A stretch of 64,000 nt of DNA. Origin: Colwellia polaris. GTDB taxonomy: Bacteria > Pseudomonadota > Gammaproteobacteria > Enterobacterales > Alteromonadaceae. Positions 1-64,000 of this stretch are shown here, one piece after another. Location of the stretch: positions 682,001 to 746,000 of the forward strand of contig NZ_NBOE01000001.1 in the NCBI RefSeq assembly GCF_002104515.1, in the 5' to 3' direction. The translations under genes and the position numbers were made by a program. Position 1 is the stretch's first letter, and the number at the start of each line of letters is the position of its first letter. The notes beneath the pieces were generated by a model. That model had not been told where the DNA came from. It made no database searches and saw only the letters and a list, made by a program, of their open reading frames with translations.

Positions 1-107
1 GGAGTTTTGGGTTTAAATATTATTACTCTTTATTGTTTGCGATAATAATGAAAGGTGGGTTTTACTCACACCTTGGCTGTTGATTTTTAAGGGTTTAAAT
101 TTGTTGT

Positions 108-123
108 TGGCATTGTAGTTGCA
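108..123 (+). promoter_or_regulatory. sigma-54 promoter of fliE
   Basis: TGGCATTGTAGTTGCA matches the RpoN consensus, with the invariant GG (109-110) and GC (121-122) exactly ten bases apart. It lies about 47 bases before the fliE start codon. In polar-flagellum systems of Vibrio and Pseudomonas the fliE operon is a sigma-54 class gene, so the site agrees with the gene call. Confidence 0.8.
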
Positions 124-169
124 AGAACAGAAGGACCTATGACGACATATTGACACCTGAGAAATAATC

Positions 170-493
170 ATGACCACCATAAATAATTCCCTTTTGGCCC
201 AGATGCAGAGCATGTCTCTTGAAGCCATAGCAAAGCCACAGAATAACGATAATATTGTTAACAAAACAACCAATAATTTTGGTGATTTATTGTCAAACGC
301 TCTCAATACTGTAAATGATTTACATAAAGATGCAGGAAAGAAAACTACAGCATTTGAATTAGGGGATAGAAGTGTAACGTTAGCAGATGTAATGATTGCA
401 AGATCTAAAGCTGGTATAGGTTCAGATGCGACTATTCAAATTAGAAATAAGGCAATTGAAGGTTACAAAGAGATCATGAGTATGCCTGTTTGA
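170..493 (+). CDS. fliE: Flagellar hook-basal body protein FliE
   Basis: 107 aa, the usual FliE length. FliE forms the junction between the MS ring and the proximal rod of the flagellar basal body. The C-terminal half carries the family signature: a DVMIA segment followed by ATIQIRNKAIEGYKEIMSMPV-like sequence, where the ending YKEI-M-MPV is diagnostic. The N-terminal part is variable, as is usual. The gene has its own sigma-54 promoter just upstream. It is odd that fliF and the rest of the fliEFGHIJ operon do not follow: the next genes on this strand are unrelated oxidoreductases. It could be a displaced original copy or a second fliE; the window edge prevents checking the other side. Confidence 0.88.
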   Translation: MTTINNSLLAQMQSMSLEAIAKPQNNDNIVNKTTNNFGDLLSNALNTVNDLHKDAGKKTTAFELGDRSVTLADVMIARSKAGIGSDATIQIRNKAIEGYKEIMSMPV

Positions 494-910
494 TTCTGCT
501 TAGTATTGAAACTAAGAAGTTCATTATTCATTACTTAGTTTTAAGTGTCTTATGAATGAACAATATATCCGAAAGGACTTTACCTTTGCTAGTATTAAAC
601 GCAAATTCTGGGATATCCTATGGAATAGCTGCCTAGTTTGCAAATTCCCGATGTTTATCCAAGTCCATTTATCATGAAAACTCAGGGATAAAAACTCATG
701 TAGGAAAAGTTATCAGCCAATTTCATAAAGCAATTTAAAAAAGGTCATAAGAAAAAAACAAAGTCCTTGTTAGCTGATGATGTCACTATTTTTGAAAAGG
801 GGCGGGGAGAAGGTTTTGTGGATGATTATGCCAATCATCACAAGCTTGTGGATTTCTTTTCACACACAATAAATATAGGTCAAGTTCTTAGTGTAAATAA
901 GGAAAAGGAT
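494..910. other. Intergenic stretch with a coding-like remnant
   Basis: No complete gene is seen. A short hairpin (CTTAGT/ACTAAG) follows fliE and may be a weak terminator. From 704 an open frame runs without a stop into the dehydrogenase gene at 911; its sequence around residues DDYANHHKLVDFFSHT looks protein-like but has no good start or ribosome binding site. It is either a degenerate gene end or chance. Confidence 0.4.
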
Positions 911-1678
911 ATGTCAAAAATTATAGTAATCACTGGTGCTGGTTCAGGTATAGGGCTTCAGCTATCTAAAACTTTGCTGCTAAACGAGCTGAGTATACAA
1001 GTTATCGCTATTGGTAGGCGCGGTAATAGACTATCTCAATTACAAGAACTTTTTCCAAAAAAAGTGTTAACTATTGAGGCCGATCTAGCTTCTCCTGAGG
1101 GACGGAAGGAAGTTATATCAACTCTTTCTAAATATTCGCATATTGACTATTTAGTGCATGCTGCTGCAACCATTCATCCGTTAAATAGTATTAAAAACGT
1201 CAAACTCGATGATTGGCGACAGTCTCAGCAGATAAATGTTGAAGCGCCTTTTTTCTTAACCCAATTATTATTAAGTAAATTTAATAATAGTAGAGTGCTT
1301 TTTATAACTAGCGAAACAATCATTCATCCAGTTTCTGGTGCAAGCAGCTATTGCGTTAGTAAAGCAGGGCAGCAAATGGTATACGAGTGTTTTAAAACAG
1401 AGTTTCCTGTAAATCAAGTTGCTTTTGGTCTTGTTTCACCTGGGATGGTGGATACACCAATGCAAGAACAAATCAGGCAGGCTGATCCAAACGAACTTCC
1501 AATGATTGAAACAATATCACAATTATTTAAAGAAAATAAATTATTGGCACCTAGTTTGGTTGCAGATTTTCTTAAATGGTTATTGTTGACGGTAAATGTA
1601 AACGAGTTTAGTCAAAATATGTGGGATATTTATGACGTAAAGCATCACTCATATTGGCGAAATAAAAATGAAAACTAA
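911..1678 (+). CDS. Short-chain dehydrogenase/reductase (classical SDR)
   Basis: 255 aa, a cytoplasmic NAD(P)-dependent oxidoreductase. Seen: a Rossmann glycine motif TGAGSGIG near the N-terminus, an AAA replacement of the usual NNAG (VHAAAT), the catalytic serine in ITSET and the YCVSK Tyr-x3-Lys pair. The SPGMVDT stretch after the active site is typical of classical SDRs. The start at 911 is chosen because AAGGAAAAGG lies just ahead and because the Rossmann strand begins at residue 3; the frame is open further upstream, but those residues match nothing in the family. The closest recalled relatives are benzil-reductase-like (YueD type) SDRs. The substrate is unknown. A flavoprotein oxidase-like gene follows 44 bp downstream, probably co-transcribed. 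Confidence 0.8.
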   Translation: MSKIIVITGAGSGIGLQLSKTLLLNELSIQVIAIGRRGNRLSQLQELFPKKVLTIEADLASPEGRKEVISTLSKYSHIDYLVHAAATIHPLNSIKNVKLDDWRQSQQINVEAPFFLTQLLLSKFNNSRVLFITSETIIHPVSGASSYCVSKAGQQMVYECFKTEFPVNQVAFGLVSPGMVDTPMQEQIRQADPNELPMIETISQLFKENKLLAPSLVADFLKWLLLTVNVNEFSQNMWDIYDVKHHSYWRNKNEN

Positions 1679-1722
1679 GTCTCTTTTAACTGCTATTTGC
1701 GAAACTATCAAGGCGGGTTGTT

Positions 1723-3069
1723 ATGACCAATAAGATATTTTTATCGGATATTGAAAAGTTTAAAAAAAATATTTCAGGTGATGTGTTGTTAGCCACAGAC
1801 GATCAATATCAAGACTTGTGTAAGTTATTCAACCGAGCAATTCATAAAGCCCCTTTTATGCTTGTAGTTGTCCATGATGTTACTGATATTCGTCATACTA
1901 TAGAATTCTCGTTGAAACACCGTATGGCTGTCAGTATAAAAGGAGGAGGGCATAGTATTTGGGGGAGCTGTCTGAAAGAAGGTGGGGTCGCTATTGATAT
2001 GAGTGCTTTGAAATCTATCAGTATTGATCAAGATTTAAATATAGCGAGTGTTGGTGCTGGTGTACTTAATCAAGATTTAGACAAGGCAACTCAAGAACAT
2101 GGTCTCGCCTTACCACTTGGGACTTGTCACTCTGTAGGTGCTGTAGGTGCAACATTGGGTGGCGGTATAGGCTTTTTATCGAGAAAATATGGACTTACCT
2201 GTGACAACGTAGTGCAATTTGAAATGCTCACCACAACAGGGGATTTAATAAAGGTCAATCAAAATTGTCATCAAGACTTGTTTTGGGCTTTGAGGGGGGC
2301 TGGCAGTAATCAATTTGGCGTCATTACTCAAGTAGATTATCGACTTCACCCTATGCCTGAATTGATATTCGGAGGAACGATTAGTTGGCCAATTCATTCA
2401 GGTAGCTTAATTCTAAAAAACTACCAAAAGCTTATGTCAGACGCTACTGATGATTTATTCTTGTATATATTTACCTCCAGAGATCAGCACTCCAACCCTA
2501 TTATCTCTGTATTTGGATTCTATTTGGGCAACGTGCAAAAAAGTGAGAAAATTTTTAATAAACTTTTAAGCTGGGCTAAACCTTTGACATCAGACATTAA
2601 AATTAGACCCTATTTAGATCTACAGTCTGCACATTATCAAGAAGGTGTAGCTATTTATTGGAAACACGGTTTTATAGAAGGCCCTCTAACGGACAAACTC
2701 ATCAAATTGATAATAGATTTAAATGAACGATGTCCATGTTCTTCTGGGGGGATCATGTTAGATCCACTAGGTGGAAAAATAAATAAAATTGATAGTTTAA
2801 GTACAGCGTTTATTCATCGTGATTCTCAGTATATTTGTAGTGTTACAGGATTATATTCAGGAGATTTTGTTCCTGATTTTATCAAAGACTGGGTGAGTGA
2901 GAGTTATCAGGCACTAATTCCTTTTTTTAATGGGTATGCTTATCAAAATTATGAAGACATTGAGCTGGATGAAAGCAAGTGCTATTTCGGAGATCATTTT
3001 GAAAGACTCCAGCAAATCAAATTATTATATGATCCACTAAATTTATTTAGTGGCGTTTTGTCCAAGTAG
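1723..3069 (+). CDS. FAD-linked oxidoreductase, berberine-bridge-enzyme family
   Basis: 448 aa. The N-terminal half is a PCMH-type FAD-binding domain and the C-terminus is a BBE domain. Seen: KGGGHSIWG, where the histidine is the usual 8-alpha FAD attachment site; LGTCHSVGAVGATLGGG, where the cysteine can form the second (6-S-cysteinyl) flavin bond, so the cofactor may be held by two covalent bonds; and the C-terminal motif NYED...YFGDHFERLQQIK..YDPLNLF characteristic of BBE proteins. These enzymes oxidise sugars, alkaloids or polyketides with O2. No signal peptide is visible, so it is probably cytoplasmic. It follows the SDR with a short gap, which suggests a two-gene redox operon. Substrate not predictable. 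Confidence 0.85.
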   Translation: MTNKIFLSDIEKFKKNISGDVLLATDDQYQDLCKLFNRAIHKAPFMLVVVHDVTDIRHTIEFSLKHRMAVSIKGGGHSIWGSCLKEGGVAIDMSALKSISIDQDLNIASVGAGVLNQDLDKATQEHGLALPLGTCHSVGAVGATLGGGIGFLSRKYGLTCDNVVQFEMLTTTGDLIKVNQNCHQDLFWALRGAGSNQFGVITQVDYRLHPMPELIFGGTISWPIHSGSLILKNYQKLMSDATDDLFLYIFTSRDQHSNPIISVFGFYLGNVQKSEKIFNKLLSWAKPLTSDIKIRPYLDLQSAHYQEGVAIYWKHGFIEGPLTDKLIKLIIDLNERCPCSSGGIMLDPLGGKINKIDSLSTAFIHRDSQYICSVTGLYSGDFVPDFIKDWVSESYQALIPFFNGYAYQNYEDIELDESKCYFGDHFERLQQIKLLYDPLNLFSGVLSK

Positions 3070-3213
3070 AGGCTAAAACTGCGGAATAGTCTATTGTTAT
3101 CGATAACTTAACTCGTAAAACTATATTGCATTATTTGTACTCGCAGCAAAGCCTTTGACTTGGGTGGTTATAACACCAGGGCAATTAATCCACTTAACAA
3201 ACAATCATTTTTG

Positions 3214-3459
3214 CTAGTTTAACCACCAATATATCGGTGCTAGTAGAGAAAACAATAAGGGTTGATGGATTAGATAAATAACTAAACTGTGTTTACCTGG
3301 CCAAGTTATTCGTCGTATTAATTTTTCATTCTTAAAATTATTCAATTTAAAAATGTCGTGATTTAGCCATTGAGTATGGGCGAATGATATGCCCAATAAA
3401 ATTACACCTAACCAAGGAAATAGGGGGACAAGGATGATAAAGGTAAACGAAATAAACGC
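3214..3459 (-). pseudogene. C-terminal stump of a DUF1624 (HGSNAT-like) membrane protein
   Basis: Only about the last 80 residues remain. They read VPLFPWLGVILLGISFAH, a short linker, then WPGKHSLVIYLIHQPLLF and a final hydrophobic helix. This is the typical end of DUF1624 / heparan-alpha-glucosaminide N-acetyltransferase-like proteins, which are normally several hundred residues with many membrane helices. The open frame ends at a stop at 3460-3462, and the similarity fades at about 3433, exactly where the TPR-HEPN gene starts on the opposite strand. The rest of the gene is missing, so this is a 5'-truncated relic left by an insertion or deletion. Confidence 0.75.
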
Positions 3460-5056
3460 TCAGTTAAACCATTTGTCGCAGTTAATTCGATTGGGGCAAT
3501 TTGATGATGCATTATTTGGAGTTAAGGAGCTTCAACAAATTGTTGAAGATATCTCAGAACAAGAAGATGTTTACCTAGCTTCAATTGCTAATCTTGCCAG
3601 TTTGTTTATTGATATTGGGATGATGATGCCATGCATGGATGCGGCAAAAGTGGGCTTCGATATCTTAAATGATAATAAAGAACAGGTTATAGGCTACATA
3701 GGTGAAGATAACTATTACTACAATCTTAGCAATGCAAAATCTGCTTTAATTGAAGAACCTAATCCGTTTAAAAATTCATTTTCCACTATTGATAAACTTG
3801 TAAGTATTAAAACTGACTTATGGAGAGCAATCAGATTTCAACATAATAACAGTGAGAATGTTGAACCGACTTTTTTAGTAAATTTAGGTAACAGCCTAAA
3901 AAGGCAGTTTCGTGTTGTAGAAGCACTGGAGTGTTATGATCAAGTAACACTTCTTAACTTGGATATACCTCAAGCTTGGTTGAATTGCTCTGAGACATTG
4001 TTGATGCTAAATGAGATATCCAATACTGGCTCAATTCAAATGCTGACTCAAATTAAAAAAGGTTATGATAATGTGCTTACGTCTAATGAAGTCCCGCCAA
4101 GTTGGATTAAGTATTACCAAAGTCAGGTTGAATTTCACCAAAAAAAAATAGAAGAGCTTTGCAAAGAGCTTAATATTAGCCCTGACCCACATGATGAAAA
4201 ACTCACACAAGAAGAGTATGAATCCCTCAGTGAATATCGGCGTTTCTGTTTAGATAGTAAACTTACGCTATCAGAGCATGGCCTCTATTGTGCTTGCTAT
4301 GGTAGCGCTAGAGATAACCTTACAATACCAACAACTGATGGTATCGCAGGGGATTTTGTCATACCGATGGAAATGGTACTTAATCGCCTGAAATCTGAGT
4401 TTTCTTTTGCACGACATCTTTTTTATGAATACCAAACGTCTGAAGAAAATCTGGATTTACTGCATGAGTCTTGTTTTTCCGAGTTATTCAACGATGAGTT
4501 GTTGGGTATTGATGTTGAACGATTGAGGACAGCCTTTCGCTCTTGTTTTGGCATCCTTGATAAAATTGGTGTGGCAGTGTGTGAGCTATATAATGTTTAT
4601 CCACCAAGCGGGACAGTATCGTTTCAAAGTTTTTGGCAACTAGATAGGAGTGATAGAAGGGCACTATTCGATAAAATAAAAAGTCCGGGATTATTGGCAT
4701 TATATAGTATTGCTACCGATTTGAATGACAGAAAAGATGGCGAGTGGCACTTCTTGAAACAACTAAGAAACGATTTAGAGCATGAGTTTGTCGTTGTTCA
4801 TAAACAAGACAAACCGGGAGATGTATATTCATCTTATGAATTGCTTAGCAAAGTCGTATTTATAAGTGAAGATGAATTTATTACCTACGTTAAACGATTA
4901 TTACAGTTAACGCGTTCAGCTATTTTCTCATTTGTATTTGCAGTTCGAGATAAGGCAATAAAAGAGAAAAAGGACGATGGAATATATATTCCCAATGCGT
5001 TATTGAGACAGGATTTTACGTTTGATGATGACGAATTAGATCTAGGTGAGACATAG
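3434..5056 (+). CDS. TPR-like protein with C-terminal HEPN (LA2681-like) domain
   Basis: 540 aa. Residues 1 to about 250 are helical and TPR-like (for example LGNSLKRQFRVVEALECYDQ). The C-terminal third resembles the LA2681-type HEPN domain: VSFQSFWQL..., SPGLLALYSIATDL, then the R-x4-H motif RNDLEH at R445-H450, the catalytic signature of HEPN ribonucleases. Many HEPN proteins are RNases in toxin-antitoxin or phage-defence systems, so an abortive-infection-type role is plausible but inferred. The start at 3434 is preferred over an ATG 45 bases upstream because GGGGGACAAGG lies directly ahead of it. The gene begins at the breakpoint of a truncated DUF1624 gene, a sign of acquisition. A phosphoribosyltransferase gene faces it across a structured spacer. 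Confidence 0.75.
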   Translation: MIKVNEINAQLNHLSQLIRLGQFDDALFGVKELQQIVEDISEQEDVYLASIANLASLFIDIGMMMPCMDAAKVGFDILNDNKEQVIGYIGEDNYYYNLSNAKSALIEEPNPFKNSFSTIDKLVSIKTDLWRAIRFQHNNSENVEPTFLVNLGNSLKRQFRVVEALECYDQVTLLNLDIPQAWLNCSETLLMLNEISNTGSIQMLTQIKKGYDNVLTSNEVPPSWIKYYQSQVEFHQKKIEELCKELNISPDPHDEKLTQEEYESLSEYRRFCLDSKLTLSEHGLYCACYGSARDNLTIPTTDGIAGDFVIPMEMVLNRLKSEFSFARHLFYEYQTSEENLDLLHESCFSELFNDELLGIDVERLRTAFRSCFGILDKIGVAVCELYNVYPPSGTVSFQSFWQLDRSDRRALFDKIKSPGLLALYSIATDLNDRKDGEWHFLKQLRNDLEHEFVVVHKQDKPGDVYSSYELLSKVVFISEDEFITYVKRLLQLTRSAIFSFVFAVRDKAIKEKKDDGIYIPNALLRQDFTFDDDELDLGET

Positions 5057-5076
5057 TGAAATGTTGCTAGAACATA

Positions 5077-5250
5077 CCTAACAGAAACCGATAAGTGCGT
5101 TAGGGAATAACCATTTCTGAAGGTTCAGAAAGAACAAAGGAGAGCAATAAGCTCTCCTATAGTTACTTTTACGACAACAGAAAGTTGAAGGGTTAGCCGC
5201 TGCCTAACCTGCCAAATACTCGTCTTTTACAGACCGACCTTCAGCAAGGT
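5077..5250. repeat. Cluster of inverted repeats between two convergent genes
   Basis: Five stem-loops follow each other: CCTAAC/GTTAGG (5077-5082, 5099-5104), TTTCTGAA/TTCAGAAA (5114-5131), GGAGAGC/GCTCTCC (5139-5157), GGTTAG/CTAACC (5191-5209) and ACCTT/AAGGT (5237-5250). The third could terminate the phosphoribosyltransferase transcript on the minus strand, where TTTGTTCTTT follows it. The stretch from about 5190 to 5290 is richer in GC than its surroundings and may encode a structured RNA; no known RNA family was recognised. Confidence 0.55.
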
Positions 5251-5337
5251 GCTTACGCGGGTCTCGTCTGGATTTTAAGAGCGGGGAGACTCAAGCACAC
5301 TCTATATTGACTATTATGAGCTTAATTAATCTAATCG

Positions 5338-6099
5338 TCAAGTTCGTTTAGCAGATGAACTTATTAAGCTAGCGCCATGAATTATAGCCTGAGGAAACAT
5401 TTGTTGCACTAAGTTATGGGCTGTTATTAATGTTGTACCTGTTGCCAATAAATCATCAACCAATAAAATTCGCTGAGGTTGACCTTGCACCGAACCTACG
5501 TTATCTAAACATAATGGTGGGAATTCACTTCTAAAAGATACGGGAATTCCTTTAAGTGAAAAGCAACCGCCGAAACCACTTTCCTGTCTTTGCTTTCTCA
5601 ATCTAAAGGATAATGCTTTATGCTCTTCAACGCTTACATCAGCTCTATCAAGTAAATTATACGCTTCATCAATAGTCAATTTACGTAAAAAATCGGACGA
5701 GTGATGCGCTGCAAAAGTATTTGCTAAACGTTTGCTAATAATAAGACTAATGTTGTGTGATGAAGGCATAGAAATTATCAAGTCGTAACCATTTGGCTCA
5801 TTATCCTGAAATGTATTTACAATTTCTTCACAGCTCTCACGAAGTTTTTTTATACTTGTTATATCTGTCGTTAAATTATCCTTGCCTTTTAAAGCATAGA
5901 TTATTGGGCAGTTATCTCCGGGAATTTTATTACGATGTTTTTTTCTAGATTTACGCGAAGCCAATAATCTTTTAAATAAAGAATAAACTGTAAGCTCTTC
6001 AATATTTTCTTTTGTTGGGTTACCATGCGGAGTTGTCTTTAACCATTCCTTATTATTATGATCAACTTTGACTACATTTCCCTGTACTACAAGTCCCAA
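5338..6099 (-). CDS. Phosphoribosyltransferase-domain protein
   Basis: 253 aa. The C-terminal part contains ILLVDDLLATGTTLITA, the PRPP-binding loop of type I phosphoribosyltransferases (two acidic residues followed by ATGTT). The N-terminal 80 residues are basic (SRKSRKKHRNK) and not recognised. Start taken as TTG at 6099, with GAGG seven bases upstream. Such proteins can be nucleotide salvage enzymes or ComF-like, but PRTase-like effectors also occur in retron and other defence loci. No reverse transcriptase is seen here, so a retron is not supported. The convergent HEPN gene and the structured spacer suggest a shared island; function is inferred only. Confidence 0.7.
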   Translation of the reverse strand: MGLVVQGNVVKVDHNNKEWLKTTPHGNPTKENIEELTVYSLFKRLLASRKSRKKHRNKIPGDNCPIIYALKGKDNLTTDITSIKKLRESCEEIVNTFQDNEPNGYDLIISMPSSHNISLIISKRLANTFAAHHSSDFLRKLTIDEAYNLLDRADVSVEEHKALSFRLRKQRQESGFGGCFSLKGIPVSFRSEFPPLCLDNVGSVQGQPQRILLVDDLLATGTTLITAHNLVQQMFPQAIIHGASLISSSAKRT

Positions 6100-6699
6100 T
6101 TACAGCCTCGATGTTTAATATTTTAAAAAGGTAGTTTAACTATTTATGGACGAATTTGAAATTGCTTTAATTCTCCATTTTATTATATCCCAGCCTTCGG
6201 CTTCAAATATCTATTGGTGAGTTTATTTGCTATGATTAATTCAATGAAATTTAAATGTTATTATCATACTTGTTAATAATTATCTGGCGATCATTATCTA
6301 GGGGTAACAATTTAATTTATTTTTATAGAATGAGGTCGCAGTAACAACTGAAGAATGGGGTAACGGCGGTTACTTCAGGACTAACATATATAGTAGAGCG
6401 CTTTAAAGACTTTCCAGGTAGTAGTAATATTAATTTAAATGGTGTTGTTCGCAGTCGATTAGCTTCTTTTGCTGAAGAAAATTTATAATTACACCGTTTT
6501 CGACGCTCGTAGTTATTTGTCGTTAATAGAAAAAGTGCAAGGTTAGTGTCTCAGCGCTAACCTTTCACTACTATCCTCTGTAGCAACTTTGTTTTATTAT
6601 TAAGCCTTTCATTTAAGTGTTAATAATTGCAACATATCACTTAAGCTAATATGTAATATTGGCGTATTCGGTTTTAATTAACACCACTAAGGCTTCTCA
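6100..6699. other. AT-rich intergenic region with a coding-like tail and a hairpin
   Basis: No intact gene. On the plus strand about 50 codons ending at the TAA at 6486-6488 read like a protein C-terminus (containing LTYIVERFKDFPG and VRSRLASFAEENL) but lack a start codon, so this may be a relic of a displaced gene. An inverted repeat AAGGTTAG/CTAACCTT lies at 6539-6564 and shares its core with the repeats on the other side of the phosphoribosyltransferase gene. Confidence 0.35.
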
Positions 6700-9600
6700 G
6701 TGTTAGCAGAAAACTCAAAAGAGCGAATTTTTCAGCACTACAATAAATCAGTGATCGTGATTTTTTCAGGCATTATGCTGCTCACATTTATTATTACCTT
6801 TTATAATTACTATGTTGCTCGAGAAGAGCACCGCGACATTTCATTAGCTCAAATGAGCAAATATAGTACTCAGCTAAACAATAAACTTACCAGTACAGTA
6901 GAAACCCTCAGTGGTATTCGAGATTTAGCAGAGTATTACTTACGCTTTCCTGAAGAATTACCCGATACAGTGCCTGCGCTTAAACAAGAGGGTAAGTATT
7001 TTTATCAACTGAAAAATCGTCAAAATCTTATGACGAACAATCGTGTTATGACCGGAAATATTACCGGGGTTGGTCGTATTGATGTGTTTAATCAATCATT
7101 TAAAAATGAGTTGATTATGGCTAATGCTTTAACCCCTGCATTTGTTACGGCGCAAGAGTCAATTAAAGCGGCTAACTGGTTGTATTATATTTCAGTTCGC
7201 CGGTTTGTTAATTTATACCCTTGGGTTCCTAGAAGTATTTGGCAATATAGCGATCAGAGTTTAACCAATGATTTAATGTTAGAAATAAAATCCTCAAAAT
7301 ACCAAGATGAAACGTTTTGGTCTCAGCCTTATGTTGATACAGCGGGAAAAGGCTTAAATGCGGCACTAGGCATGGGCGTGTATTTAAACAATGAGATGAA
7401 AGGGGCACTGCTAATTGATATTAATACAGCGGGGCTATATCACTATTTACCCCAAGTAACCGATCAGGATCATGGTTATATTATTATTGATAAACATAGT
7501 TATGTATTACTTCACAAAAATAATGCTAATTTAACCCTTAATGCGCATACCGCTTTCAGTGATGCTGCGCCGGAAAAATTAAATGAGTTTACTTACCAAA
7601 CGTTAGTAAATATGCCCGAAAGCACTACGGTTGATAATTGGGTAGTGCAAAGAAAAAAATTGCCTATTAATGACTGGATTTTGCTGGAATATCAAAAGGA
7701 AGAACGTTTTTTTTCTGTGATTAACCAACGCTTTATTACTATTTTTGCATGGGTGTTTTTAGGTTTCTTTAGTTTGCTAGTGGTTGTTTACTATTTTACT
7801 TACCGATCATTTATTGCCCCATCTAAAAAATTTATAAATCATATTGAACATTGCTCTGAAGGAGATCCAGGAAAAATAAAACCCTCAAAAGAATGGCGGC
7901 ACTGGTTTAAAATTGTAGAAGATTTATTTGGTGAAAACCGTAGTTTAATGCAACGTTTGAAAGATCAGAATAATGAATTAGATTTGCGCGTTAAAGAAAA
8001 AACTCAAGCCCTATATCATAAAAGTGAGCAGCACCAGCGAGACTATGCTTTGCTTCGTTCGGTAATGGATGCAATTCCGGATTATATTCTTTTTCATGAT
8101 CAACAAGGCCTGTTAATTGGCTGTAATCAGGCGGTTGAGCAACTAGTGTTACAAAAAGAGGCCGATATTCTTGGCGGTAATATTTATGATTTTATTACGA
8201 GTGATATTAGTGAAGAGGTTGCGCAAAGTCTTGGAGAAAGCCAAGTTGCACCAGCTACTCATAAAACAGTGTCGACAGAGCTACATACCTACGAAGTTTA
8301 TCATGCACCTTTTTACGGGCAACATAATGAATTGCTCGGCAGTATTGTTTTAATTCGAGATGTTAGTCAACAGTTTAAAATTAACCAAGCTTTAAAGCGT
8401 GCGAAAAACCAAGCAGAAGAAGCTAACCAAATTAAAAGTCAATTTTTAGCCAATATGAGCCATGAAATTCGTACGCCGATTAATGCGATTCAAGGTATGT
8501 TTTATTTATTACAACAGAGCCGACTAAATTCAGTGCAAGAGCAGTATTTAGGTAATGCACAAACGGCTTCACAAACGCTGCTTTACTTAGTAAACGAACT
8601 GCTTGATTCAGCAAAAGTTGAATCAGGCAATATGTCGGTTCATCAAGAACTAATAGAGCTGGAAAGTATTGTATCGCAAGCTATTAACCTAAATATTGCC
8701 GCACTTGCGGGCAAAGACTTAAGTTTACATGTTGCCATAGATAGCCAAGTACCATTAAACATTCACACCGATATTATGCGTTTGGTACAAGTGCTAAGTA
8801 ATCTACTAAATAATGCAATTAAATTTACTGAGCAGGGTAAAGTAACGCTTAGCGTATCATTATCTTCTGTTATAACCGAGCAAACCGACGCCAATAATGT
8901 CGCGATTTTATTTCGGGTCAAAGATACCGGTATTGGCATAGAAAAATCAAAGCATGCTGGTTTGTTTGAAGCATTTAAACAGGCCGATGAATCAATGACA
9001 CGGGTTTATGGTGGTACTGGGCTTGGTTTATCAATTTGTCAGCATATAGCGCATTTGTTAGGCGGAGAAATATCTATAGAAAGTGATCTTGGACAAGGGG
9101 CTGAGTTTATTTTGGCGCTGCCTTTGAGTGAAACCCATGTTGCTCATTGTCATGGTGACTATTCAGAGCAATGTTTAACTAAGTTTACCTCGAGTTTTTC
9201 AACCTGCACGGTTATTAATTTTGGCGTTGAGTTACCGAAGGCGTTGTGTGAAAACTTTGCAGATATTTCACAAAAAATTATCGACGTTGCTAGTCTCGAA
9301 TGTTTAGTTACTGAGACAGATACAACCACGAAAGTACTATTCGTTGATAGTAGTGATTATCCGCAAGGCTTTAAAGATAAAGATCTGAAGCTAATGCTCA
9401 ACAATCTAACTTTGCTCGCCTTATGCCAACCTACAGGTAGTATTATTTCAACGGCACTTCTTGAACAACTAACGCAACACAATATTCATTATTTATTACT
9501 TGAAATGCCTTTGTATCGACAAGTTATTCCTAAAATAGCTAAAGCACTAAAACCCTTGGTAATGAATGAAGATAAAACAGCAAAAATTAATAAACCAGAA

Positions 9601-9996
9601 ATTATTAAGCCAAATATTAACGATTTAGCTGGAATTAAGGTCCTGTTAGTAGAAGATAACTTAGTTAATCAACTCGTTGCTATTAAGTTATTAGAGTCAA
9701 TGCAGGCAAAAGTAGTTATTGCTCAAAATGGGCAAGAGGCACTCGACACATTAGCGTTACAAGTATTTGATATTGTTTTAATGGACATTCAAATGCCCGT
9801 TATGGATGGTTTAACGGCCACTCAACATATACGCGCTCAACCTCAATATGGCCAATTACCTATTATTGCTATGACAGCCCATGCACGTGAAGAAGACAAG
9901 CAACAATGTTTAACCGCAGGTATGAATTTACACATTGCTAAGCCAATTAGTTTAAATGCACTTCGAGAAAGTATTTTATCGCTCGTTACTGGCTAA
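6700..9996 (+). CDS. Membrane hybrid sensor histidine kinase/response regulator
   Basis: 1098 aa, inner membrane. Order: N-terminal membrane helix (about 16-36), a large periplasmic Cache-like sensor region to about 345, a second membrane helix (about 345-365), coiled-coil linker, PAS domain (about 450-560), HisKA with phospho-acceptor H588 in MSHEIRTP, an HATPase domain with DTGIGIE and GGTGLGLSI, a poorly conserved receiver-like stretch (about 830-960), and a C-terminal receiver with phospho-acceptor D1029 in LMDIQMPVMDG. No Hpt domain is present, so a separate Hpt protein would be needed for phosphorelay. Start is GTG with CTAAGG upstream. The ligand and output are unknown; no partner regulator lies next to it. 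Confidence 0.88.
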   Translation: MLAENSKERIFQHYNKSVIVIFSGIMLLTFIITFYNYYVAREEHRDISLAQMSKYSTQLNNKLTSTVETLSGIRDLAEYYLRFPEELPDTVPALKQEGKYFYQLKNRQNLMTNNRVMTGNITGVGRIDVFNQSFKNELIMANALTPAFVTAQESIKAANWLYYISVRRFVNLYPWVPRSIWQYSDQSLTNDLMLEIKSSKYQDETFWSQPYVDTAGKGLNAALGMGVYLNNEMKGALLIDINTAGLYHYLPQVTDQDHGYIIIDKHSYVLLHKNNANLTLNAHTAFSDAAPEKLNEFTYQTLVNMPESTTVDNWVVQRKKLPINDWILLEYQKEERFFSVINQRFITIFAWVFLGFFSLLVVVYYFTYRSFIAPSKKFINHIEHCSEGDPGKIKPSKEWRHWFKIVEDLFGENRSLMQRLKDQNNELDLRVKEKTQALYHKSEQHQRDYALLRSVMDAIPDYILFHDQQGLLIGCNQAVEQLVLQKEADILGGNIYDFITSDISEEVAQSLGESQVAPATHKTVSTELHTYEVYHAPFYGQHNELLGSIVLIRDVSQQFKINQALKRAKNQAEEANQIKSQFLANMSHEIRTPINAIQGMFYLLQQSRLNSVQEQYLGNAQTASQTLLYLVNELLDSAKVESGNMSVHQELIELESIVSQAINLNIAALAGKDLSLHVAIDSQVPLNIHTDIMRLVQVLSNLLNNAIKFTEQGKVTLSVSLSSVITEQTDANNVAILFRVKDTGIGIEKSKHAGLFEAFKQADESMTRVYGGTGLGLSICQHIAHLLGGEISIESDLGQGAEFILALPLSETHVAHCHGDYSEQCLTKFTSSFSTCTVINFGVELPKALCENFADISQKIIDVASLECLVTETDTTTKVLFVDSSDYPQGFKDKDLKLMLNNLTLLALCQPTGSIISTALLEQLTQHNIHYLLLEMPLYRQVIPKIAKALKPLVMNEDKTAKINKPEIIKPNINDLAGIKVLLVEDNLVNQLVAIKLLESMQAKVVIAQNGQEALDTLALQVFDIVLMDIQMPVMDGLTATQHIRAQPQYGQLPIIAMTAHAREEDKQQCLTAGMNLHIAKPISLNALRESILSLVTG

Positions 9997-10003
9997 CTTA
10001 TTA

Positions 10004-10948
10004 TTACTGAAAAGGCTCAGCATAATAACGGCCATTGCGAATGGCAAATTCTGAGTCTGCTGATATTTCGCCCATTTTCATCAATGCTGGGCCGGTAGGC
10101 TCAAGCAAAATATAATTTACATTATCAACCGTAATGGTTATTTCATCGGCTTTAGGCTCAATTTCCATGGCAAGTAATGCATGGTTATCAATAAAAACCA
10201 GCATCATTTTAATGCGTGGCATTAAGGCTCTATAAATAGCCGCAATGAGGGTAACCTTACTATCGCAATCTCCTTGGTTTTGCCAAAGCGTTTGCAAAGG
10301 AGGATTAAAGCCAGCACCTGTTGAAGTTGTTCTAGACTCTAAAGTTGAATATGGAATACTTTGCACAAAACCAAGCACATAATTAGTAACTTCTCTGATA
10401 TTTTGCTCTGGAAATTTATCTAGAATTATCTCTTTAAGCGCCGAAAAATCAGCTATAGATGCTAGCGCGAAACGTACATGATCGGGTTTGATGGCTAGCT
10501 GATTGTTGAATGACATAAATTGGGTGTAATAGCTTTTATCTAGTTGCTCTAGCATGAAATCTTTTTCGAGTTGAGCAATAGTTGCATATGCTTTATCAAT
10601 ATCTGCTTGGTTTTTTCCCTTCAACTCTATTTGTAAATTATCGCCATAACCAAGAAAATTAACAGTTACGCCTGGAATAGGGGACTTTATCAATGACTGT
10701 CTAATCTTTTTATCAACATACTTTTTTGCGTAAATCGCATCATAATTTCGAAAGTTTCTAAAACGATCAAATATCATTGTTTTATCAATAGCAAAACTTA
10801 GCGATTGCTTTTGTTGCGCCTGATCAATCCATCGATAGTTAAATTGTACATAATTATCGACATCTGATTTATTGAATTGTACTTGTTCAGCCGAAGCCAT
10901 TTCAGAAAAAATCAATATTAAAATAACTACAACACCAATAAACTTCAC
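10004..10948 (-). CDS. Secreted transglutaminase-like protein
   Basis: 314 aa with an N-terminal signal peptide (hydrophobic to about residue 18, then MASAEQ). A papain-fold transglutaminase-like core is suggested by NQGDCDSKVTL (candidate nucleophile Cys) followed by FIDNHALLAMEI (candidate His) and a later acidic residue. Probably periplasmic. The role is unknown; family members act as cysteine peptidases or cross-linking enzymes, and many are inactive. It converges with the hybrid kinase gene with 7 bp between them, and there is no obvious operon partner. Confidence 0.65.
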   Translation of the reverse strand: MKFIGVVVILILIFSEMASAEQVQFNKSDVDNYVQFNYRWIDQAQQKQSLSFAIDKTMIFDRFRNFRNYDAIYAKKYVDKKIRQSLIKSPIPGVTVNFLGYGDNLQIELKGKNQADIDKAYATIAQLEKDFMLEQLDKSYYTQFMSFNNQLAIKPDHVRFALASIADFSALKEIILDKFPEQNIREVTNYVLGFVQSIPYSTLESRTTSTGAGFNPPLQTLWQNQGDCDSKVTLIAAIYRALMPRIKMMLVFIDNHALLAMEIEPKADEITITVDNVNYILLEPTGPALMKMGEISADSEFAIRNGRYYAEPFQ

Positions 10949-11054
10949 TGCTAGCCTTTATTTTCAACTGTGCCTTAATAGAGCTTACGTTAATTTTTGC
11001 TGGCAAGCTAATTTCTCGTTTTTACTTTACTTTTACTGGGTTTAATATATATTC

Positions 11055-11066
11055 AAACACGTGTTT
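11055..11066. promoter_or_regulatory. Palindromic operator candidate before acyl-CoA dehydrogenase
   Basis: AAACACGTGTTT is a perfect 12-bp palindrome 36 bp upstream of the acyl-CoA dehydrogenase start. TetR-type fatty-acid regulators of gammaproteobacteria (PsrA, FadR-like) use AAAC...GTTT sites, so control by such a repressor is plausible. The regulator is not in the window. Confidence 0.45.
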
Positions 11067-11102
11067 TAATTAATTGTTTAAATTACCTGTTCGGAGAATG
11101 TA

Positions 11103-12881
11103 ATGGCTGATTATCAAGTGCCTTTGAAAGATATGAGTTTTTTGTTGTATGACGTATTTAAAGCTGACAAATTATGGCAGTCATTACCCACATTGGCTGA
11201 ACGGGTAGACAAAGATACCGCAGAAGCTATTTTGCAAGGTTGTGCAAAAATTGCTGAGCAAGAAATAGCCCCTTTATCACGTAATGGCGACGAAACTGGT
11301 GTTACTTTTGATGCCGGTAATGTCACTACCGCACCAGGATATAAAAATGCATTTAAAACCTATGCCGAAGGCGGTTGGACATCTTTAGGTGGTGATCCTG
11401 ATTTTGGTGGCATGGGCATGCCTAAAATGATTACCGCATTTCATGAAGAAATGCTGTGCTCTGCAGATATCTCATTTTCATTGTATCCAGGGTTAACGAC
11501 TGGCGCAGGACTATCGTTGGCTAAACATGGTAGCGAAGCATTAAAAAATCGCTATTTAACTCGTATGTATGCTGGCGATTGGGCAGCAAGTATGTGTTTA
11601 ACTGAAGCACATGCTGGCACAGATTTAGGCATGATCAGAACAAAAGCCGTGCCGCAAGATGATGACAGCTACTTAATATCAGGTACAAAAATATTTATTA
11701 CAGCCGGTGAACATGATTTAACTGAAAACATTGTTCATTTAGTGCTGGCGAAACTACCTGATGCACCTGCAGGTCCTCGTGGTATTTCTTTATTCTTAGT
11801 ACCAAAATTTCTTGTAAATGACGATGAAACCATTGGCGAGTCTAACAACGTAAGTTGTGGTTCTATCGAACACAAAATGGGTATTCATGCCTCTGCTACT
11901 TGTGTAATGAATTTTGATGGCGCTAAAGGTTATTTAGTTGGCGAACTCAATAAAGGTTTAGCCTGTATGTTCACCATGATGAACTTTGAACGCATTGGTG
12001 TTGGTATTCAAGGCTTAGGTGCAGCAGAGCGTTCATATCAGAATGCTTTAGAATACGCCAAAGATCGAATTCAAGGTCGCTCGTTATCAGGCGTAAAATC
12101 ACCTGATGCTCAAGCTGATTCATTACTCGTTCATGGCGATGTTCGTCGTATGTTATTAAACATGAAGGCGTTAAATGAAGGTTCACGTGCGTTATCAACG
12201 TATATTGCTATGCAATTAGATATAGCGACATACGGTACTGGTGAAGCGCAAGAAAAAGCAGACCATCTTGTGGCATTAATGACACCGATTGCTAAAGCCT
12301 TTTTTACCGACCTTGGCTTTGAAAGTACAGTTGCTGGCCAACAAGTATTTGGTGGTCATGGTTACGTAAGAGAATGGGGACAAGAGCAATTAGTGCGTGA
12401 TACGCGTATTTCACAAATCTATGAAGGCACTAATGGTATTCAAGCGATGGATCTATTAGCGCGTAAAGTGGCGGGTAGTAAAGGCAAATTAGTCTTGGTG
12501 TTTCTAGAAGAAGTTCGCGCATATATCGCACAATGTAACAGTGAGTCTATGCAAGAGTTTACGCAACCATTGGCAGCAGCAACAGATGAACTCGCTAATT
12601 TAACTGAGCATTTGTTAACTGCCGCACAAGCTTCTCCAGAAGAACTTGGTTGTGCAGCTAATGACTACTTACACGTTTTTGGTTACACCGCTATGGCTTA
12701 CGTTTGGGCTAAAATGGCTGAAGTATCTTTATCTGCGAGTGAAGATAAAAACTTTCACGAAAGTAAAATTCGTACAGCACGTTACTACTTTTCAAGATTA
12801 CTGCCACGTTGTCAGTCATTGATAACATCAGCGAAGTCTGGACAAAGTGCATTGTTTGATATCGACGAAGCGCTATTTTAA
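11103..12881 (+). CDS. Acyl-CoA dehydrogenase, DmdC-like long family
   Basis: 592 aa, longer than classical acyl-CoA dehydrogenases (about 380 aa) and typical of the group with an extra C-terminal domain that includes 3-methylmercaptopropionyl-CoA dehydrogenase (DmdC) and FadE-like enzymes. FAD-dependent alpha,beta-dehydrogenation of acyl-CoA. Seen: CLTEAHAGTDLG and ISGTKIFITAGEHD (FAD and substrate binding), GGHGYVREWGQEQLVRDTRI, and the catalytic glutamate in IYEGTNGIQAMDLLARK. A ribosome site GGAG precedes the start. It is monocistronic, with a terminator about 100 bp downstream. Whether it acts on fatty acyl-CoA or on the DMSP-derived thioester cannot be told; no dmd genes are adjacent. 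Confidence 0.85.
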   Translation: MADYQVPLKDMSFLLYDVFKADKLWQSLPTLAERVDKDTAEAILQGCAKIAEQEIAPLSRNGDETGVTFDAGNVTTAPGYKNAFKTYAEGGWTSLGGDPDFGGMGMPKMITAFHEEMLCSADISFSLYPGLTTGAGLSLAKHGSEALKNRYLTRMYAGDWAASMCLTEAHAGTDLGMIRTKAVPQDDDSYLISGTKIFITAGEHDLTENIVHLVLAKLPDAPAGPRGISLFLVPKFLVNDDETIGESNNVSCGSIEHKMGIHASATCVMNFDGAKGYLVGELNKGLACMFTMMNFERIGVGIQGLGAAERSYQNALEYAKDRIQGRSLSGVKSPDAQADSLLVHGDVRRMLLNMKALNEGSRALSTYIAMQLDIATYGTGEAQEKADHLVALMTPIAKAFFTDLGFESTVAGQQVFGGHGYVREWGQEQLVRDTRISQIYEGTNGIQAMDLLARKVAGSKGKLVLVFLEEVRAYIAQCNSESMQEFTQPLAAATDELANLTEHLLTAAQASPEELGCAANDYLHVFGYTAMAYVWAKMAEVSLSASEDKNFHESKIRTARYYFSRLLPRCQSLITSAKSGQSALFDIDEALF

Positions 12882-12982
12882 GCAACTTGCTTATTATATC
12901 ACTGGTTTTAGTTACTAAACTTAAATAACTAACACAGTATCTAAAATTGCGATTAGTTCATAAGCGTTGGTAACATCTACTT

Positions 12983-13015
12983 AAGCCAATTCATTAATTT
13001 GAGTTGGCTTTTTTA
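12983..13015 (+). terminator. Rho-independent terminator of acyl-CoA dehydrogenase
   Basis: AAGCCAA (12983-12989) pairs with TTGGCTT (13004-13010), followed by a run of T. Confidence 0.75.
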
Positions 13016-13462
13016 TTGCCTATATTTAATTACTTATATTGCTGGGGAGAAAGGTCATCGACGTTGATAAAACGATGAACTTTAGCTTGCTATATTTCTT
13101 AAAGGTACTGTTTGAACTTGCTGTTTGAACCTGCTATTTGAAAGAAATGTCTAAAATTATGATTTAAAAACACAGCACTGAAAGAGCTATTTAGATTACT
13201 GCTGAAAAATTAGTTAGCAATTACTTCGCTAAGTTAGATACTTTTTTGCTGTCAAAAGTTAGAATATAGCTAAGCGCTGTAATTATAAAACTTTTAACCT
13301 AGCGCTCAAATCAAATAATTTTTCGTTAAATAAACTAGCGGATATTATTCAAGTACTCAAAAGCAAAGCTATAATGCTTAAATACAGCACAATAAAGGTG
13401 CTGTGTTTTATCAGTTTTAGAGAACAAATAAACTTTTAAATACATGGCAATAGGAATATTTT
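13016..13462. other. Non-coding stretch with a 13-bp tandem repeat
   Basis: No gene seen. Two adjacent copies of GTTTGAAC(T/C)TGCT lie at 13110-13135, followed by a partial third copy (ATTTGAA). The rest is AT-rich and probably holds the promoter of the lipoprotein-mlaA operon. Confidence 0.5.
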
Positions 13463-14764
13463 GTGCGAATTTTGAGTGTTTTATTCATCCTGATATTAGC
13501 AGGGTGTACCAGTAAAGAAGCGAATTTGGTTGAAGAGAATACACCAACTGTTTGCGACTTAGATTATTCCCGTTATCAAGCAACAGTTACCGGTTACTGT
13601 CAAATACCCGCTGCCGACCTTCCAGATACGCTTGATACAATTAATAAGCGCATTACGATTAAACCACTCGATGAAATTTCTGAAGTGTTTTGGTTTAACA
13701 AGCAAATGAAATACTCACTAGTTAAACAAGAAGGTGATGCGCCGTTAATTTTTGTTATAGCGGGGACAGGCGCAAGCTTTGAAAGCGCTAAGATGGTCAG
13801 CCTTCAAAAAAGTTTTTTTCAGCAGGGTTATCATGTCATTTCTATATCTTCACCAACCTTTGCTAATTTTATTGTTAACTCAACAAACACGAAATACATG
13901 CCCGGTGATTTAACGCATGACGCAAAAGATTTGTACAAGGTAATGCAGTTAGTTTGGGCACAAGTTCAAGCCGAAGATGAGGTACAAGCATCGTCATTTT
14001 CACTTACAGGTTATAGTTTGGGCGGTGCGCACTCTGCATTTTTGGCGTTACTTGATGAACAAGAGCAAGTGTTTAATTTTGAAAAAGTGTTATTAATTAA
14101 CCCACCGGTGAGTTTGTATAACTCGGTCAGTATTCTCGACCAATATTTTGATCTGCGTAACAACCGGCCTGCTGCTGTAGCCATGTTCGATGAAATATTT
14201 GCTCGATTTTCAACAGTCTATTCAGCTCAAAGATCTTCAAAGTTTGATCAAAGCTCTATATACAGCTTATTTAAAAATGTTGAGTTAACCGAAGCAGAAT
14301 TAAAGCTGTTAATTGGCGCATCTTTTAGAATGTCGTCTTCGGATATGATATTTGCTATTGATGTGAGCTTTAATACCGGCGCAATTACTTATAAAAACCA
14401 CAAAATAGATAAGCTTGAAAGTTTAACTCACTCTATGCAGCGGGCAAGTAATATTACCTTTGGCGATTATTTTGATCGCGCTATGCTACCAAGAGCACAG
14501 CAAGAAGATCCCAATATTACTAAAGCAGATCTTATTACGCGTTATAGTTTGCACCAAATTGAAGATTATTTAAAAAGCTCAGAGAAAGTATTTTTGGTGA
14601 CGAGTAAAGACGATATTATTTTGCAAGCAGGTGAAATTGATTATTTAAAAGATATTTTTGGTAGCCGGGCAAAAATTTTTCCTCGTGGTGGGCATTGTGG
14701 AAATTTTGATAGACAAAATTTTGTTGAATATCTTGATACCACATTCCAAAGAGGGACGAACTAA
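13463..14764 (+). CDS. Lipoprotein with alpha/beta-hydrolase fold
   Basis: 433 aa. A signal peptide ends in the lipobox LAGC (Cys about residue 15), so it is lipidated and sits in the envelope. The body looks like an alpha/beta hydrolase: an oxyanion-type segment FVIAGTGASFE, the nucleophile elbow GYSLGG, a candidate acid in TSKDDI and a C-terminal histidine in GGHCGNF. Start is GTG. Its stop codon overlaps the start of mlaA (TAATG), so the two are translationally coupled, which suggests a job in outer-membrane lipid handling. That link is inferred from context. Specific substrate unknown. Confidence 0.72.
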   Translation: MRILSVLFILILAGCTSKEANLVEENTPTVCDLDYSRYQATVTGYCQIPAADLPDTLDTINKRITIKPLDEISEVFWFNKQMKYSLVKQEGDAPLIFVIAGTGASFESAKMVSLQKSFFQQGYHVISISSPTFANFIVNSTNTKYMPGDLTHDAKDLYKVMQLVWAQVQAEDEVQASSFSLTGYSLGGAHSAFLALLDEQEQVFNFEKVLLINPPVSLYNSVSILDQYFDLRNNRPAAVAMFDEIFARFSTVYSAQRSSKFDQSSIYSLFKNVELTEAELKLLIGASFRMSSSDMIFAIDVSFNTGAITYKNHKIDKLESLTHSMQRASNITFGDYFDRAMLPRAQQEDPNITKADLITRYSLHQIEDYLKSSEKVFLVTSKDDIILQAGEIDYLKDIFGSRAKIFPRGGHCGNFDRQNFVEYLDTTFQRGTN

Positions 14765-15519
14765 TGTTAGCCATTTCAAATAAATGCCGTAGGTATATTA
14801 TGGTATTAGCTTGTACTTTATTAGCGGCATGCTCCTCAGTTCCTCAATTAGAAAATAATGTCGCTACCCCAATAGTGCCTGTGCCTGAGAATAATCAAGA
14901 GCTTGGTGTTTTTAGTGCTTATAACGATCCTTGGGAAGGCTTTAATCGCCGAATGTATTATTTTAATGCTAAAGCTGATGAGTATGTATTATTGCCTATA
15001 GTTGATGGCTATAAAGCAATTACCCCAGATGTTGTTGAAACCGGACTGAGTAATTTTTTTAATAATTTAGCTGAAATATCAACCTTTATTAATTCGGTTT
15101 TACAGTTTAAATTTTCCGTGGCAGGTGAGACTTTTGGACGGTTTTTTGTAAACTCAACTATCGGCATGGTTGGGTTATTAGATGTTGCAACACCTTTGGG
15201 TTTAGTTGAGCAAAATGAAGATTTTGGCCAAACATTAGGTTTTTGGGGCGTAGGGGCTGGTCCATACTTAGTTTTACCTTTATTGGGGCCATCGTCGCTT
15301 AGAGATGCTACAGGCTTGGCGTTCGATAGCTTTGCTGACCAACAAGTACTAGATATATTTGGTATGACAGCTGAACAAGAGTTGTACCTTTCACTTGTCA
15401 ACAGTATTGACGCTAGAGCTAGGCTACCCTTTAGGTATTATGCTTCGGGCTCAGCTTTTGAGTATGAGTATTTAAAACTACTTTATAAAAAGTACCGAGA
15501 AATTCAAGTGGCGCGATAA
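14764..15519 (+). CDS. mlaA: Outer-membrane lipid asymmetry lipoprotein MlaA (VacJ)
   Basis: 251 aa. MlaA removes phospholipids mislocalised to the outer leaflet of the outer membrane and hands them to the Mla pathway. Seen: lipobox LLAACSS near residue 21, then the family core DPWEGFNRRMYYFN, FFNNLAEISTFINSVLQ, GRFFVNSTIGMVGLLDVA and GPYLVLPLLGPSSLRD. Length matches the family. The start overlaps the stop of the upstream hydrolase gene. The MlaFEDCB transporter genes are not in the window. Confidence 0.93.
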   Translation: MLAISNKCRRYIMVLACTLLAACSSVPQLENNVATPIVPVPENNQELGVFSAYNDPWEGFNRRMYYFNAKADEYVLLPIVDGYKAITPDVVETGLSNFFNNLAEISTFINSVLQFKFSVAGETFGRFFVNSTIGMVGLLDVATPLGLVEQNEDFGQTLGFWGVGAGPYLVLPLLGPSSLRDATGLAFDSFADQQVLDIFGMTAEQELYLSLVNSIDARARLPFRYYASGSAFEYEYLKLLYKKYREIQVAR

Positions 15520-15670
15520 GCGACTCTACTGTCTTTAGGTATATACAAAATGATAGCTGTATGACGATATGTTCGTTAGACATTTTTCAGCGAATAGAAT
15601 GCATAGTAGTTTTAGCTATTTTATCAATTAAAGGTATAATCACGCCTTATAAATTTTCTAGGAATGTCTT

Positions 15671-16444
15671 TTGTTAGCTGTTATACGTGTCATATTGATG
15701 ACTTTGGCTTTAGTTATTACCTCCATTTGTTCAATTTTACTCTGTTTGATCCGACCATTTCATCGCGACAATGTTCATCATACAGCTAAGTATTTAGGTA
15801 AAGTTTCAAAAATTTTAGGTCTAGAGGTCGAAATTAGAATACCTGATTCAGTAAAAAATATTGGCCCTGTGGTGTACGTTTGTAACCATCAAAATAGCTA
15901 TGATATTTTTACGGTAAGTAATGCGGTTCAACCTGGCACTGTGAGTGTTGGCAAGAAAAGTTTAAAGTGGATCCCCTTTTTCGGGCAAATGTATTGGCTA
16001 ACCGGTAATATTTTAATTGACCGTAAAAACAAAAATAAAGCCATGAATACCATCGACATGACCGCCAATAAAATTCGTGAAAAAAAGCTATCTGTATGGC
16101 TTTTTCCTGAAGGAACACGCAGCTATGGTCGAGGTTTATTACCTTTTAAAACTGGCGCATTTCGAACGGCTGCTAAAGCAGGGGTGCCAATTGTTCCAGT
16201 GTGTGCGAGTAATACACATAAAACCATAGATTTAAATCGCTGGGATAACGGTAAAATGATTGTTGAATTCTTACCGCCGGTTTATTTATCTTGTGAAGAT
16301 AAAGACAAAATTCGCAGTATAACCAATCAAACACGTAGCGATATGCTAGTTAAAATAACACAATTAAGCGACGAAACGGGTCATGAGTTGCCAAAAGTTA
16401 ATGACAAGAATTCACAAAATAAGCAAAAAAGTGAGACAAAATAA
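15671..16444 (+). CDS. plsC: 1-acyl-sn-glycerol-3-phosphate acyltransferase
   Basis: 257 aa, inner-membrane enzyme making phosphatidic acid from lysophosphatidic acid. Seen: N-terminal membrane helix, the H-x4-D motif NHQNSYD, the substrate motif FPEGTRSYG and the later VPIVPV block, in the right order for PlsC. Start is TTG at 15671 with AGGAA upstream. The tail after about residue 235 is polar and lysine-rich. The stop overlaps the rraB start by one base (TAATG), so they form an operon. Confidence 0.9.
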   Translation: MLAVIRVILMTLALVITSICSILLCLIRPFHRDNVHHTAKYLGKVSKILGLEVEIRIPDSVKNIGPVVYVCNHQNSYDIFTVSNAVQPGTVSVGKKSLKWIPFFGQMYWLTGNILIDRKNKNKAMNTIDMTANKIREKKLSVWLFPEGTRSYGRGLLPFKTGAFRTAAKAGVPIVPVCASNTHKTIDLNRWDNGKMIVEFLPPVYLSCEDKDKIRSITNQTRSDMLVKITQLSDETGHELPKVNDKNSQNKQKSETK

Positions 16445-16794
16445 TGATCGATGAAGAATTACAAGAATGGAAAGAGCACACCGAAGACTTAATCGCAGCG
16501 TTAGTCGAAGATGGCACTAACGAAGAAGTGCACCACACCATAGAGCATCACTTTTCTAGCGCTGATTTTGATGTGCTTGAGAAAGCCGCGATTACCGCCT
16601 TTAAAAGTGGTTTTGAAATTGAAGAGCCAGAAGAGGCTGAGTTAGAGTCAGGCGAGAAAGTTTTTGCTTTTGACATTATTACCGAGCAAGCCTTAGATTT
16701 TGACATTATTTTTGATGAAACAAAAAAAATGTACGAATTAGCAAAACAATGTAAAGTTGAATACGATGGTTGGGGCACATACTTCGAAGAGTAA
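16444..16794 (+). CDS. rraB: Ribonuclease E inhibitor RraB
   Basis: 116 aa, acidic. RraB binds RNase E and modulates mRNA decay. The family pattern is clear: EDGTNEEVHHTIEHHF, EKAAITAFKSGFEI, and the closing motif VEYDGWGTYFEE. It is a little shorter than the E. coli protein but complete. Translationally coupled to plsC through a TAATG overlap. Confidence 0.92.
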   Translation: MIDEELQEWKEHTEDLIAALVEDGTNEEVHHTIEHHFSSADFDVLEKAAITAFKSGFEIEEPEEAELESGEKVFAFDIITEQALDFDIIFDETKKMYELAKQCKVEYDGWGTYFEE

Positions 16795-16846
16795 ATCGTA
16801 TCCTTAGTATGAATGCTTAAGCGTATTTAAATATGCTTAAATATTC

Positions 16847-16988
16847 ATGACTAACAATAAAAAGTTACCCGATAGATTGGTTAAATACTTTATTACGGGC
16901 TGAAGCATTATTGTTATTCACTCTTATCGTCGCATTAGTCGGTATATTTTCAGTTGTTGCGCTTAAGGCATACCATCGACATCAATAG
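16847..16988 (+). pseudogene. Small membrane protein ORF, frame broken at an A-run
   Basis: ATG at 16847 opens a frame that stops early. Removing one A from the AAAAA run near 16860 joins it to a frame encoding SYPIDWLNTLLRAEALLLF followed by a hydrophobic helix (TLIVALVGIFSVVAL) and a basic end KAYHRHQ, stopping at 16986-16988, about 45 residues in all. This looks like a single-pass membrane protein with a frameshift, by mutation, sequencing error or programmed slippage. No family recognised. Confidence 0.4.
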
Positions 16989-17030
16989 CGCATAGATAAA
17001 AGTAGAAACGGTTTTAATCCGGTCACAAAA

Positions 17031-17060
17031 AAAACGCAAAGTGGTGACACTTTGCGTTTT
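17031..17060. terminator. Bidirectional terminator between rraB region and ccmE
   Basis: A perfect 13-bp stem (AAAACGCAAAGTG / CACTTTGCGTTTT) with a GTGA loop, flanked by A and T runs, so it can stop transcripts from both sides. Confidence 0.88.
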
Positions 17061-17132
17061 TTTATTGAGTTTTCCTGAGTTTATTAATTATCAGTCGCTA
17101 ATTAAAATAAACTTGATAGCTCGAGAGATAAA

Positions 17133-17618
17133 TTAATATGTTGGTTTTTCGTGTTTTTTACCCATATCGTCAGCTAGCTCTTTAGGCATGTAGTTTTCAT
17201 CATGCTTTGCGAGTACTTCACTGGCTTTAATTGTGCTACCATCAACCAATATGCCGTTGGCAACTATACCTTGGCCTTCGCGAAATAAGTCAGGCAATAT
17301 ACCGTCATAAGTAACCGTAACCGTTGGGTCACTTTCTGAGAAGCTAATAGGCATTCTCATGTCTGCAAGTTTAAAGCTTACGTGTAAGGTCTCACTATTA
17401 CGATGTACGCTACCTGGTACAACTAAGCCACCTATACGTAACCTTTGACCGTCTATCGCTTTTAGACCTGTGTCTTCTTTACCATTGTATATTTCAGATG
17501 GCTTATAAAATAAATCAATATTTTGACTTAATGCATACAAAACAAGTCCTGCCACTACACCTAAACCTATGATTAATGACGTTACTATCGTTAATCGTTT
17601 TTTACGACGGGGATTCAT
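17133..17618 (-). CDS. ccmE: Cytochrome c maturation heme chaperone CcmE
   Basis: 161 aa. CcmE carries heme covalently in the periplasm and passes it to CcmF. Seen: short cytoplasmic N-terminus rich in Arg/Lys (NPRRKKR), one membrane anchor, an OB-fold body with GGLVVPGSV and [16 protein letters not shown], and the heme-binding histidine in [10 protein letters not shown]. Last gene of ccmABCDE; a strong terminator follows, so ccmF-ccmG-ccmH are not part of this transcript. Confidence 0.95.
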
Positions 17619-17629
17619 AATATTACCTC

Positions 17630-17863
17630 TTAAATGTTATGACTATTGTCATTACTGGTTTGTGCTTGCTGCAATTTAGCCGCTTGGCGTAATTTTTCTT
17701 CACGTTTAATGCGTTGAGTTATTTGTAGCTTAATTTTTTTATGGCTACTGATACTAGTAAAAATTAATAGGGCTAAGGAAAAAATACTTACGCCATAAGA
17801 TAACCAAACATAAAAGCCATAACCGCCCATATCTATAAAGGCGCTGATACTATCAAACTGCAT
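17630..17863 (-). CDS. ccmD: Heme exporter protein CcmD
   Basis: 77 aa, one membrane helix ([21 protein letters not shown]) followed by a basic coiled tail, as expected for CcmD, which helps release holo-CcmE from the CcmABC complex. It overlaps the 3' end of ccmC by 11 bp and precedes ccmE by 11 bp. Confidence 0.9.
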
Positions 17864-18611
17864 GCGTTTTCACCTCTGTAGTCACTAATTCACGTACCCA
17901 AGGACGCATACTATTTCGGTTTAATATTTCAGTACGAAAGCGAAGGCATATTAAGGCGGTTACTAAAAAAGCAAAGCCAATAAAGCACACTAAAAATGGC
18001 CAAAACATATCAGCAGTCATGGAAGGTTGGCCCAACTTACTTACGGTTGCGCCTTGGTGCAGCGTATTCCACCACTCAACTGAGTATTTAATAATAGGTA
18101 GGTTAATAACACCCACTAAAGCAAGAATGCCTGCTGCTTTACCTGCTAAAGCTTTGTCATCAAAGGCATTGTGTAAAGCCATAACGCCTAAGTATAAAAA
18201 TAATAATATTAGTTCTGAAGTCAGCCTAGCATCCCAAATCCACCAAGTTCCCCACATAGGTTTTCCCCATGCCGAGCCTGTAATTAAAGCGATAAATGTA
18301 AAAGTAGCACCAATGGGCGCCATAGCTGCTGCTGATGCATCGGCTAATTTTAATTGCCAAACTAAGCCTGACAAAGCAGCAATAGCCATACCGAGGTAAA
18401 TCCCCATAGAAAGCATTGCCGCAGGTACATGGATATAGAAAATTCTAAAAGTATCACCTTGTTGGTAATCTGCAGGGGCGAACAATAATGCCCAAGTAAT
18501 ACCTATGGTTAAAAATGCAAAAGCTAAACGTGCGCACCAAGGTAGTATTTTACCTGCAAAATGGTAGCTAGTTTCAGGGTTTGCATAAGGATGAAGCCAT
18601 TTCCACATCAT
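17853..18611 (-). CDS. ccmC: Heme ABC transporter permease CcmC
   Basis: 252 aa, six membrane helices. The tryptophan-rich heme-handling motif GKPMWGTWWIWDARLTSELI is present, with histidines on either side (FYIHVPAA and NTLHQGA). CcmC presents heme to CcmE at the periplasmic face. It lies one base after ccmB. Confidence 0.95.
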   Translation of the reverse strand: MMWKWLHPYANPETSYHFAGKILPWCARLAFAFLTIGITWALLFAPADYQQGDTFRIFYIHVPAAMLSMGIYLGMAIAALSGLVWQLKLADASAAAMAPIGATFTFIALITGSAWGKPMWGTWWIWDARLTSELILLFLYLGVMALHNAFDDKALAGKAAGILALVGVINLPIIKYSVEWWNTLHQGATVSKLGQPSMTADMFWPFLVCFIGFAFLVTALICLRFRTEILNRNSMRPWVRELVTTEVKTHAV

Positions 18612-18612
18612 A

Positions 18613-19296
18613 TTAATTTGTACTCACTTTCAGCGCTGCACTAACAGCAAAGGGGGCCAAGGTTAACGAGGCAAAAAATATTGCCGCGATTATAGCAAGT
18701 TGTCCGTTATAAGGTAAGTTCATTCCGGCAGTATCAATGGCACTGGTAGCGAAAATAAGTACCGGTATATAAAGTGGCAATACCAACAGGCTTAACAGCA
18801 CCCCACCTTTTTTGATACCAACGGTTAAAGCGACACCAATAGCACCTAGTAAACTTAATATAGGGGTGCCCAATAATAGGGTAAGCATTAGTGCGATGTA
18901 GCTACTTTCTTGTAAATGCAATAATACCGCTAACAAAGGTGCTATGAGTATTAAGGGTAAGCCGGTGAGTAACCAATGCGCGACAATTTTAGCCAAAACT
19001 AAAATAAATATCGGATGTGGGCTAAGTAACATCTGCTCAAGTGAGCCATCAGCATGATCAGACTTAAATAACCTGTCCAGCGAGAGTAAAGTCGATAATA
19101 GCGCTGCTACCCAAATAATGCCGGGTGCAATGCGTGAGAGCATGGTGCTTTCTGGGCCCACACCTAAAGGAAAAAGCGTTACAACAATAATAAAGAAAAG
19201 TAAGGGGTTAATAATGTCGTCGCGGTGACGAAAGGCGATTCTTAAATCTCTTTTAACAATTAACGCGAAAGCGGCACGATAAGAAAGTTGTGTCAT
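18613..19296 (-). CDS. ccmB: Heme exporter permease CcmB
   Basis: 227 aa with about six membrane helices, the usual length. Family features: KRDLRIAFRHRDDIINPLLFF at the N-terminus and SLDRLFKSDHADGSLEQMLLSP. It is the membrane part of the CcmAB ATPase that drives release of holo-CcmE. Confidence 0.93.
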   Translation of the reverse strand: MTQLSYRAAFALIVKRDLRIAFRHRDDIINPLLFFIIVVTLFPLGVGPESTMLSRIAPGIIWVAALLSTLLSLDRLFKSDHADGSLEQMLLSPHPIFILVLAKIVAHWLLTGLPLILIAPLLAVLLHLQESSYIALMLTLLLGTPILSLLGAIGVALTVGIKKGGVLLSLLVLPLYIPVLIFATSAIDTAGMNLPYNGQLAIIAAIFFASLTLAPFAVSAALKVSTN

Positions 19297-19307
19297 GAAT
19301 AATTACC

Positions 19308-19979
19308 CTAATAAAACCGATAAGCTAAAGAAACTTTCTTTACTCGCTCGGCGGGTAATGAGAGATCTTGATGCGTGGTTAAAATGACACAACCGCCGTT
19401 ATCAGCATGTTGCAAAAATAGCTGCTCTAACTTTTCTACGCCTAGTTTGTCGATTGCAGTAAAAGGCTCATCTAAAATCCAAATTTTAGCTTGGCTCTGC
19501 CATAATCGCGATAAAGCAATGCGCCTATGCTGTCCTGCACTTAAGTGCGAAGCTAGTGCATCTTCAAAGCCTAATAAGTTAACCTCAGTTAACGTGCTTT
19601 CAGCCGTGCTGGTATCTAGTCCATGTAAAGCAAGGTTGAACGCTAGGTTTTCTTGCGCAGTTAGTTCGTCTTTAACACCAGGTAAGTGCCCTAGGTATAA
19701 TAAATTTTGATGAAATAATTCACGCTGATCTGTAATGCTTTTACCTTGAAATTGTATATCGCCATCATAAGGTTGAGATAAGCCAGCAAGTATTCGCATT
19801 AAACTGGTTTTACCCGCGCCATTAGGCCCTTCAATTTGTAAAATATCACCAGGAAAAATACTGAGATTTAAATCTTCAAACAAAACTCGTTCTTCACGAA
19901 TACAAGTTAAATTGTGCGCGCTTAACAAGCTATTATTGTTTGTTGATGTGGCTTTATTTTCGATATTTAGGTTTGACAA
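19308..19979 (-). CDS. ccmA: Heme exporter ATP-binding protein CcmA
   Basis: 223 aa ABC ATPase. Seen: Walker [10 protein letters not shown], a signature-like [15 protein letters not shown], Walker B IWILDEPF and the switch histidine in LTTHQDL. First gene of the ccmABCDE operon. The divergent peroxidase gene begins about 295 bp away, and a CRP-like site lies between. Confidence 0.93.
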
Positions 19980-20143
19980 ACTTTTTCACTTAACTAATTG
20001 ATACATTTTGATATTAGGGGCAAAGCATTAACGCGTGTTTATGTCAGTCAATGCAACTTTGCTTATGATACTATATCGTTCAATAAAGGCTAGTAACAGA
20101 TATTCCGAGCGCTTCTTTATTTATTATCTCTAAATGTAAGTTA

Positions 20144-20159
20144 TGTGATCAAAACCACA
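20144..20159. promoter_or_regulatory. CRP/FNR-type site between ccmA and glutathione peroxidase
   Basis: TGTGATCAAAACCACA matches the CRP half-sites TGTGA-N6-TCACA in nine of ten positions. It lies in the divergent promoter region, where control of cytochrome c maturation by CRP or a related oxygen/carbon regulator would make sense. Confidence 0.5.
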
Positions 20160-20274
20160 ATGACTTTCGTATATAAAATAAATCTATTAATGAGGCATTT
20201 TCAACGGTATAGGCAATTCCTTTGCTTGAATAATTACGATAATATGCCTTTGCAAAAGTGCTGAAAGGAAACGC

Positions 20275-20853
20275 ATGAAATACTTCACAATAATTACCTT
20301 GATGGCTTTAACTTCATTTATGGTGAAAGCCGAAAAAAATGTCGATATTGCTCAATCAGAACAGTTAAAGCCAACCTCGTCTTGTTTAGCGTTTATGCAG
20401 CACAATGAGAAAAAATTACACGCTAAAGAGCAACTAGATTTATGCCAACTAACCGCAGGTAAAGCCATATTAATTGTTAATACCGCCAGCCATTGCGGGT
20501 TTACTCCACAATTTAAAGCCCTTGAAAGCTTACATAAAGCATATGAAAATAAAGGCTTAGTAGTGATTGGTTTTCCTTCAAATGATTTTTTCCAAGAAGA
20601 AGATAATGAAAAAGATACCGCCGATATATGTTTTGTTAATTATGGCGTAACATTTACCATGCTCTCGCCAGTGCATGTTTTTGGCAGTGAAGCACATCCA
20701 ATTTTTAAGACATTAGCAGATAAAACCACAGCACCTAAGTGGAACTTTTATAAGTACCTCGTTAGCGCAGATGGTAAAACAGTTAAGCATTTTAATAGTC
20801 GTGTAAAGCCTGACTCAGCAGAGTTTATTCAGGCAATTAACGAAATTTTATAG
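20275..20853 (+). CDS. Exported glutathione peroxidase-family protein
   Basis: 192 aa with an N-terminal signal peptide (to about residue 19). The thioredoxin-like GPx core is present: NTASHCGFTPQFKALESL with the peroxidatic Cys in place of selenocysteine, a second Cys in ADICFVNYGVTF and the tryptophan of KWNFYKYLV. The usual NQF stretch reads FPSNDFF, so the catalytic Gln position is changed. It probably reduces hydroperoxides in the periplasm using a thioredoxin-type donor. Ferrochelatase follows 9 bp downstream, so they are likely co-transcribed; together they may limit heme- and peroxide-linked damage (inference). Confidence 0.85.
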   Translation: MKYFTIITLMALTSFMVKAEKNVDIAQSEQLKPTSSCLAFMQHNEKKLHAKEQLDLCQLTAGKAILIVNTASHCGFTPQFKALESLHKAYENKGLVVIGFPSNDFFQEEDNEKDTADICFVNYGVTFTMLSPVHVFGSEAHPIFKTLADKTTAPKWNFYKYLVSADGKTVKHFNSRVKPDSAEFIQAINEIL

Positions 20854-20862
20854 AGATAATCC

Positions 20863-21879
20863 ATGTCAAGATATGCAGGGCAAAGTAAAGAAATTCATGA
20901 TTGCACCTCGAAAACAGGCGTATTACTAACTAACTTAGGCACACCCGATAGCCCTACAACAGGAGCATTAAGGCGTTACCTGCGAGAGTTTTTGTCAGAT
21001 CCTCGTGTAGTAGAAATTCCTCGCTTGGTCTGGTTGATAATTTTACATGGCATTATTTTAAGAGTACGCCCAAAAAAGTCAGCCAAACTATACGAGAGTA
21101 TTTGGACAGAGCAAGGTTCGCCCTTGTTAGTGATCAGCAAACAACAAAAAGCTAAAGTTGAGCTTGCGCTGACACAAAAGTATGGCGATAACGTAATGGT
21201 GGATGTTGCTATGCGTTATGGCAACCCTTCGATTGGCAATGCCTTAGAACGCTTCCAAAAAAATGGTGTGAATAACATTATTGTGTTGCCGTTATACCCT
21301 CAGTATGCCGGTCCAACTACCGGGGCAACCTTTGATGCCGTATTTAATAAGGTTAAATCCTGGCGCTGGATACCCAGTATTCACTTTCAAAGTAGTTACC
21401 ATGACAAACCGCTTTATATAAAAGCTTTAGTAGAGAGTATTACAAAACACATAGAAGCGCATGGTAAGCCTGACAAGTTGGTTTTTTCTTATCATGGTAT
21501 GCCAAAGTATTTTCTAGAGCAGGGCGACCCATATTATTGCTTTAGTCATAAAACCACGCGTTTAGTCGTTGAGGCATTAGGCTTAGACAAAGATGATTAT
21601 GTTATGACCTTTCAGTCTCGTTTTGGTAAGGCCGAGTGGCTCAAACCATACACTGACGAAACGTTAGAAAGTTTAGCTGAAGCAGGTAATAAGCATGTTG
21701 CTATTATTAGCCCGGCTTTTAGTGCTGATTGCTTAGAAACGTTAGAAGAGTTAGTACACGAGAATAAAGATATATTTATTCAAGCTGGCGGAGAAAAGTA
21801 TCATTACATTGCTGCTTTAAACGATCAAGACGCACATATTGACGTTATGCTCGATTTGATAGAGCCTCATATTACTTAA
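20863..21879 (+). CDS. hemH: Ferrochelatase
   Basis: 338 aa. Inserts Fe2+ into protoporphyrin IX, the last step of protoheme synthesis. Seen: GVLLTNLGTPDSPTTGALRRYLREFLSDPRVVE, the active-site histidine in FSYHGMPKYF, FQSRFGKAEWLKPYT and the late acidic SPAFSADCLETLEEL. Length agrees with bacterial HemH. It follows the peroxidase gene closely and ends at a terminator. Confidence 0.96.
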   Translation: MSRYAGQSKEIHDCTSKTGVLLTNLGTPDSPTTGALRRYLREFLSDPRVVEIPRLVWLIILHGIILRVRPKKSAKLYESIWTEQGSPLLVISKQQKAKVELALTQKYGDNVMVDVAMRYGNPSIGNALERFQKNGVNNIIVLPLYPQYAGPTTGATFDAVFNKVKSWRWIPSIHFQSSYHDKPLYIKALVESITKHIEAHGKPDKLVFSYHGMPKYFLEQGDPYYCFSHKTTRLVVEALGLDKDDYVMTFQSRFGKAEWLKPYTDETLESLAEAGNKHVAIISPAFSADCLETLEELVHENKDIFIQAGGEKYHYIAALNDQDAHIDVMLDLIEPHIT

Positions 21880-21913
21880 CCTAATATCAGGGGAATAAGC
21901 GTTTTATTGGCAT

Positions 21914-21943
21914 AAAAATCAGCAGCTTTTGCTGATTTTTTTA
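21914..21943 (+). terminator. Terminator after hemH
   Basis: AAATCAGCA and TGCTGATTT pair around a GCTTT loop and are followed by a run of T. Confidence 0.85.
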
Positions 21944-21954
21944 TAAGGCATAGT

Positions 21955-22154
21955 TAAGTTAGCATCATACTAAGTTAGCATCATACAAAGTTCTATTAAT
22001 ACTTAATTTCCCTATATCAAACCTAAACGTTTATCTAGTGCAGGTAATTTAGCTACCTAGCTTCTAATGCTGGAATACAGAATACAGAATACAGAATACA
22101 GAATACAGAATACAGAATACAGAATACAGAATACAGAATACAGAATACAGAATA
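21955..22154. repeat. Intergenic direct repeats including GAATACA x11
   Basis: Two adjacent copies of TAAGTTAGCATCATAC lie near 21955-21986. From 22073 to 22149 the heptamer GAATACA is repeated eleven times without error, followed by a partial unit GAATA. The array is between hemH and the cold-shock gene terminator and codes for nothing. Perfect units suggest recent slippage, so copy number may differ between strains. Confidence 0.95.
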
Positions 22155-22287
22155 GCGAGTAGGGAAAAGAAAGTATTGAGTAGTGGTTACTAATTCAAAG
22201 TTAAGGTTATTTAAAAACGTTTAGCTTAAAAAGATTAAGCTTAAAAACGATAAGTGCTGATAAGCTACTTTATTGAAAGCCAGAAAC

Positions 22288-22317
22288 AAAAAAACGAAAC
22301 ATATGTTTCGTTTTTTT
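22288..22317. terminator. Palindromic terminator of the cold-shock gene
   Basis: A perfect palindrome centred at 22302/22303 (CGAAACATATGTTTCG flanked by seven A and seven T). On the minus strand it follows the cold-shock gene and gives a stem with a T-run. Confidence 0.85.
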
Positions 22318-22359
22318 ATCTATCTTTAGTGGTAACTAAAGAAAATTTTGCACTTTAAA

Positions 22360-22569
22360 TTAAGATGCAACTACGTTTTCAGCTTCAGGACCTTTTTGGC
22401 CTTGTTTTACGCTGAAAGTTACCGTTTGACCATCAGTCAAAGTACGGAAACCGTCACCAGAGATTGCACTAAAGTGAACAAAAACGTCAGCGCCGTTTTC
22501 TTGCTCGATGAAACCGAATCCTTTAGATTCGTTAAAAAATTTTACTTTACCAGTTACTGTATCAGACAT
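22360..22569 (-). CDS. Cold-shock protein, CspA family
   Basis: 69 aa, a single cold-shock OB domain that binds single-stranded RNA and DNA. RNP1 reads GFGFIEQ (KGFGFI) and RNP2 DVFVHFS; the ending KGPEAENV is typical of CspA/CspE/CspD-type proteins. The region upstream on the minus strand (about 22570-22760) has no ORF and probably forms the long structured leader usual for csp mRNAs. Which E. coli paralogue it corresponds to cannot be decided. Confidence 0.93.
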
Positions 22570-22825
22570 ACCAACATTTCTCGCAGGTCAAAAATTAAAG
22601 TTTAGCCAAAACGGCCATATACGGAGTAAATGCTCTCTATCTAAAAGAAGGTAGAGAAAGGTTTCCAGTAACACATATTAAAGCGTCTAGGCTGATCATA
22701 GGTCTGTTGACCACAAGATCTCTCCTTATCCCGAAACGCAAAAACTCAACGCGAAGTCATGTTAACACAATAGAATTTAGGAATCTCTATAAAATACCAA
22801 GATTGGCAGACTTTTTTATAATAAA

Positions 22826-22853
22826 AAAAAGCCAGCTAAGATGCTGGCTTTTA
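22826..22853 (-). terminator. Terminator of the pepA-holC-valS operon
   Basis: AAAAGCCAGC (22827-22836) pairs with GCTGGCTTTT (22843-22852); on the minus strand the stem is followed by a run of T. Confidence 0.85.
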
Positions 22854-22875
22854 AAGCTTATTTTACATTAACTAA

Positions 22876-25746
22876 TTAAATTTCAGCTATTTGAGCTTTC
22901 TGGTCAACCATTTTAGCTATGGTGGATTCAGCTTCAGCCAACTTTGCCTTTTCTTTATTAATGACTGCTTCAGGTGCTTTGCCAACAAAACTTTCATTAT
23001 TAAGTTTGGCACGTACACGGTCAGCATCTTTTGATAACTTATCAATTGCTTTGTCTAAACGCGCTAACTCAGCATCTTTATCAATTAAGCCAGCCATTGG
23101 AATTAATAGTGATAAGCTACCAACCACGGCACTTGCTGAAGCAGGACCGTTATCGTCATCGGCAAGTATGGTAATACTTTCAAGCTTAGCTAAGGCGCTA
23201 ATAAATTGCTCATTTTCAGATAAACGGCGTTGGTCGTCAGCATTTACGTTTTTCAACAGCACTGGCAATGGTTTGCTAGGGGCAATATCCATTTCGCCTC
23301 GAATATTACGAACAGCAACAATAAGTTGTTTAACCCACTCTAAATCGTCAATAGCGGTTTGATCACATTGGCTTTCATCAAATTGCGGAAAGCTTTGTAT
23401 CATAATGCTATCGCCCGTTTTTTCAAAGTTAGTTAACGGCACAACACGTTGCCAAATCGTTTCAGTGATAAACGGCATAATTGGGTGCATTAAACGCAAC
23501 AATGCTTCTAAAACAGTAACTAGGGTATGACGTGTTCCGCGCTGCTGTGCTTCATTACCTTTAAATAATACCGGTTTAGTTAACTCTAAGTACCAGTCAC
23601 AAAATTGGTTCCAGGTAAATTCATACAAAGCTTGTGAAGCAAGGTCAAAGCGATATGTGTCAAACGCTTCATGTACTGTTTTTACGGTTTGTTGAAATTG
23701 ACCCATAATCCAACGATCAGCTAAAGAAAAACTCATTTCTCCTGCTGGTGCATTTGGCGACGTACGACCACAGTCAAACTCTTCGGTATTCATCATGACA
23801 TAACGACTGGCATTCCATAATTTATTAGTAAAATTACGGTAACCTTCAAGTCGTTTCATGTCCCAGCTGATATCTCGCCCGGTGGTGGCAACTGACGTTA
23901 AAGTAAAACGTAAGGCGTCTGTACCATGCGCTTCAATTCCGTTAGGGTATTCTTTCTTGGTCAGCTTAGTAATTTTTGCCGCTAACTTTGGCTGCATCAT
24001 ATTACCGGTGCGTTTTTCTAATAAGTCTTCAAGCGAAATACCGTCGATCATATCTAGAGGATCAACAACATTACCTTTTGATTTACTCATTTTATCGCCA
24101 TTTTCATCGCGAATAAGACCCGTCATATAAACTTTTTTAAAGGGTATTTGTGACTTACCGTTTTCATCTTTGTTGAAATGCATGGTCATCATGATCATAC
24201 GAGCAACCCAGAAGAATATAATGTCAAAACCAGTAACCAACACATCAGTTGGGTGGAAGGTTTTCAAATCTTCAGTGTTTTTAGGCCAGCCCAGTGTTGA
24301 GAATGTCCAAAGCGCAGAAGAGAACCAAGTATCAAGTACATCGTCGTCTTGGCGTAATTTAACATCGTCAGCAATCGTGTTATTAGCACGTACTTCTGCT
24401 TCGGTACGACCAACATAAACCTTGCCATTTTCGTCGTACCAAGCTGGAATACGATGTCCCCACCAAAGTTGGCGTGAAATACACCAATCTTGAATGTTGT
24501 TCATCCAAGCAAAATACATGTTTTCGTATTGCTTAGGTACAAACTCTATTTGACCATCTTTTACTGCATCAACAGCAGGGCCAGCCAATTTTTCAACGCG
24601 TACATACCATTGGTCTGTTAATAAAGGCTCAATAATAACACCAGAGCGATCGCCATACGGAGCAACTAAATCATGGTCTTTAACTTCGACCAACAAACCT
24701 AGTTCGTCAAATTTCGCAACAATGGCTTTACGTGCAACAAATCGGTCCATGCCAGAAAATTCTGCTGGTAAGGCTGTATCGTATGCATCGCACACTTCAC
24801 CTTTAGTGTCGTAAACTTCTGCTTCGGCTAATACAGCAGCGTCTTTATCTAATATATTAATTTGTGGTAATTGATGGCGTTTACCGACTTCGTTGTCGTT
24901 AAAATCGTGCGCTGGGGTTATTTTTACACAGCCTGTGCCTTTTTCCATGTCAGCATGCTCATCACCAACAATAGGAATTAAACGATTAACCAATGGCAGT
25001 AATACTTGCTTGCCAATTAAATCTTTATAACGAGGATCTTCAGGATTTACCGCAACACCTGTGTCGCCTAAAACGGTTTCAGGGCGAGTAGTGGCAACCA
25101 CTAAATAGTCGAGTCCGTCAGCGGTTTTAGCGCCATTAGCTAGCGGGTAACGCAAGTGCCACATGTGGCCTTTTTTATCTTTGTTTTCTACTTCTAAATC
25201 AGAAATAGCGGTATGGAATTTTGGATCCCAGTTTACTAAGCGTTTACCACGATAAATAAGGTCGTCTTCAAACAAGCGAACAAAAACTTCTTGTACGGCT
25301 TCAGACATACCGTCGTCCATGGTAAAGCGCTCACGGCTCCAATCAATAGAGTTGCCCAAACGACGCATTTGCTTACCGATAGTACCGCCAGACTCTTCTT
25401 TCCATTGCCAAATTTTATCAATAAAGCCTTCACGGCCGTAATCATGGCGAGTTTTATCTTCTTCTGCGGCAATTTTACGTTCAACGACCATTTGCGTTGC
25501 AATACCAGCATGATCACAACCCGTTTGCCATAAGGTATTTTTACCTTGCATACGTTGATAACGAATTAGCGTGTCCATAATGGTTTGCTGAAAAGCATGG
25601 CCCATATGCAAGCTGCCGGTTACGTTTGGCGGTGGAATAGCAATACTGTAGCTGTCGCCTTCACCGGTTGGGCTAAAGTAACCTTGTTCTTCCCAACTTT
25701 TATAAAGGGATTGTTCAATGTCAGAGGGGGTAAATGTTTTATCCAT
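22876..25746 (-). CDS. valS: Valyl-tRNA synthetase
   Basis: 956 aa, close to the 951 aa of E. coli ValS. Class I synthetase charging tRNA-Val. Seen: the HIGH motif as [13 protein letters not shown] near the N-terminus, a CP1 editing domain, KMSKS as [13 protein letters not shown], the anticodon-binding helical domain, and a C-terminal coiled coil ([20 protein letters not shown]). The start MDKTFTPSD at 25746 is chosen over an in-frame start 60 bases upstream because it matches the family N-terminus and has GGAAA ahead. The upstream start would overlap holC. Last gene of pepA-holC-valS. Confidence 0.97.
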
Positions 25747-25768
25747 CAGAGTTTCCGTCAGAAATTTT

Positions 25769-26245
25769 TTAACTGGTTGTATCGATAGTTTGTGCAGCAC
25801 TTGCAACTTGGTGTTCTACGTTGAACCCCCATTGACGACAAGTACGAAAACGGTTTCGAGCTTGTTCTTTTAAGGAGTCATCACTAGGCACAAAATCTAT
25901 CAGATGTGAAAATTGGTTAGCAAAGTTGGGTACTTCACGGGTTAAATTAATTAAAACCGCACGGCGATTTTTTGGTGGCTGCCAGCTTATTTCAACAGCA
26001 GCACCTTGCTTTGGACCTTCACCAATTAAATTGTGAGGTACAAAGCTGTCAGGATCAAAAGCCCATAACATTTCGTCAATATCATGGGCGCTTTGTTGAT
26101 CTAGAGTATAAATAAATACTCGCATATTTTGTCGGTAAAAATGAGCCGCTTGCAAACAAGCGTAGTGCAGATGTAACTGTTCTTCAGGTACACCTACAAC
26201 TTTACTTTGCTGCTCTATACTGTAGAACATTGCTTGGGTTAGCAT
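25769..26245 (-). CDS. holC: DNA polymerase III chi subunit
   Basis: 158 aa. Chi links the clamp-loader complex to SSB. Family features: an early [28 protein letters not shown] block, [21 protein letters not shown], and [18 protein letters not shown]. It sits between pepA and valS, the classic order in gammaproteobacteria, which supports the call. Confidence 0.93.
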
Positions 26246-26276
26246 GACATTATTCCGGGCATAAATTTATTTAGCA

Positions 26277-27782
26277 CTATTCGCCTTGTTCTGCGCCAGC
26301 GCGATTTAATAAAAATTGCGTTAGCATACTTACTGGGCGACCTGTTGAGCCTTTATTTTTACCACCGCGCCATGCTGTACCAGCAATATCTAAATGCGCC
26401 CAATGATATTTTTTGGTGAAGCGTGATAAGAAACATGCGGCCGTTATTGTGCCTGCTTCTTTACCGCCTAAGTTGGTAAAATCTGCAAAAGGGCTTTCAA
26501 GTTGGTCTTGGTAGTCGTCCCATAATGGCATGCGCCATGCTCTATCACCACTTTGCTCTGAAGCATTAAGTAACTCGTGCGCCAATGGGTTATGAGAACT
26601 TAATAAACCTGTAGCATGTGCGCCTAAGGCAACAACACAAGCACCGGTTAAGGTAGCCACATCGATTACCAGTTCAGGATCAAAGCGTTCAACATAAGTT
26701 AGTGCGTCACATAGTACTAATCGACCTTCTGCATCGGTATTTAATACTTCAACTGTTTGACCTGACATCGTGGTTAAAATGTCACCCGGGCGATAGGCAT
26801 TACTACTTGGCATATTTTCACAGCCAGCTAAAACGCCAATAACATTAATCGGTAATTGTAGTTCAACCAAGGCATGCATAGCACCTAAAACACCTGCAGC
26901 GCCACCCATGTCGTATTTCATTTCATCCATGCCTGCGCCTGGTTTTAATGAAATGCCGCCACTGTCGAAAGTTAGGCCTTTACCAACAAGTACTAGCGGT
27001 TTTGAGTCATCACCAGCGCCTTTATAATTTATAATACTCATTAAAGATTCATTAACAGAGCCACGACCTACGGCTAAATATGAACCCATGCCGAGAGCTT
27101 CCATTTCTTCTTCACCAACAATTTGGGTTGTAACATTGTTGTAATCGTTAGCCAAAATTTGTGCTTGCTCTGCTAAATACGCAGGGTTACAAATGTTTGG
27201 TGGCATGTTAGCAACGTTTTTACAGGTTGTTATGCCTTCTGAAATTGCTAATGCATGATTAATTGCACGTTCACCAATAGGTAATTCACGGCGTGTTGGC
27301 ACATTAAATACAATTTTACGTAACGGACGGCGAGGTTCTTCTTTACGGGTTTTTAAACTATTAAAACTGTAAAGACAATCTTGAGTTGCTTCAATTGCTT
27401 GACGAACTTTCCAGTAGGTATCGCGACCTTTAACGTGCAGTTCAGACAAAAAGCAAACCGCTTCCATTGAGCCTGTTTCATTTAAGGTGCTAATTGTTTT
27501 ACTGATAATTTGACGGTATTGACGTTCGTCTAACTCTCGCTCTTTACCACAACCAACGAGCAATACGCGTTCGCTAAGAATATTTGGTACATGATGCAAT
27601 AACAGCATTTGTCCAGATTTACCTTCAAGGTCGCCACGACGTAATAAATTACTGATATAACCTTCGCTGATTTCATCTAGTTGCTCAGCGATAGCCGACA
27701 AACGACGTGGTTCAAAAACACCGACGACGATACACGCGCTACGTTGTTTTTCTGGACTGCCACTCTTTACACTGAACTCCAT
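26277..27782 (-). CDS. pepA: Leucyl aminopeptidase (M17)
   Basis: 501 aa. Two-metal hexameric aminopeptidase that also acts as a DNA-binding protein in E. coli. The metal and catalytic motifs are present: [29 protein letters not shown] and the signature [10 protein letters not shown]. The N-terminal domain is of normal length. It is the first gene of pepA-holC-valS. The divergent lptF starts about 250 bp away. Confidence 0.96.
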
Positions 27783-28034
27783 GATGTCTCCTAATTTGAC
27801 TCAAATGCGTATAATTTATAGAAATTATACTAATAAGCTTGCTAAAAATAGTAAATAATCGCTAAGCTTGCTTTTAATTGTATTCTGCTAAAGGCTATAA
27901 TTATAGCCGGATTGCACAGCATTACCTGATAAGCTTACATTTAACTTAATGCTAAAAATGACAAGTTTACGCAAAAAATGGCTGTATGTCAGAAAAAAAC
28001 TATGTTTTATAGAAAGTTTTTATAGGATCACTTA

Positions 28035-29159
28035 GTGATTATATTTCGTTATTTACTCAAAGAAGTTGCCAAAACACAACTTGCTGTATTCCTTGTCATT
28101 ATGACAATATTTATCAGCAATAAATTCGTTCGCGTGCTAGATGACGCCTCGGAAGGGGGAATTCCTGGTCATTTAGTCATGACTTTTATTGGCCTGAAAA
28201 TACCTGATCTTGCCGGTATGATATTACCGTTAAGCTTTTTTCTCGGCGTATTGCTGGCTTATGGCCGTATTTATGCTGAAAACGAAATGACAGTGCTGCA
28301 TGCTTGTGGCGTAAGCGAATGGTATGTTGTGCGTGTAACGCTAATACTAGGTTTCGTTACCGCGATAATTACCGGCATGTTTACGCTTTATTTGTCACCA
28401 ATGGCGGCTGAGTATGAATATCAAGTTAAAGATCAAATTGCCGCTGACTCAGGATTAAGTTCACTTATCGCCGGACGATTTCAAACCACAGGCAATAAGA
28501 AGGCGGTAGTTTTTATTCACGATAAAAACCGAGCTGACAATACCTTTGAAAAGGTATTTGTTGCACAACTACCTGATGAAGATACACCAAATTCTAGTGT
28601 TATAGATTCGAGCTTAGTTTATGCGGCCACAGGACAAGTTATTGAAGAAGAAACTGGCTTGCAACGCTTAATACTCTCTTCTGGTACACGTTATCAAAAC
28701 GATATTAAAAACAAAGAGTTTCGCCAAGTTACTTTTGATAAATACTACATTCAAATTCAAGATCAAAAAGTGGCCCACAAGCGTCGTAAATTAAGTGCAA
28801 TACCAACCGATGAGTTATACCAAGACAAAACACCTGAAGCCAGTGCTGAAAGCCAATGGCGTATTGCCTTTCCATTAGCCTGCATTATCATGACCTTAGT
28901 GGCCGTACCTTTGAGTGTTGTTAACCCACGCCAAGGTAAATTTGGTAAAATGTTACCGGCACTTTTACTATTTTTAAGTTACTTTTTACTATTAACCGCT
29001 GTTCGATCTGGCATAGAAAAAGGCTCTGTTCCACAATATATAGGTTTGTGGCCCGTTCATTTTGTTGTGCTTATATTAGGCTTTAGTTTATTGGTTAAAG
29101 GTCGAACGAGTGGTCGTAAATTTAAAGCAAAACTCGCTAAAAATAAGGTAGCAGCTTAA
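28035..29159 (+). CDS. lptF: LPS export permease LptF
   Basis: 374 aa, YjgP family. With LptG it forms the inner-membrane part of the LptB2FG ABC transporter that extracts LPS. Six membrane helices surround a periplasmic beta-jellyroll domain. N-terminus IIFRYLLKEVAKTQLAVFLV and the segment LRLI-SSG-RY are typical. Start GTG with AGGATC upstream. The stop overlaps lptG (TAATG). pepA lies divergently upstream, the usual arrangement. Confidence 0.94.
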   Translation: MIIFRYLLKEVAKTQLAVFLVIMTIFISNKFVRVLDDASEGGIPGHLVMTFIGLKIPDLAGMILPLSFFLGVLLAYGRIYAENEMTVLHACGVSEWYVVRVTLILGFVTAIITGMFTLYLSPMAAEYEYQVKDQIAADSGLSSLIAGRFQTTGNKKAVVFIHDKNRADNTFEKVFVAQLPDEDTPNSSVIDSSLVYAATGQVIEEETGLQRLILSSGTRYQNDIKNKEFRQVTFDKYYIQIQDQKVAHKRRKLSAIPTDELYQDKTPEASAESQWRIAFPLACIIMTLVAVPLSVVNPRQGKFGKMLPALLLFLSYFLLLTAVRSGIEKGSVPQYIGLWPVHFVVLILGFSLLVKGRTSGRKFKAKLAKNKVAA

Positions 29160-30226
29160 TGCGTATTCTTGATATGTACATAGGTCGCATTATTGCTTCG
29201 ACAACGTTTCTTACCCTAGCCGTATTTGTTAGTTTAAGTGGTATTATCAAGTTTGTTGAGCAAATGAAGTCTGTTGGTAAAGGCAATTATGATTTAGCGC
29301 ATGCTGCGCTTTATGTGCTTTATGCTATTCCACAAGATATCTCGTTATTCTTTCCTATGTCGGCCTTAATTGGTGGCTTAATAGGCATGGGGATGATGGC
29401 AAGTAGTAGCGAATTAATTGTAATGCAAGCGGCAGGGCTTTCGCGTTTAGATATTATTAAATCAGTAATGAGATCGGCTTTATTATTGATAGTAGTAAGC
29501 ATGGCTGTTGGCGAATGGTTAGCTCCGCAAGGCGAAGCAGCTGCACGACAAGTGCGTGCTCAGGCGATTTCAGGCGGAAGTTTGATCTCATCTGACGCTG
29601 GTACTTGGGCGAAAGACGGCGACTACTTTGTTCATATCGGTGAAGTGCAAGATCAAGGCTCTCTAAAAGATATTCAAATATACCGTTTTGATGAACAGCT
29701 TAAATTATCTAGCTGGGTATCGGCCAGTAGCGCAATTTACCAAAAAGATGCTTGGCAACTGCGCAATGTAATAGAAACCCAAATTAGCGAAAAAGAAATA
29801 ACCAAAGAAAGCCAAGATGCTATGTCTTGGGATTCAACCTTAACCCCAGACAAACTCGGTGTTGTTACCGTAAAACCTGAATCATTATCGCTTCGAGGCT
29901 TAAGTGACTATTTAGACTACTTAGACGCGAACAAACAAGATCCAAGTCGTTACTTATTAGCATTTTGGCGCAAAATAGCACAACCCATTACCTTAGCGGT
30001 AATGCTATTAGTGGCACTATCTTTTATCTTTGGACCACTGCGTTCGGTTTCTATGGGCGCTAGAATTATGATGGGTGTAGCAACGGGGATTTTATTCTTT
30101 ATTGTTAACGAAGTACTAGGCTCGCTGAGTTTAGTTTATCAGCTCCCGGCAATATTTGGCGCTTTTATGCCCAGTATTATCTTTGTCAGTATTGCGCTTT
30201 ATTTAATGAATAGACGGGCAAGCTAG
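29159..30226 (+). CDS. lptG: LPS export permease LptG
   Basis: 355 aa, YjgQ family, partner of LptF. Seen: MRILDMYIGRIIASTTFLTLAVF at the N-terminus, a central periplasmic domain and C-terminal helices with FGPLRSVSMGARIMMGVATGI. Translationally coupled to lptF. Confidence 0.95.
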   Translation: MRILDMYIGRIIASTTFLTLAVFVSLSGIIKFVEQMKSVGKGNYDLAHAALYVLYAIPQDISLFFPMSALIGGLIGMGMMASSSELIVMQAAGLSRLDIIKSVMRSALLLIVVSMAVGEWLAPQGEAAARQVRAQAISGGSLISSDAGTWAKDGDYFVHIGEVQDQGSLKDIQIYRFDEQLKLSSWVSASSAIYQKDAWQLRNVIETQISEKEITKESQDAMSWDSTLTPDKLGVVTVKPESLSLRGLSDYLDYLDANKQDPSRYLLAFWRKIAQPITLAVMLLVALSFIFGPLRSVSMGARIMMGVATGILFFIVNEVLGSLSLVYQLPAIFGAFMPSIIFVSIALYLMNRRAS

Positions 30227-30271
30227 TAACAATTTAGCCGCTTAAGTTACAAAATATCAACTTAGAATGGC

Positions 30272-30310
30272 TTCGAGATGAATAATAAAAAATATTCATC
30301 TCGAAACTTT
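30272..30310. terminator. Bidirectional terminator between lptG and the RDD gene
   Basis: A 13-bp stem, TTCGAGATGAATA (30272-30284) with TATTCATCTCGAA (30293-30305), followed by CTTTT. The two genes converge on it. Confidence 0.75.
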
Positions 30311-30331
30311 TACACACAGCATTAATATTAA

Positions 30332-30832
30332 TTAAAGCCTACCGCGATTTGCCTCAAGTGTTAAAAGCACTACTTCAGTACTGGTCATTCGATCTTGCAA
30401 ACTCAATTTGTTTTTTCTATCCACTAAAACGGTAAAATTACCTAACCCAAAGAGCGTTGGCAGTAAGCGCTTTAAGCCAGTGGTTTTGCTGATCAAGCTA
30501 CCGTCTTGGTTTTGTACCCTCAAACGCCACGCTTTCATGCCCAAGGTTTGTCCACTTTTAGCCCAAAACCAGATAAAAAACAGTGAGACCCAACCTAGTT
30601 TCCATAACTCATTTGGCCAAAGTAACCATGAGGTATTTCTGATGGTGTCGCTTAAATGCTGATGACCTTGTAAATCAAAAACACCAAAATGCACCAATAA
30701 AGAAATAATTAAAAAAGAAGCTGCACCAGCGGTCATATAAACGGCTATCGCAAGTAAAGCGTCATAAAGCCATGAAGCTACACGGCGACGAAAGCCTGCA
30801 CGCGGAAAAGTTGTATAAGAAGTTAATGACAT
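30332..30832 (-). CDS. RDD family membrane protein
   Basis: 166 aa with about three to four membrane helices. The RDD signature begins near residue 10 (AGFRRRVASWLYDALL) and the second part contains GQTLGMKAWRLRVQ, the usual RDD end motif. RDD proteins are small inner-membrane proteins, some proposed to be ion exchangers. Monocistronic, converging with lptG. Confidence 0.88.
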   Translation of the reverse strand: MSLTSYTTFPRAGFRRRVASWLYDALLAIAVYMTAGAASFLIISLLVHFGVFDLQGHQHLSDTIRNTSWLLWPNELWKLGWVSLFFIWFWAKSGQTLGMKAWRLRVQNQDGSLISKTTGLKRLLPTLFGLGNFTVLVDRKNKLSLQDRMTSTEVVLLTLEANRGRL

Positions 30833-30960
30833 AGCTAAATCAATAGAAAAATTTGCGATAGTCTAACAAAAGGCATATAAAAGTATAAGTAATAGTGGTT
30901 AATTTATATATTAGTGCATACTTAAGGTGCTTAGTTAATGAGATTAGAGATGAATAAATA

Positions 30961-31371
30961 ATGGCTAACCTTGCACCACATGGCACACTAAAGTTCTCAA
31001 TAGAAGATAATATTATCTATATTGAGGCGAAAGGTCCGTGGAATATCGAGTATTTAGATCATCTTCACCAAAAGCTACTTTGGGCATTAACACAAGTAGA
31101 CCCACACACTTATGGTGTTATTTTATCCCTTAAAGGTGAGGCACTTAGTGTAGAGTCTACGCTTGAGTACCACATAAACTTTATCCGCCATAGTCAATCG
31201 AAAATCGTTGCTGTGAATCTAGAACATTGCACAACTTCACTTCTAGCTGAGAATTTATTCAGCAAAATGTATCGCGCTGCAGGGTTTAAATACGGTTTTT
31301 TTGATAATGCATTCGAGGCAAGGTTGTGGGTAGAAAAAGAAATGATATCTGCAGCTATTAGTGCCTCATGA
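30961..31371 (+). CDS. Small conserved protein, STAS/SpoIIAA-like
   Basis: 136 aa, no signal peptide or membrane helix. The pattern of short strands and helices (IYIEAKGPWNIEYLDHL, YGVILSLKGEALSVES, KIVAVNLEHCTT, AGFKYGFFDNAFEARLWV) resembles STAS/SpoIIAA-like folds known from marine gammaproteobacteria. No catalytic motif seen; function unknown. It lies just upstream of the tRNA-Leu promoter. Confidence 0.55.
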   Translation: MANLAPHGTLKFSIEDNIIYIEAKGPWNIEYLDHLHQKLLWALTQVDPHTYGVILSLKGEALSVESTLEYHINFIRHSQSKIVAVNLEHCTTSLLAENLFSKMYRAAGFKYGFFDNAFEARLWVEKEMISAAISAS

Positions 31372-31411
31372 ACAAATAAACAGCACTCAGTGATAATAAA
31401 AAGAAAAACTA

Positions 31412-31439
31412 TTGCCAACGGAGCAATTTTTCGTATAAT
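31412..31439 (+). promoter_or_regulatory. Sigma-70 promoter of the tRNA-Leu gene
   Basis: TTGCCA (31412-31417), 16 bp, TATAAT (31434-31439). Strong consensus, so transcription should begin near 31446, leaving about 165 bases of leader before the tRNA. The leader contains a perfect tandem pair of AGTTTTCAAAGAA (31525-31550). Confidence 0.75.
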
Positions 31440-31609
31440 GCCTGCCTCTTCATTGATGTTTACATTATTGAAGAACTCTTGCTTACAGAGTGTTTAAAAA
31501 GTATCTAGAAATTGTTAGAAAACTAGTTTTCAAAGAAAGTTTTCAAAGAAATCAGCTTTTAAGTAAAAAATGACTTCTTTGCAAATTGCAAAACGGGCGT
31601 AAAGCCTAT

Positions 31610-31694
31610 GCCAGCGTGGTGAAATTGGTATACACGGGGGATTCAAAATCCCCTGTCGCGAGACGTGTCGGTTCGAGTCCGACCGCTGGTACCA
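31610..31694 (+). tRNA. tRNA-Leu (anticodon CAA)
   Basis: 85 nt including encoded CCA. Acceptor stem GCCAGCG/CGCTGGT, anticodon stem GGGGA/TCCCC around loop TTCAAAA with anticodon CAA, a long variable arm (TGTCGCGAGACGTG) expected for leucine tRNAs, and T-loop GGTTCGAGTCC. It reads UUG codons. Confidence 0.97.
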
Positions 31695-31703
31695 TCATTT
31701 ATA

Positions 31704-31737
31704 AAGCCCTGATTCGAAAGAGTCGGGGTTTTTTTAT
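31704..31737 (+). terminator. Terminator after tRNA-Leu
   Basis: AAAGCCCTGA and TCGGGGTTTT form an imperfect stem followed by seven T. Confidence 0.7.
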
Positions 31738-31816
31738 GTCTAAAAGATTATATTAACAATAATTAATGAACCGCTATAATATGCGTATTTATCACAGAGT
31801 ATTAAAAAGGCTTTAC

Positions 31817-32095
31817 ATGGCAGCTACAGCGCACGCACTTCACATATTGGTTAAGCACAAAGAAATTGCAGAAGATATTATTAAGCAATTAGGTAAAGGA
31901 GCTAAGTTTCAAACCTTAGCTAAGAAACATTCAACGTGTCCTTCAGGTAAAAAGGGTGGTGATTTGGGCGAGTTTAAACGCGGCCAAATGGTACCTCAGT
32001 TTGATAAAGTTGCTTTTAGTGGGGCAATATTAGAACCTCACCTTGTTAAAACTAAATTCGGTTGGCATGTGATTAAAGTGCTTTATCGGACCTGA
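31817..32095 (+). CDS. ppiC: Parvulin-type peptidyl-prolyl isomerase C
   Basis: 92 aa, matching the single-domain E. coli PpiC (93 aa). Cytoplasmic prolyl isomerase. Seen: [54 protein letters not shown] and the final FGWHVIKVL. Start at 31817 is preferred (AAAAGG ahead) over an in-frame start 51 bases earlier. Confidence 0.93.
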
Positions 32096-32857
32096 TCTTC
32101 ATCTGTGATATAAGCGCTGATTGTTTGTTAAACATTGCGCTTCGAAAACTTTCTGAGGTATCTAGAGAGTCTTTTACCGTTTAATGCATTGATAAAATAA
32201 TAGTTTAACATGTTGAATAATGGTGCATTCATAAAAGCATTCATGTGAATACTTTCAGGTGACATGCATTTTTAGTTTAGTTCCTACTCTGTTTTATACT
32301 TTAATTTAATCGCTCTATATGCCAGATAAAGGCGAAGTTGATACAGCTTACATTCGGTGTGATTGCCGCCTCCCAACTCTTCTTTGATGCTTAATTTAAT
32401 TTAGTCATTAGTTTTTAGTATTCAACTTCTCTTTGAAACCTCTTAATTTATTCACACCTTTATTTACTATTAAAACTACTAAAAAAACCAAAACAGTACT
32501 TCGTAGTCATTTTATTTTTTTATTATTAAATTCATCTTTATTTTTGTGGTAAGACTATTTTTAATAGTCGTTAAATCCTTTTGTATTTTATTTTTATGTG
32601 ATTAACTATCTGATATTTATGTTTTTATATTTATTTTTCTGTTGGTTTTATATCCTTGTAGGTCATTGGGTTTTAGCTTGTGGTCTTTCAATTTACTATT
32701 TAGTTACAGTTGAAATATATTCACCTCTTTCAATTTTGGTTGACATCAAAATGATTTCGAAGTACAAATATGGAAATGAAGATTATTTAAGCAACATTAA
32801 TTCACAACTAAAACAATATAAGCATTTATTTCTTTAAATGAAGGAAGGGGATTTACC
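32096..32857. other. Long AT-rich region before the TonB receptor
   Basis: No clear gene. A GTG-started frame at 32598-32837 (79 aa, hydrophobic first half, Lys/Tyr-rich second half) exists, but there is no good ribosome binding site and it matches nothing known; I regard it as doubtful. The region contains an operator-like sequence at 32496-32509. Confidence 0.5.
32496..32509. promoter_or_regulatory. Degenerate LacI-type operator upstream of TonB receptor
   Basis: GTACTTCGTAGTCA matches the locus palindrome TGACTTCGAAGTCA in 11 of 14 positions, including the central TTCG and the right half AGTCA. It lies about 350 bp before the receptor start, further away than the other three sites. Confidence 0.5.
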
Positions 32858-35242
32858 ATGAAGCCAGTTACATCAAAAAAGCTTGTTAAATCGGTTATTG
32901 CATTAGCTATTGTCAATGCATGTATAAGCCAATCTGCAATTGCAGCAGAAGAAAAAAACACAGAAGCCACTGATAAAATTGAAAGAATAATGGTTACAGC
33001 TAACCGCCATTCACAAGATCTTCAAGAGGTATCTTCTTCTATTACTGCATTGGGAGCGGATGATGTTGAACGTGCAGGAATTATTGATATAACAGGGTTG
33101 CAGCAGGTTGTTCCCGGATTAAAAGTAGGTAGCTCAGGTGGAGAAGTTAGGCCTGCTATGCGTGGCGCTAGAACGAATGAAGTAGGTGTTGCCGGCACAG
33201 GTATTGCGGAACAAATTGTCGGTATTTTCCAAGATGGTATCTATGTTCCTACAACAACTGCTGGCATGGGCGCTTTTGTTGATATTGAGCGCATAGAAGT
33301 TTTACGTGGCCCACAAGGTACGTTGTATGGCCGTAATACATTTGCCGGTAGTATTAATGTTATTACTAATCGCCCAAATATGGATGAAGTTGAAGGTAAT
33401 ATTAAAATAACTACGGGGTCATATAATCGTAGTGCGTATGAAGGTGTATTAAATATTCCTTTAGCTGATAACTTAGCAACTCGAATTGTTGTTGCTTCAG
33501 ATAGACATGACGGTTTTATTGAAAATCATGTTATAGCTGGACCTTCTGATGACTTGCGTGAAAAAAATTCATTTTATGCTCGCTCTATCACACGCTATGA
33601 GCCAAGTGATAGTTTTAACGCAACTTTTAGATTAGATTATTCGAAAAAAGACGCTAACTCTGAAGCTATTTGGGGTTATCAACAAATTGCTGGTTATTCA
33701 CTTACTGAAACTAGTCCAGGTGTTTATAACCCTAACGCAACGGTTACGCCAGGTCATATTTATCAGCGAGACGATGTAGAGCGTAATGATGAAGGTCCGT
33801 ACGATGTATATCGAAATGCAATGTCGTTAGATAAACAAGAGGCATTTTCAGCAACGGCTATTTTAGAATGGTATACCGACTCAGCTGATTTTAAATGGAC
33901 ATCTAACTATTCAGAACTCAGCGGTAAGCAGTTTTATGATAATGATTACAGCGATGGTGGTTTAGATTTTGTTGGTGGTTTTGGTCGCCAAGATGATCAA
34001 AAAACAATATCAACTGAGTTACAAGTTTCATCAAATCATGAAGGTCCGTTGCAGTGGATTGCAGGTTTATATTATTTCGATCAAGAAGCTGATTGGGAAT
34101 GGCTGTCGAGCACAGATACAACCGGCAATGGCGTAGCAGATTCAGTTGTTGTACCTAGCTGGGGTAATCCAGATCATGACCCTCATACTTCTGACTCAAT
34201 TGCTGTGTTTGGACAACTTCGTTATGAACTATCTGATGACTTACGTTTAGTAGGTGGTTTACGTTATAACAAAGATGAAAAGTCGTTCACTGGCGATACT
34301 ATTCCTGATTGGGATGACTCAGCAGTATTGTGGAAAGCGGCCCTTGAATTTGATAAGAATGATGACTTAATGTTGTATGCGTCGGCTGCCACAGGCATAA
34401 GAACAGGTGGAGCAAACGATAGTCGAGTTGTTTCTCGTGGCGCTGATCCACTTTATGACAATGAAGAAGTTATGTCTTATGAAATAGGTATGAAAAGCAC
34501 ATTGCTTGATGGTGACATGCGTTTAAATATATCGGCTTTTATTAACGAATATGATGATGTAAAAGCGCAACTATTTGCTGTTGCTTGTAGCGATACTACC
34601 ACTACAGATACTGTTTTAGAGTGTGTAGAAGCAGGCGCAACGCAGAGCTTTGAATATTATGAAAATGGTGGTGGTATTGATACCAAAGGTATTGAACTTG
34701 ATATGCAATGGTACCCTATCGATAATTTAGCCGTTACAGGTACTTTTACTTGGTTAGATGCTGAGTTCTCGGATGATTACGCAGTGGGTAATGATCAATT
34801 ACGTCCGTTATTAGGATTAGGTAATTTTGAAGGCCGTCAGGATATTAATGATAATAACAGCCAATTTAGTTTTGCTGGTTGGTCTCCTGCGATGGCACCA
34901 GAATATACGGTTGGTTTAGCGGCAAACTATGAATTTGGCTTAAGTAATGGCGGTGCGTTAATTCCACATGTTCAAATAACTTATTCAGACGAATATTATG
35001 CTTTTGATGTTAATACACCTGAAACGAAAGTTGATGCTCATGCCATTGTAGATGCACGATTAACTTGGTTAATTAACGATGATGTTCAAGTAGACTTCTT
35101 TGTTAAAAACTTAACTGATGAAGAAGTGCTAACACGTGCTGTTGTTCATTCTCAAATTGTTGATGCACAACCAATAAACTCAGTACAAGCTAACTGGAAT
35201 GATCCTCGAACTTGGGGTGCTAGCCTTAAATATACCTTTTAA
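32858..35242 (+). CDS. TonB-dependent outer-membrane receptor
   Basis: 794 aa. Signal peptide to about residue 29, a TonB-box-like stretch (IERIMVTANRH), plug domain (SSSITALGADDVERAGI, VEVLRGPQGTLYGRNTFAG-type motif), then a beta-barrel ending in the aromatic KYTF. Energised uptake across the outer membrane, often of siderophores, vitamins, sugars or organic acids. GAAGGAAGGGG precedes the start. It heads a locus of catabolic genes with a sodium symporter, so a carbon substrate is more likely than iron (inference). Transcription ends at a strong terminator. Confidence 0.92.
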   Translation: MKPVTSKKLVKSVIALAIVNACISQSAIAAEEKNTEATDKIERIMVTANRHSQDLQEVSSSITALGADDVERAGIIDITGLQQVVPGLKVGSSGGEVRPAMRGARTNEVGVAGTGIAEQIVGIFQDGIYVPTTTAGMGAFVDIERIEVLRGPQGTLYGRNTFAGSINVITNRPNMDEVEGNIKITTGSYNRSAYEGVLNIPLADNLATRIVVASDRHDGFIENHVIAGPSDDLREKNSFYARSITRYEPSDSFNATFRLDYSKKDANSEAIWGYQQIAGYSLTETSPGVYNPNATVTPGHIYQRDDVERNDEGPYDVYRNAMSLDKQEAFSATAILEWYTDSADFKWTSNYSELSGKQFYDNDYSDGGLDFVGGFGRQDDQKTISTELQVSSNHEGPLQWIAGLYYFDQEADWEWLSSTDTTGNGVADSVVVPSWGNPDHDPHTSDSIAVFGQLRYELSDDLRLVGGLRYNKDEKSFTGDTIPDWDDSAVLWKAALEFDKNDDLMLYASAATGIRTGGANDSRVVSRGADPLYDNEEVMSYEIGMKSTLLDGDMRLNISAFINEYDDVKAQLFAVACSDTTTTDTVLECVEAGATQSFEYYENGGGIDTKGIELDMQWYPIDNLAVTGTFTWLDAEFSDDYAVGNDQLRPLLGLGNFEGRQDINDNNSQFSFAGWSPAMAPEYTVGLAANYEFGLSNGGALIPHVQITYSDEYYAFDVNTPETKVDAHAIVDARLTWLINDDVQVDFFVKNLTDEEVLTRAVVHSQIVDAQPINSVQANWNDPRTWGASLKYTF

Positions 35243-35271
35243 TTTGCTAAAGGTTATTCAAGCTTAGATTT

Positions 35272-35301
35272 AAAACCGTAGATGCTTCTACGGTTTTTTT
35301 A
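35272..35301 (+). terminator. Terminator of the TonB receptor gene
   Basis: AAAACCGTAGA pairs with TCTACGGTTTT around a TGCT loop, followed by more T. Confidence 0.9.
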
Positions 35302-35799
35302 TGTCTAAAAAATGGATACCTTAAGTAGTTTGGGTATATACGGCATAATACCCAAGGGTATTTAGTTACGCTGTAATTTTATGTACCTGATGAGGTTAAA
35401 GGTTAAAGGCTAGGTCAATGATTAGGTAAAATGTTAGGTAAATGATTAGCTCAAAGACTATTTTAATCGTTAGCTTAGAAGTATTTTTGGCTATGACCAA
35501 TGGCCATTACTATTCAATATAGGCCACATTAAATTCAACGAATACACGTAATATAAGCGAGTAAAATGCCTTAATAGTTGCTAATAAGCGTTTATCTAAT
35601 TGATTGTGCTATTCGGCCTAGCAGTGTTTGTCTTGTAACCACTGCTTTAAGTAACTTATGTTACTGGTCATGAATTTACACAACTTTAAAGGGGATCAAA
35701 AAATTGGATTACTCTGCATTTTAAGCACTATAAGCAGCTTGTGTATACTTTACAGGTTAGGAGCTTGTGATGTAAACGTAGAGTAAGTTTTATAGTTGG
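35302..35799. other. Non-coding stretch between receptor and symporter operon
   Basis: No gene is visible. Around 35390-35460 there are imperfect short repeats of the type TGATTAGGTAAA, probably slippage products. Confidence 0.4.
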
Positions 35800-35839
35800 G
35801 ATAATAAAAAGTTACCTAAGCTATTAACTAAGGTAACTT
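35800..35839 (-). terminator. Terminator of the symporter operon
   Basis: AAGTTACCT (35809-35817) pairs with AGGTAACTT (35831-35839); on the minus strand the stem runs into TTTTTATTAT. A second stem, CTGAGGT/ACCTCAG, at 35853-35879 lies between it and the last gene. Confidence 0.7.
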
Positions 35840-35897
35840 AATGTTTAAAGCGCTGAGGTAGTGTTTTACTTCACCTCAGAGAGAATTTAATTAATAT

Positions 35898-36761
35898 TTA
35901 AACAAACGGATAACTTACTTTGTATTGTTTACAAAGTGCTAGCCAATCAGCTTGTAGGTATTCTTTTACTACAAGCCCTTCGCTAATGGTGATAATAGAA
36001 ATAAACGGCAATCTAATACGTTTAATAACGCCATTATCAATATAGTCGCCATCAACATGCCACTTAAGTGCGACTGAATTTTTCGCTTCATCAAAGGCTA
36101 CGTTTTCTAACTGGCAATAACTGCGATTCATTCTGTTATGTAATTTTAAATGAAAGCTTCTTAGCTGATTAAAACCTTCATTCTTACCAAAACCTGCAAG
36201 TTGTATTGAGGCATTGTTGTGATAAATTTTATCGAAGTTGGCGAGTTGTTTTTCTTGCCAGATATTCCACCATTTATTCACCGTGCTTTTCACATTATCA
36301 GGTAAGTCAGTAATATCATCAGGCGTAGCATGATAGCTTTTCGGATGTAATTGATGGTCAAATTGACTCAGCAATAAAGGGTCTGACGCCGGTAATGCTT
36401 GCATTATAGTGGCAACATCTTGCTGTAATAACCTTGCCAAAGCTAAGGTATCTACAACGCAGTGTAACTTTTTAATATGTAAATTATTATGCTCAAAGAA
36501 AAAGGCAATTGAGACCTTTTCACTTTTAACTTGGTCTGACAATTCAATATAAAGTGCTGAAAACTGCTCGCCTTGTATTTCTTGGCGCTCGGTTACGGTT
36601 AAAAAACCAAATTGCTCAATACTTTTAAGCCATAATTTTTCAATTTGCATATTTCCATATGCCGTAAAATCATGCTGTTTCCAAGCTGTGCTGTGGAGAA
36701 TGTTAGCGGATAATTGCGCTAAATCACCCTTAGTGTATAACTCGATAAGTTGATTAAACAT
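35898..36761 (-). CDS. SnoaL/NTF2-like protein A
   Basis: 287 aa with two NTF2-like (SnoaL type) halves; the second is clearer: VNKWWNIWQEKQLANFDKIYHNNASIQLAGFGKNEG, then VALKWHVDGDY and SEGLVVKEYLQADWLAL. No signal peptide. NTF2-like folds serve as cyclases, isomerases, hydratases or small-molecule binding proteins; no catalytic residue can be assigned. It ends the operon symporter - protein B - protein A, lying 2 bp after its neighbour, and is more divergent than the three paralogues at 39.7-43.0 kb. Confidence 0.7.
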   Translation of the reverse strand: MFNQLIELYTKGDLAQLSANILHSTAWKQHDFTAYGNMQIEKLWLKSIEQFGFLTVTERQEIQGEQFSALYIELSDQVKSEKVSIAFFFEHNNLHIKKLHCVVDTLALARLLQQDVATIMQALPASDPLLLSQFDHQLHPKSYHATPDDITDLPDNVKSTVNKWWNIWQEKQLANFDKIYHNNASIQLAGFGKNEGFNQLRSFHLKLHNRMNRSYCQLENVAFDEAKNSVALKWHVDGDYIDNGVIKRIRLPFISIITISEGLVVKEYLQADWLALCKQYKVSYPFV

Positions 36762-36763
36762 GG

Positions 36764-37873
36764 CTATGCTCCTTGCGCTAATAATGGGAGCGATTGCCCC
36801 GATTCACGAATAATATTGGCGTATAAAGCAATTTCGTCAAAAACGGTGACTTCTTTTATTATTTTTTGGTTTTTTACTCGCAGGTGAGTACAGCCCAAAA
36901 CAAAATAACGTTGGCCTTTTAACTGTGCTAAACGCTCAATGTGCGGGTTAAAGTTACCGGCAACAGACCATCTAATAGCAATATCTATGGTGTTTTCGTC
37001 GAAGCCTACAACAGCCGTGTGATCTACGGTCATTTTGGCATTAGGACATTGTGATAGCCATTGAATAAGCGTGCCACTAATTTGTGCAAGCCCAGTCGAT
37101 TGACGACCACCAGGCCATTGGTGCGATGCGGCAACATGATAAAACTGCGTTAATGTTGAAAACTGCTTTTGATTAAATAAGGTTTGTGCCCAAGCTTGCA
37201 CAAAGTTATCGGTAGTCCAATTATAGTTTATGCACTCTAGTTCTTTTCTATGCTCAGTGTTAACCACTCGGGTATATTCACTTTGATACCATTCGTTGAA
37301 GGTATCATTCGGCTGCAGAGCTGAAAAGTTAATGGCAGCATCAATTAAATCAATGCCCAACTGGCTAATAAGAAAACTATTATCTCTTACCAACCACTCT
37401 TTAACTATTTGGTTTTCAAAACAAACACAATCAGCAATCGTAGTAACTCTGCCTGTTTTATCTGTAGATAAACCAAAATCAGAGTTACCCGTATTGGTCA
37501 TAATACTGGTGATTAGGTGCGATGAATAATAGGTGCCATCGCTTTCTTCTTTCCAAATTACATTTTCACCAATAAGGCTTCTGTCTGGAAAGGCTGCAAT
37601 GGTTTTTAAGGTACCTTGAACCACTTGCTCAACACACTCTGAGTAAGCACCTAAAGTGAAAACAGGGCAAATATCACTGTAATACTTATAGCACAGCCCA
37701 ACATTTTTCTGTTCCCAAATACGGTGGGTTATACGAATAATATAATCAACAATATCAACGAATTCCTCATCAAAGCCCGCGAGTGTTTGTTGCTTTACAC
37801 CTGTTGGATCTAAAAGCTTAGTTAAAGGCTGCCAATGAACCTGTGTGATGTTGTTATTTAGTTTAAAACTCAT
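36764..37873 (-). CDS. SnoaL/NTF2-like protein B
   Basis: 369 aa, probably two NTF2-like domains. Helix-strand patterns typical of the fold occur in the first half (VDYIIRITHRIWEQKNVGLCYKYYSD..., VCFENQIVKEWLVRDN) and again in the second (NFVQAWAQTLFNQKQFSTLTQFYH, VDIAIRWSVAGNF-like, KIIKEVTVFDEIAL). Cytoplasmic. It starts 17 bp after the symporter gene and is probably co-transcribed. Likely to modify or bind an intermediate of the pathway encoded around it; exact function unknown. Confidence 0.7.
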   Translation of the reverse strand: MSFKLNNNITQVHWQPLTKLLDPTGVKQQTLAGFDEEFVDIVDYIIRITHRIWEQKNVGLCYKYYSDICPVFTLGAYSECVEQVVQGTLKTIAAFPDRSLIGENVIWKEESDGTYYSSHLITSIMTNTGNSDFGLSTDKTGRVTTIADCVCFENQIVKEWLVRDNSFLISQLGIDLIDAAINFSALQPNDTFNEWYQSEYTRVVNTEHRKELECINYNWTTDNFVQAWAQTLFNQKQFSTLTQFYHVAASHQWPGGRQSTGLAQISGTLIQWLSQCPNAKMTVDHTAVVGFDENTIDIAIRWSVAGNFNPHIERLAQLKGQRYFVLGCTHLRVKNQKIIKEVTVFDEIALYANIIRESGQSLPLLAQGA

Positions 37874-37890
37874 AATATTAACTCGTTTGG

Positions 37891-39501
37891 TTAAATAAAT
37901 AGTTCAAAAGAGAACAAAAATACTAATGTGAAAATAAAGAAACCAAATAGCGCATAACATACTTTGTCTACTTTACCTGGAACTAAATACCAGCCGTTTT
38001 CTTTTTCTGCAGAGCCACTATCGGCAAACGCTTTGATTTGACCTTTAATGGTATACGGCGAGTAATCTTTTTGTTTTCCATCGATAACTAAGCTAGCAAT
38101 AATGGTTACTACCACATTAACAAACGCACCAATAGCAGCGTACCAAGGCCATGCAATATCAGTGTAAATAGCGGTGTAAGCTACTGCTAATACACCCACT
38201 AATGTGCCTACTAATAAACCACGTTCTGTCGCATGTTTAGAGAAAAAGCCTAAGCCAAACATACCTAATTGCGCACCAACAAAATACGAACCTACTTTAC
38301 TTAACACTTCTAAAATAGAGCCTGTGCTATGCAAGTGATACATAATGGCAGGGAAGATAATAATAGTGGCCCAAAAAAGAGTGAAGACACGTGAAACATT
38401 CAAATAGTGTTTGTCTGATTCATTCGGCTTGTAGTATTTTTTATAAAAATCTAGGGTTGAAACTGTAGATAATGAGTTGAATGCGGAGTCTAAACTCGAC
38501 ATTGATGCAGCCATAACCGCTGCGGCGATAATACCCATTAAACCAGGCATACCATACTGAGAAGCAAACTCTAAAATAATGGTGTTTTCATTTTCAAAAG
38601 TTTTACCTTGGTAATAGTTATAAAATAGTATCCCCATAATAATAAAGAAGAAATATACAAAGAAAGCTAAGAAACCCATTAACAAGTACGACTTTTTCGC
38701 GTCACCAATATTTTTAGCCGCTAAGGTACGCTGTACCATCATTTGGTTGGTACCATAAACCGTAATATGATAAAGCGTCATGGCTAAAATACCTGACCAA
38801 ACGGTTGTTACATTACTGAAGTCGAAATCAAAGTTAAGCGGGTTAGTTTTACCCTCTGCTTTTAGTTGAGCTAAGCTTTCCATCACGGGTGTGGTGCTAT
38901 TATCAATTAATGCATACATAATAATACCGGCACCCAACAATAATATGCCGGACTGAATTACGTCAGTCCAAATTACCGCGGTTATTCCCCCCATTACGGT
39001 GTAAATAAGCGCAATAATGGTAACAATAATAATCGAGGTTATTTCTGGAATACCTGTGATATAACTTAAAACAATAGAGGTGGCGTAAAGCACTGCAGCC
39101 GAGCTCATAGTTTGAGATATTAACCAAATACCTGAGACTAAAGCACGTGCCTTCTTGCCAAAGCGTTTTTCTTGGTATTCGTATATTGAGGCAACTCCAG
39201 CGTTGTAGAAAAATGGAAAAAAGAAGGTTATAACGGCGATAATTACTAATGGGTAATTAAGGTGTATCGCTATAACCGACAAGCCATCTTTATATGCCCA
39301 GGCTGGCGCGCCTAGAAATGTCATGGCACTAACGTAGGTAGCAATTACTGAAATACCAATTGCCCACCAGGGAGTGGTTTTTTGTCCTAGATAGAAGTCA
39401 TCAGCGGTGCTGACTTTTTTACTGATAACATAACCTAATAGCAGGTTTGCCAAAATATAAACAATTAAAATAGTCCAGTTAAGCGTTCCAAACTCTGTCA
39501 T
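37891..39501 (-). CDS. Sodium:solute symporter (SSS family)
   Basis: 536 aa with about 13-14 membrane helices. SSS family features: the N-terminal region DDFYLGQKTTPWWAIGISVIATYVSAMTFLG, the Na+ site region around GGITAVIWTDVIQ and SSLDSAFNSLSTVSTLDFYKK. It imports small organic solutes with Na+ across the inner membrane, and here probably completes the uptake route started by the TonB receptor. First gene of its operon. A perfect palindromic operator lies about 55 bp upstream. Confidence 0.92.
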   Translation of the reverse strand: MTEFGTLNWTILIVYILANLLLGYVISKKVSTADDFYLGQKTTPWWAIGISVIATYVSAMTFLGAPAWAYKDGLSVIAIHLNYPLVIIAVITFFFPFFYNAGVASIYEYQEKRFGKKARALVSGIWLISQTMSSAAVLYATSIVLSYITGIPEITSIIIVTIIALIYTVMGGITAVIWTDVIQSGILLLGAGIIMYALIDNSTTPVMESLAQLKAEGKTNPLNFDFDFSNVTTVWSGILAMTLYHITVYGTNQMMVQRTLAAKNIGDAKKSYLLMGFLAFFVYFFFIIMGILFYNYYQGKTFENENTIILEFASQYGMPGLMGIIAAAVMAASMSSLDSAFNSLSTVSTLDFYKKYYKPNESDKHYLNVSRVFTLFWATIIIFPAIMYHLHSTGSILEVLSKVGSYFVGAQLGMFGLGFFSKHATERGLLVGTLVGVLAVAYTAIYTDIAWPWYAAIGAFVNVVVTIIASLVIDGKQKDYSPYTIKGQIKAFADSGSAEKENGWYLVPGKVDKVCYALFGFFIFTLVFLFSFELFI

Positions 39502-39555
39502 ATCTATCTCTCTTTATTTTTTTACAGAAGTCTTTTTTTGTTAATTATTCATCGT

Positions 39556-39569
39556 TGACTTCGAAGTCA
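39556..39569. promoter_or_regulatory. LacI-type operator, symporter / SnoaL divergent promoters
   Basis: TGACTTCGAAGTCA is a perfect 14-bp palindrome with the central CG typical of LacI-family operators. It lies between two divergent transcription units, and the same palindrome recurs in two other divergent regions of the locus. Confidence 0.75.
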
Positions 39570-39741
39570 TTTAAACATAGCATTGTTTAAAATAATATGA
39601 AAGCAGATATTATCTAAAAAATTGATAATAAGTTAAGGTTTGCTCTAGAGTTAACTAAATTCTGTAGGAATTTGTTTGTATGTAACTAACTAATTTATTG
39701 TAATTTATAAACTTATAACAGCGCTAATATTGAGGGTAATG

Positions 39742-40752
39742 ATGACAAACGAACAGCAAAATAAAAATTTAATACTGGAGTATTACCAAGCTTTAGAGCA
39801 GTCTTCAGCGGAAACTGTTGGCGATGTTTTGACTCAATATATGAGTAATGATTGCCAATGGTATGGTGTGCATCCTTTTAACGAGCAAAAAGGCCCACAA
39901 GCGATAAATGAGGTGTTTTGGCAGCCTTTTATGCATGCTTTTAAAAATATTCAACGCAGACAAGATGTGTTTATGGCTGGTGTTAGTGGCAACGATGGTG
40001 CTAATTGGGTAACCAGTATGGGGCACTTTATGGTGCAGTTTGATAAAGATTGGTTAGGCATACCTCGCTCTGGGCGAGTGGCTATGGTGCGCTATGCAGA
40101 TTTTAACTGTATAGAAAACGGCAAAATAGTTCGTGCTGGTTTTTTCTGTGACATTATCAGCGTTATGCATCAAGTGGGGATTAATCCTTTACCTCAAGCA
40201 ACAGGTCATTCATTTATTTATCCTGGTCCGCGAACTCATGATGGTATTCAGTTAGACGACAAAGACCCTGTAGAAGCTGAGAAAACCATGGCTGTACTTA
40301 ACCAAATGATTGATGATTTATCTCAACTTAATCAAACTGGCAATGACACATATCCACCTGAAATTTTGGAAAGAACATGGGCTAAAGATATGGTGTGGTA
40401 TGGCCCTGCTGGCATTGGGGCAACTTATACTATTCCAAAATTTCAAGAGCAGCATTCGTACCCGTTTAGGCAAGGACTAAAAGATAAAGTGTTTAATGGC
40501 CATATTTGCCGATACGCAGAAGGAAACTATGCCTGTTTCTTTGGTTGGCCTAACTTAAGCAGTACACCTATTGGAGGATTTCTAGGATTACCTGGTGGTA
40601 ACATTAGGGCCGACATGCGAGTGGTTGATGTTTATCGCAGAGAGGGTGATAAGTTAATGGAAAACTGGGTGTTAATTGATATTCCTTATTGGTTAAAGCA
40701 GCAAGGTTTAGATATTTTAGAACGTAGTCGAAAAATTAATAACCCGAGTTAA
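39742..40752 (+). CDS. SnoaL/NTF2-like protein C (double domain)
   Basis: 336 aa. Two SnoaL-like halves; the second begins around residue 205 with MVWYGPAGIGATYTIPKFQEQH and ends with MRVVDVYRREGDKLMENWVLIDI, a pattern shared with proteins D and E. The first half contains the matching VAMVRYADFNCIENGKIVRAGFFCDI. The start at 39742 has AGGG five bases ahead. SnoaL-like proteins include polyketide cyclases and ester cyclases, so an isomerising or ring-forming step is possible, but nothing in the sequence proves it. Own promoter, divergent from the symporter. Confidence 0.75.
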   Translation: MTNEQQNKNLILEYYQALEQSSAETVGDVLTQYMSNDCQWYGVHPFNEQKGPQAINEVFWQPFMHAFKNIQRRQDVFMAGVSGNDGANWVTSMGHFMVQFDKDWLGIPRSGRVAMVRYADFNCIENGKIVRAGFFCDIISVMHQVGINPLPQATGHSFIYPGPRTHDGIQLDDKDPVEAEKTMAVLNQMIDDLSQLNQTGNDTYPPEILERTWAKDMVWYGPAGIGATYTIPKFQEQHSYPFRQGLKDKVFNGHICRYAEGNYACFFGWPNLSSTPIGGFLGLPGGNIRADMRVVDVYRREGDKLMENWVLIDIPYWLKQQGLDILERSRKINNPS

Positions 40753-40850
40753 GCTCGAGGTTTAGGTCTGATTAATCGGTTTAACTAGTGGCAATATTAG
40801 CAGCACTAATTTATAGGTTTAATGCTGAGTGCATTTAAATCAAAGACATT

Positions 40851-40882
40851 AAAAAAGGAAGCCTAGTAAGCTTCCTTTTTTT
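40851..40882. terminator. Bidirectional terminator between SnoaL-like C and D
   Basis: AAAAAAGGAAGC pairs with GCTTCCTTTTTTT between two convergent genes. Confidence 0.88.
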
Positions 40883-40914
40883 GATAAAGCCAGTATTCAC
40901 TGATTAATCAATAA

Positions 40915-41883
40915 TTAAGTGTTATCACCTAATTGTTCTTTCATCATAGCAAATACATCGAGACCCATTTGCATACAGATATCAATAATATCAATTGCAA
41001 CCCAGTTCTCTTTAAGTAAATCACCTTCGCGACGCCAAATATCCATCACACGTAACGATAGTTGTTTATTACAAGGCGGTAGACCTAACCAATCACCAAC
41101 ACTATGCGTGCCGTGCATATGAGGCCAACCACCTGTTGCAACATAGTTACCGTCAGATACCAAAGTGGCTTTATGGTCGACATCCCTGTCTGGAAAACTA
41201 AAAACAAAAGGCCCTTGGTGATCCCTTCTAAAACCCTCAATACCACGAGTAGTTCCTATACCCGCTGGGCCGTACCACATAAAGTCGGGGTGCCAAAAGT
41301 TCTCTAACTTCATGCTTGATAACGATTTACCGTCAAAACGACCAAGTTCGGCTAACATATCAAGTATCAGTTGCTCAGATTTTTCGGCTTCAGCTTTGCT
41401 GGTTTTTTCTCTGCTTAAACCGTCCATTGTTGATGGCGGCATAATAAGCCCACTATGGCCTAAGCTTTTTCTTAATGGATTAACGCCCACTTGGTTCATT
41501 GCATCAAGAAAATCGATAATTAAAAAACACTGTTTAATTTTATTTTCGTCAAGTTCTACTAATTCGGTAAAGCGTAAATAAAGTGTTTTATTATTCGCAG
41601 GTATTCCCCAAAGTGGCTGACTAAAGGTGCCAACAAAATAACCGGTACTGGCAATCCACTCTTTACCGTTATATTCACTTTGTACGTTAATAAATGGCTT
41701 GCGCTCTATATCGGGCAATGCGCTGACTAAAGGCTGCCAATACGAGGTTAATAATTCGTTTGTACCAAGTAAGTTATTAACAGGCGCACTAACACGCCAT
41801 GCTACTTGGTCATGAACATATGCCTCTATATTGTTAGGTGATGACTTGAGTTGTTGATACAACTTATCAATAACGGTTACCAT
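40915..41883 (-). CDS. SnoaL/NTF2-like protein D (double domain)
   Basis: 322 aa, the same layout as C and E. The second half has FWHPDFMWYGPAGIGTTRGIEG, VATGGWPHMHGTHSVGDWLGLPP and LRVMDIWRREGDLLKENWVAIDI. The first half holds the equivalent WIASTGYFVGTFSQPLWGIPANN block. Transcribed divergently from gene E, with a perfect operator palindrome between them. Proteins C, D and E are clearly paralogous by eye; they may act on related intermediates or form hetero-oligomers (inference). Confidence 0.75.
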   Translation of the reverse strand: MVTVIDKLYQQLKSSPNNIEAYVHDQVAWRVSAPVNNLLGTNELLTSYWQPLVSALPDIERKPFINVQSEYNGKEWIASTGYFVGTFSQPLWGIPANNKTLYLRFTELVELDENKIKQCFLIIDFLDAMNQVGVNPLRKSLGHSGLIMPPSTMDGLSREKTSKAEAEKSEQLILDMLAELGRFDGKSLSSMKLENFWHPDFMWYGPAGIGTTRGIEGFRRDHQGPFVFSFPDRDVDHKATLVSDGNYVATGGWPHMHGTHSVGDWLGLPPCNKQLSLRVMDIWRREGDLLKENWVAIDIIDICMQMGLDVFAMMKEQLGDNT

Positions 41884-41942
41884 AATTTTTCTCCACTAAA
41901 ATAAGTTTTACTTGAATTACTTTGAACTCAGGCTATCATTGA

Positions 41943-41958
41943 ATGACTTCGAAGTCAT
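41943..41958. promoter_or_regulatory. LacI-type operator, SnoaL D / E divergent promoters
   Basis: ATGACTTCGAAGTCAT, a perfect 16-bp palindrome containing the same 14-bp core as at 39556. It is about 60 bp from gene D and 78 bp from gene E. Confidence 0.75.
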
Positions 41959-42035
41959 CAATATTTTTATAATAGTATTTTGATAATAATATTTCGATCT
42001 CATTAGCGTATTTGTTTCATCATAGGAGAGTGTCC

Positions 42036-43046
42036 ATGCCGCAAGATTTACGTCATGCGAATAAAAAGCTAATTAAGCCGTTTAGTGAATCATTGTATAA
42101 CTTTAACGAGGTTGCTGTACGCCAAGCGATTAAGCAAATTTTTTCACCAAATGCTAAGCTGCAACTATCATTTCCTTTTGAAACCTTATCAGGCCCCGAT
42201 CGTTTATTTGAGGATGTTTATAAACCTTTGCAACGGGCAATCCCCGACCTTGAACGACGTGAAACTATTGTAATGGCAGGCACTAGTGAAGAGGGAAGCC
42301 ATTGGGTTGGGTGTTGTGGATATTACACTGGAAGCTTTGAAAGCAGTTGGTTAGATATTCCCCCAACGGGGCATCAAGTAGCTATGCGCTTTCATGAATT
42401 TTATCGTATAGAAAACGGCTTAATTGTGGAAATGCAGGCAATTTGGGATATTCCTGAAGTTATGATGCAAGCTAACGCATGGCCAATGTCGCCAAGTTTA
42501 GGGCGTGAATGGCATGTTCCTGCACCTGCAAAGCAAGACGGCTTAACGATTGAAAACAATATTGAAGTTGCTAATCGCAGTGGCAAGTTAGTGGGAGATA
42601 TGTGTAATTCATTAGGCAATTATGCAACCGGTGGTGTTGAAGCTATGCAGCTTGAAAAATATTGGCATCCAAGATGTAGTTGGTATGGTCCATCAGGCAT
42701 TGGCACTGGCCGTGGTATTAAAGGCTTTCGAAATTGGCATCAAATTCCCTTTCTAAATGCTTTGCCTAATCGTGTAGGTGATGTTGGGCAAGGCTACTTA
42801 TTTGCTGATGGCGAGTATGTTGGTTTTACGGCGTGGCCTGGTATGCACATGAAAGTAAGTGGTGATGGTTGGTTAGGTATTGCCCCCTCGAATCAAGAAA
42901 TTACCATGCGCAGCTTAGATTTTTGGCGTTGTGAAAACGGCTTAATCCGTGAAAACTGGGTACTGGTTGATTTATTACATGTTTATCATCAACTTGGCGT
43001 TGATGTATTAGGTAGAATGAAAGAGTTTAATAAAGCACGTTATTAA
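42036..43046 (+). CDS. SnoaL/NTF2-like protein E (double domain)
   Basis: 336 aa. The second half has KYWHPRCSWYGPSGIGTGRGIKG, FTAWPGMHMKVSGDGWLGIAPS and MRSLDFWRCENGLIRENWVLVDL, closely matching D and C. The first half has WVGCCGYYTGSFESSWLDIPPTG and an ENGLIVEMQAIWDI segment. The start at 42036 is supported by AGGAGAG eight bases upstream; an in-frame start 24 bases earlier lacks this. The gene ends at a long stem shared with the aldolase gene. Confidence 0.75.
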   Translation: MPQDLRHANKKLIKPFSESLYNFNEVAVRQAIKQIFSPNAKLQLSFPFETLSGPDRLFEDVYKPLQRAIPDLERRETIVMAGTSEEGSHWVGCCGYYTGSFESSWLDIPPTGHQVAMRFHEFYRIENGLIVEMQAIWDIPEVMMQANAWPMSPSLGREWHVPAPAKQDGLTIENNIEVANRSGKLVGDMCNSLGNYATGGVEAMQLEKYWHPRCSWYGPSGIGTGRGIKGFRNWHQIPFLNALPNRVGDVGQGYLFADGEYVGFTAWPGMHMKVSGDGWLGIAPSNQEITMRSLDFWRCENGLIRENWVLVDLLHVYHQLGVDVLGRMKEFNKARY

Positions 43047-43056
43047 TAGTTTCTCT

Positions 43057-43090
43057 GAATAAATAAAGTCCGAAAGGGCTTTATTTATTC
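43057..43090. terminator. Bidirectional terminator between SnoaL-like E and aldolase
   Basis: A 15-bp stem with one G-T pair (GAATAAATAAAGTCC / GGGCTTTATTTATTC) and GAAA loop between convergent genes. Confidence 0.8.
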
Positions 43091-43115
43091 ATACGATAAG
43101 GAAATGTTTAAGATT

Positions 43116-43886
43116 CTATTCTGCTGACTTTGCTATTGAGCTTTCAAAACTCTGCTGCAATTGATTAGCGCCATTAAGTAAAAAGCTATGATCAGAGCCT
43201 AATAAAAATAAGCTCACACCTGATTTTATCCAAAGTGGAAGTTCAGCCAAATTACCAACAAACATACCGCAATTTTTATTATACTTCTTAGTCGCAGCAA
43301 CAACTTTTTCAACGGCTGCTATTACATCAGGGTGGCTTGGGTCTGTTTGTTGTAATGCTACCGTTAAATCCATTCTGCCAATAAAAATACAATCAATGCC
43401 TTCTACTTGGCAAATAGCATCGATGTCGTCTATAGCCTCTAAGTCTTCAATTTGCGCTATTACGCACGTTTCATTTTTGTTGGCGGCTAGGTTGTCGGGC
43501 AATTTATGAGTGGTATAACCGGCAAAGCGTGTTGATCCAGCATAGCCTCTGCCGTCTGGTCCATAAAAACATTTTTTTACTATACGTTTAGCATGCTCAG
43601 CATTTAATACATGAGGAATAACAACCCCGTCAGCGCCTAGATCTAAAGCATTTAAAATAGTGGCATTTTCACTGTCGGGTATACGAATAATGACCGGTTT
43701 TTGTTTTGACTTTGCCGCGAGTACACAAGTGTCTAAATCTGCTCTGTCAAAAGGGGCATGTTCAGCATCTAAACATAAAACATCTAAATTAGTATGGGCT
43801 AATACTTCAGTATTATGAAAATGTGGCGTTTTGATAAATGTACCGAGTAAGGGCTTTTTTGTTGCTAATGCTTGTTTAAGGTTCAT
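43116..43886 (-). CDS. HpcH/HpaI-family class II aldolase
   Basis: 256 aa. Metal-dependent aldolase of the HpcH/HpaI/citrate-lyase-beta family, which cleaves 2-keto-3-deoxy acids or 4-hydroxy-2-oxo acids to pyruvate plus an aldehyde. Seen: the catalytic His in CLDAEHAPFDRADL, Arg in VIIRIPDSE, the metal ligands in AQIEDLEAIDDI and IGRMDLTVAL, and GADGVVIPHV. Last gene of the operon HisD-like - LacI - hydrolase - aldolase. It is probably the carbon-carbon cleavage step that feeds pyruvate to central metabolism (inference). Confidence 0.88.
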   Translation of the reverse strand: MNLKQALATKKPLLGTFIKTPHFHNTEVLAHTNLDVLCLDAEHAPFDRADLDTCVLAAKSKQKPVIIRIPDSENATILNALDLGADGVVIPHVLNAEHAKRIVKKCFYGPDGRGYAGSTRFAGYTTHKLPDNLAANKNETCVIAQIEDLEAIDDIDAICQVEGIDCIFIGRMDLTVALQQTDPSHPDVIAAVEKVVAATKKYNKNCGMFVGNLAELPLWIKSGVSLFLLGSDHSFLLNGANQLQQSFESSIAKSAE

Positions 43887-43901
43887 TTTATATCCCTTAT
43901 G

Positions 43902-44627
43902 TTAAGTTGGTGTATGTTGTTGAGTTGAACCCAACGAATACCATTGAATTAATGCTTGCGATACTTTCTCTGCTTGTTCTAAAGGCGAGAAGTGCGCGCA
44001 TTGTTCAAGTAATACTAATTCGCTAGTCGGTAATGCTTTATGCATCATTAGTTGGTGTTTAACAGGGCAAATTTTATCTTCTAGACCACTAATAATCAGT
44101 ATGTTCGCTTTAAGGCTTTGTAGAACTTCTAGTGAGTCTGGGCGATCTTCTATTGCCATTGCTTGCGCAGAAAAACATTTTTTACCAAGCGATAAAGCCA
44201 TATCTAGAATAATTTTTTGATATTCTGCTTTTTGTTGGTGAAGGTAATTAGGCATAAATGTATTTTCGATCAATAGCCTAAGCTGACCAGCATTGGCTTG
44301 CTTAATATGCTCAACTCTTCCTGCTTTTCTTTCGGGAAGATCGGCATGGCAATTTGAATTAATTAACGCGAGCTTAGCAATTAGATGTGGGTGAGTTTTC
44401 GCGACTTGGGCTGCAACAATACCGCCCATAGAGAAACCAATAATAGCGCATGGTTGATCACCAGTTGCTTTTATTACGCTTGCTGCCATTTCTGGCAAAG
44501 TTGCTTCATCGGTAAATTGTACAACTGATATCTGATGACTATATTGGCTGAGTTGAGTTATTTGATGACTAAACATGGCACCTGTACATAAGGTGCCGGG
44601 TAAAATTAATATGGGCAAAGTGGGCAT
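43902..44627 (-). CDS. Alpha/beta hydrolase
   Basis: 241 aa. Catalytic triad visible: nucleophile in IIGFSMGGIVAAQ, Asp in ISGLEDKICP and His in LEQCAHFSPLEQ. The oxyanion region is LPILILPGTLCTGAMF. It resembles enol-lactonase or carboxylesterase-type enzymes, so opening of a lactone or ester intermediate is plausible. It lies 15 bp after lacI and 15 bp before the aldolase. Cytoplasmic. Confidence 0.85.
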   Translation of the reverse strand: MPTLPILILPGTLCTGAMFSHQITQLSQYSHQISVVQFTDEATLPEMAASVIKATGDQPCAIIGFSMGGIVAAQVAKTHPHLIAKLALINSNCHADLPERKAGRVEHIKQANAGQLRLLIENTFMPNYLHQQKAEYQKIILDMALSLGKKCFSAQAMAIEDRPDSLEVLQSLKANILIISGLEDKICPVKHQLMMHKALPTSELVLLEQCAHFSPLEQAEKVSQALIQWYSLGSTQQHTPT

Positions 44628-44642
44628 AACAACATAACCTAG

Positions 44643-45650
44643 TTACGGTCGCTTTACTGAATTCCCTTTAATTAAGGTACCCGTTAATACACGAGCTTCA
44701 GGCGGCGAGTCAGGGTTTTCTATGTGTTCTATTAACATGTCTACAGCTGCTTTTACCAATTGCTCTAACGGTTGTTTAACGGTAGTTATTTGGTAACTTT
44801 GCCAAAATGATGAAGCGATCCCATCGAAGCCGACAACAGACATATCGTTTGGAATATGAATGTTGTGTTTCTCTCTTATTTCGTCAATTACGCCAATCGC
44901 CATGGTATCGTTACTGCAAATTACCGCGTCTGGCGCAGGATTTTTTTTCAACCATTGGGCAATACAGTTTCTACCCGATTGATACGAATAGTCGCCATAA
45001 AGTACAGGCACATTTGGTTCCCCAGACTTTTGCAATAAATCAAGCGCGATTTCGCGACGTTCATTGGCAACATCAGAGTCTTTAGGGCCTGAAAGGACTA
45101 AATAAGATTTAGGATTATTTAATTTTAATTCGGCAAGCAGTTGCTTAATGCCTTGTTCATGATTACAACAAACGGTATTGGTTGAAGCATCAGGAACATT
45201 GCGGTTATAGAGCACTACGGGTATTTTATGTTGCTCAAATTGCGCCAAACGTTGGCTTTCAAAATGAGCAGCAAGTGCAATAACGCCATCAACTTGGAAG
45301 GTCCAGATTTGTTCAAATAACTCATCTACACCTTCAGCGTCATCTAAAGTAAATAATAAAACTCGCTTATTACGAGCCGCAAGTTGTTTGCTTACTTGCG
45401 AAAGTACTTCAGGGTAGTTTTCATTCGCACGAGACGAAACGATAACCGCCACCATACCAGACTGTTTAGTAATCAGCATTCTCGCGATGGCATTAGGTCG
45501 ATAACCCATTTTATTCGCTACGGCCGTTACTTTTTCACGAGTTTTTGCCGAGACACTTAAGCCCGGTCTAAATACTCGTGAAACAGCTGATTGAGATACG
45601 CCCGCTTCGCGAGCGACATCATAAGAAGTAACCTTTTTATTTTTAGTCAA
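44643..45650 (-). CDS. LacI-family transcriptional regulator
   Basis: 335 aa. N-terminal helix-turn-helix and hinge: TSYDVAREAGVSQSAVSRVFRPG...TREKVTAVANKMGYRPNAIAR. The rest is the periplasmic-binding-protein-like sugar/ligand domain (VDGVIALAAHFES, PDAVICSNDTMAIGVIDEI, ISVVGFDGIAS-type segment). It is embedded in a catabolic operon, three bases after the HisD-like gene. The recurring TGACTTCGAAGTCA palindrome is the best candidate for its operator, so the regulator would control its own operon and the whole locus. Confidence 0.92.
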   Translation of the reverse strand: MTKNKKVTSYDVAREAGVSQSAVSRVFRPGLSVSAKTREKVTAVANKMGYRPNAIARMLITKQSGMVAVIVSSRANENYPEVLSQVSKQLAARNKRVLLFTLDDAEGVDELFEQIWTFQVDGVIALAAHFESQRLAQFEQHKIPVVLYNRNVPDASTNTVCCNHEQGIKQLLAELKLNNPKSYLVLSGPKDSDVANERREIALDLLQKSGEPNVPVLYGDYSYQSGRNCIAQWLKKNPAPDAVICSNDTMAIGVIDEIREKHNIHIPNDMSVVGFDGIASSFWQSYQITTVKQPLEQLVKAAVDMLIEHIENPDSPPEARVLTGTLIKGNSVKRP

Positions 45651-45653
45651 TGT

Positions 45654-46928
45654 TTACCCTTTATATCTTCTTAAACGAATATCAGCTTGCTCCTTATGGC
45701 CAGCAAACCCTTCAACAGCACAAAGTCTAGAACAATATTCACCAACAACAACCGATGCTTCTTCTGTAGCGCTTTGAAATGTACAGGTTTTAATAAACTT
45801 ACCAACCCATAGTCCGCCAGTATAACGTGCCGCCTTACGAGTTGGAAGTGTATGGTTTGTACCAATACACTTATCACCATAAGATACGTTTGTTTCTGGG
45901 CCTAAGAAAAGTGCACCAAAGTTACGCATGTTCTCTTTAAAATAGGGGATATTTTCAGTCATAATTTGTACGTGTTCAAAAGCTAAGTCGTTAGCAACTT
46001 CAATCATTTCTTCGTAGGTATCACAAACAATCACTTCACCGTGATCTTTCCAAGCAGCTCCTGCAACTTCACCTGTTGGCAAAATAGTTAATTGTCTTTC
46101 TACTTCAGCCATAGTATCGCGTGCCAGTTTTTCACTATTTGTTAATAATATCGCTGGAGATGTTGGACCATGCTCAGCTTGACCCAGTAGGTCAGCAGCA
46201 CACAATTCTCCATCGACACTTTCATCGGCAATAACTAATGTTTCTGTTGGACCCGCAAATAAATCTATACCTACACGACCAAATAGTTGGCGCTTTGCTT
46301 CAGCAACAAAAGCATTGCCAGGGCCAACAATCATATCAACAGGGGCAATTGTTTCTGTTCCAATAGCCATGGCAGCTATTGCTTGTACGCCACCAAAGCA
46401 ATAAATTTCGTCAGCACCAGCTAAATCCATTGCAACAACAATGGCAGGAGATGGTTTGCCATTAAAAGGTGGAGCCGCCGCAATAACACGTTTTACACCT
46501 GCAACTTTAGCGGTAACTACACTCATGTGAGCAGAGGCGACTAACGGATATTTACCACCTGGCACATAACAACCCACACTTTCCATTGGTATATGCTTAT
46601 GACCAAGTATAACGCCAGGTAATGTTTCTACTTCCACGTCTTTCATCGAATCACGTTGAATTTGAGCGAAATTACGAACTTGCGTTTGCGCCCATTTAAT
46701 ATCTTCTATGATACTGTCATCGAGTTCTTCGTAGCAGGCTTTAATTTCTTTCTTTGTTAGTCTGAATGACTTCGGATTCCACTTATCGAACGTTTCAGAG
46801 TATTTTGCAACGGCTTTATCACCATCTTGTTCAATATCTTCAAGAATGTTTTCTACTGTTGTTTTAACTGATTGTAAAAAATCTTTTTTTTCTTCTTCTT
46901 GCTTGCCTTTCTTTAGGTATTTAATCAT
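45654..46928 (-). CDS. HisD-family alcohol dehydrogenase (HpsN-like)
   Basis: 424 aa. Histidinol-dehydrogenase fold with the zinc and catalytic residues: [12 protein letters not shown] (Gln, His), [15 protein letters not shown] and [14 protein letters not shown] (late His). The sequence fits the non-histidine subgroup that includes sulfopropanediol 3-dehydrogenase HpsN ([30 protein letters not shown]), not biosynthetic HisD, and no his genes are nearby. It should oxidise a primary alcohol to a carboxylate with NAD+. Sulfolactate lyase genes are absent, so the substrate need not be a sulfonate. First gene of its operon, with an operator-like site about 93 bp upstream. Confidence 0.85.
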
Positions 46929-47020
46929 TTCAATATCTCCAGTTTATTTGATTTTAATTTTGACTTAATTAATAAAGATTCGACTTATTAACTTGAACTT
47001 ATCTAAATCCTACGTAATAA

Positions 47021-47034
47021 TGACTTCGAATGCA
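47021..47034. promoter_or_regulatory. LacI-type operator, HisD-like / SDR divergent promoters
   Basis: TGACTTCGAATGCA matches the palindrome TGACTTCGAAGTCA in 12 of 14 positions; the left half and central TTCGAA are intact. It lies between the two divergent operons. Confidence 0.65.
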
Positions 47035-47058
47035 ATAATTGATTTTAGGATAAATGTT

Positions 47059-47799
47059 ATGAGCTTTAATGAAAACTTATTCACAGGTAAAACGATATTA
47101 ATTGCTGGTGCAGGTAAAGGTATTGGTTTGGGCTGTGCGGTTATGGCGGCTAAATATGGCGCTAATGTTATTGCGGTAGCACGAACAAAAAATGATTTAG
47201 ATAAACTAACCGAACTTTATCCTGAAAATATAACACCTTGGGTGATGGACGTAACAAGTGATGCTTTTTATAAAAGGTTACGCGAATTACCCACATTAGA
47301 TGGTTTAGTTAATAATGCCGGCATAAATCGTGTTGGTGCTATGGAAGAGCAAAGCAGTGAAAATATTGATGCGGTGATCGATTTAAATATTCGAACACTT
47401 TATAAAATATCTCAAGCTGCGATTACACCGATGAAGCAAAGCAAATATGCTTCTATTGTAAATATGTCATCTCAAATGGGGTTTGTCGGCTCACCCGGTC
47501 GAACTTTGTATTGTATGAGTAAGCATGCGGTAGAGGGCGTTACAAAAGCGATGGCTGTTGAGTTAGCCGAGTATAATATTCGCGTAAATACTGTCGCTCC
47601 TACCTTTGTATTAACCCCAATGACTGAGCCAATGTTTGAAGACGAAACGTTTAAAAACTTTGTTTTTAATATGATCCCCCTCGGCCGCTTAGCCAAAGTA
47701 GAAGATATCGCTAATAGCTGCACCTTTCTATTAAGTGACTTAGCGTCGATGATCACAGGCACTAGCATTAAAGTTGATGGCGGTTGGACGGCACATTAA
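47059..47799 (+). CDS. Short-chain dehydrogenase/reductase
   Basis: 246 aa classical SDR. Seen: AGAGKGIGLG nucleotide motif, NNAG (LVNNAGINR), catalytic Ser in NMSSQMG, Tyr-x3-Lys in YCMSK, and the end GTSIKVDGGWTAH. The start at 47059 is chosen for the TTAGGA eight bases ahead; an upstream in-frame start would place the operator inside the gene. It resembles sugar-alcohol or L-xylulose/gluconate-type SDRs. Probably a hydroxyl/keto interconversion in the pathway. Followed by the bicupin gene. Confidence 0.87.
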   Translation: MSFNENLFTGKTILIAGAGKGIGLGCAVMAAKYGANVIAVARTKNDLDKLTELYPENITPWVMDVTSDAFYKRLRELPTLDGLVNNAGINRVGAMEEQSSENIDAVIDLNIRTLYKISQAAITPMKQSKYASIVNMSSQMGFVGSPGRTLYCMSKHAVEGVTKAMAVELAEYNIRVNTVAPTFVLTPMTEPMFEDETFKNFVFNMIPLGRLAKVEDIANSCTFLLSDLASMITGTSIKVDGGWTAH

Positions 47800-47876
47800 T
47801 CACTCAGTAGTAAGTAATAGACATAAAACATTAATTTTAATGACTCAACGAAAGTGAATATAAGAGGATAGAAAAG

Positions 47877-48875
47877 ATGACATTAGCAGATAGACTGATT
47901 AGATATGATGATTTAAATCCATGTACCAATGCCTTTATTGACACGCGCAGCCCAGGCAGTGATAAAAAAGAAAACTTTACACTTATCGGGCCTGGTGTAG
48001 CTGAAAATCCTGACCAACATATACACATTTCGATACCGCATGGTTTTAACATTGGTGGCGCTCGCCAACCTGCCGGCTGCTTAAATTCGCAACATAGCCA
48101 TTTAACTGAAGAATTTTTTGTTATACATAGCGGTACATGGGCTTTTATGAGTGGCGTAAATGGTGATGATGGTAAAGTCATACTAAATGAAGGTGATATT
48201 ATTTCTATTCCAACTGACATTTTCCGTGGTTTCGAAAATGTGGGTGAGGGCAGTGCTTATTTATATGCTGTTTTAGGCAGTGATGACCCAGGTAACGTGT
48301 TATGGGCACCTCAAGTTTTTGAGCTTGCTGAAAAATATGGTTTGATCCTGCTTGATGATGGCAGCTTAGTAGATACTACCTTAGGAGAAAAAGTACCAGA
48401 AGGTAAGCATCCTATGCCTGTTACTTCAGCCGCGCAAATTGCAGAGCATCGTATTGTTGGCGATGAGGAAATGGAGTCAATTGTACAAAGAACTGATACT
48501 TTTTCATGGTCAAAAAATACTGGCTTAGCACTGTTTAATGGCGTTGAAGAAGTCGCATTAGTTGGCGATAAAAATATGAGTGAAGATTTACCCGCAAGTA
48601 AGTTGAGCTGGTCGCATGGTTTTGTCGTGCGAGGGTTAAAATTACTAAGCGATGCGATAGTGCCTGAGCATATTAGATACGAGGAAGAGGTTATTTTTGT
48701 TCAGCAAGGGCAGCTAGATATAACGGTAGATGGCGAAACACTTACATTATCTAAAGGCGATACTTTTACAACTCCGATTGAGTCGGTACGTAAGTTTGAA
48801 CAAAAAGGACAAAGCGATTGTATTTTATATATTACACGTCGAAATGATTATCCTAAAGCACCAAAGTTTATTTGA
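47877..48875 (+). CDS. Bicupin protein
   Basis: 332 aa with two cupin domains. The first has a complete metal motif: HSH followed by Glu (QHSHLTEEFFVIHSG) and the second motif GDIISIPTDIFRGFEN. The second domain (EEVIFVQQGQLDITVDGETLTLSKGDTFTTP) lacks the HxH pair, so probably only one metal site is active. Such proteins can be dioxygenases, isomerases or sugar epimerases. It lies 77 bp after the SDR and is likely in the same transcript. Function in the locus is unknown. Confidence 0.78.
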   Translation: MTLADRLIRYDDLNPCTNAFIDTRSPGSDKKENFTLIGPGVAENPDQHIHISIPHGFNIGGARQPAGCLNSQHSHLTEEFFVIHSGTWAFMSGVNGDDGKVILNEGDIISIPTDIFRGFENVGEGSAYLYAVLGSDDPGNVLWAPQVFELAEKYGLILLDDGSLVDTTLGEKVPEGKHPMPVTSAAQIAEHRIVGDEEMESIVQRTDTFSWSKNTGLALFNGVEEVALVGDKNMSEDLPASKLSWSHGFVVRGLKLLSDAIVPEHIRYEEEVIFVQQGQLDITVDGETLTLSKGDTFTTPIESVRKFEQKGQSDCILYITRRNDYPKAPKFI

Positions 48876-49421
48876 AAATAACCCGACTTAAATATAGCTA
48901 TTGGGATTTTCAATACTTTTAAAATAAGGAGTTATGAGATTAATAGCTCCTTTTATATTCACACTTTTTATTGAAGTCTATGCATTAAAAGTGCTGTTCA
49001 AGATCAGGGTCATGAGGGAAATTAAAACTTAATCATTGCTGTAGCCTGCGCCATCACGGTTTAGCCTCAATCCGAACGTTGATTTCAATTCCACCTTTAT
49101 ACACCTTGTCTTCATTTAAGCTACAAAATTAGTATTTAAAATTATAAGCGAATAATCCTATTTTCATTTAATGACTTTGCCCTACCAATAAGCTAGCAAT
49201 TAAATTGATATGCATTGAGGCTTATAATTTACATTGTTTTGTGGGTAAAAGGAGCTAGACTTTTATTTGTTGTATAAAACAAAATGTGGCGATTTGTTGT
49301 ATAAAACAAAATGTGGCGATTTTAGGCTTATATTTATAGTTTCAGGCGTAGTTTTATTTCTCTTCATTTTCATGAATTTTGTCTTGTTAAATACAAGACT
49401 TTCAATGATAAGGAAAATCCT
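48876..49421. other. Intergenic region with a 27-bp tandem duplication
   Basis: No gene. A 27-bp unit beginning TTTGTTGTATAAAACAAAAT occurs twice in direct succession (49266-49292 and 49293-49319). Each copy holds a TATAAA box-like element. An inverted repeat GTCTTG/CAAGAC lies at 49381-49399 just before the amidase. Confidence 0.75.
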
Positions 49422-50057
49422 ATGTTTCCAGAATACATTGTGCTTCACACGGCTGCTTTTACGGGTAGAAACTGTGACCGTGATATGATTGACGCATGGC
49501 ATAAGGCACGCAGATGGTCGGGTATTGGTTATCACTTTGTTATTTTAAACGACAAACATGACCAAAAACCCGATGGAGCAGTTGAAATTGGGCGATTAAC
49601 CAATAAATCGGGAGCACATGCTTTAGGATTAAACAGCTGCTCTTTAGGTATTTGCTGTGTTGGTCATGGTGATAAAGTAGATTTTACCCCCGCTCAATAT
49701 AAAAGCCTCTACAACTTGATAACTGATTTGATGTCAGAATTTTCCATTTCTGTTGATAATGTTATTGGCCATCGCGAGTTAAACACATTAGCCGAAAAAA
49801 ATATTATTCCATCGCGATATAAAACCAGTAAATCTTGCCCTGGCACTAAAATAAATATGCATGCTATACGTGATAAGTTGGCTCAAACGCCTACTTTAAT
49901 TAAGCATGAAAGAACAAGCGTTGATGAAAATAGTAAAATAGCGATGAATAATGCCATTGCTATATTGCAAAAACACCGTGCACAATTTCCTAATGCTCAA
50001 GATGAACTGGATGAATTTATTAATCATCCAGAGGTTATTTCAATGACCAGAGCATAA
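49422..50057 (+). CDS. N-acetylmuramoyl-L-alanine amidase-like (PGRP/Amidase_2)
   Basis: 211 aa. The N-terminal 150 residues are an Amidase_2/PGRP domain: zinc ligands in IVLHTAAF, VIGHRELN and the KSCPG motif, with GIGYHFVIL and SLGICCVGHGD as in T7-type lysozymes. The C-terminal helix-rich tail is not recognised. No signal peptide, so it is like a phage endolysin or a cytoplasmic recycling amidase. No other phage genes are nearby. Start has AAGGAAAAT ahead. It could be a domesticated prophage relic. Confidence 0.8.
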   Translation: MFPEYIVLHTAAFTGRNCDRDMIDAWHKARRWSGIGYHFVILNDKHDQKPDGAVEIGRLTNKSGAHALGLNSCSLGICCVGHGDKVDFTPAQYKSLYNLITDLMSEFSISVDNVIGHRELNTLAEKNIIPSRYKTSKSCPGTKINMHAIRDKLAQTPTLIKHERTSVDENSKIAMNNAIAILQKHRAQFPNAQDELDEFINHPEVISMTRA

Positions 50058-50144
50058 TGGTGACCATGTTTTACATGGCTCGCTTTTACATGGCATGGCT
50101 TTATATAGCAGAGTTTAACAAAGCACAACTCAGTAAAGCACAAT

Positions 50145-51716
50145 TCAGCCTAGCATTACTTGCATCGCTTTAGTTGCACTCAACGGTTGCTGAGCTTGGG
50201 TAATTGCCGTAACAACGGCAATCGCACTAACGCCTGTGCTCCACACCTGTGTTAGCCGTTGTTGATTGATGCCGCCAATGGCAACGATAGGAATAGTGTC
50301 AGCGAGTGATAAAATCTGCGTTAAGTTTTTTAGACCTTGAATTTGCCCTGTCATGTTTTTGGTTTTTGTTGGGAAAATAGCGCCAATGGCAAGATATGAA
50401 GGTCGCAGTTGCTTTGCTAATAAAAATTCGTAACAACCATGCGTACTAATACCCAAACGTAAGCCTGCATTAGCAATAGCGTATAAATCAGCATCTTGAA
50501 GATCTTCTTGGCCGATATGAACCCCATATGCACCGTATTTAATGGCGAGTTTCCAATGATCATTAATAAATAATCGGCAATTATAGAGACGGGCCATCGC
50601 AACGGCTTTTGCTATTAATGGTTCTAAATAGTTAATGTCATCACTTTTAATTCTTAGCTGAATTATTTTTAAGTTTTGTGGTAATAACAGGGCTAACCAT
50701 GAAAGTGAATCTACTACTGGATATAGACCGAGTTTCTCATCTGCAGATAACTCAAGTGACTTAAAGCCTTGGGATGATTCAATTTGTTGATAAACGGGGC
50801 TAATAACTTGTGGAAATACACTCGCTTTTGTTGGCCACTTACCTTGTTGAAATGCACCGTAGTAATCATTATTTTTTGTTTGATGGTCAGCTCGGTCAGG
50901 TGCTAATAGTAATCCCTGATTGATAAACGCTTTTGTTAGAGTAAAAGCATCGCGTAATAAATACCCATGAGCTAAAAAACTGGCTAATGCACTAGCAAAA
51001 CTACAGCCACCACCGTGACTATAATTTGTGTTGATTTTAGGCGACTGCAAGGTGAATAACTGAGTTGAGCTAGCACCTAATTTTTGCAAACATAGGTCTG
51101 TGCAGTGCCCGTCTTGGCTAGTATTAGCAGGACTAGCATGCCCGCCTTTAATAATCACTGCGTTACAACCTAAGTGTAAAATATTTTCTGCCATTTCCTT
51201 TGTTTTAATATTTGAGTTTTTAGCGCTGAGAGCAGATAACGCTTTGGCTTCATTTAAGTTGGGGGTAATAACATCAATTAAGGGCATAAGTAAGGATAAT
51301 GCCTCGGTAGAGAAAAATGACATACTTTCACCAACACTGGCTTTACTCACGGGGTCAAAAACCACAAGTAAGTTTGGTAATTGAGATTTAAGCTGAGTTA
51401 GTAATAATATTAACCAGTTTATTTGTTCATCATTAGCGATGAGGCCAATTTTTATCACGGTTGGTGCTTTGTCAAAACGTAATGCTTGTGCTTGTTGGGC
51501 TAAAATATCAACTGAAGTAGGGTTTACTGAATAAAATACCGATGAGTTTTGTACCGTATTCGCGGTTATGAAATGGCAAACCTCAACGCCGAGGTTATGG
51601 CCGGTTTTAATATCAGCCGCAATGCCTGCGCCACCTGAGCAATCGGCACCCGAAATGCTCCACATAATAGGCTTTTTAGATATATGATTGTTCATTACAG
51701 AAGCTTCTGATTTCAT
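50145..51716 (-). CDS. Bifunctional HMP-P kinase / thiamine-phosphate synthase (ThiD-ThiE)
   Basis: 523 aa fusion. Residues 1 to about 275 are ThiD (SISGADCSGGAGIAADIKT, VVFDPVSKAS, ITPNLNEAKAL, VIIKGGHA, SHGGGCSFASALAS), which phosphorylates hydroxymethylpyrimidine phosphate. From about 320 it is ThiE (FINDHWKLAIKYGAYGVHIGQEDL, GISTHG, YLAIGAIFPTKTK, VAIGGIN), which joins the pyrimidine and thiazole to give thiamine phosphate. In ThiD the usual GTGC motif reads GGGC. Start overlaps the stop of thiG (TAATG). Final gene of the thi operon. Confidence 0.92.
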   Translation of the reverse strand: MKSEASVMNNHISKKPIMWSISGADCSGGAGIAADIKTGHNLGVEVCHFITANTVQNSSVFYSVNPTSVDILAQQAQALRFDKAPTVIKIGLIANDEQINWLILLLTQLKSQLPNLLVVFDPVSKASVGESMSFFSTEALSLLMPLIDVITPNLNEAKALSALSAKNSNIKTKEMAENILHLGCNAVIIKGGHASPANTSQDGHCTDLCLQKLGASSTQLFTLQSPKINTNYSHGGGCSFASALASFLAHGYLLRDAFTLTKAFINQGLLLAPDRADHQTKNNDYYGAFQQGKWPTKASVFPQVISPVYQQIESSQGFKSLELSADEKLGLYPVVDSLSWLALLLPQNLKIIQLRIKSDDINYLEPLIAKAVAMARLYNCRLFINDHWKLAIKYGAYGVHIGQEDLQDADLYAIANAGLRLGISTHGCYEFLLAKQLRPSYLAIGAIFPTKTKNMTGQIQGLKNLTQILSLADTIPIVAIGGINQQRLTQVWSTGVSAIAVVTAITQAQQPLSATKAMQVMLG

Positions 51717-52519
51717 TAACTATGTTCCGGTTGATGCCAAAATGGCGTATCCAGTGTTGGCGTGCTGGGGTGGGCGGTTTGGCGTTCAGGCATCGTGCCA
51801 GCAATGTAGGCTGATTCTCCTGCTGAAATTGCACTAGAGAAAGCTTTTGCCATTAAAACAGGGTTATCAGCAAGGGCGATTGCACTGTTAAGTAGCACGC
51901 CATCAAAGCCCATTTCCATGGCAATACAAGCATCAGAGGGTTTACCTATGCCAGCATCAAGTATTAATGTTGCTTCAGGTAAACGCTGGCGAATACTGGT
52001 TAAATTATAAGGGTTCATTAAACCTTTACCTGTGCCAATGGGTGATGCCCAAGGCATAATTACTTGGCAACCTAAGGCATATAAACGTTGGCAAATCACT
52101 AGGTCGTCTGTGCAGTAAGGTAATATTTTAAAGCCATCGGCAAGTAGCTGCTCGGTCGCAATTAACAACTCGATAGGATCAGGTTGAAGGTTATAATCAT
52201 CGCCAATAACTTCAAGCTTTATCCAGTCTGTTTGAAATAATTCGCGGCTCATTTTAGCTAAGGTAATGGCTTCTTTAGCGCTTTTGCAGCCTGCTGTATT
52301 AGGAAGGAGAAAACCTTGATTTTGTGCAACCGTTTCTTGAATGTAGCGCCAAATTTTTTCGCCTGAGCGAGCTAAAGGGTTCTGCCGTTTTAGCGATAAC
52401 GTAACTACTTGTGAGCCGCTAGCTAAAATAGCTTGCTGCATTATCTCTGGTGAAGGATAAAGTGCCGAACCAATTAACAATCGACTATTGAGTGTTTGAC
52501 CATAAATATTAAGTGACAT
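51716..52519 (-). CDS. thiG: Thiazole synthase ThiG
   Basis: 267 aa. Builds the thiazole ring from deoxyxylulose phosphate, the glycine imine and ThiS-thiocarboxylate. Seen: the Schiff-base lysine in [30 protein letters not shown] (phosphate/substrate binding) and [30 protein letters not shown]. Lies 3 bp after thiS. Confidence 0.96.
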
Positions 52520-52522
52520 AGC

Positions 52523-52741
52523 TTAACCCCCAACAATAGGGAAAAGCACATCAATACTATCGTTATCTTTCACCACAGTATGCTGATAGTCTTCCCGACC
52601 AATAAATTCGCCGTTAAGCGCTAAAGCAAAACTTTGCTGTTGCTTATTTATCGGTAAAACGTTTGTTAAAACTTGATCAATATAGCTTTGCTTTGAAGCA
52701 TTAGGCAGCTCTAAAATAACGCCATTAATATATATTTTCAT
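52523..52741 (-). CDS. thiS: Sulfur carrier protein ThiS
   Basis: 72 aa ubiquitin-like protein ending in the required Gly-Gly (VLFPIVGG), which is adenylated and thiocarboxylated for thiazole formation. Directly precedes thiG. The adenylating enzyme gene thiF is not in the window. Confidence 0.95.
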   Translation of the reverse strand: MKIYINGVILELPNASKQSYIDQVLTNVLPINKQQQSFALALNGEFIGREDYQHTVVKDNDSIDVLFPIVGG

Positions 52742-52795
52742 TTCTAACTTCCTTTAATACCTACAGAATAATGTTAGCTTTATCATTACTTTTAT

Positions 52796-52831
52796 AAACC
52801 TAAACCTAAACCTAAACCTAAACCTAAACCT
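52796..52831. repeat. AAACCT hexamer x6, covering the thiO stop codon
   Basis: Six perfect AAACCT units (TAGGTT on the coding strand). The thiO stop codon (TAG, 52824-52826 on the minus strand) is inside the array, so the gene ends in repeat DNA and extra units would stay outside the coding sequence. Confidence 0.95.
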
Positions 52832-54020
52832 TGATAGCTTGGCTAACTGGTAGCCAATGTGCGTATCGGTAATTTTCGTAAGGCTTTTCTTGTTTATGCA
52901 TAATGTTTTCAACATGCTCTAATACTTGGGCAAGTACTACCGGAGCAATTAAGAAGCCGTGTCGATATAATCCATTGACTTGAATTAAGGCATTATCTGA
53001 GATTATTTTGGGTTGATTATCGCTAAATGCCGGGCGCAGTTGACTAAGATGCTGGCGAATATTAGCTTCGGCAAAGCCAGGGTGGACACTATAAGCAGCA
53101 CTGAGTAATTCCATGGCAGAACGAACGGTCATTGGGGCCGTGTCGTCACTTTCAATTTCTGTTGCGCCAACGACAAAATGGCCTTTACCTTTTGGCGCGA
53201 TATAAATTTGATAACGTGGATGCATAAGCCTGATCGGCCGTGAAAGATTAACTTCAGTGGTGAAAAGTTGAAATATTTCACCTCGAACGGCGCGTAAATC
53301 ACTTAATTGAGCATTGAGTTGAGCATTGAGTTGAGCATGGTGTAGAGGATTTGTTAGCGATGATCTTTTTGCACCAACTCCTCGACAATCAATAGCAAGA
53401 TCAAATGATTGCTTTTGGCTATTTTTACTGTCGTTATAGCGTTGAAAACCAATATTACAGCCAGTATCAAAACTGCTTGATTGTATGCTTGTTACTTCAG
53501 TTTCGCTGTACCATTTAACCCCTTCAGTTACTAATTGTTGATGTAAAGCCAGTAGTAATTTGCGATTTCCAATTTGTCCTTCTTGAGGCAAATATAACGC
53601 TTGCGAAAATTTACGCGCTAGTTCTGGCTCAAGTGACGACAACTCTTGCCGATTAAGCTGTTGCTGTGCATAGCTTGCATAGTTATTCGCTAAAAACCCC
53701 GTTAATCTGTGGTAGTTAATAATATCTTGTTCATGACTAACCACTAGGGTTCCTGTTTGTTGAAAGAAACTATAGCCAGAAAGTGTAGCAAGTAATTTTG
53801 GCCATAAAGCTAAGGCAGCAAAGCCCATTTCAACAATGTTTCTAGGGCTGTGCATCGCCTCGCCAAGTGGCGTTAATAAACCAGCGGCCGCATAAGCAGC
53901 GCTTTGCTGACCATTTTTCTGATCTTTATCGAATAGCGTTACTTGGTAGCCTTGTCGATTTAACGACAAAGCGACCAAACGGCCCATAAGGCCTGCGCCA
54001 ATAATAGCGATGGTTGGCAT
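52824..54020 (-). CDS. thiO: Glycine oxidase ThiO
   Basis: 398 aa FAD-dependent amine oxidase that oxidises glycine to the imine used by ThiG, replacing the radical enzyme ThiH. Seen: GAGLMGRLVALSLNRQGYQVTLFDKD dinucleotide-binding motif, SAAYAAAGLLTPLGEA, FVVGATEIESDD and the C-terminal GLYRHGFLIAPVVL. Slightly long for the family: part of the excess is an in-frame tandem repeat AQLNAQLNAQLS near the middle (DNA near 53310-53340). Lies 5 bp after thiC. Confidence 0.92.
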   Translation of the reverse strand: MPTIAIIGAGLMGRLVALSLNRQGYQVTLFDKDQKNGQQSAAYAAAGLLTPLGEAMHSPRNIVEMGFAALALWPKLLATLSGYSFFQQTGTLVVSHEQDIINYHRLTGFLANNYASYAQQQLNRQELSSLEPELARKFSQALYLPQEGQIGNRKLLLALHQQLVTEGVKWYSETEVTSIQSSSFDTGCNIGFQRYNDSKNSQKQSFDLAIDCRGVGAKRSSLTNPLHHAQLNAQLNAQLSDLRAVRGEIFQLFTTEVNLSRPIRLMHPRYQIYIAPKGKGHFVVGATEIESDDTAPMTVRSAMELLSAAYSVHPGFAEANIRQHLSQLRPAFSDNQPKIISDNALIQVNGLYRHGFLIAPVVLAQVLEHVENIMHKQEKPYENYRYAHWLPVSQAIKV

Positions 54021-54025
54021 AAAGG

Positions 54026-55990
<1,965 letters not shown>

Positions 55991-56089
55991 TCACCTGTTT
56001 TTATTAAATAAAAGTTAGGCGGAGCTGTATGGGGTAGTAACGAGGAATAGCCTTCGAGGCAAAAATAAATTTTGCCTGTGCAGCTACTA

Positions 56090-56172
56090 CTTGTTCCCTT
56101 CGCAGATGTTAATCTAATCAGGTTCTACGGATCCCGCTTTCGCGATCTCAGCCCTTTGGCACTCCGACAAGT
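56090..56172 (-). promoter_or_regulatory. TPP riboswitch (THI element) of the thi operon
   Basis: On the minus strand the leader contains the conserved blocks GTCGGAGTGCC, GGGCTGAGATC, then TAGAACCTGATTAGATTAA and CTGCGAAGGGAACAAG, in the canonical order of the THI box. A further stem (AGGCAAAA/TTTTGCCT) lies between the aptamer and thiC. It has no T-run, so control is probably at translation initiation. Binding of thiamine pyrophosphate should switch off the operon. Confidence 0.93.
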
Positions 56173-56513
56173 CAAAACGTTTAAGTTTTTAAACTACTTA
56201 AACGTGGTTATATTCTAGCTTTAATTTTTAAAAGTAATCAACCTCTATTTTAAATTTCATTTTTAGTTTTTGTAAATTAAGACTGGTGATTTTATTAAGG
56301 CTTATAGTTTTTAAATCAATATATTCAGTAGATTACGATTTTTAAAATGATTGCTTAATTTATGAGGTGGTACTTTTCTACATGTTGAAATTTTTGGCTT
56401 TTGCAGTATTTTTTGACATTAAGATTATCAACATTTAAGCACTAATACAGAGATTAATGTTAATAATATTGTAAATTAGCCGGTAAATTGTCGTATTATA
56501 GACAAACTAAGAA
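56173..56513. other. AT-rich intergenic region
   Basis: Contains the divergent promoters for the thi operon and the MscS gene; nothing else was recognised. Confidence 0.5.
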
Positions 56514-57431
56514 ATGAACATTAAATGGAATAAATTTATGGCTGAAGCTAGCCCAGAAGGCAAAACGGAACAGGTGATGAACACGTTAGATCCTGCAAAC
56601 TTGCTTAAAAACGAAATTGACCAAGTTGGTCGTATCTACAACATAATCGTTGAATTTTTTACTAATTATAGCTTTCAACTTATTGGCGCAATAATTATTC
56701 TGATTATTGGTTTCATGTTTGCAGGGAAAATAGCGAACTTGGTGCTTAAAGTATGTGAAAAGCACAAACTTGATGTTACTTTGAGCCGTTTTTTGGCTAA
56801 TGCCAGTAAAATGGTAATCGTTGTGATGATAGGTATTATTGCACTGGGTAAATTAGGTATCAGCGTAACGCCATTTATTGCCGCTATAGGTGCGATTTCA
56901 TTAGGGGCTGGTTTAGCTCTGCAAGGGCTTTTATCTAATTATGCGGCTGGCTTTAATATCATCATCATACGACCTTTTGTTGTTGGTGATACCATTCAAG
57001 TACAAGGTGTTCGAGGTTTAGTTAAAGAGGTGTTGTTAGCCTACACAATTTTAACGGATGAAGACGATGTAGAAATTACGATTCCCAACAAACATATTGT
57101 TGGTGAAGTGCTGCATAACTCGAAACATGACTCACTATTAGAGTTAACCGTTGGTATTGATTATAGTGAAAACCCACTCGAAGTTGTGGCTATGCTTGAA
57201 GATGCCCTTGGCAAGTTAGATATCGTCAGTAAAGCTCGTAAGCCTTTGATTGGTATTGATGCTTTCGCTGATAGTTCAATTAACATAGCCGTACGTTTAT
57301 GGACGCCAACAGAAAACTTATATAGCGCAAAATATGAAGCTTATAAAGAGATTTATCTAACTTTAGATAATGCCAATATTAAAATACCATTTCCTCAACG
57401 CGATATTCATCTTATTAAAGATTTGGCTTAA
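56514..57431 (+). CDS. mscS: Small-conductance mechanosensitive channel (MscS)
   Basis: 305 aa, about the size of E. coli MscS. Three membrane helices, the third being the glycine/alanine-rich pore helix (AIGAISLGAGLALQGLLSNYAAGFNIIIIRPF), then the beta domain (VGDTIQVQGVRGLVKEV, ITIPNKHIVGEVLHNSKHD) and the C-terminal alpha/beta vestibule. Releases solutes upon hypo-osmotic shock. The start at 56514 is uncertain; an in-frame ATG lies 24 bases downstream. Confidence 0.9.
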   Translation: MNIKWNKFMAEASPEGKTEQVMNTLDPANLLKNEIDQVGRIYNIIVEFFTNYSFQLIGAIIILIIGFMFAGKIANLVLKVCEKHKLDVTLSRFLANASKMVIVVMIGIIALGKLGISVTPFIAAIGAISLGAGLALQGLLSNYAAGFNIIIIRPFVVGDTIQVQGVRGLVKEVLLAYTILTDEDDVEITIPNKHIVGEVLHNSKHDSLLELTVGIDYSENPLEVVAMLEDALGKLDIVSKARKPLIGIDAFADSSINIAVRLWTPTENLYSAKYEAYKEIYLTLDNANIKIPFPQRDIHLIKDLA

Positions 57432-57458
57432 TTCGGTGTGGTTTAAGCTTCATTTACT

Positions 57459-58190
57459 ATGGCATTAAATAAAGCGCGGCTAGATAAGTTTTTAGCACAA
57501 CATTGTCAGATCAGTCGCAAAAATGTGCGGCTGATGTTGGCTCAAAATAGAGTGTTGATTAACGGCGCTGTAGCGCATGACATAGATGAAATAATTGATA
57601 ATTTCAGTCACATCTCATTAGATGGCAAAGTGCTGCAAGATAATTCAGCCTATTATATTATGCTGCATAAGCCCACTGGAGTGGTGAGTGCAACTAAAGA
57701 CTTGCAGCATAAAACCGTTATTGATCTACTTGAATTTCCTTACAAAAACGAACTACATATTGTGGGTAGGCTTGATTTAAATACTTCAGGCTTAGTTTTG
57801 ATGACTAATGATAGTCGCTGGTCTGAACGATTAACGTTACCAGAAAAAAAAGTGACCAAACGTTATATTGTTACGTTAGCCAATAAATTGAGTGAAGAAT
57901 ATGTAACTGCTTTTGCAAATGGTATGTACTTTGCCTTTGAGGATATAACCACTAAACCTGCAAAGTTAACCATACTTTCTGATTATCAAGCGCAGGTTGA
58001 ACTTGTTGAAGGGCGTTATCATCAAATTAAACGTATGTTTGGGCGTTTTCGCAATCCTGTAGTTGCATTGCATCGATGTGCTATTGGTAACTTAGTGCTT
58101 GATAACCAGTTAACTGTCGGAGAAAGCCGAGAATTAAGTGAGATTGAAGTTAACAACATCGATATAAATAACTTGCCGCTTGATGCTTAA
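57459..58190 (+). CDS. Pseudouridine synthase, RsuA family
   Basis: 243 aa: N-terminal S4 RNA-binding domain (LDKFLAQHCQISRKNVRLMLAQNRVLING) and catalytic domain with the active-site Asp in GRLDLNTSGLVLMTND; KPTGVVSATKD and EGRYHQIKRMFG are typical of the RsuA/RluB/E/F group. The closest match by eye is RsuA, which modifies 16S rRNA U516; RluE/F types cannot be excluded. Confidence 0.87.
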   Translation: MALNKARLDKFLAQHCQISRKNVRLMLAQNRVLINGAVAHDIDEIIDNFSHISLDGKVLQDNSAYYIMLHKPTGVVSATKDLQHKTVIDLLEFPYKNELHIVGRLDLNTSGLVLMTNDSRWSERLTLPEKKVTKRYIVTLANKLSEEYVTAFANGMYFAFEDITTKPAKLTILSDYQAQVELVEGRYHQIKRMFGRFRNPVVALHRCAIGNLVLDNQLTVGESRELSEIEVNNIDINNLPLDA

Positions 58191-58260
58191 AAGTTACAAT
58201 AAAACAAAAATGTAATAACCAGAAAACACCGTAATCGAAGAATAAAAATTAAGGAATAAA

Positions 58261-58734
58261 ATGACTAAGTATATATTTTTAATCATAGTGTTAGCTTTGA
58301 TCGTTAGTTACTTTGTACGTAGTAATGCTAACCGAGAAGCAGCGAAAATAAATGCTATTGAAGCTGAGCAATTTTTAGCGAAAAACCGACAAGTTGAAGG
58401 TGTGATGGAAACAGAGTCAGGCTTACAGTATCAGGTGTTATCAGTAGGCAGTGGCGAAATACACCCGAAGGCAAGTTCAAAAGTTAAAGTGCATTATCAC
58501 GGTACGTTACTCGACGGTACGGTTTTCGATAGTTCTGTAGATAGAAATGAGCCGATAAGTTTTGGCTTAAATCAGGTGATTAAAGGTTGGACTGAAGGCT
58601 TGCAATTAATGGTAGTTGGAGAGAAAACCCGCTTATTTATTCCAGCAGCTTTAGGCTACGGTAATAGCGCGACAGGTAAAATTTCTGCAGGCTCATTATT
58701 AATTTTTGATGTTGAGCTATTGGCGATAAATTAG
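58261..58734 (+). CDS. FKBP-type peptidyl-prolyl isomerase, membrane-anchored
   Basis: 157 aa. N-terminal hydrophobic anchor (YIFLIIVLALIVSYFV), a short linker, then a single FKBP domain: KVKVHYHGTLLDGTVFDSSV, FGLNQVIKGWTEGLQLM, GEKTRLFIPAALGYGN, LLIFDVELL. Aromatic pocket residues are present. It probably folds envelope proteins at the periplasmic face, similar to FkpA/FklB. Ends at a long stem-loop. Confidence 0.9.
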   Translation: MTKYIFLIIVLALIVSYFVRSNANREAAKINAIEAEQFLAKNRQVEGVMETESGLQYQVLSVGSGEIHPKASSKVKVHYHGTLLDGTVFDSSVDRNEPISFGLNQVIKGWTEGLQLMVVGEKTRLFIPAALGYGNSATGKISAGSLLIFDVELLAIN

Positions 58735-58789
58735 CATGTTTTTTAAATATTGGCGCGCCTGAGTGGCTTGTAAAATATGGCGTGTAAAT

Positions 58790-58830
58790 AGTTAAAGGTC
58801 ATGAGCCTGAAAAGATCATGACCTTTAACT
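58790..58830. terminator. Long stem-loop between convergent genes
   Basis: A perfect 15-bp stem AGTTAAAGGTCATGA / TCATGACCTTTAACT with an 11-base loop, between the FKBP gene and glrR. It lacks a T-run but is placed to end both transcripts. Confidence 0.6.
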
Positions 58831-58859
58831 CGCTGGTTTAATAGCCGGGTAAGTCGCTG

Positions 58860-60233
58860 CTACTCTTCCCTAAAGGCTTCTGCCGACAAATGATGTCGGT
58901 TAAGTAACTTGTAAAATTCGGTACGATTTCTTTGTGCTATTTTCGCTGCTTGCGAAACATTTCCAGCGGTTATTTTTAAGAGCTTAGCGAGGTAGTCACG
59001 CTCAAATTTATCTCTGGCTTGTACAAATGAAGGTAAAATCGTGGTTTTATCACGTAAGGCGTTTTTTACTAACATTTCACTGATTAACGGCTCGTTTGAT
59101 AAGGCCACGGTTTGTTCAACAACGTTTTGCAATTGGCGAATGTTACCTGGCCAAGCTGCACTGATCAGTATTTCCATTGCCTCCTGTGAAAAACCAGTAA
59201 TATTGATATGCGATTGTTCGGCAGATCTACTCAAAAAATGCTGAGCCAGTAAAGGAATATCTTCTCTTCGTTCACTTAGCGGTGGTAGCTCTAACTCAAC
59301 GACGTTAAGGCGATAATATAAATCTTCACGAAAAGTTTTATCTATTATCGCTTGCTGTAAGTTTTTATGTGTTGCTGAAATAACTCTAACGTCAACCTTG
59401 ATAGATTGTGTGCTGCCAACAGGACGAATTTCACGTTCTTGTAACGCTCGTAAAAGCTTTACCTGAAAGTTCATCGGCATATCACCAATTTCATCTAGAA
59501 ACAGGGTGCCGCCATCTGTTGCTTGAAATAATCCTATATGATTTTTTTCAGCTCCAGTAAAAGCCCCTTTCGTATGACCAAATAATTCAGATTCTAATAA
59601 TTGCTCAGGAATTGCTGCACAATTAATGGCGGTAAATGTTTGTTTATGCCGTGGACTAGCCAAATGTATTGCTTTAGCTAATAACTCTTTACCTGTGCCG
59701 CTTTGGCTGTGAATGAGTAAGCTAAAATCACTTTTGGCTACTTGCTTACTTTGTTGTAAAAGTGACTCCATTATAGTGCTGCGACTAATAATTTTATCGC
59801 GCCATTGGCTATCTACTTGGCTATAATTTAGCTCTGCTGGCTGTAATCTAATAGCTTGTTGTACTATGTCGAGTAGCTCTTTACTTTCAAAAGGTTTAGT
59901 CAGAAAGCTAAATACGCCTTGTTTAGTGGCACTAATTGCATCAGGAATAGTGCCATGAGCTGTCATAATAATTACCGGTATATGTGGATGCTTAGCTCTA
60001 ATTTGTTCAAACAAAGCCATGCCGTCCATACCTTCCATTTTTAGATCGCTGATCACTAATTGCGGATGAAAACTCTCAAGTCGCCCCAAGGCGATTTTAG
60101 CGTTTTTGGCGGACTCTACTTGATAACCCGCAGCAGACAAACGAATACCGAGTAACCGTAACAAACTTGGATCATCGTCAACAATTAAAATTTTACTGTC
60201 AACTTTTACGGGGATTTTCTCAACTTCTGGCAT
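58860..60233 (-). CDS. glrR: Sigma-54-dependent response regulator GlrR (QseF)
   Basis: 457 aa. Receiver domain with phospho-acceptor D63 (VISDLKMEGMDG), AAA+ sigma-54 activation domain with Walker A SQSGTGKELLAKAI, the sigma-54 contact loop GAFTGAEKN, Walker B GTLFLDEIGDMP, and a C-terminal Fis-type helix-turn-helix (NVSQAAKIAQRNRTEFYKLL). Third gene after glrK and qseG, exactly the enterobacterial order. In E. coli GlrR activates a sigma-54 promoter just upstream of glrK through TGTC-N10-GACA sites. Such a site is present here too. Confidence 0.93.
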   Translation of the reverse strand: MPEVEKIPVKVDSKILIVDDDPSLLRLLGIRLSAAGYQVESAKNAKIALGRLESFHPQLVISDLKMEGMDGMALFEQIRAKHPHIPVIIMTAHGTIPDAISATKQGVFSFLTKPFESKELLDIVQQAIRLQPAELNYSQVDSQWRDKIISRSTIMESLLQQSKQVAKSDFSLLIHSQSGTGKELLAKAIHLASPRHKQTFTAINCAAIPEQLLESELFGHTKGAFTGAEKNHIGLFQATDGGTLFLDEIGDMPMNFQVKLLRALQEREIRPVGSTQSIKVDVRVISATHKNLQQAIIDKTFREDLYYRLNVVELELPPLSERREDIPLLAQHFLSRSAEQSHINITGFSQEAMEILISAAWPGNIRQLQNVVEQTVALSNEPLISEMLVKNALRDKTTILPSFVQARDKFERDYLAKLLKITAGNVSQAAKIAQRNRTEFYKLLNRHHLSAEAFREE

Positions 60234-60317
60234 GAGTAATTCTCAGTCCTTAAATGAATGAAATTATTAACGCTATTAATAAACCTAATTTATGGTTAAA
60301 GCGTCATTAACTTTTAG

Positions 60318-60905
60318 TTATTGATCTCGTTTATCAATAGCTTGTTCTATGTCTTGTAATTGCTTAATTGTTTGTTCTAACAACTTAACTTGCTCAGTTA
60401 AACGTTGTTGTATTTTTATGGCATGTTGTTGTTGCATTTGTGCTGTTTTGTGCAGGCTTTCTTGTTGTTCTTTATGTTGAGAAATTAATCTATTTCTCAT
60501 TAACAGTCGTTGGTTCAATTGATCATGCAGTAACGAAATAAAGGCTTGTTCATCAGGAGTTATAGATGCAAATGCGGCATTATCTTGTTCAGCTTTTAAT
60601 TGATTTAATAACACTTTAGCGTGAAAGCTATTATAAATAGGTGACTTAGGGTGGCTGTAAAGTAACAATAGTTTGATTTGTGCATTGTAGTTAGCGGGCC
60701 CTTGAGGTATTTGTTCTATACTCACTTGCTGTTTTTCTATTTCATCTGTTAATTGTAATTGGTTAAGTTGCTGCAAGGAGAGGTAATACTCACCATAACT
60801 TAAATGTGAGTTGATATTATTTGAAGTGAGCTGACACCCTGATGACAATATAACCGTCATAACTACTAGCGCTTTGTATATAAAATGCGGCAGAGTGTTA
60901 GTCAT
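60318..60905 (-). CDS. qseG: QseG-like lipoprotein
   Basis: 195 aa. Signal peptide with lipobox SSGC (Cys about residue 24). The body is polar and Gln-rich, with a C-terminal coiled coil (QQQHAIKIQQRLTEQVKLLEQTIKQLQDIEQ). QseG is an outer-membrane lipoprotein that interacts with GlrK and stimulates it in enterobacteria. Identity rests on position between glrK and glrR and on the lipoprotein and coiled-coil layout. Starts in a TAATG overlap with glrK. Confidence 0.8.
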   Translation of the reverse strand: MTNTLPHFIYKALVVMTVILSSGCQLTSNNINSHLSYGEYYLSLQQLNQLQLTDEIEKQQVSIEQIPQGPANYNAQIKLLLLYSHPKSPIYNSFHAKVLLNQLKAEQDNAAFASITPDEQAFISLLHDQLNQRLLMRNRLISQHKEQQESLHKTAQMQQQHAIKIQQRLTEQVKLLEQTIKQLQDIEQAIDKRDQ

Positions 60906-62413
60906 TAGGCTGGTTCCTCTTGTTGAAAAGCGCGTGGCAATGTTATTTGAATTGTGGTGCCTTGCGCGTTGTTAGGAGTATTTATTACTTCGATGTTGCC
61001 ATTGAGTCGTAATAATAGCTCTTTAACTATGGTTAAACCTAATCCGCTACCTTTTATAATGCTTGTTTTCGGTGGAGGGCCTTGGTAAAAAGCATCAAAA
61101 ATTTTGCTTTGGTTTTCTTTTTCAATTCCTATGCCTTGATCACTAATACAAAGCTGTAATTGCTCATTTATTAGCAAAGAAGATATGTTTATTTCTCCAC
61201 CATCGGGAGAATATTTAATCGCGTTAGATAAAATATTATCAATAATAACAGCGATTTGTTTTCTGTTGCTTATCAAAGAAATGTTATTTAAATGTTTAGT
61301 AAAAATAAGTTTTCTTCGTTTTATATCTAGTTTTCGATCAGAGATTACTTGCAATACCACTTCATTAATTTGTATCAGCTCTGAGTCTTGCAAGCTTGTA
61401 GAGTCGAGTACAATATTAAAATCGAGTAAATCTTCAATATGTTGCTGTAAACGAAATACGCTGTCTTTAATAATATGTGAAATTTCTTGTTGTTCAGCAT
61501 TTAACTCACCAACACTATTGTCGTATAGCAACTCAGTCCCTTCTCTAATGGCAGCTAACGGTGTTTTTAATTCATGTGAAATATGGCGGATGAAACTTGA
61601 TTTTTGTAACTCTAGCGCTTGTAAACGTGTGCGCATGTTTTCTAAAGCTTGCGCGATTTCTTGAATTTCTGGCGAGCCGAGCACGTTAATTTCATGATCA
61701 AAGTTTCCTTGTTGTAAACGCACAATATTACTAGTGAGTGTTTTAAGTGGGCTAGTAATTAAATAAATAAATAATGCAGCTAAGAGCACACTCACAGGAA
61801 TAATGACTAAACTTTGAATCATAATATCGCGCACGGCTTGAGCTGCCTGCTTAATATTGTTGATGTAACTTGTATTAAGCTCATTACTGCGCTGGGTAAT
61901 GTTCTCGTACAGTATATTCAAAGTATTAAATTTAATCTGTAATGGCTTTAGTAGTGAGCTGTCGGTAGGCGTTTTTTTTGCTGCTGCAGGTATTGTTGTT
62001 TCTATCAGCAAAGTGATCGTTTGCCCGTACTCAGTTAGTCGTTGTTTGAGTGTATTATCTTGGCTTGTTTGCATAAGTTGTTCTGTTAAGTGCAATATTT
62101 GCCTACTGTGCTCAAGATAATTTTCGGCTAATACAGGATCTCGCAAAACTAAATATTGTGCCGCGCTTCTTTCTAATTTTATTTGGCTGCTTTTGAGTAA
62201 TTGTTGTTGATCTTGTATTTTTGTAATATCGGTGATGGCCTCGGCACTTTTATTCGCTAAGGTATTAACTTGAGAAGCCCCAAAAATTAGTGCGATAACC
62301 AAAGGTAAAGCCACTAAGCCAAACCCTAATAAGGTTAATGACTTTATTGATAAGCTTTTTAGTGACCAAGCCCTTTTTTGCGCTTGACTGAACAATGTAA
62401 TTAAATTCCCCAA
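60905..62413 (-). CDS. glrK: Sensor histidine kinase GlrK (QseE)
   Basis: 502 aa inner-membrane kinase. Two membrane helices (about 27-48 and 200-221) enclose a helical periplasmic sensor region; then HAMP (TSPLKTLTSNIVRLQQGNFDHEI), HisKA with H280 in RHISHELKTPLAAI, and HATPase motifs SNAIKYSPDGG, DQGIGIEKENQ and GSGLGLTIV. Partner of GlrR; senses envelope-related signals in E. coli. Heads glrK-qseG-glrR. Confidence 0.92.
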   Translation of the reverse strand: MGNLITLFSQAQKRAWSLKSLSIKSLTLLGFGLVALPLVIALIFGASQVNTLANKSAEAITDITKIQDQQQLLKSSQIKLERSAAQYLVLRDPVLAENYLEHSRQILHLTEQLMQTSQDNTLKQRLTEYGQTITLLIETTIPAAAKKTPTDSSLLKPLQIKFNTLNILYENITQRSNELNTSYINNIKQAAQAVRDIMIQSLVIIPVSVLLAALFIYLITSPLKTLTSNIVRLQQGNFDHEINVLGSPEIQEIAQALENMRTRLQALELQKSSFIRHISHELKTPLAAIREGTELLYDNSVGELNAEQQEISHIIKDSVFRLQQHIEDLLDFNIVLDSTSLQDSELIQINEVVLQVISDRKLDIKRRKLIFTKHLNNISLISNRKQIAVIIDNILSNAIKYSPDGGEINISSLLINEQLQLCISDQGIGIEKENQSKIFDAFYQGPPPKTSIIKGSGLGLTIVKELLLRLNGNIEVINTPNNAQGTTIQITLPRAFQQEEPA

Positions 62414-62485
62414 AATGGCTATTCCGGTCTCATTTCCATCAAAATACTGATGTAGTGTTAGCTAAAAACGCGAAAAAAACAACGG

Positions 62486-62503
62486 TGTCTCAAAATGGAG
62501 ACA
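62486..62503. promoter_or_regulatory. GlrR-type enhancer site (TGTC-N10-GACA)
   Basis: TGTCTCAAAATGGAGACA fits the GlrR consensus TGTC-N10-GACA exactly and is palindromic over its outer six bases. It lies between glrK and the divergent EF-hand gene, about 175-190 bp upstream of the sigma-54 promoter, a usual distance for an activator of this class. Confidence 0.75.
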
Positions 62504-62676
62504 AAGAAGTTTAAATGTTCTTTGTTTTTTAAGTTGTTGTTAATAAGGTGTTTTTGTTTGTTTTAATCGTTTTTGAAGCTTTGTTATTTTAATTATTCCA
62601 ATAAGTTGTTGCTTAATGGTGACACTTATATAGGTCTGTTTTTTTTAATTTCCTTTAAAATCATGTGGTTATGTTG

Positions 62677-62692
62677 TGGCATGACATGTGCA
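62677..62692 (+). promoter_or_regulatory. Sigma-54 promoter of the EF-hand gene
   Basis: TGGCATGACATGTGCA has the invariant GG (62678-62679) and GC (62690-62691) ten bases apart, with 13 of 16 or more positions consistent with the RpoN consensus. It reads toward the EF-hand gene and would start transcription near 62703. Confidence 0.75.
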
Positions 62693-62780
62693 ATACCTTC
62701 GGAGTTAGTCGTATTTCTATACACGACACATTTGGCATATTAAATATATGTTGTCTTAATTAAAAATAAAGGATTCAGGT

Positions 62781-63086
62781 ATGAATAATTTTAGCTTAAA
62801 AACACTTTCAATTTCGGTTATTGCTGCATCATTAGTTTCAAGTTTAGTATTTGCCGGAAACGACATGACTAAATCATTACCTAAAGTGGCTGAAAAAGCA
62901 GCATCTTTCTCTCAATTTGTAGCCGACTACGATAAAGATAAGAGCAATACATTAAGTACAGCAGAAGTCGCTAAAAACGATGTTTTAACGAAAAACTTCG
63001 CTAAAATCGATGAAAATGGCGATAAAGAGATAAATAAAGAAGAATTTAAACAGTATTTAGCAAATATGAAAAAAACTTTGCTATAG
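62781..63086 (+). CDS. Secreted EF-hand protein
   Basis: 101 aa with a signal peptide to about residue 26 (SLVSSLVFAG). Two EF-hand loops: DYDKDKSNTLSTAE and KIDENGDKEINKEE, each with the D-x-D/N-x-D/S-G spacing; the second is the more canonical. Probably a small periplasmic Ca2+-binding protein. It has a sigma-54 promoter and an upstream GlrR-type site, so it is a likely target of the adjacent GlrK-GlrR system. Ribosome site AAAGGA precedes the start. A terminator follows. Confidence 0.85.
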   Translation: MNNFSLKTLSISVIAASLVSSLVFAGNDMTKSLPKVAEKAASFSQFVADYDKDKSNTLSTAEVAKNDVLTKNFAKIDENGDKEINKEEFKQYLANMKKTLL

Positions 63087-63118
63087 TCGCTATCTTATGA
63101 CTTAATAGATTATTTTTT

Positions 63119-63159
63119 CGACTGTCTGCGTTATTCCCAACCAAACAGTCGGTTTTTTT
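63119..63159 (+). terminator. Terminator after the EF-hand gene
   Basis: CGACTGT (63119-63125) pairs with ACAGTCG (63145-63151), followed by GTTTTTTT. Confidence 0.8.
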
Positions 63160-63179
63160 ACTTAACTTAAGGCCCCCCC

Positions 63180-63530
63180 ATGAAAGATCAACCTTCCTCG
63201 GAAACATTATCTCGTTACGTTCAAATTGATAAATGGATTTTTGAAGTAAAGTCAGTACGCGCAATACGTGTAGATGATTTTGGTAAACCATATTCAGCTG
63301 TTGCTAATTTTGCTTTAAATGGCAATAGTGCATATATTGATGGTTTATTAACCAGGGAAGATGAAGATTTTACTCGTGAAGATTACCAAACATTTGTAAA
63401 AATGAGTCAACAATTAGGATTAGATACCGTTAACTTTGATCGCTTTAAGCAAAAACAAAGAGTATCAGACATTGTTAAAGTTCCGCCAGTTAATGGCGCT
63501 AAACCTGAATTAAAGTTAGTTAAAGTATAG
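63180..63530 (+). CDS. Conserved protein of unknown function
   Basis: 116 aa, no signal peptide or membrane helix, a mixed charged sequence (KWIFEVKSVRAIRVDDFGKPYSAVANFALNGNSAYIDGLL, then TREDYQTFVKMSQQLGLDTVNFDRFKQ). Looks like a real small soluble protein of Alteromonadales, but no family was recognised. The frame is free of interruptions and lies between a terminator and the next gene. Confidence 0.6.
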   Translation: MKDQPSSETLSRYVQIDKWIFEVKSVRAIRVDDFGKPYSAVANFALNGNSAYIDGLLTREDEDFTREDYQTFVKMSQQLGLDTVNFDRFKQKQRVSDIVKVPPVNGAKPELKLVKV

Positions 63531-63588
63531 AAAATAGATCATATTAAGCTTTAGAATGGTGCTTTAACTTATTTGAAAGGGCTGTCAA

Positions 63589-64000
63589 ATGAATTCGGTT
63601 AAAGTTGTTAATAGTAATATTACACCATCTAAAATAGTCTGTGTTGGGCGTAACTATGTCGAACATATCAGTGAACTTGGGAATGAAGTTCCTGATAATA
63701 TGGTGTTATTTATTAAACCCAATGCTGCAATATCAGCACAACTTTGCTCTTATCATCAAGAAACTCTGCATTATGAAGCAGAGTTATGTTTTCTGTATAA
63801 GCAAGGCAAGTTTTGCGCGGTTGCTGTAGGATTAGACTTAACTAAAAGAGCATTACAATCTCAGTTAAAAGCAAAAGGTTTACCTTGGGAACGTGCAAAA
63901 TCGTTCACAGGCTCTGCACTATTTAGTGACTTTGTTACATTAGACATAATTGACGATGATTTAGCATTAGCCTTATATATCAATGGCGAATGTCGACAGT
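63589..64000 (+). CDS. Fumarylacetoacetate hydrolase-family protein, cut by window end
   Basis: At least 137 codons, running off the window edge. MNSVKVVNSNITPSKIVCVGRNYVEHISELGNEVP, then FIKPNAAIS and HYEAELCFLY, followed by VAVGLDLTKRALQSQLKAKGLPWERAKSF: the N-terminal and metal-binding pattern of FAH-domain proteins (acylpyruvate hydrolase, oxaloacetate decarboxylase or HpcE-like isomerases). The glutamate of HYEAEL is one metal ligand. GAAAGGGC lies ahead of the start. Confidence 0.85.
   Translation, partial: MNSVKVVNSNITPSKIVCVGRNYVEHISELGNEVPDNMVLFIKPNAAISAQLCSYHQETLHYEAELCFLYKQGKFCAVAVGLDLTKRALQSQLKAKGLPWERAKSFTGSALFSDFVTLDIIDDDLALALYINGECRQ

What the first reader, a model, noticed from the sequence alone, without database searches (positions are those of the whole stretch)
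32496..48875. Candidate undescribed catabolic locus with outer- and inner-membrane uptake and its own regulator
One block holds a TonB receptor, an SSS symporter, five SnoaL/NTF2-like proteins, an HpsN-like alcohol dehydrogenase, an SDR, a bicupin, an alpha/beta hydrolase, an HpcH/HpaI aldolase and a LacI regulator. I know of no named pathway with this set. Enzyme families suggest oxidation of a primary alcohol to an acid, keto/hydroxyl interconversion, lactone or ester opening, and aldol cleavage to pyruvate. The role of the NTF2-like proteins is the main unknown. The substrate could be a sugar acid, a polyol, a sulfonate or an algal metabolite.
Basis: partly seen in the sequence, partly recalled or inferred. 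Interest (0 to 1): 0.85.

Follow-up and report, generated by a model that had tools for sequence, protein, structure and literature searches.

The report
Bacterial sunscreen-compound (MAA) degradation cluster, candidate
This is a real, widely shared and apparently jointly regulated set of bacterial genes that most likely takes up and eats mycosporine-like amino acids, the natural sunscreens of algae and corals, a diet for which I found no described genes.

Summary
In detail: 13 genes at 32858-48875 belong to the families named. They recur together: of 84 places found through tandem-SnoaL genes, 50 carry at least four of five core partners. A LacI-type palindrome marks the promoters; the whole genome holds two sites at 2 mismatches or fewer, both here.

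The sulfonate reading fails: the HpsN-like enzyme lacks the sulfonate-recognising His in 51 of 51 members.

[quoted passage not shown] In 7 of 84 places serine dehydratase, threonine or glycine-cleavage genes adjoin cluster genes; 113 of 114 control proteins hit no place. In three genomes an operator-like site lies between serine dehydratase and a SnoaL gene. Of 15 minimal SnoA loci, 12 hold serine dehydratase or Kbl-threonine dehydrogenase. A review cites Vibrio harveyi as stripping Ser/Thr from MAAs. MetE-like protein, HpsN-like oxidase, bicupin and aldolase fit breakdown of the MAA core.

Against: no MetE-like ortholog found in this genome; 0 of 13 further loci had the amino-acid genes; transporters look sugar-type; nothing is biochemically shown.

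The parts
32495..32510 (+). operator-like site, 3 mismatches, upstream of the TonB receptor
32858..35242 (+). TonB-dependent receptor (outer-membrane uptake)
   Evidence: Pfam PF00593 E 1.2e-40, PF07715
35898..36761 (-). NTF2-like protein NTF2e
   Evidence: PF12680 just above cut-off; ortholog 49% in L021
36764..37873 (-). NTF2-like protein NTF2d (369 aa)
   Evidence: PF07366; its cluster is present in 63 of 84 places
37891..39501 (-). SSS sodium:solute symporter
   Evidence: PF00474 E 5.7e-51; nearest solved relatives 5nv9 and Na/glucose symporters
39555..39570 (.). LacI-type operator-like site TTGACTTCGAAGTCAT between SSS and SnoA
39730..40752 (+). SnoA, SnoaL protein of the tandem group; proposed Ser/Thr-releasing imino-MAA hydrolase
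   Evidence: minimal clusters with sdaA or kbl-tdh
40915..41883 (-). SnoB, tandem SnoaL protein
   Evidence: PF07366 in two stretches
41943..41958 (.). perfect palindrome ATGACTTCGAAGTCAT between SnoB and SnoC
42012..43046 (+). SnoC, tandem SnoaL protein; main query of the comparative work
   Evidence: AlphaFold2 pLDDT 87.5; Lsd19 among top fold matches
43116..43886 (-). HpcH/HpaI-type aldolase; proposed pyruvate-releasing aldolase
   Evidence: PF03328, below the HpaI/GarL equivalog cut-offs, solved aldolases
43902..44627 (-). alpha/beta hydrolase, PcaD-like but below cut-off; possible (methyl) esterase or lactonase
44643..45650 (-). LacI-family regulator
   Evidence: PF00356, PF13377
45654..46928 (-). 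HpsN/HisD-like NAD alcohol dehydrogenase, motif GKYPL
   Evidence: PF00815; nearest PDB 8v35 E 1e-113; second, higher-scoring PF00815 gene elsewhere
47020..47035 (+). operator-like site ATGACTTCGAATGCAA upstream of the proposed SDR start
   Evidence: same letters in L028, L029, L022, L053, L060, L095
47059..47799 (+). SDR oxidoreductase (ORF listed from TTG 46993; start moved to ATG 47059)
   Evidence: PF13561; sequence
47877..48875 (+). bicupin; proposed ring-cleaving dioxygenase; His73, His75, Glu79, Arg117 invariant in 25 of 25
   Evidence: PF07883; AlphaFold2 pLDDT 91.4; nearest folds quercetinase YxaG and oxalate decarboxylase; residues

Best explanation
The locus is a LacI-regulated catabolic regulon for mycosporine-like amino acids (MAAs), the UV-absorbing cyclohexenimine compounds of algae, cyanobacteria and corals. 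The TonB receptor and SSS symporter bring the compound in. NTF2/SnoaL proteins hydrolyse the imine/enamine C-N bonds and release Ser, Thr and Gly; SnoA is proposed for the Ser/Thr step, giving mycosporine-glycine, then 4-deoxygadusol. The HpsN-like enzyme oxidises the ring CH2OH to a carboxylate. The O-methyl group is removed by the MetE-like protein where present, or perhaps later as a methyl ester by the alpha/beta hydrolase. The bicupin cleaves the resulting enediol ring with O2: C7H8O6 + O2 = C7H8O8, the composition of 4-carboxy-4-hydroxy-2-oxoadipate. The HpcH/HpaI aldolase (an RraA-like protein in many relatives) splits it to pyruvate and oxaloacetate. Shown by the calls: gene content, conservation, shared operator-like sites, Ser/Thr/Gly gene linkage in part of the relatives, HpsN motif change. 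Inferred: the substrate, every reaction step and the binding of LacI to the sites. The roles of SDR, the hydrolase and the individual SnoaL paralogues are open.
For: Conserved unit in 50 of 84 places. Operator-like palindrome: 4 sites in the window against 0.26 expected; the only two in the genome at up to 2 mismatches are here; kept in relatives, one copy before the MetE-like gene of L021. Ser/Thr/Gly genes: sdaA in 5 of 84 places, glycine cleavage in 3 (L034, L081, L106), tdh-kbl in 1 (L035), 7 places in all; they adjoin a SnoaL gene, except in L106 the MetE-like gene. Control: 1 place hit in all by 114 E. coli proteins. Operator-like site between sdaA and a SnoaL gene in L030, L034 and L035 (one mismatch in L035, where the other arm reads NTF2d-kbl-tdh). 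Minimal SnoA loci: of 15, 9 have sdaA and 3 kbl-tdh, including Vibrio europaeus; review passage on Vibrio harveyi. MetE-like gene in 41 of 84 places and a FrmA-like dehydrogenase next to or near SnoC in 5 related MAGs fit a methoxy group. Aldolase: HpcH only 14, RraA only 23, both 1, neither 12 of 50.
Against: No MetE-like ortholog rang in this genome; its one PF01717 hit lies on another contig. No Ser/Thr/Gly gene in the window locus, and none in 13 further SnoA loci of family f241. 77 of 84 places lack them too, within the stretches read; glyA, ltaE and frmB hit no place. The minimal clusters come mostly from Vibrio and one other genus, and no operator-like site of this type was found in the four of them scanned. 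The reversed control pattern occurs 8 times per strand in the genome at 2 mismatches, so such a 16-mer is not rare in itself. SBP and SSS resemble sugar-type transporters. An enolase-superfamily (mandelate-racemase-type) gene recurs in 7 places, which suits a sugar acid. The bicupin has Arg117 where a fourth cupin His is expected. RraA found no solved relative. Sarcosine oxidase adjoins the Vibrio pelagius cluster. The SDR has no assigned step.
Confidence: 0.63

Rival explanations
1. Catabolism of another conjugate of Ser, Thr or Gly (an amino-acid glycoside, Amadori-type compound or N-methylglycine derivative). SnoaL proteins would release the amino acid and the rest would degrade a polyol-like remainder.
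For: Same Ser/Thr/Gly linkage; sugar-type transporters; sarcosine oxidase beside the Vibrio pelagius cluster.
Against: Does not by itself explain a MetE-like protein, FrmA-like neighbours and a bicupin. No glycoside hydrolase stood out among the recurrent clusters, but these were not all family-searched.
Confidence: 0.17
2. Catabolism of a sugar acid, methylated sugar or polyol by oxidation, lactone opening and aldol cleavage, with the SnoaL proteins as isomerases or dehydratases.
For: LacI regulator, sugar-type ABC/SSS transporters, HpcH/HpaI nearest GarL/HpaI; an enolase-superfamily gene, a type that includes sugar-acid dehydratases, in 7 places; PF04909 amidohydrolase in 21 of 84 places.
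Against: Serine dehydratase and kbl-tdh next to the same operator-like site and in 12 of 15 minimal SnoA loci are unexplained.
Confidence: 0.12
3. 2,3-dihydroxypropanesulfonate (DHPS) or other sulfonate degradation, with an HpsN enzyme.
For: Nearest solved relatives of the dehydrogenase are sulfopropanediol/R-DHPS dehydrogenases. Histidinol dehydrogenase itself, without the His, is reported to have some DHPS activity (PMC11131964, passages).
Against: The HpsN motif G-R-Y-A/S-H with its sulfonate-binding His (PMC11382572, passages) reads GK[FY]P[LM] in 51 of 51 and in all 68 instances that a pattern search found in the fetched loci (that pattern required K or R after PGG).
Confidence: 0.02
4. 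Housekeeping histidinol dehydrogenase plus unrelated neighbours, i.e. no functional unit.
For: Scores above the NCBIfam hisD cut-off.
Against: A second, higher-scoring PF00815 gene lies on contig C28; co-occurrence and shared operator-like sites.
Confidence: 0.01

Closest known systems
HpsN DHPS-3-dehydrogenase (PF00815)
   Same: Equivalents of Glu318, His319, Asp352, Lys353, His359 conserved; nearest solved structures
   Different: Sulfonate-recognising His126 is Leu or Met in 51 of 51 cluster members
Bacterial hydrolysis of shinorine/porphyra-334 to mycosporine-glycine and 4-deoxygadusol (Vibrio harveyi, as cited in PMC3083659, passages)
   Same: Same proposed first reactions; Vibrio genomes carry SnoA with transporters and serine dehydratase
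   Different: No gene is named in the passages seen; V. harveyi itself was not examined here
Protocatechuate/gallate 4,5-cleavage lower pathway (LigK-type CHA aldolase; recalled)
   Same: Proposed end: 4-carboxy-4-hydroxy-2-oxoadipate cleaved to pyruvate and oxaloacetate; HpcH or RraA-like proteins and a PF04909 amidohydrolase in relatives
   Different: Non-aromatic ring, no extradiol dioxygenase seen; RraA gave no solved relative
Lsd19 / MonBI-MonBII NTF2-type epoxide hydrolases
   Same: Top fold matches of SnoC; paired NTF2 domains (recalled for Lsd19)
   Different: Whole-length TM only about 0.3; polyether biosynthesis, not catabolism
Quercetinase YxaG (bicupin dioxygenase)
   Same: Top fold match (TM 0.58, 13% identity) and weak sequence match
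   Different: Arg117 where the fourth metal-ligand His is expected; C-terminal cupin residues not conserved

Membership tests
HpsN (DHPS-3-dehydrogenase) | Motif G-R-Y-A/S-H with sulfonate-binding His126 | tested here: not met
   GK[FY]P[LM] in 51 of 51; motif from PMC11382572 passages
HpsN / HisD superfamily | Catalytic Glu-His pair and Zn-site residues | tested here: met
   E318, H319, D352, K353, H359 conserved in 95% or more of 51
Histidinol dehydrogenase of histidine biosynthesis | Best or sole genomic copy | tested here: not met
   Higher-scoring copy on contig C28
LacI-controlled catabolic regulon | Cluster-encoded LacI regulator and a shared CG-centred palindrome in the promoters | tested here: met
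   binding itself not tested
Quercetinase-type bicupin dioxygenase | 3-His-1-Glu metal site (recalled) | tested here: not met
   H73, H75, E79 invariant in 25 of 25, Arg117 at the position I read as the fourth ligand
HpcH/HpaI aldolase | PF03328 over its cut-off | tested here: met
   PF03328 E 4.4e-30; below the GarL/HpaI equivalog cut-offs
MAA catabolism | Genes for degrading Ser, Thr or Gly linked to the locus | tested here: inconclusive
   Linked in 7 of 84 places and in 12 of 15 minimal SnoA loci; not in the window nor in 13 loci
MAA catabolism | Enzymatic turnover of an MAA | not testable with these tools
   needs protein or growth assays

The most novel reading that the evidence does not exclude
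This is the first gene-level catabolic pathway for mycosporine-like amino acids: tandem NTF2 proteins are a new class of C-N hydrolases that strip Ser/Thr/Gly from the chromophore, and an HpsN-like oxidase, a MetE-like demethylase, a bicupin ring-cleaving dioxygenase and an aldolase take the core to pyruvate and oxaloacetate. It occurs in Proteobacteria, at least one Chloroflexi genome (L056) and, in a variant, a haloarchaeon.
Probability: 0.55. Interest if true: 0.92.

Novelty: new variant of a known kind. Interest (0 to 1): 0.8.

Why it matters
MAAs are among the widespread natural sunscreens of sunlit water (recalled), yet no gene for their breakdown turned up in the searches listed. If right, the cluster explains part of their removal from the sea, links them to Ser/Thr/Gly and C1 metabolism, gives a marker for metagenomes, and supplies enzymes for making or editing MAAs. 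Its presence in culturable Ruegeria, Colwellia and Vibrio makes it testable. It would also give a function to proteins now annotated only as 'ester cyclase' or 'nuclear transport factor 2 family protein'.

Tried and rejected
DHPS/sulfonate: rejected on the motif. Housekeeping HisD: rejected. SnoaL_4 family PF13577: no hit in the genome. MetE-like ortholog in this genome: not found. The amidohydrolase has only a 30% homologue, on contig C12. A Ser/Thr/Gly link in the f241 SnoA loci: looked for and absent, 0 of 13. MetE versus hydrolase as mutual substitutes: both 27, hydrolase only 9, MetE only 9, neither 5 of 50, so not exclusive. Operator-like sites in L081, L050, L186, L147, L146, L151, L189: none; in L106 one site, at SnoAB and not at the gcv genes. 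RraA against solved structures: no hit. Paper searches for prior art: listings only; passages were read in three papers. One search listed 5 papers, none with a title on bacterial MAA genes. The library lacks preprints and most subscription papers.

Cuts and dropped rows: searches used coverage and identity cuts (at least 40% identity and 60% coverage; at least 28% identity for eight promiscuous families). One search used no identity cut; its gcvT hits are 35-36% identical and would fail the cut, while sdaA, gcvP, gcvH, tdh, one kbl and five frmA hits pass. Not counted: FrmA in L084 (34%), Kbl in L072 (35%), and the non-target hits ygfF 2, amiD 1, poxB 1; 23 of its 33 references hit nothing. 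In one search control proteins gave 2 hits in 32 loci, both ABC ATPases. The 15 minimal loci are those with SnoA, no HpsN and at most transporters and regulator; L227 is one more SnoA without such neighbours. The half sites used were taken from sites already seen, L034 among them. L021+L022, L024+L025 and L026+L027 count as one place each.
Full report
What is there. The window lies at G000:C1:682001-746000 of a 4.43 Mb genome in 28 contigs. The best named match of SnoC is in Colwellia hornerae (81% identical; near copies of the window's own genome may be left out there). The 13 genes lie between LptF/LptG-type genes and thiamine genes, with a few other ORFs on each side. All 13 have Pfam support: TonB receptor; two NTF2-like genes and an SSS symporter; three SnoaL genes of the tandem group (called SnoA, SnoB, SnoC here); HpcH/HpaI aldolase, alpha/beta hydrolase, LacI regulator and HpsN-like dehydrogenase in one run with gaps of 3 to 15 bases; SDR and bicupin. 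I take ATG 47059 as the SDR start rather than the listed TTG 46993 (sequence).

It is a unit. With four anonymous genomes this gives 84 places. Protein clusters recur in: SnoC-type 82, NTF2d 63, LacI 52, SDR 50, HpsN-like 50, bicupin 50, SnoA/B 48, solute-binding protein 46, single NTF2 46, MetE-like 41, hydrolase 39, amidohydrolase 21, HpcH 17, SSS 13, TonB receptor 9 of 84. By a second, BLAST-based assignment 50 of 84 hold at least four of five core genes. Of these 50, 36 have the ABC binding protein only, 11 SSS only, 1 both, 2 neither. HpcH only 14, RraA only 23, both 1, neither 12. Many places are related Roseobacters, two (L071, L073) are one genome, and a number of the other 34 lie on short contigs, so these are not independent events. 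Across drawn genomes the SnoC query rings in 10 of 229 of the class and 19 of 295 of the order, some of them weakly; a Vibrio-type SnoA in 9 of 369 of the class at E 1e-30 and 18 of 398 of the phylum at E 1e-60.

It looks jointly regulated. The palindrome ATGACTTCGAAGTCAT lies between SnoB and SnoC, one mismatch away between SSS and SnoA, and with three mismatches before the TonB receptor and the SDR: four hits against 0.26 expected in the window. In the whole genome only the first two occur at up to two mismatches; the reversed control pattern occurs 8 times per strand. Of 13 relatives' loci scanned, L028, L029, L021, L022, L053, L060, L095 and L034 show such sites, L021 one before its MetE-like gene; L051, L063, L077 and L091 show a related palindrome twice; L070 none. 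In L063, L077 and L091 the pair lies at or in the SnoAB/ATPase divergent promoter.

Not a sulfonate locus. The nearest solved relatives of the dehydrogenase are DHPS dehydrogenases. In the paper on CpHpsN (PMC11382572, passages seen) His126 of the motif G-R-Y-A/S-H recognises the sulfonate. Here the motif is GK[FY]P[LM] in 51 of 51 and in 68 of 68 instances of a pattern search in the fetched loci, while the catalytic Glu-His pair and other site residues stay. So the chemistry (four-electron oxidation of a primary alcohol) is likely kept and the substrate changed. Weak DHPS activity cannot be excluded: histidinol dehydrogenase itself is reported to show some (PMC11131964, passages).

The amino-acid link. 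33 E. coli reference proteins were compared with the ORFs of the 84 places. Serine dehydratase sits in 5 (L030, L034, L035, L050, L052), glycine-cleavage genes in 3 (L034, L081, L106), threonine dehydrogenase with Kbl in L035: 7 places in all. A FrmA-like dehydrogenase lies next to or near SnoC in 5 related MAGs. GlyA, LtaE and FrmB hit none; 23 of 33 references hit nothing. Of 114 further control E. coli proteins, 113 hit no place and one hit one. The Ser/Thr/Gly genes adjoin a SnoaL gene, or in L106 the MetE-like gene. In L030, L034 and L035 an operator-like site lies in the promoter between sdaA and a SnoaL gene (one mismatch to the site set in L035); in L035 the other arm is NTF2d-kbl-tdh. 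The same script found no such site in 200 kb of E. coli, nor in seven other loci tested; in L106 its one site is at SnoAB. The site set was built from sites already seen, L034's included.

Minimal clusters. In Vibrio-type genomes and two other families of the order, SnoA (54-59% identical to the window's) stands with transporters and mostly a LacI gene. Of 15 such loci, 9 have sdaA, 3 kbl-tdh, one a weak ltaE-like gene (29%), one a gcvP further off, one none; L227 is another with none. Vibrio europaeus shows it with RefSeq names: L-serine ammonia-lyase, sodium:solute symporter, MFS, nuclear transport factor 2 family protein, porin, LacI. Ensifer adhaerens has tdh beside SnoA. Eight of the nine sdaA cases are Vibrio or one genus whose SnoA is 94% identical to V. 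europaeus's, so lineages are few. In 13 further phylum-sample loci (family f241) no such gene is near.

Reading. Ser, Thr and Gly are the amino acids of shinorine and porphyra-334 (recalled). [quoted passage not shown] The other genes fit the remaining core (structures and reactions recalled, steps inferred): CH2OH oxidation by the HpsN-like enzyme; O-demethylation by the MetE-like protein, whose His243, Cys245 and Cys343 are conserved; O2 cleavage of the resulting enediol by the bicupin, C7H8O6 + O2 = C7H8O8; this product would be 4-carboxy-4-hydroxy-2-oxoadipate, cleaved by an HpcH- or RraA-type aldolase. Several SnoaL paralogues per locus would match the several amino-acid substituents of MAAs.

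Structures. AlphaFold2 gave SnoC at pLDDT 87.5 with two NTF2-like halves and the bicupin at 91.4. Foldseek ranks Lsd19 and MonBI-MonBII hydrolases, then SnoaL-type cyclases, first for SnoC, with whole-length TM near 0.3, and quercetinase YxaG and oxalate decarboxylase for the bicupin. The bicupin keeps His73, His75, Glu79 and Arg117 in 25 of 25; the missing fourth His leaves dioxygenase function unproven.

What speaks against. No MetE-like ortholog rang in this genome, no Ser/Thr/Gly gene lies in the locus, and 77 of 84 places lack them in the stretch read. The transporters look sugar-type. An enolase-superfamily gene (PF13378, PF02746) recurs in 7 places (one member family-searched), as a sugar-acid pathway might have. 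The SDR and hydrolase have no firm step; sarcosine oxidase near the Vibrio pelagius cluster leaves room for other glycine derivatives. The recurrent clusters were not all family-searched. No substrate has been shown. I found no description of the pathway in the held library, which lacks preprints and most subscription journals.

Noticed in passing
L191 (Halobellus limi plasmid) 11596-17989: A haloarchaeon carries five ester cyclases, a cobalamin-independent methionine synthase II family protein and, nearby, an aminomethyltransferase, an ABC importer and an aldolase: an archaeal variant of the cluster without an annotated histidinol dehydrogenase in the stretch.
   Followed up: partly
L187 (Vibrio pelagius plasmid) 1-13017: Sarcosine oxidase subunits lie beside the SnoaL/ABC cluster; could mean N-methylglycine or methylamine-type substrates.
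   Followed up: no
L190 (Paracoccus alcaliphilus plasmid p77023) 1832-18112: The cluster sits on a 77 kb plasmid next to relaxase and IS5 genes, a hint of horizontal spread.
   Followed up: no
L027 1350-2576, L071, L074, L083, L084, L090, L098: An enolase-superfamily gene (mandelate-racemase type) recurs in 7 places near the cluster.
   Followed up: partly
L024 14674-16956: A sulfatase gene (PF00884) lies inside the cluster region of one genome.
   Followed up: partly
window 50145-51716: A single 523-aa ORF matches both phosphomethylpyrimidine kinase (ThiD) and thiamine monophosphate synthase (ThiE): a ThiD-ThiE fusion next to ThiG and a DAO-family oxidoreductase.
   Followed up: partly
window 30961-31371: 136-aa ORF without any Pfam match.
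   Followed up: no
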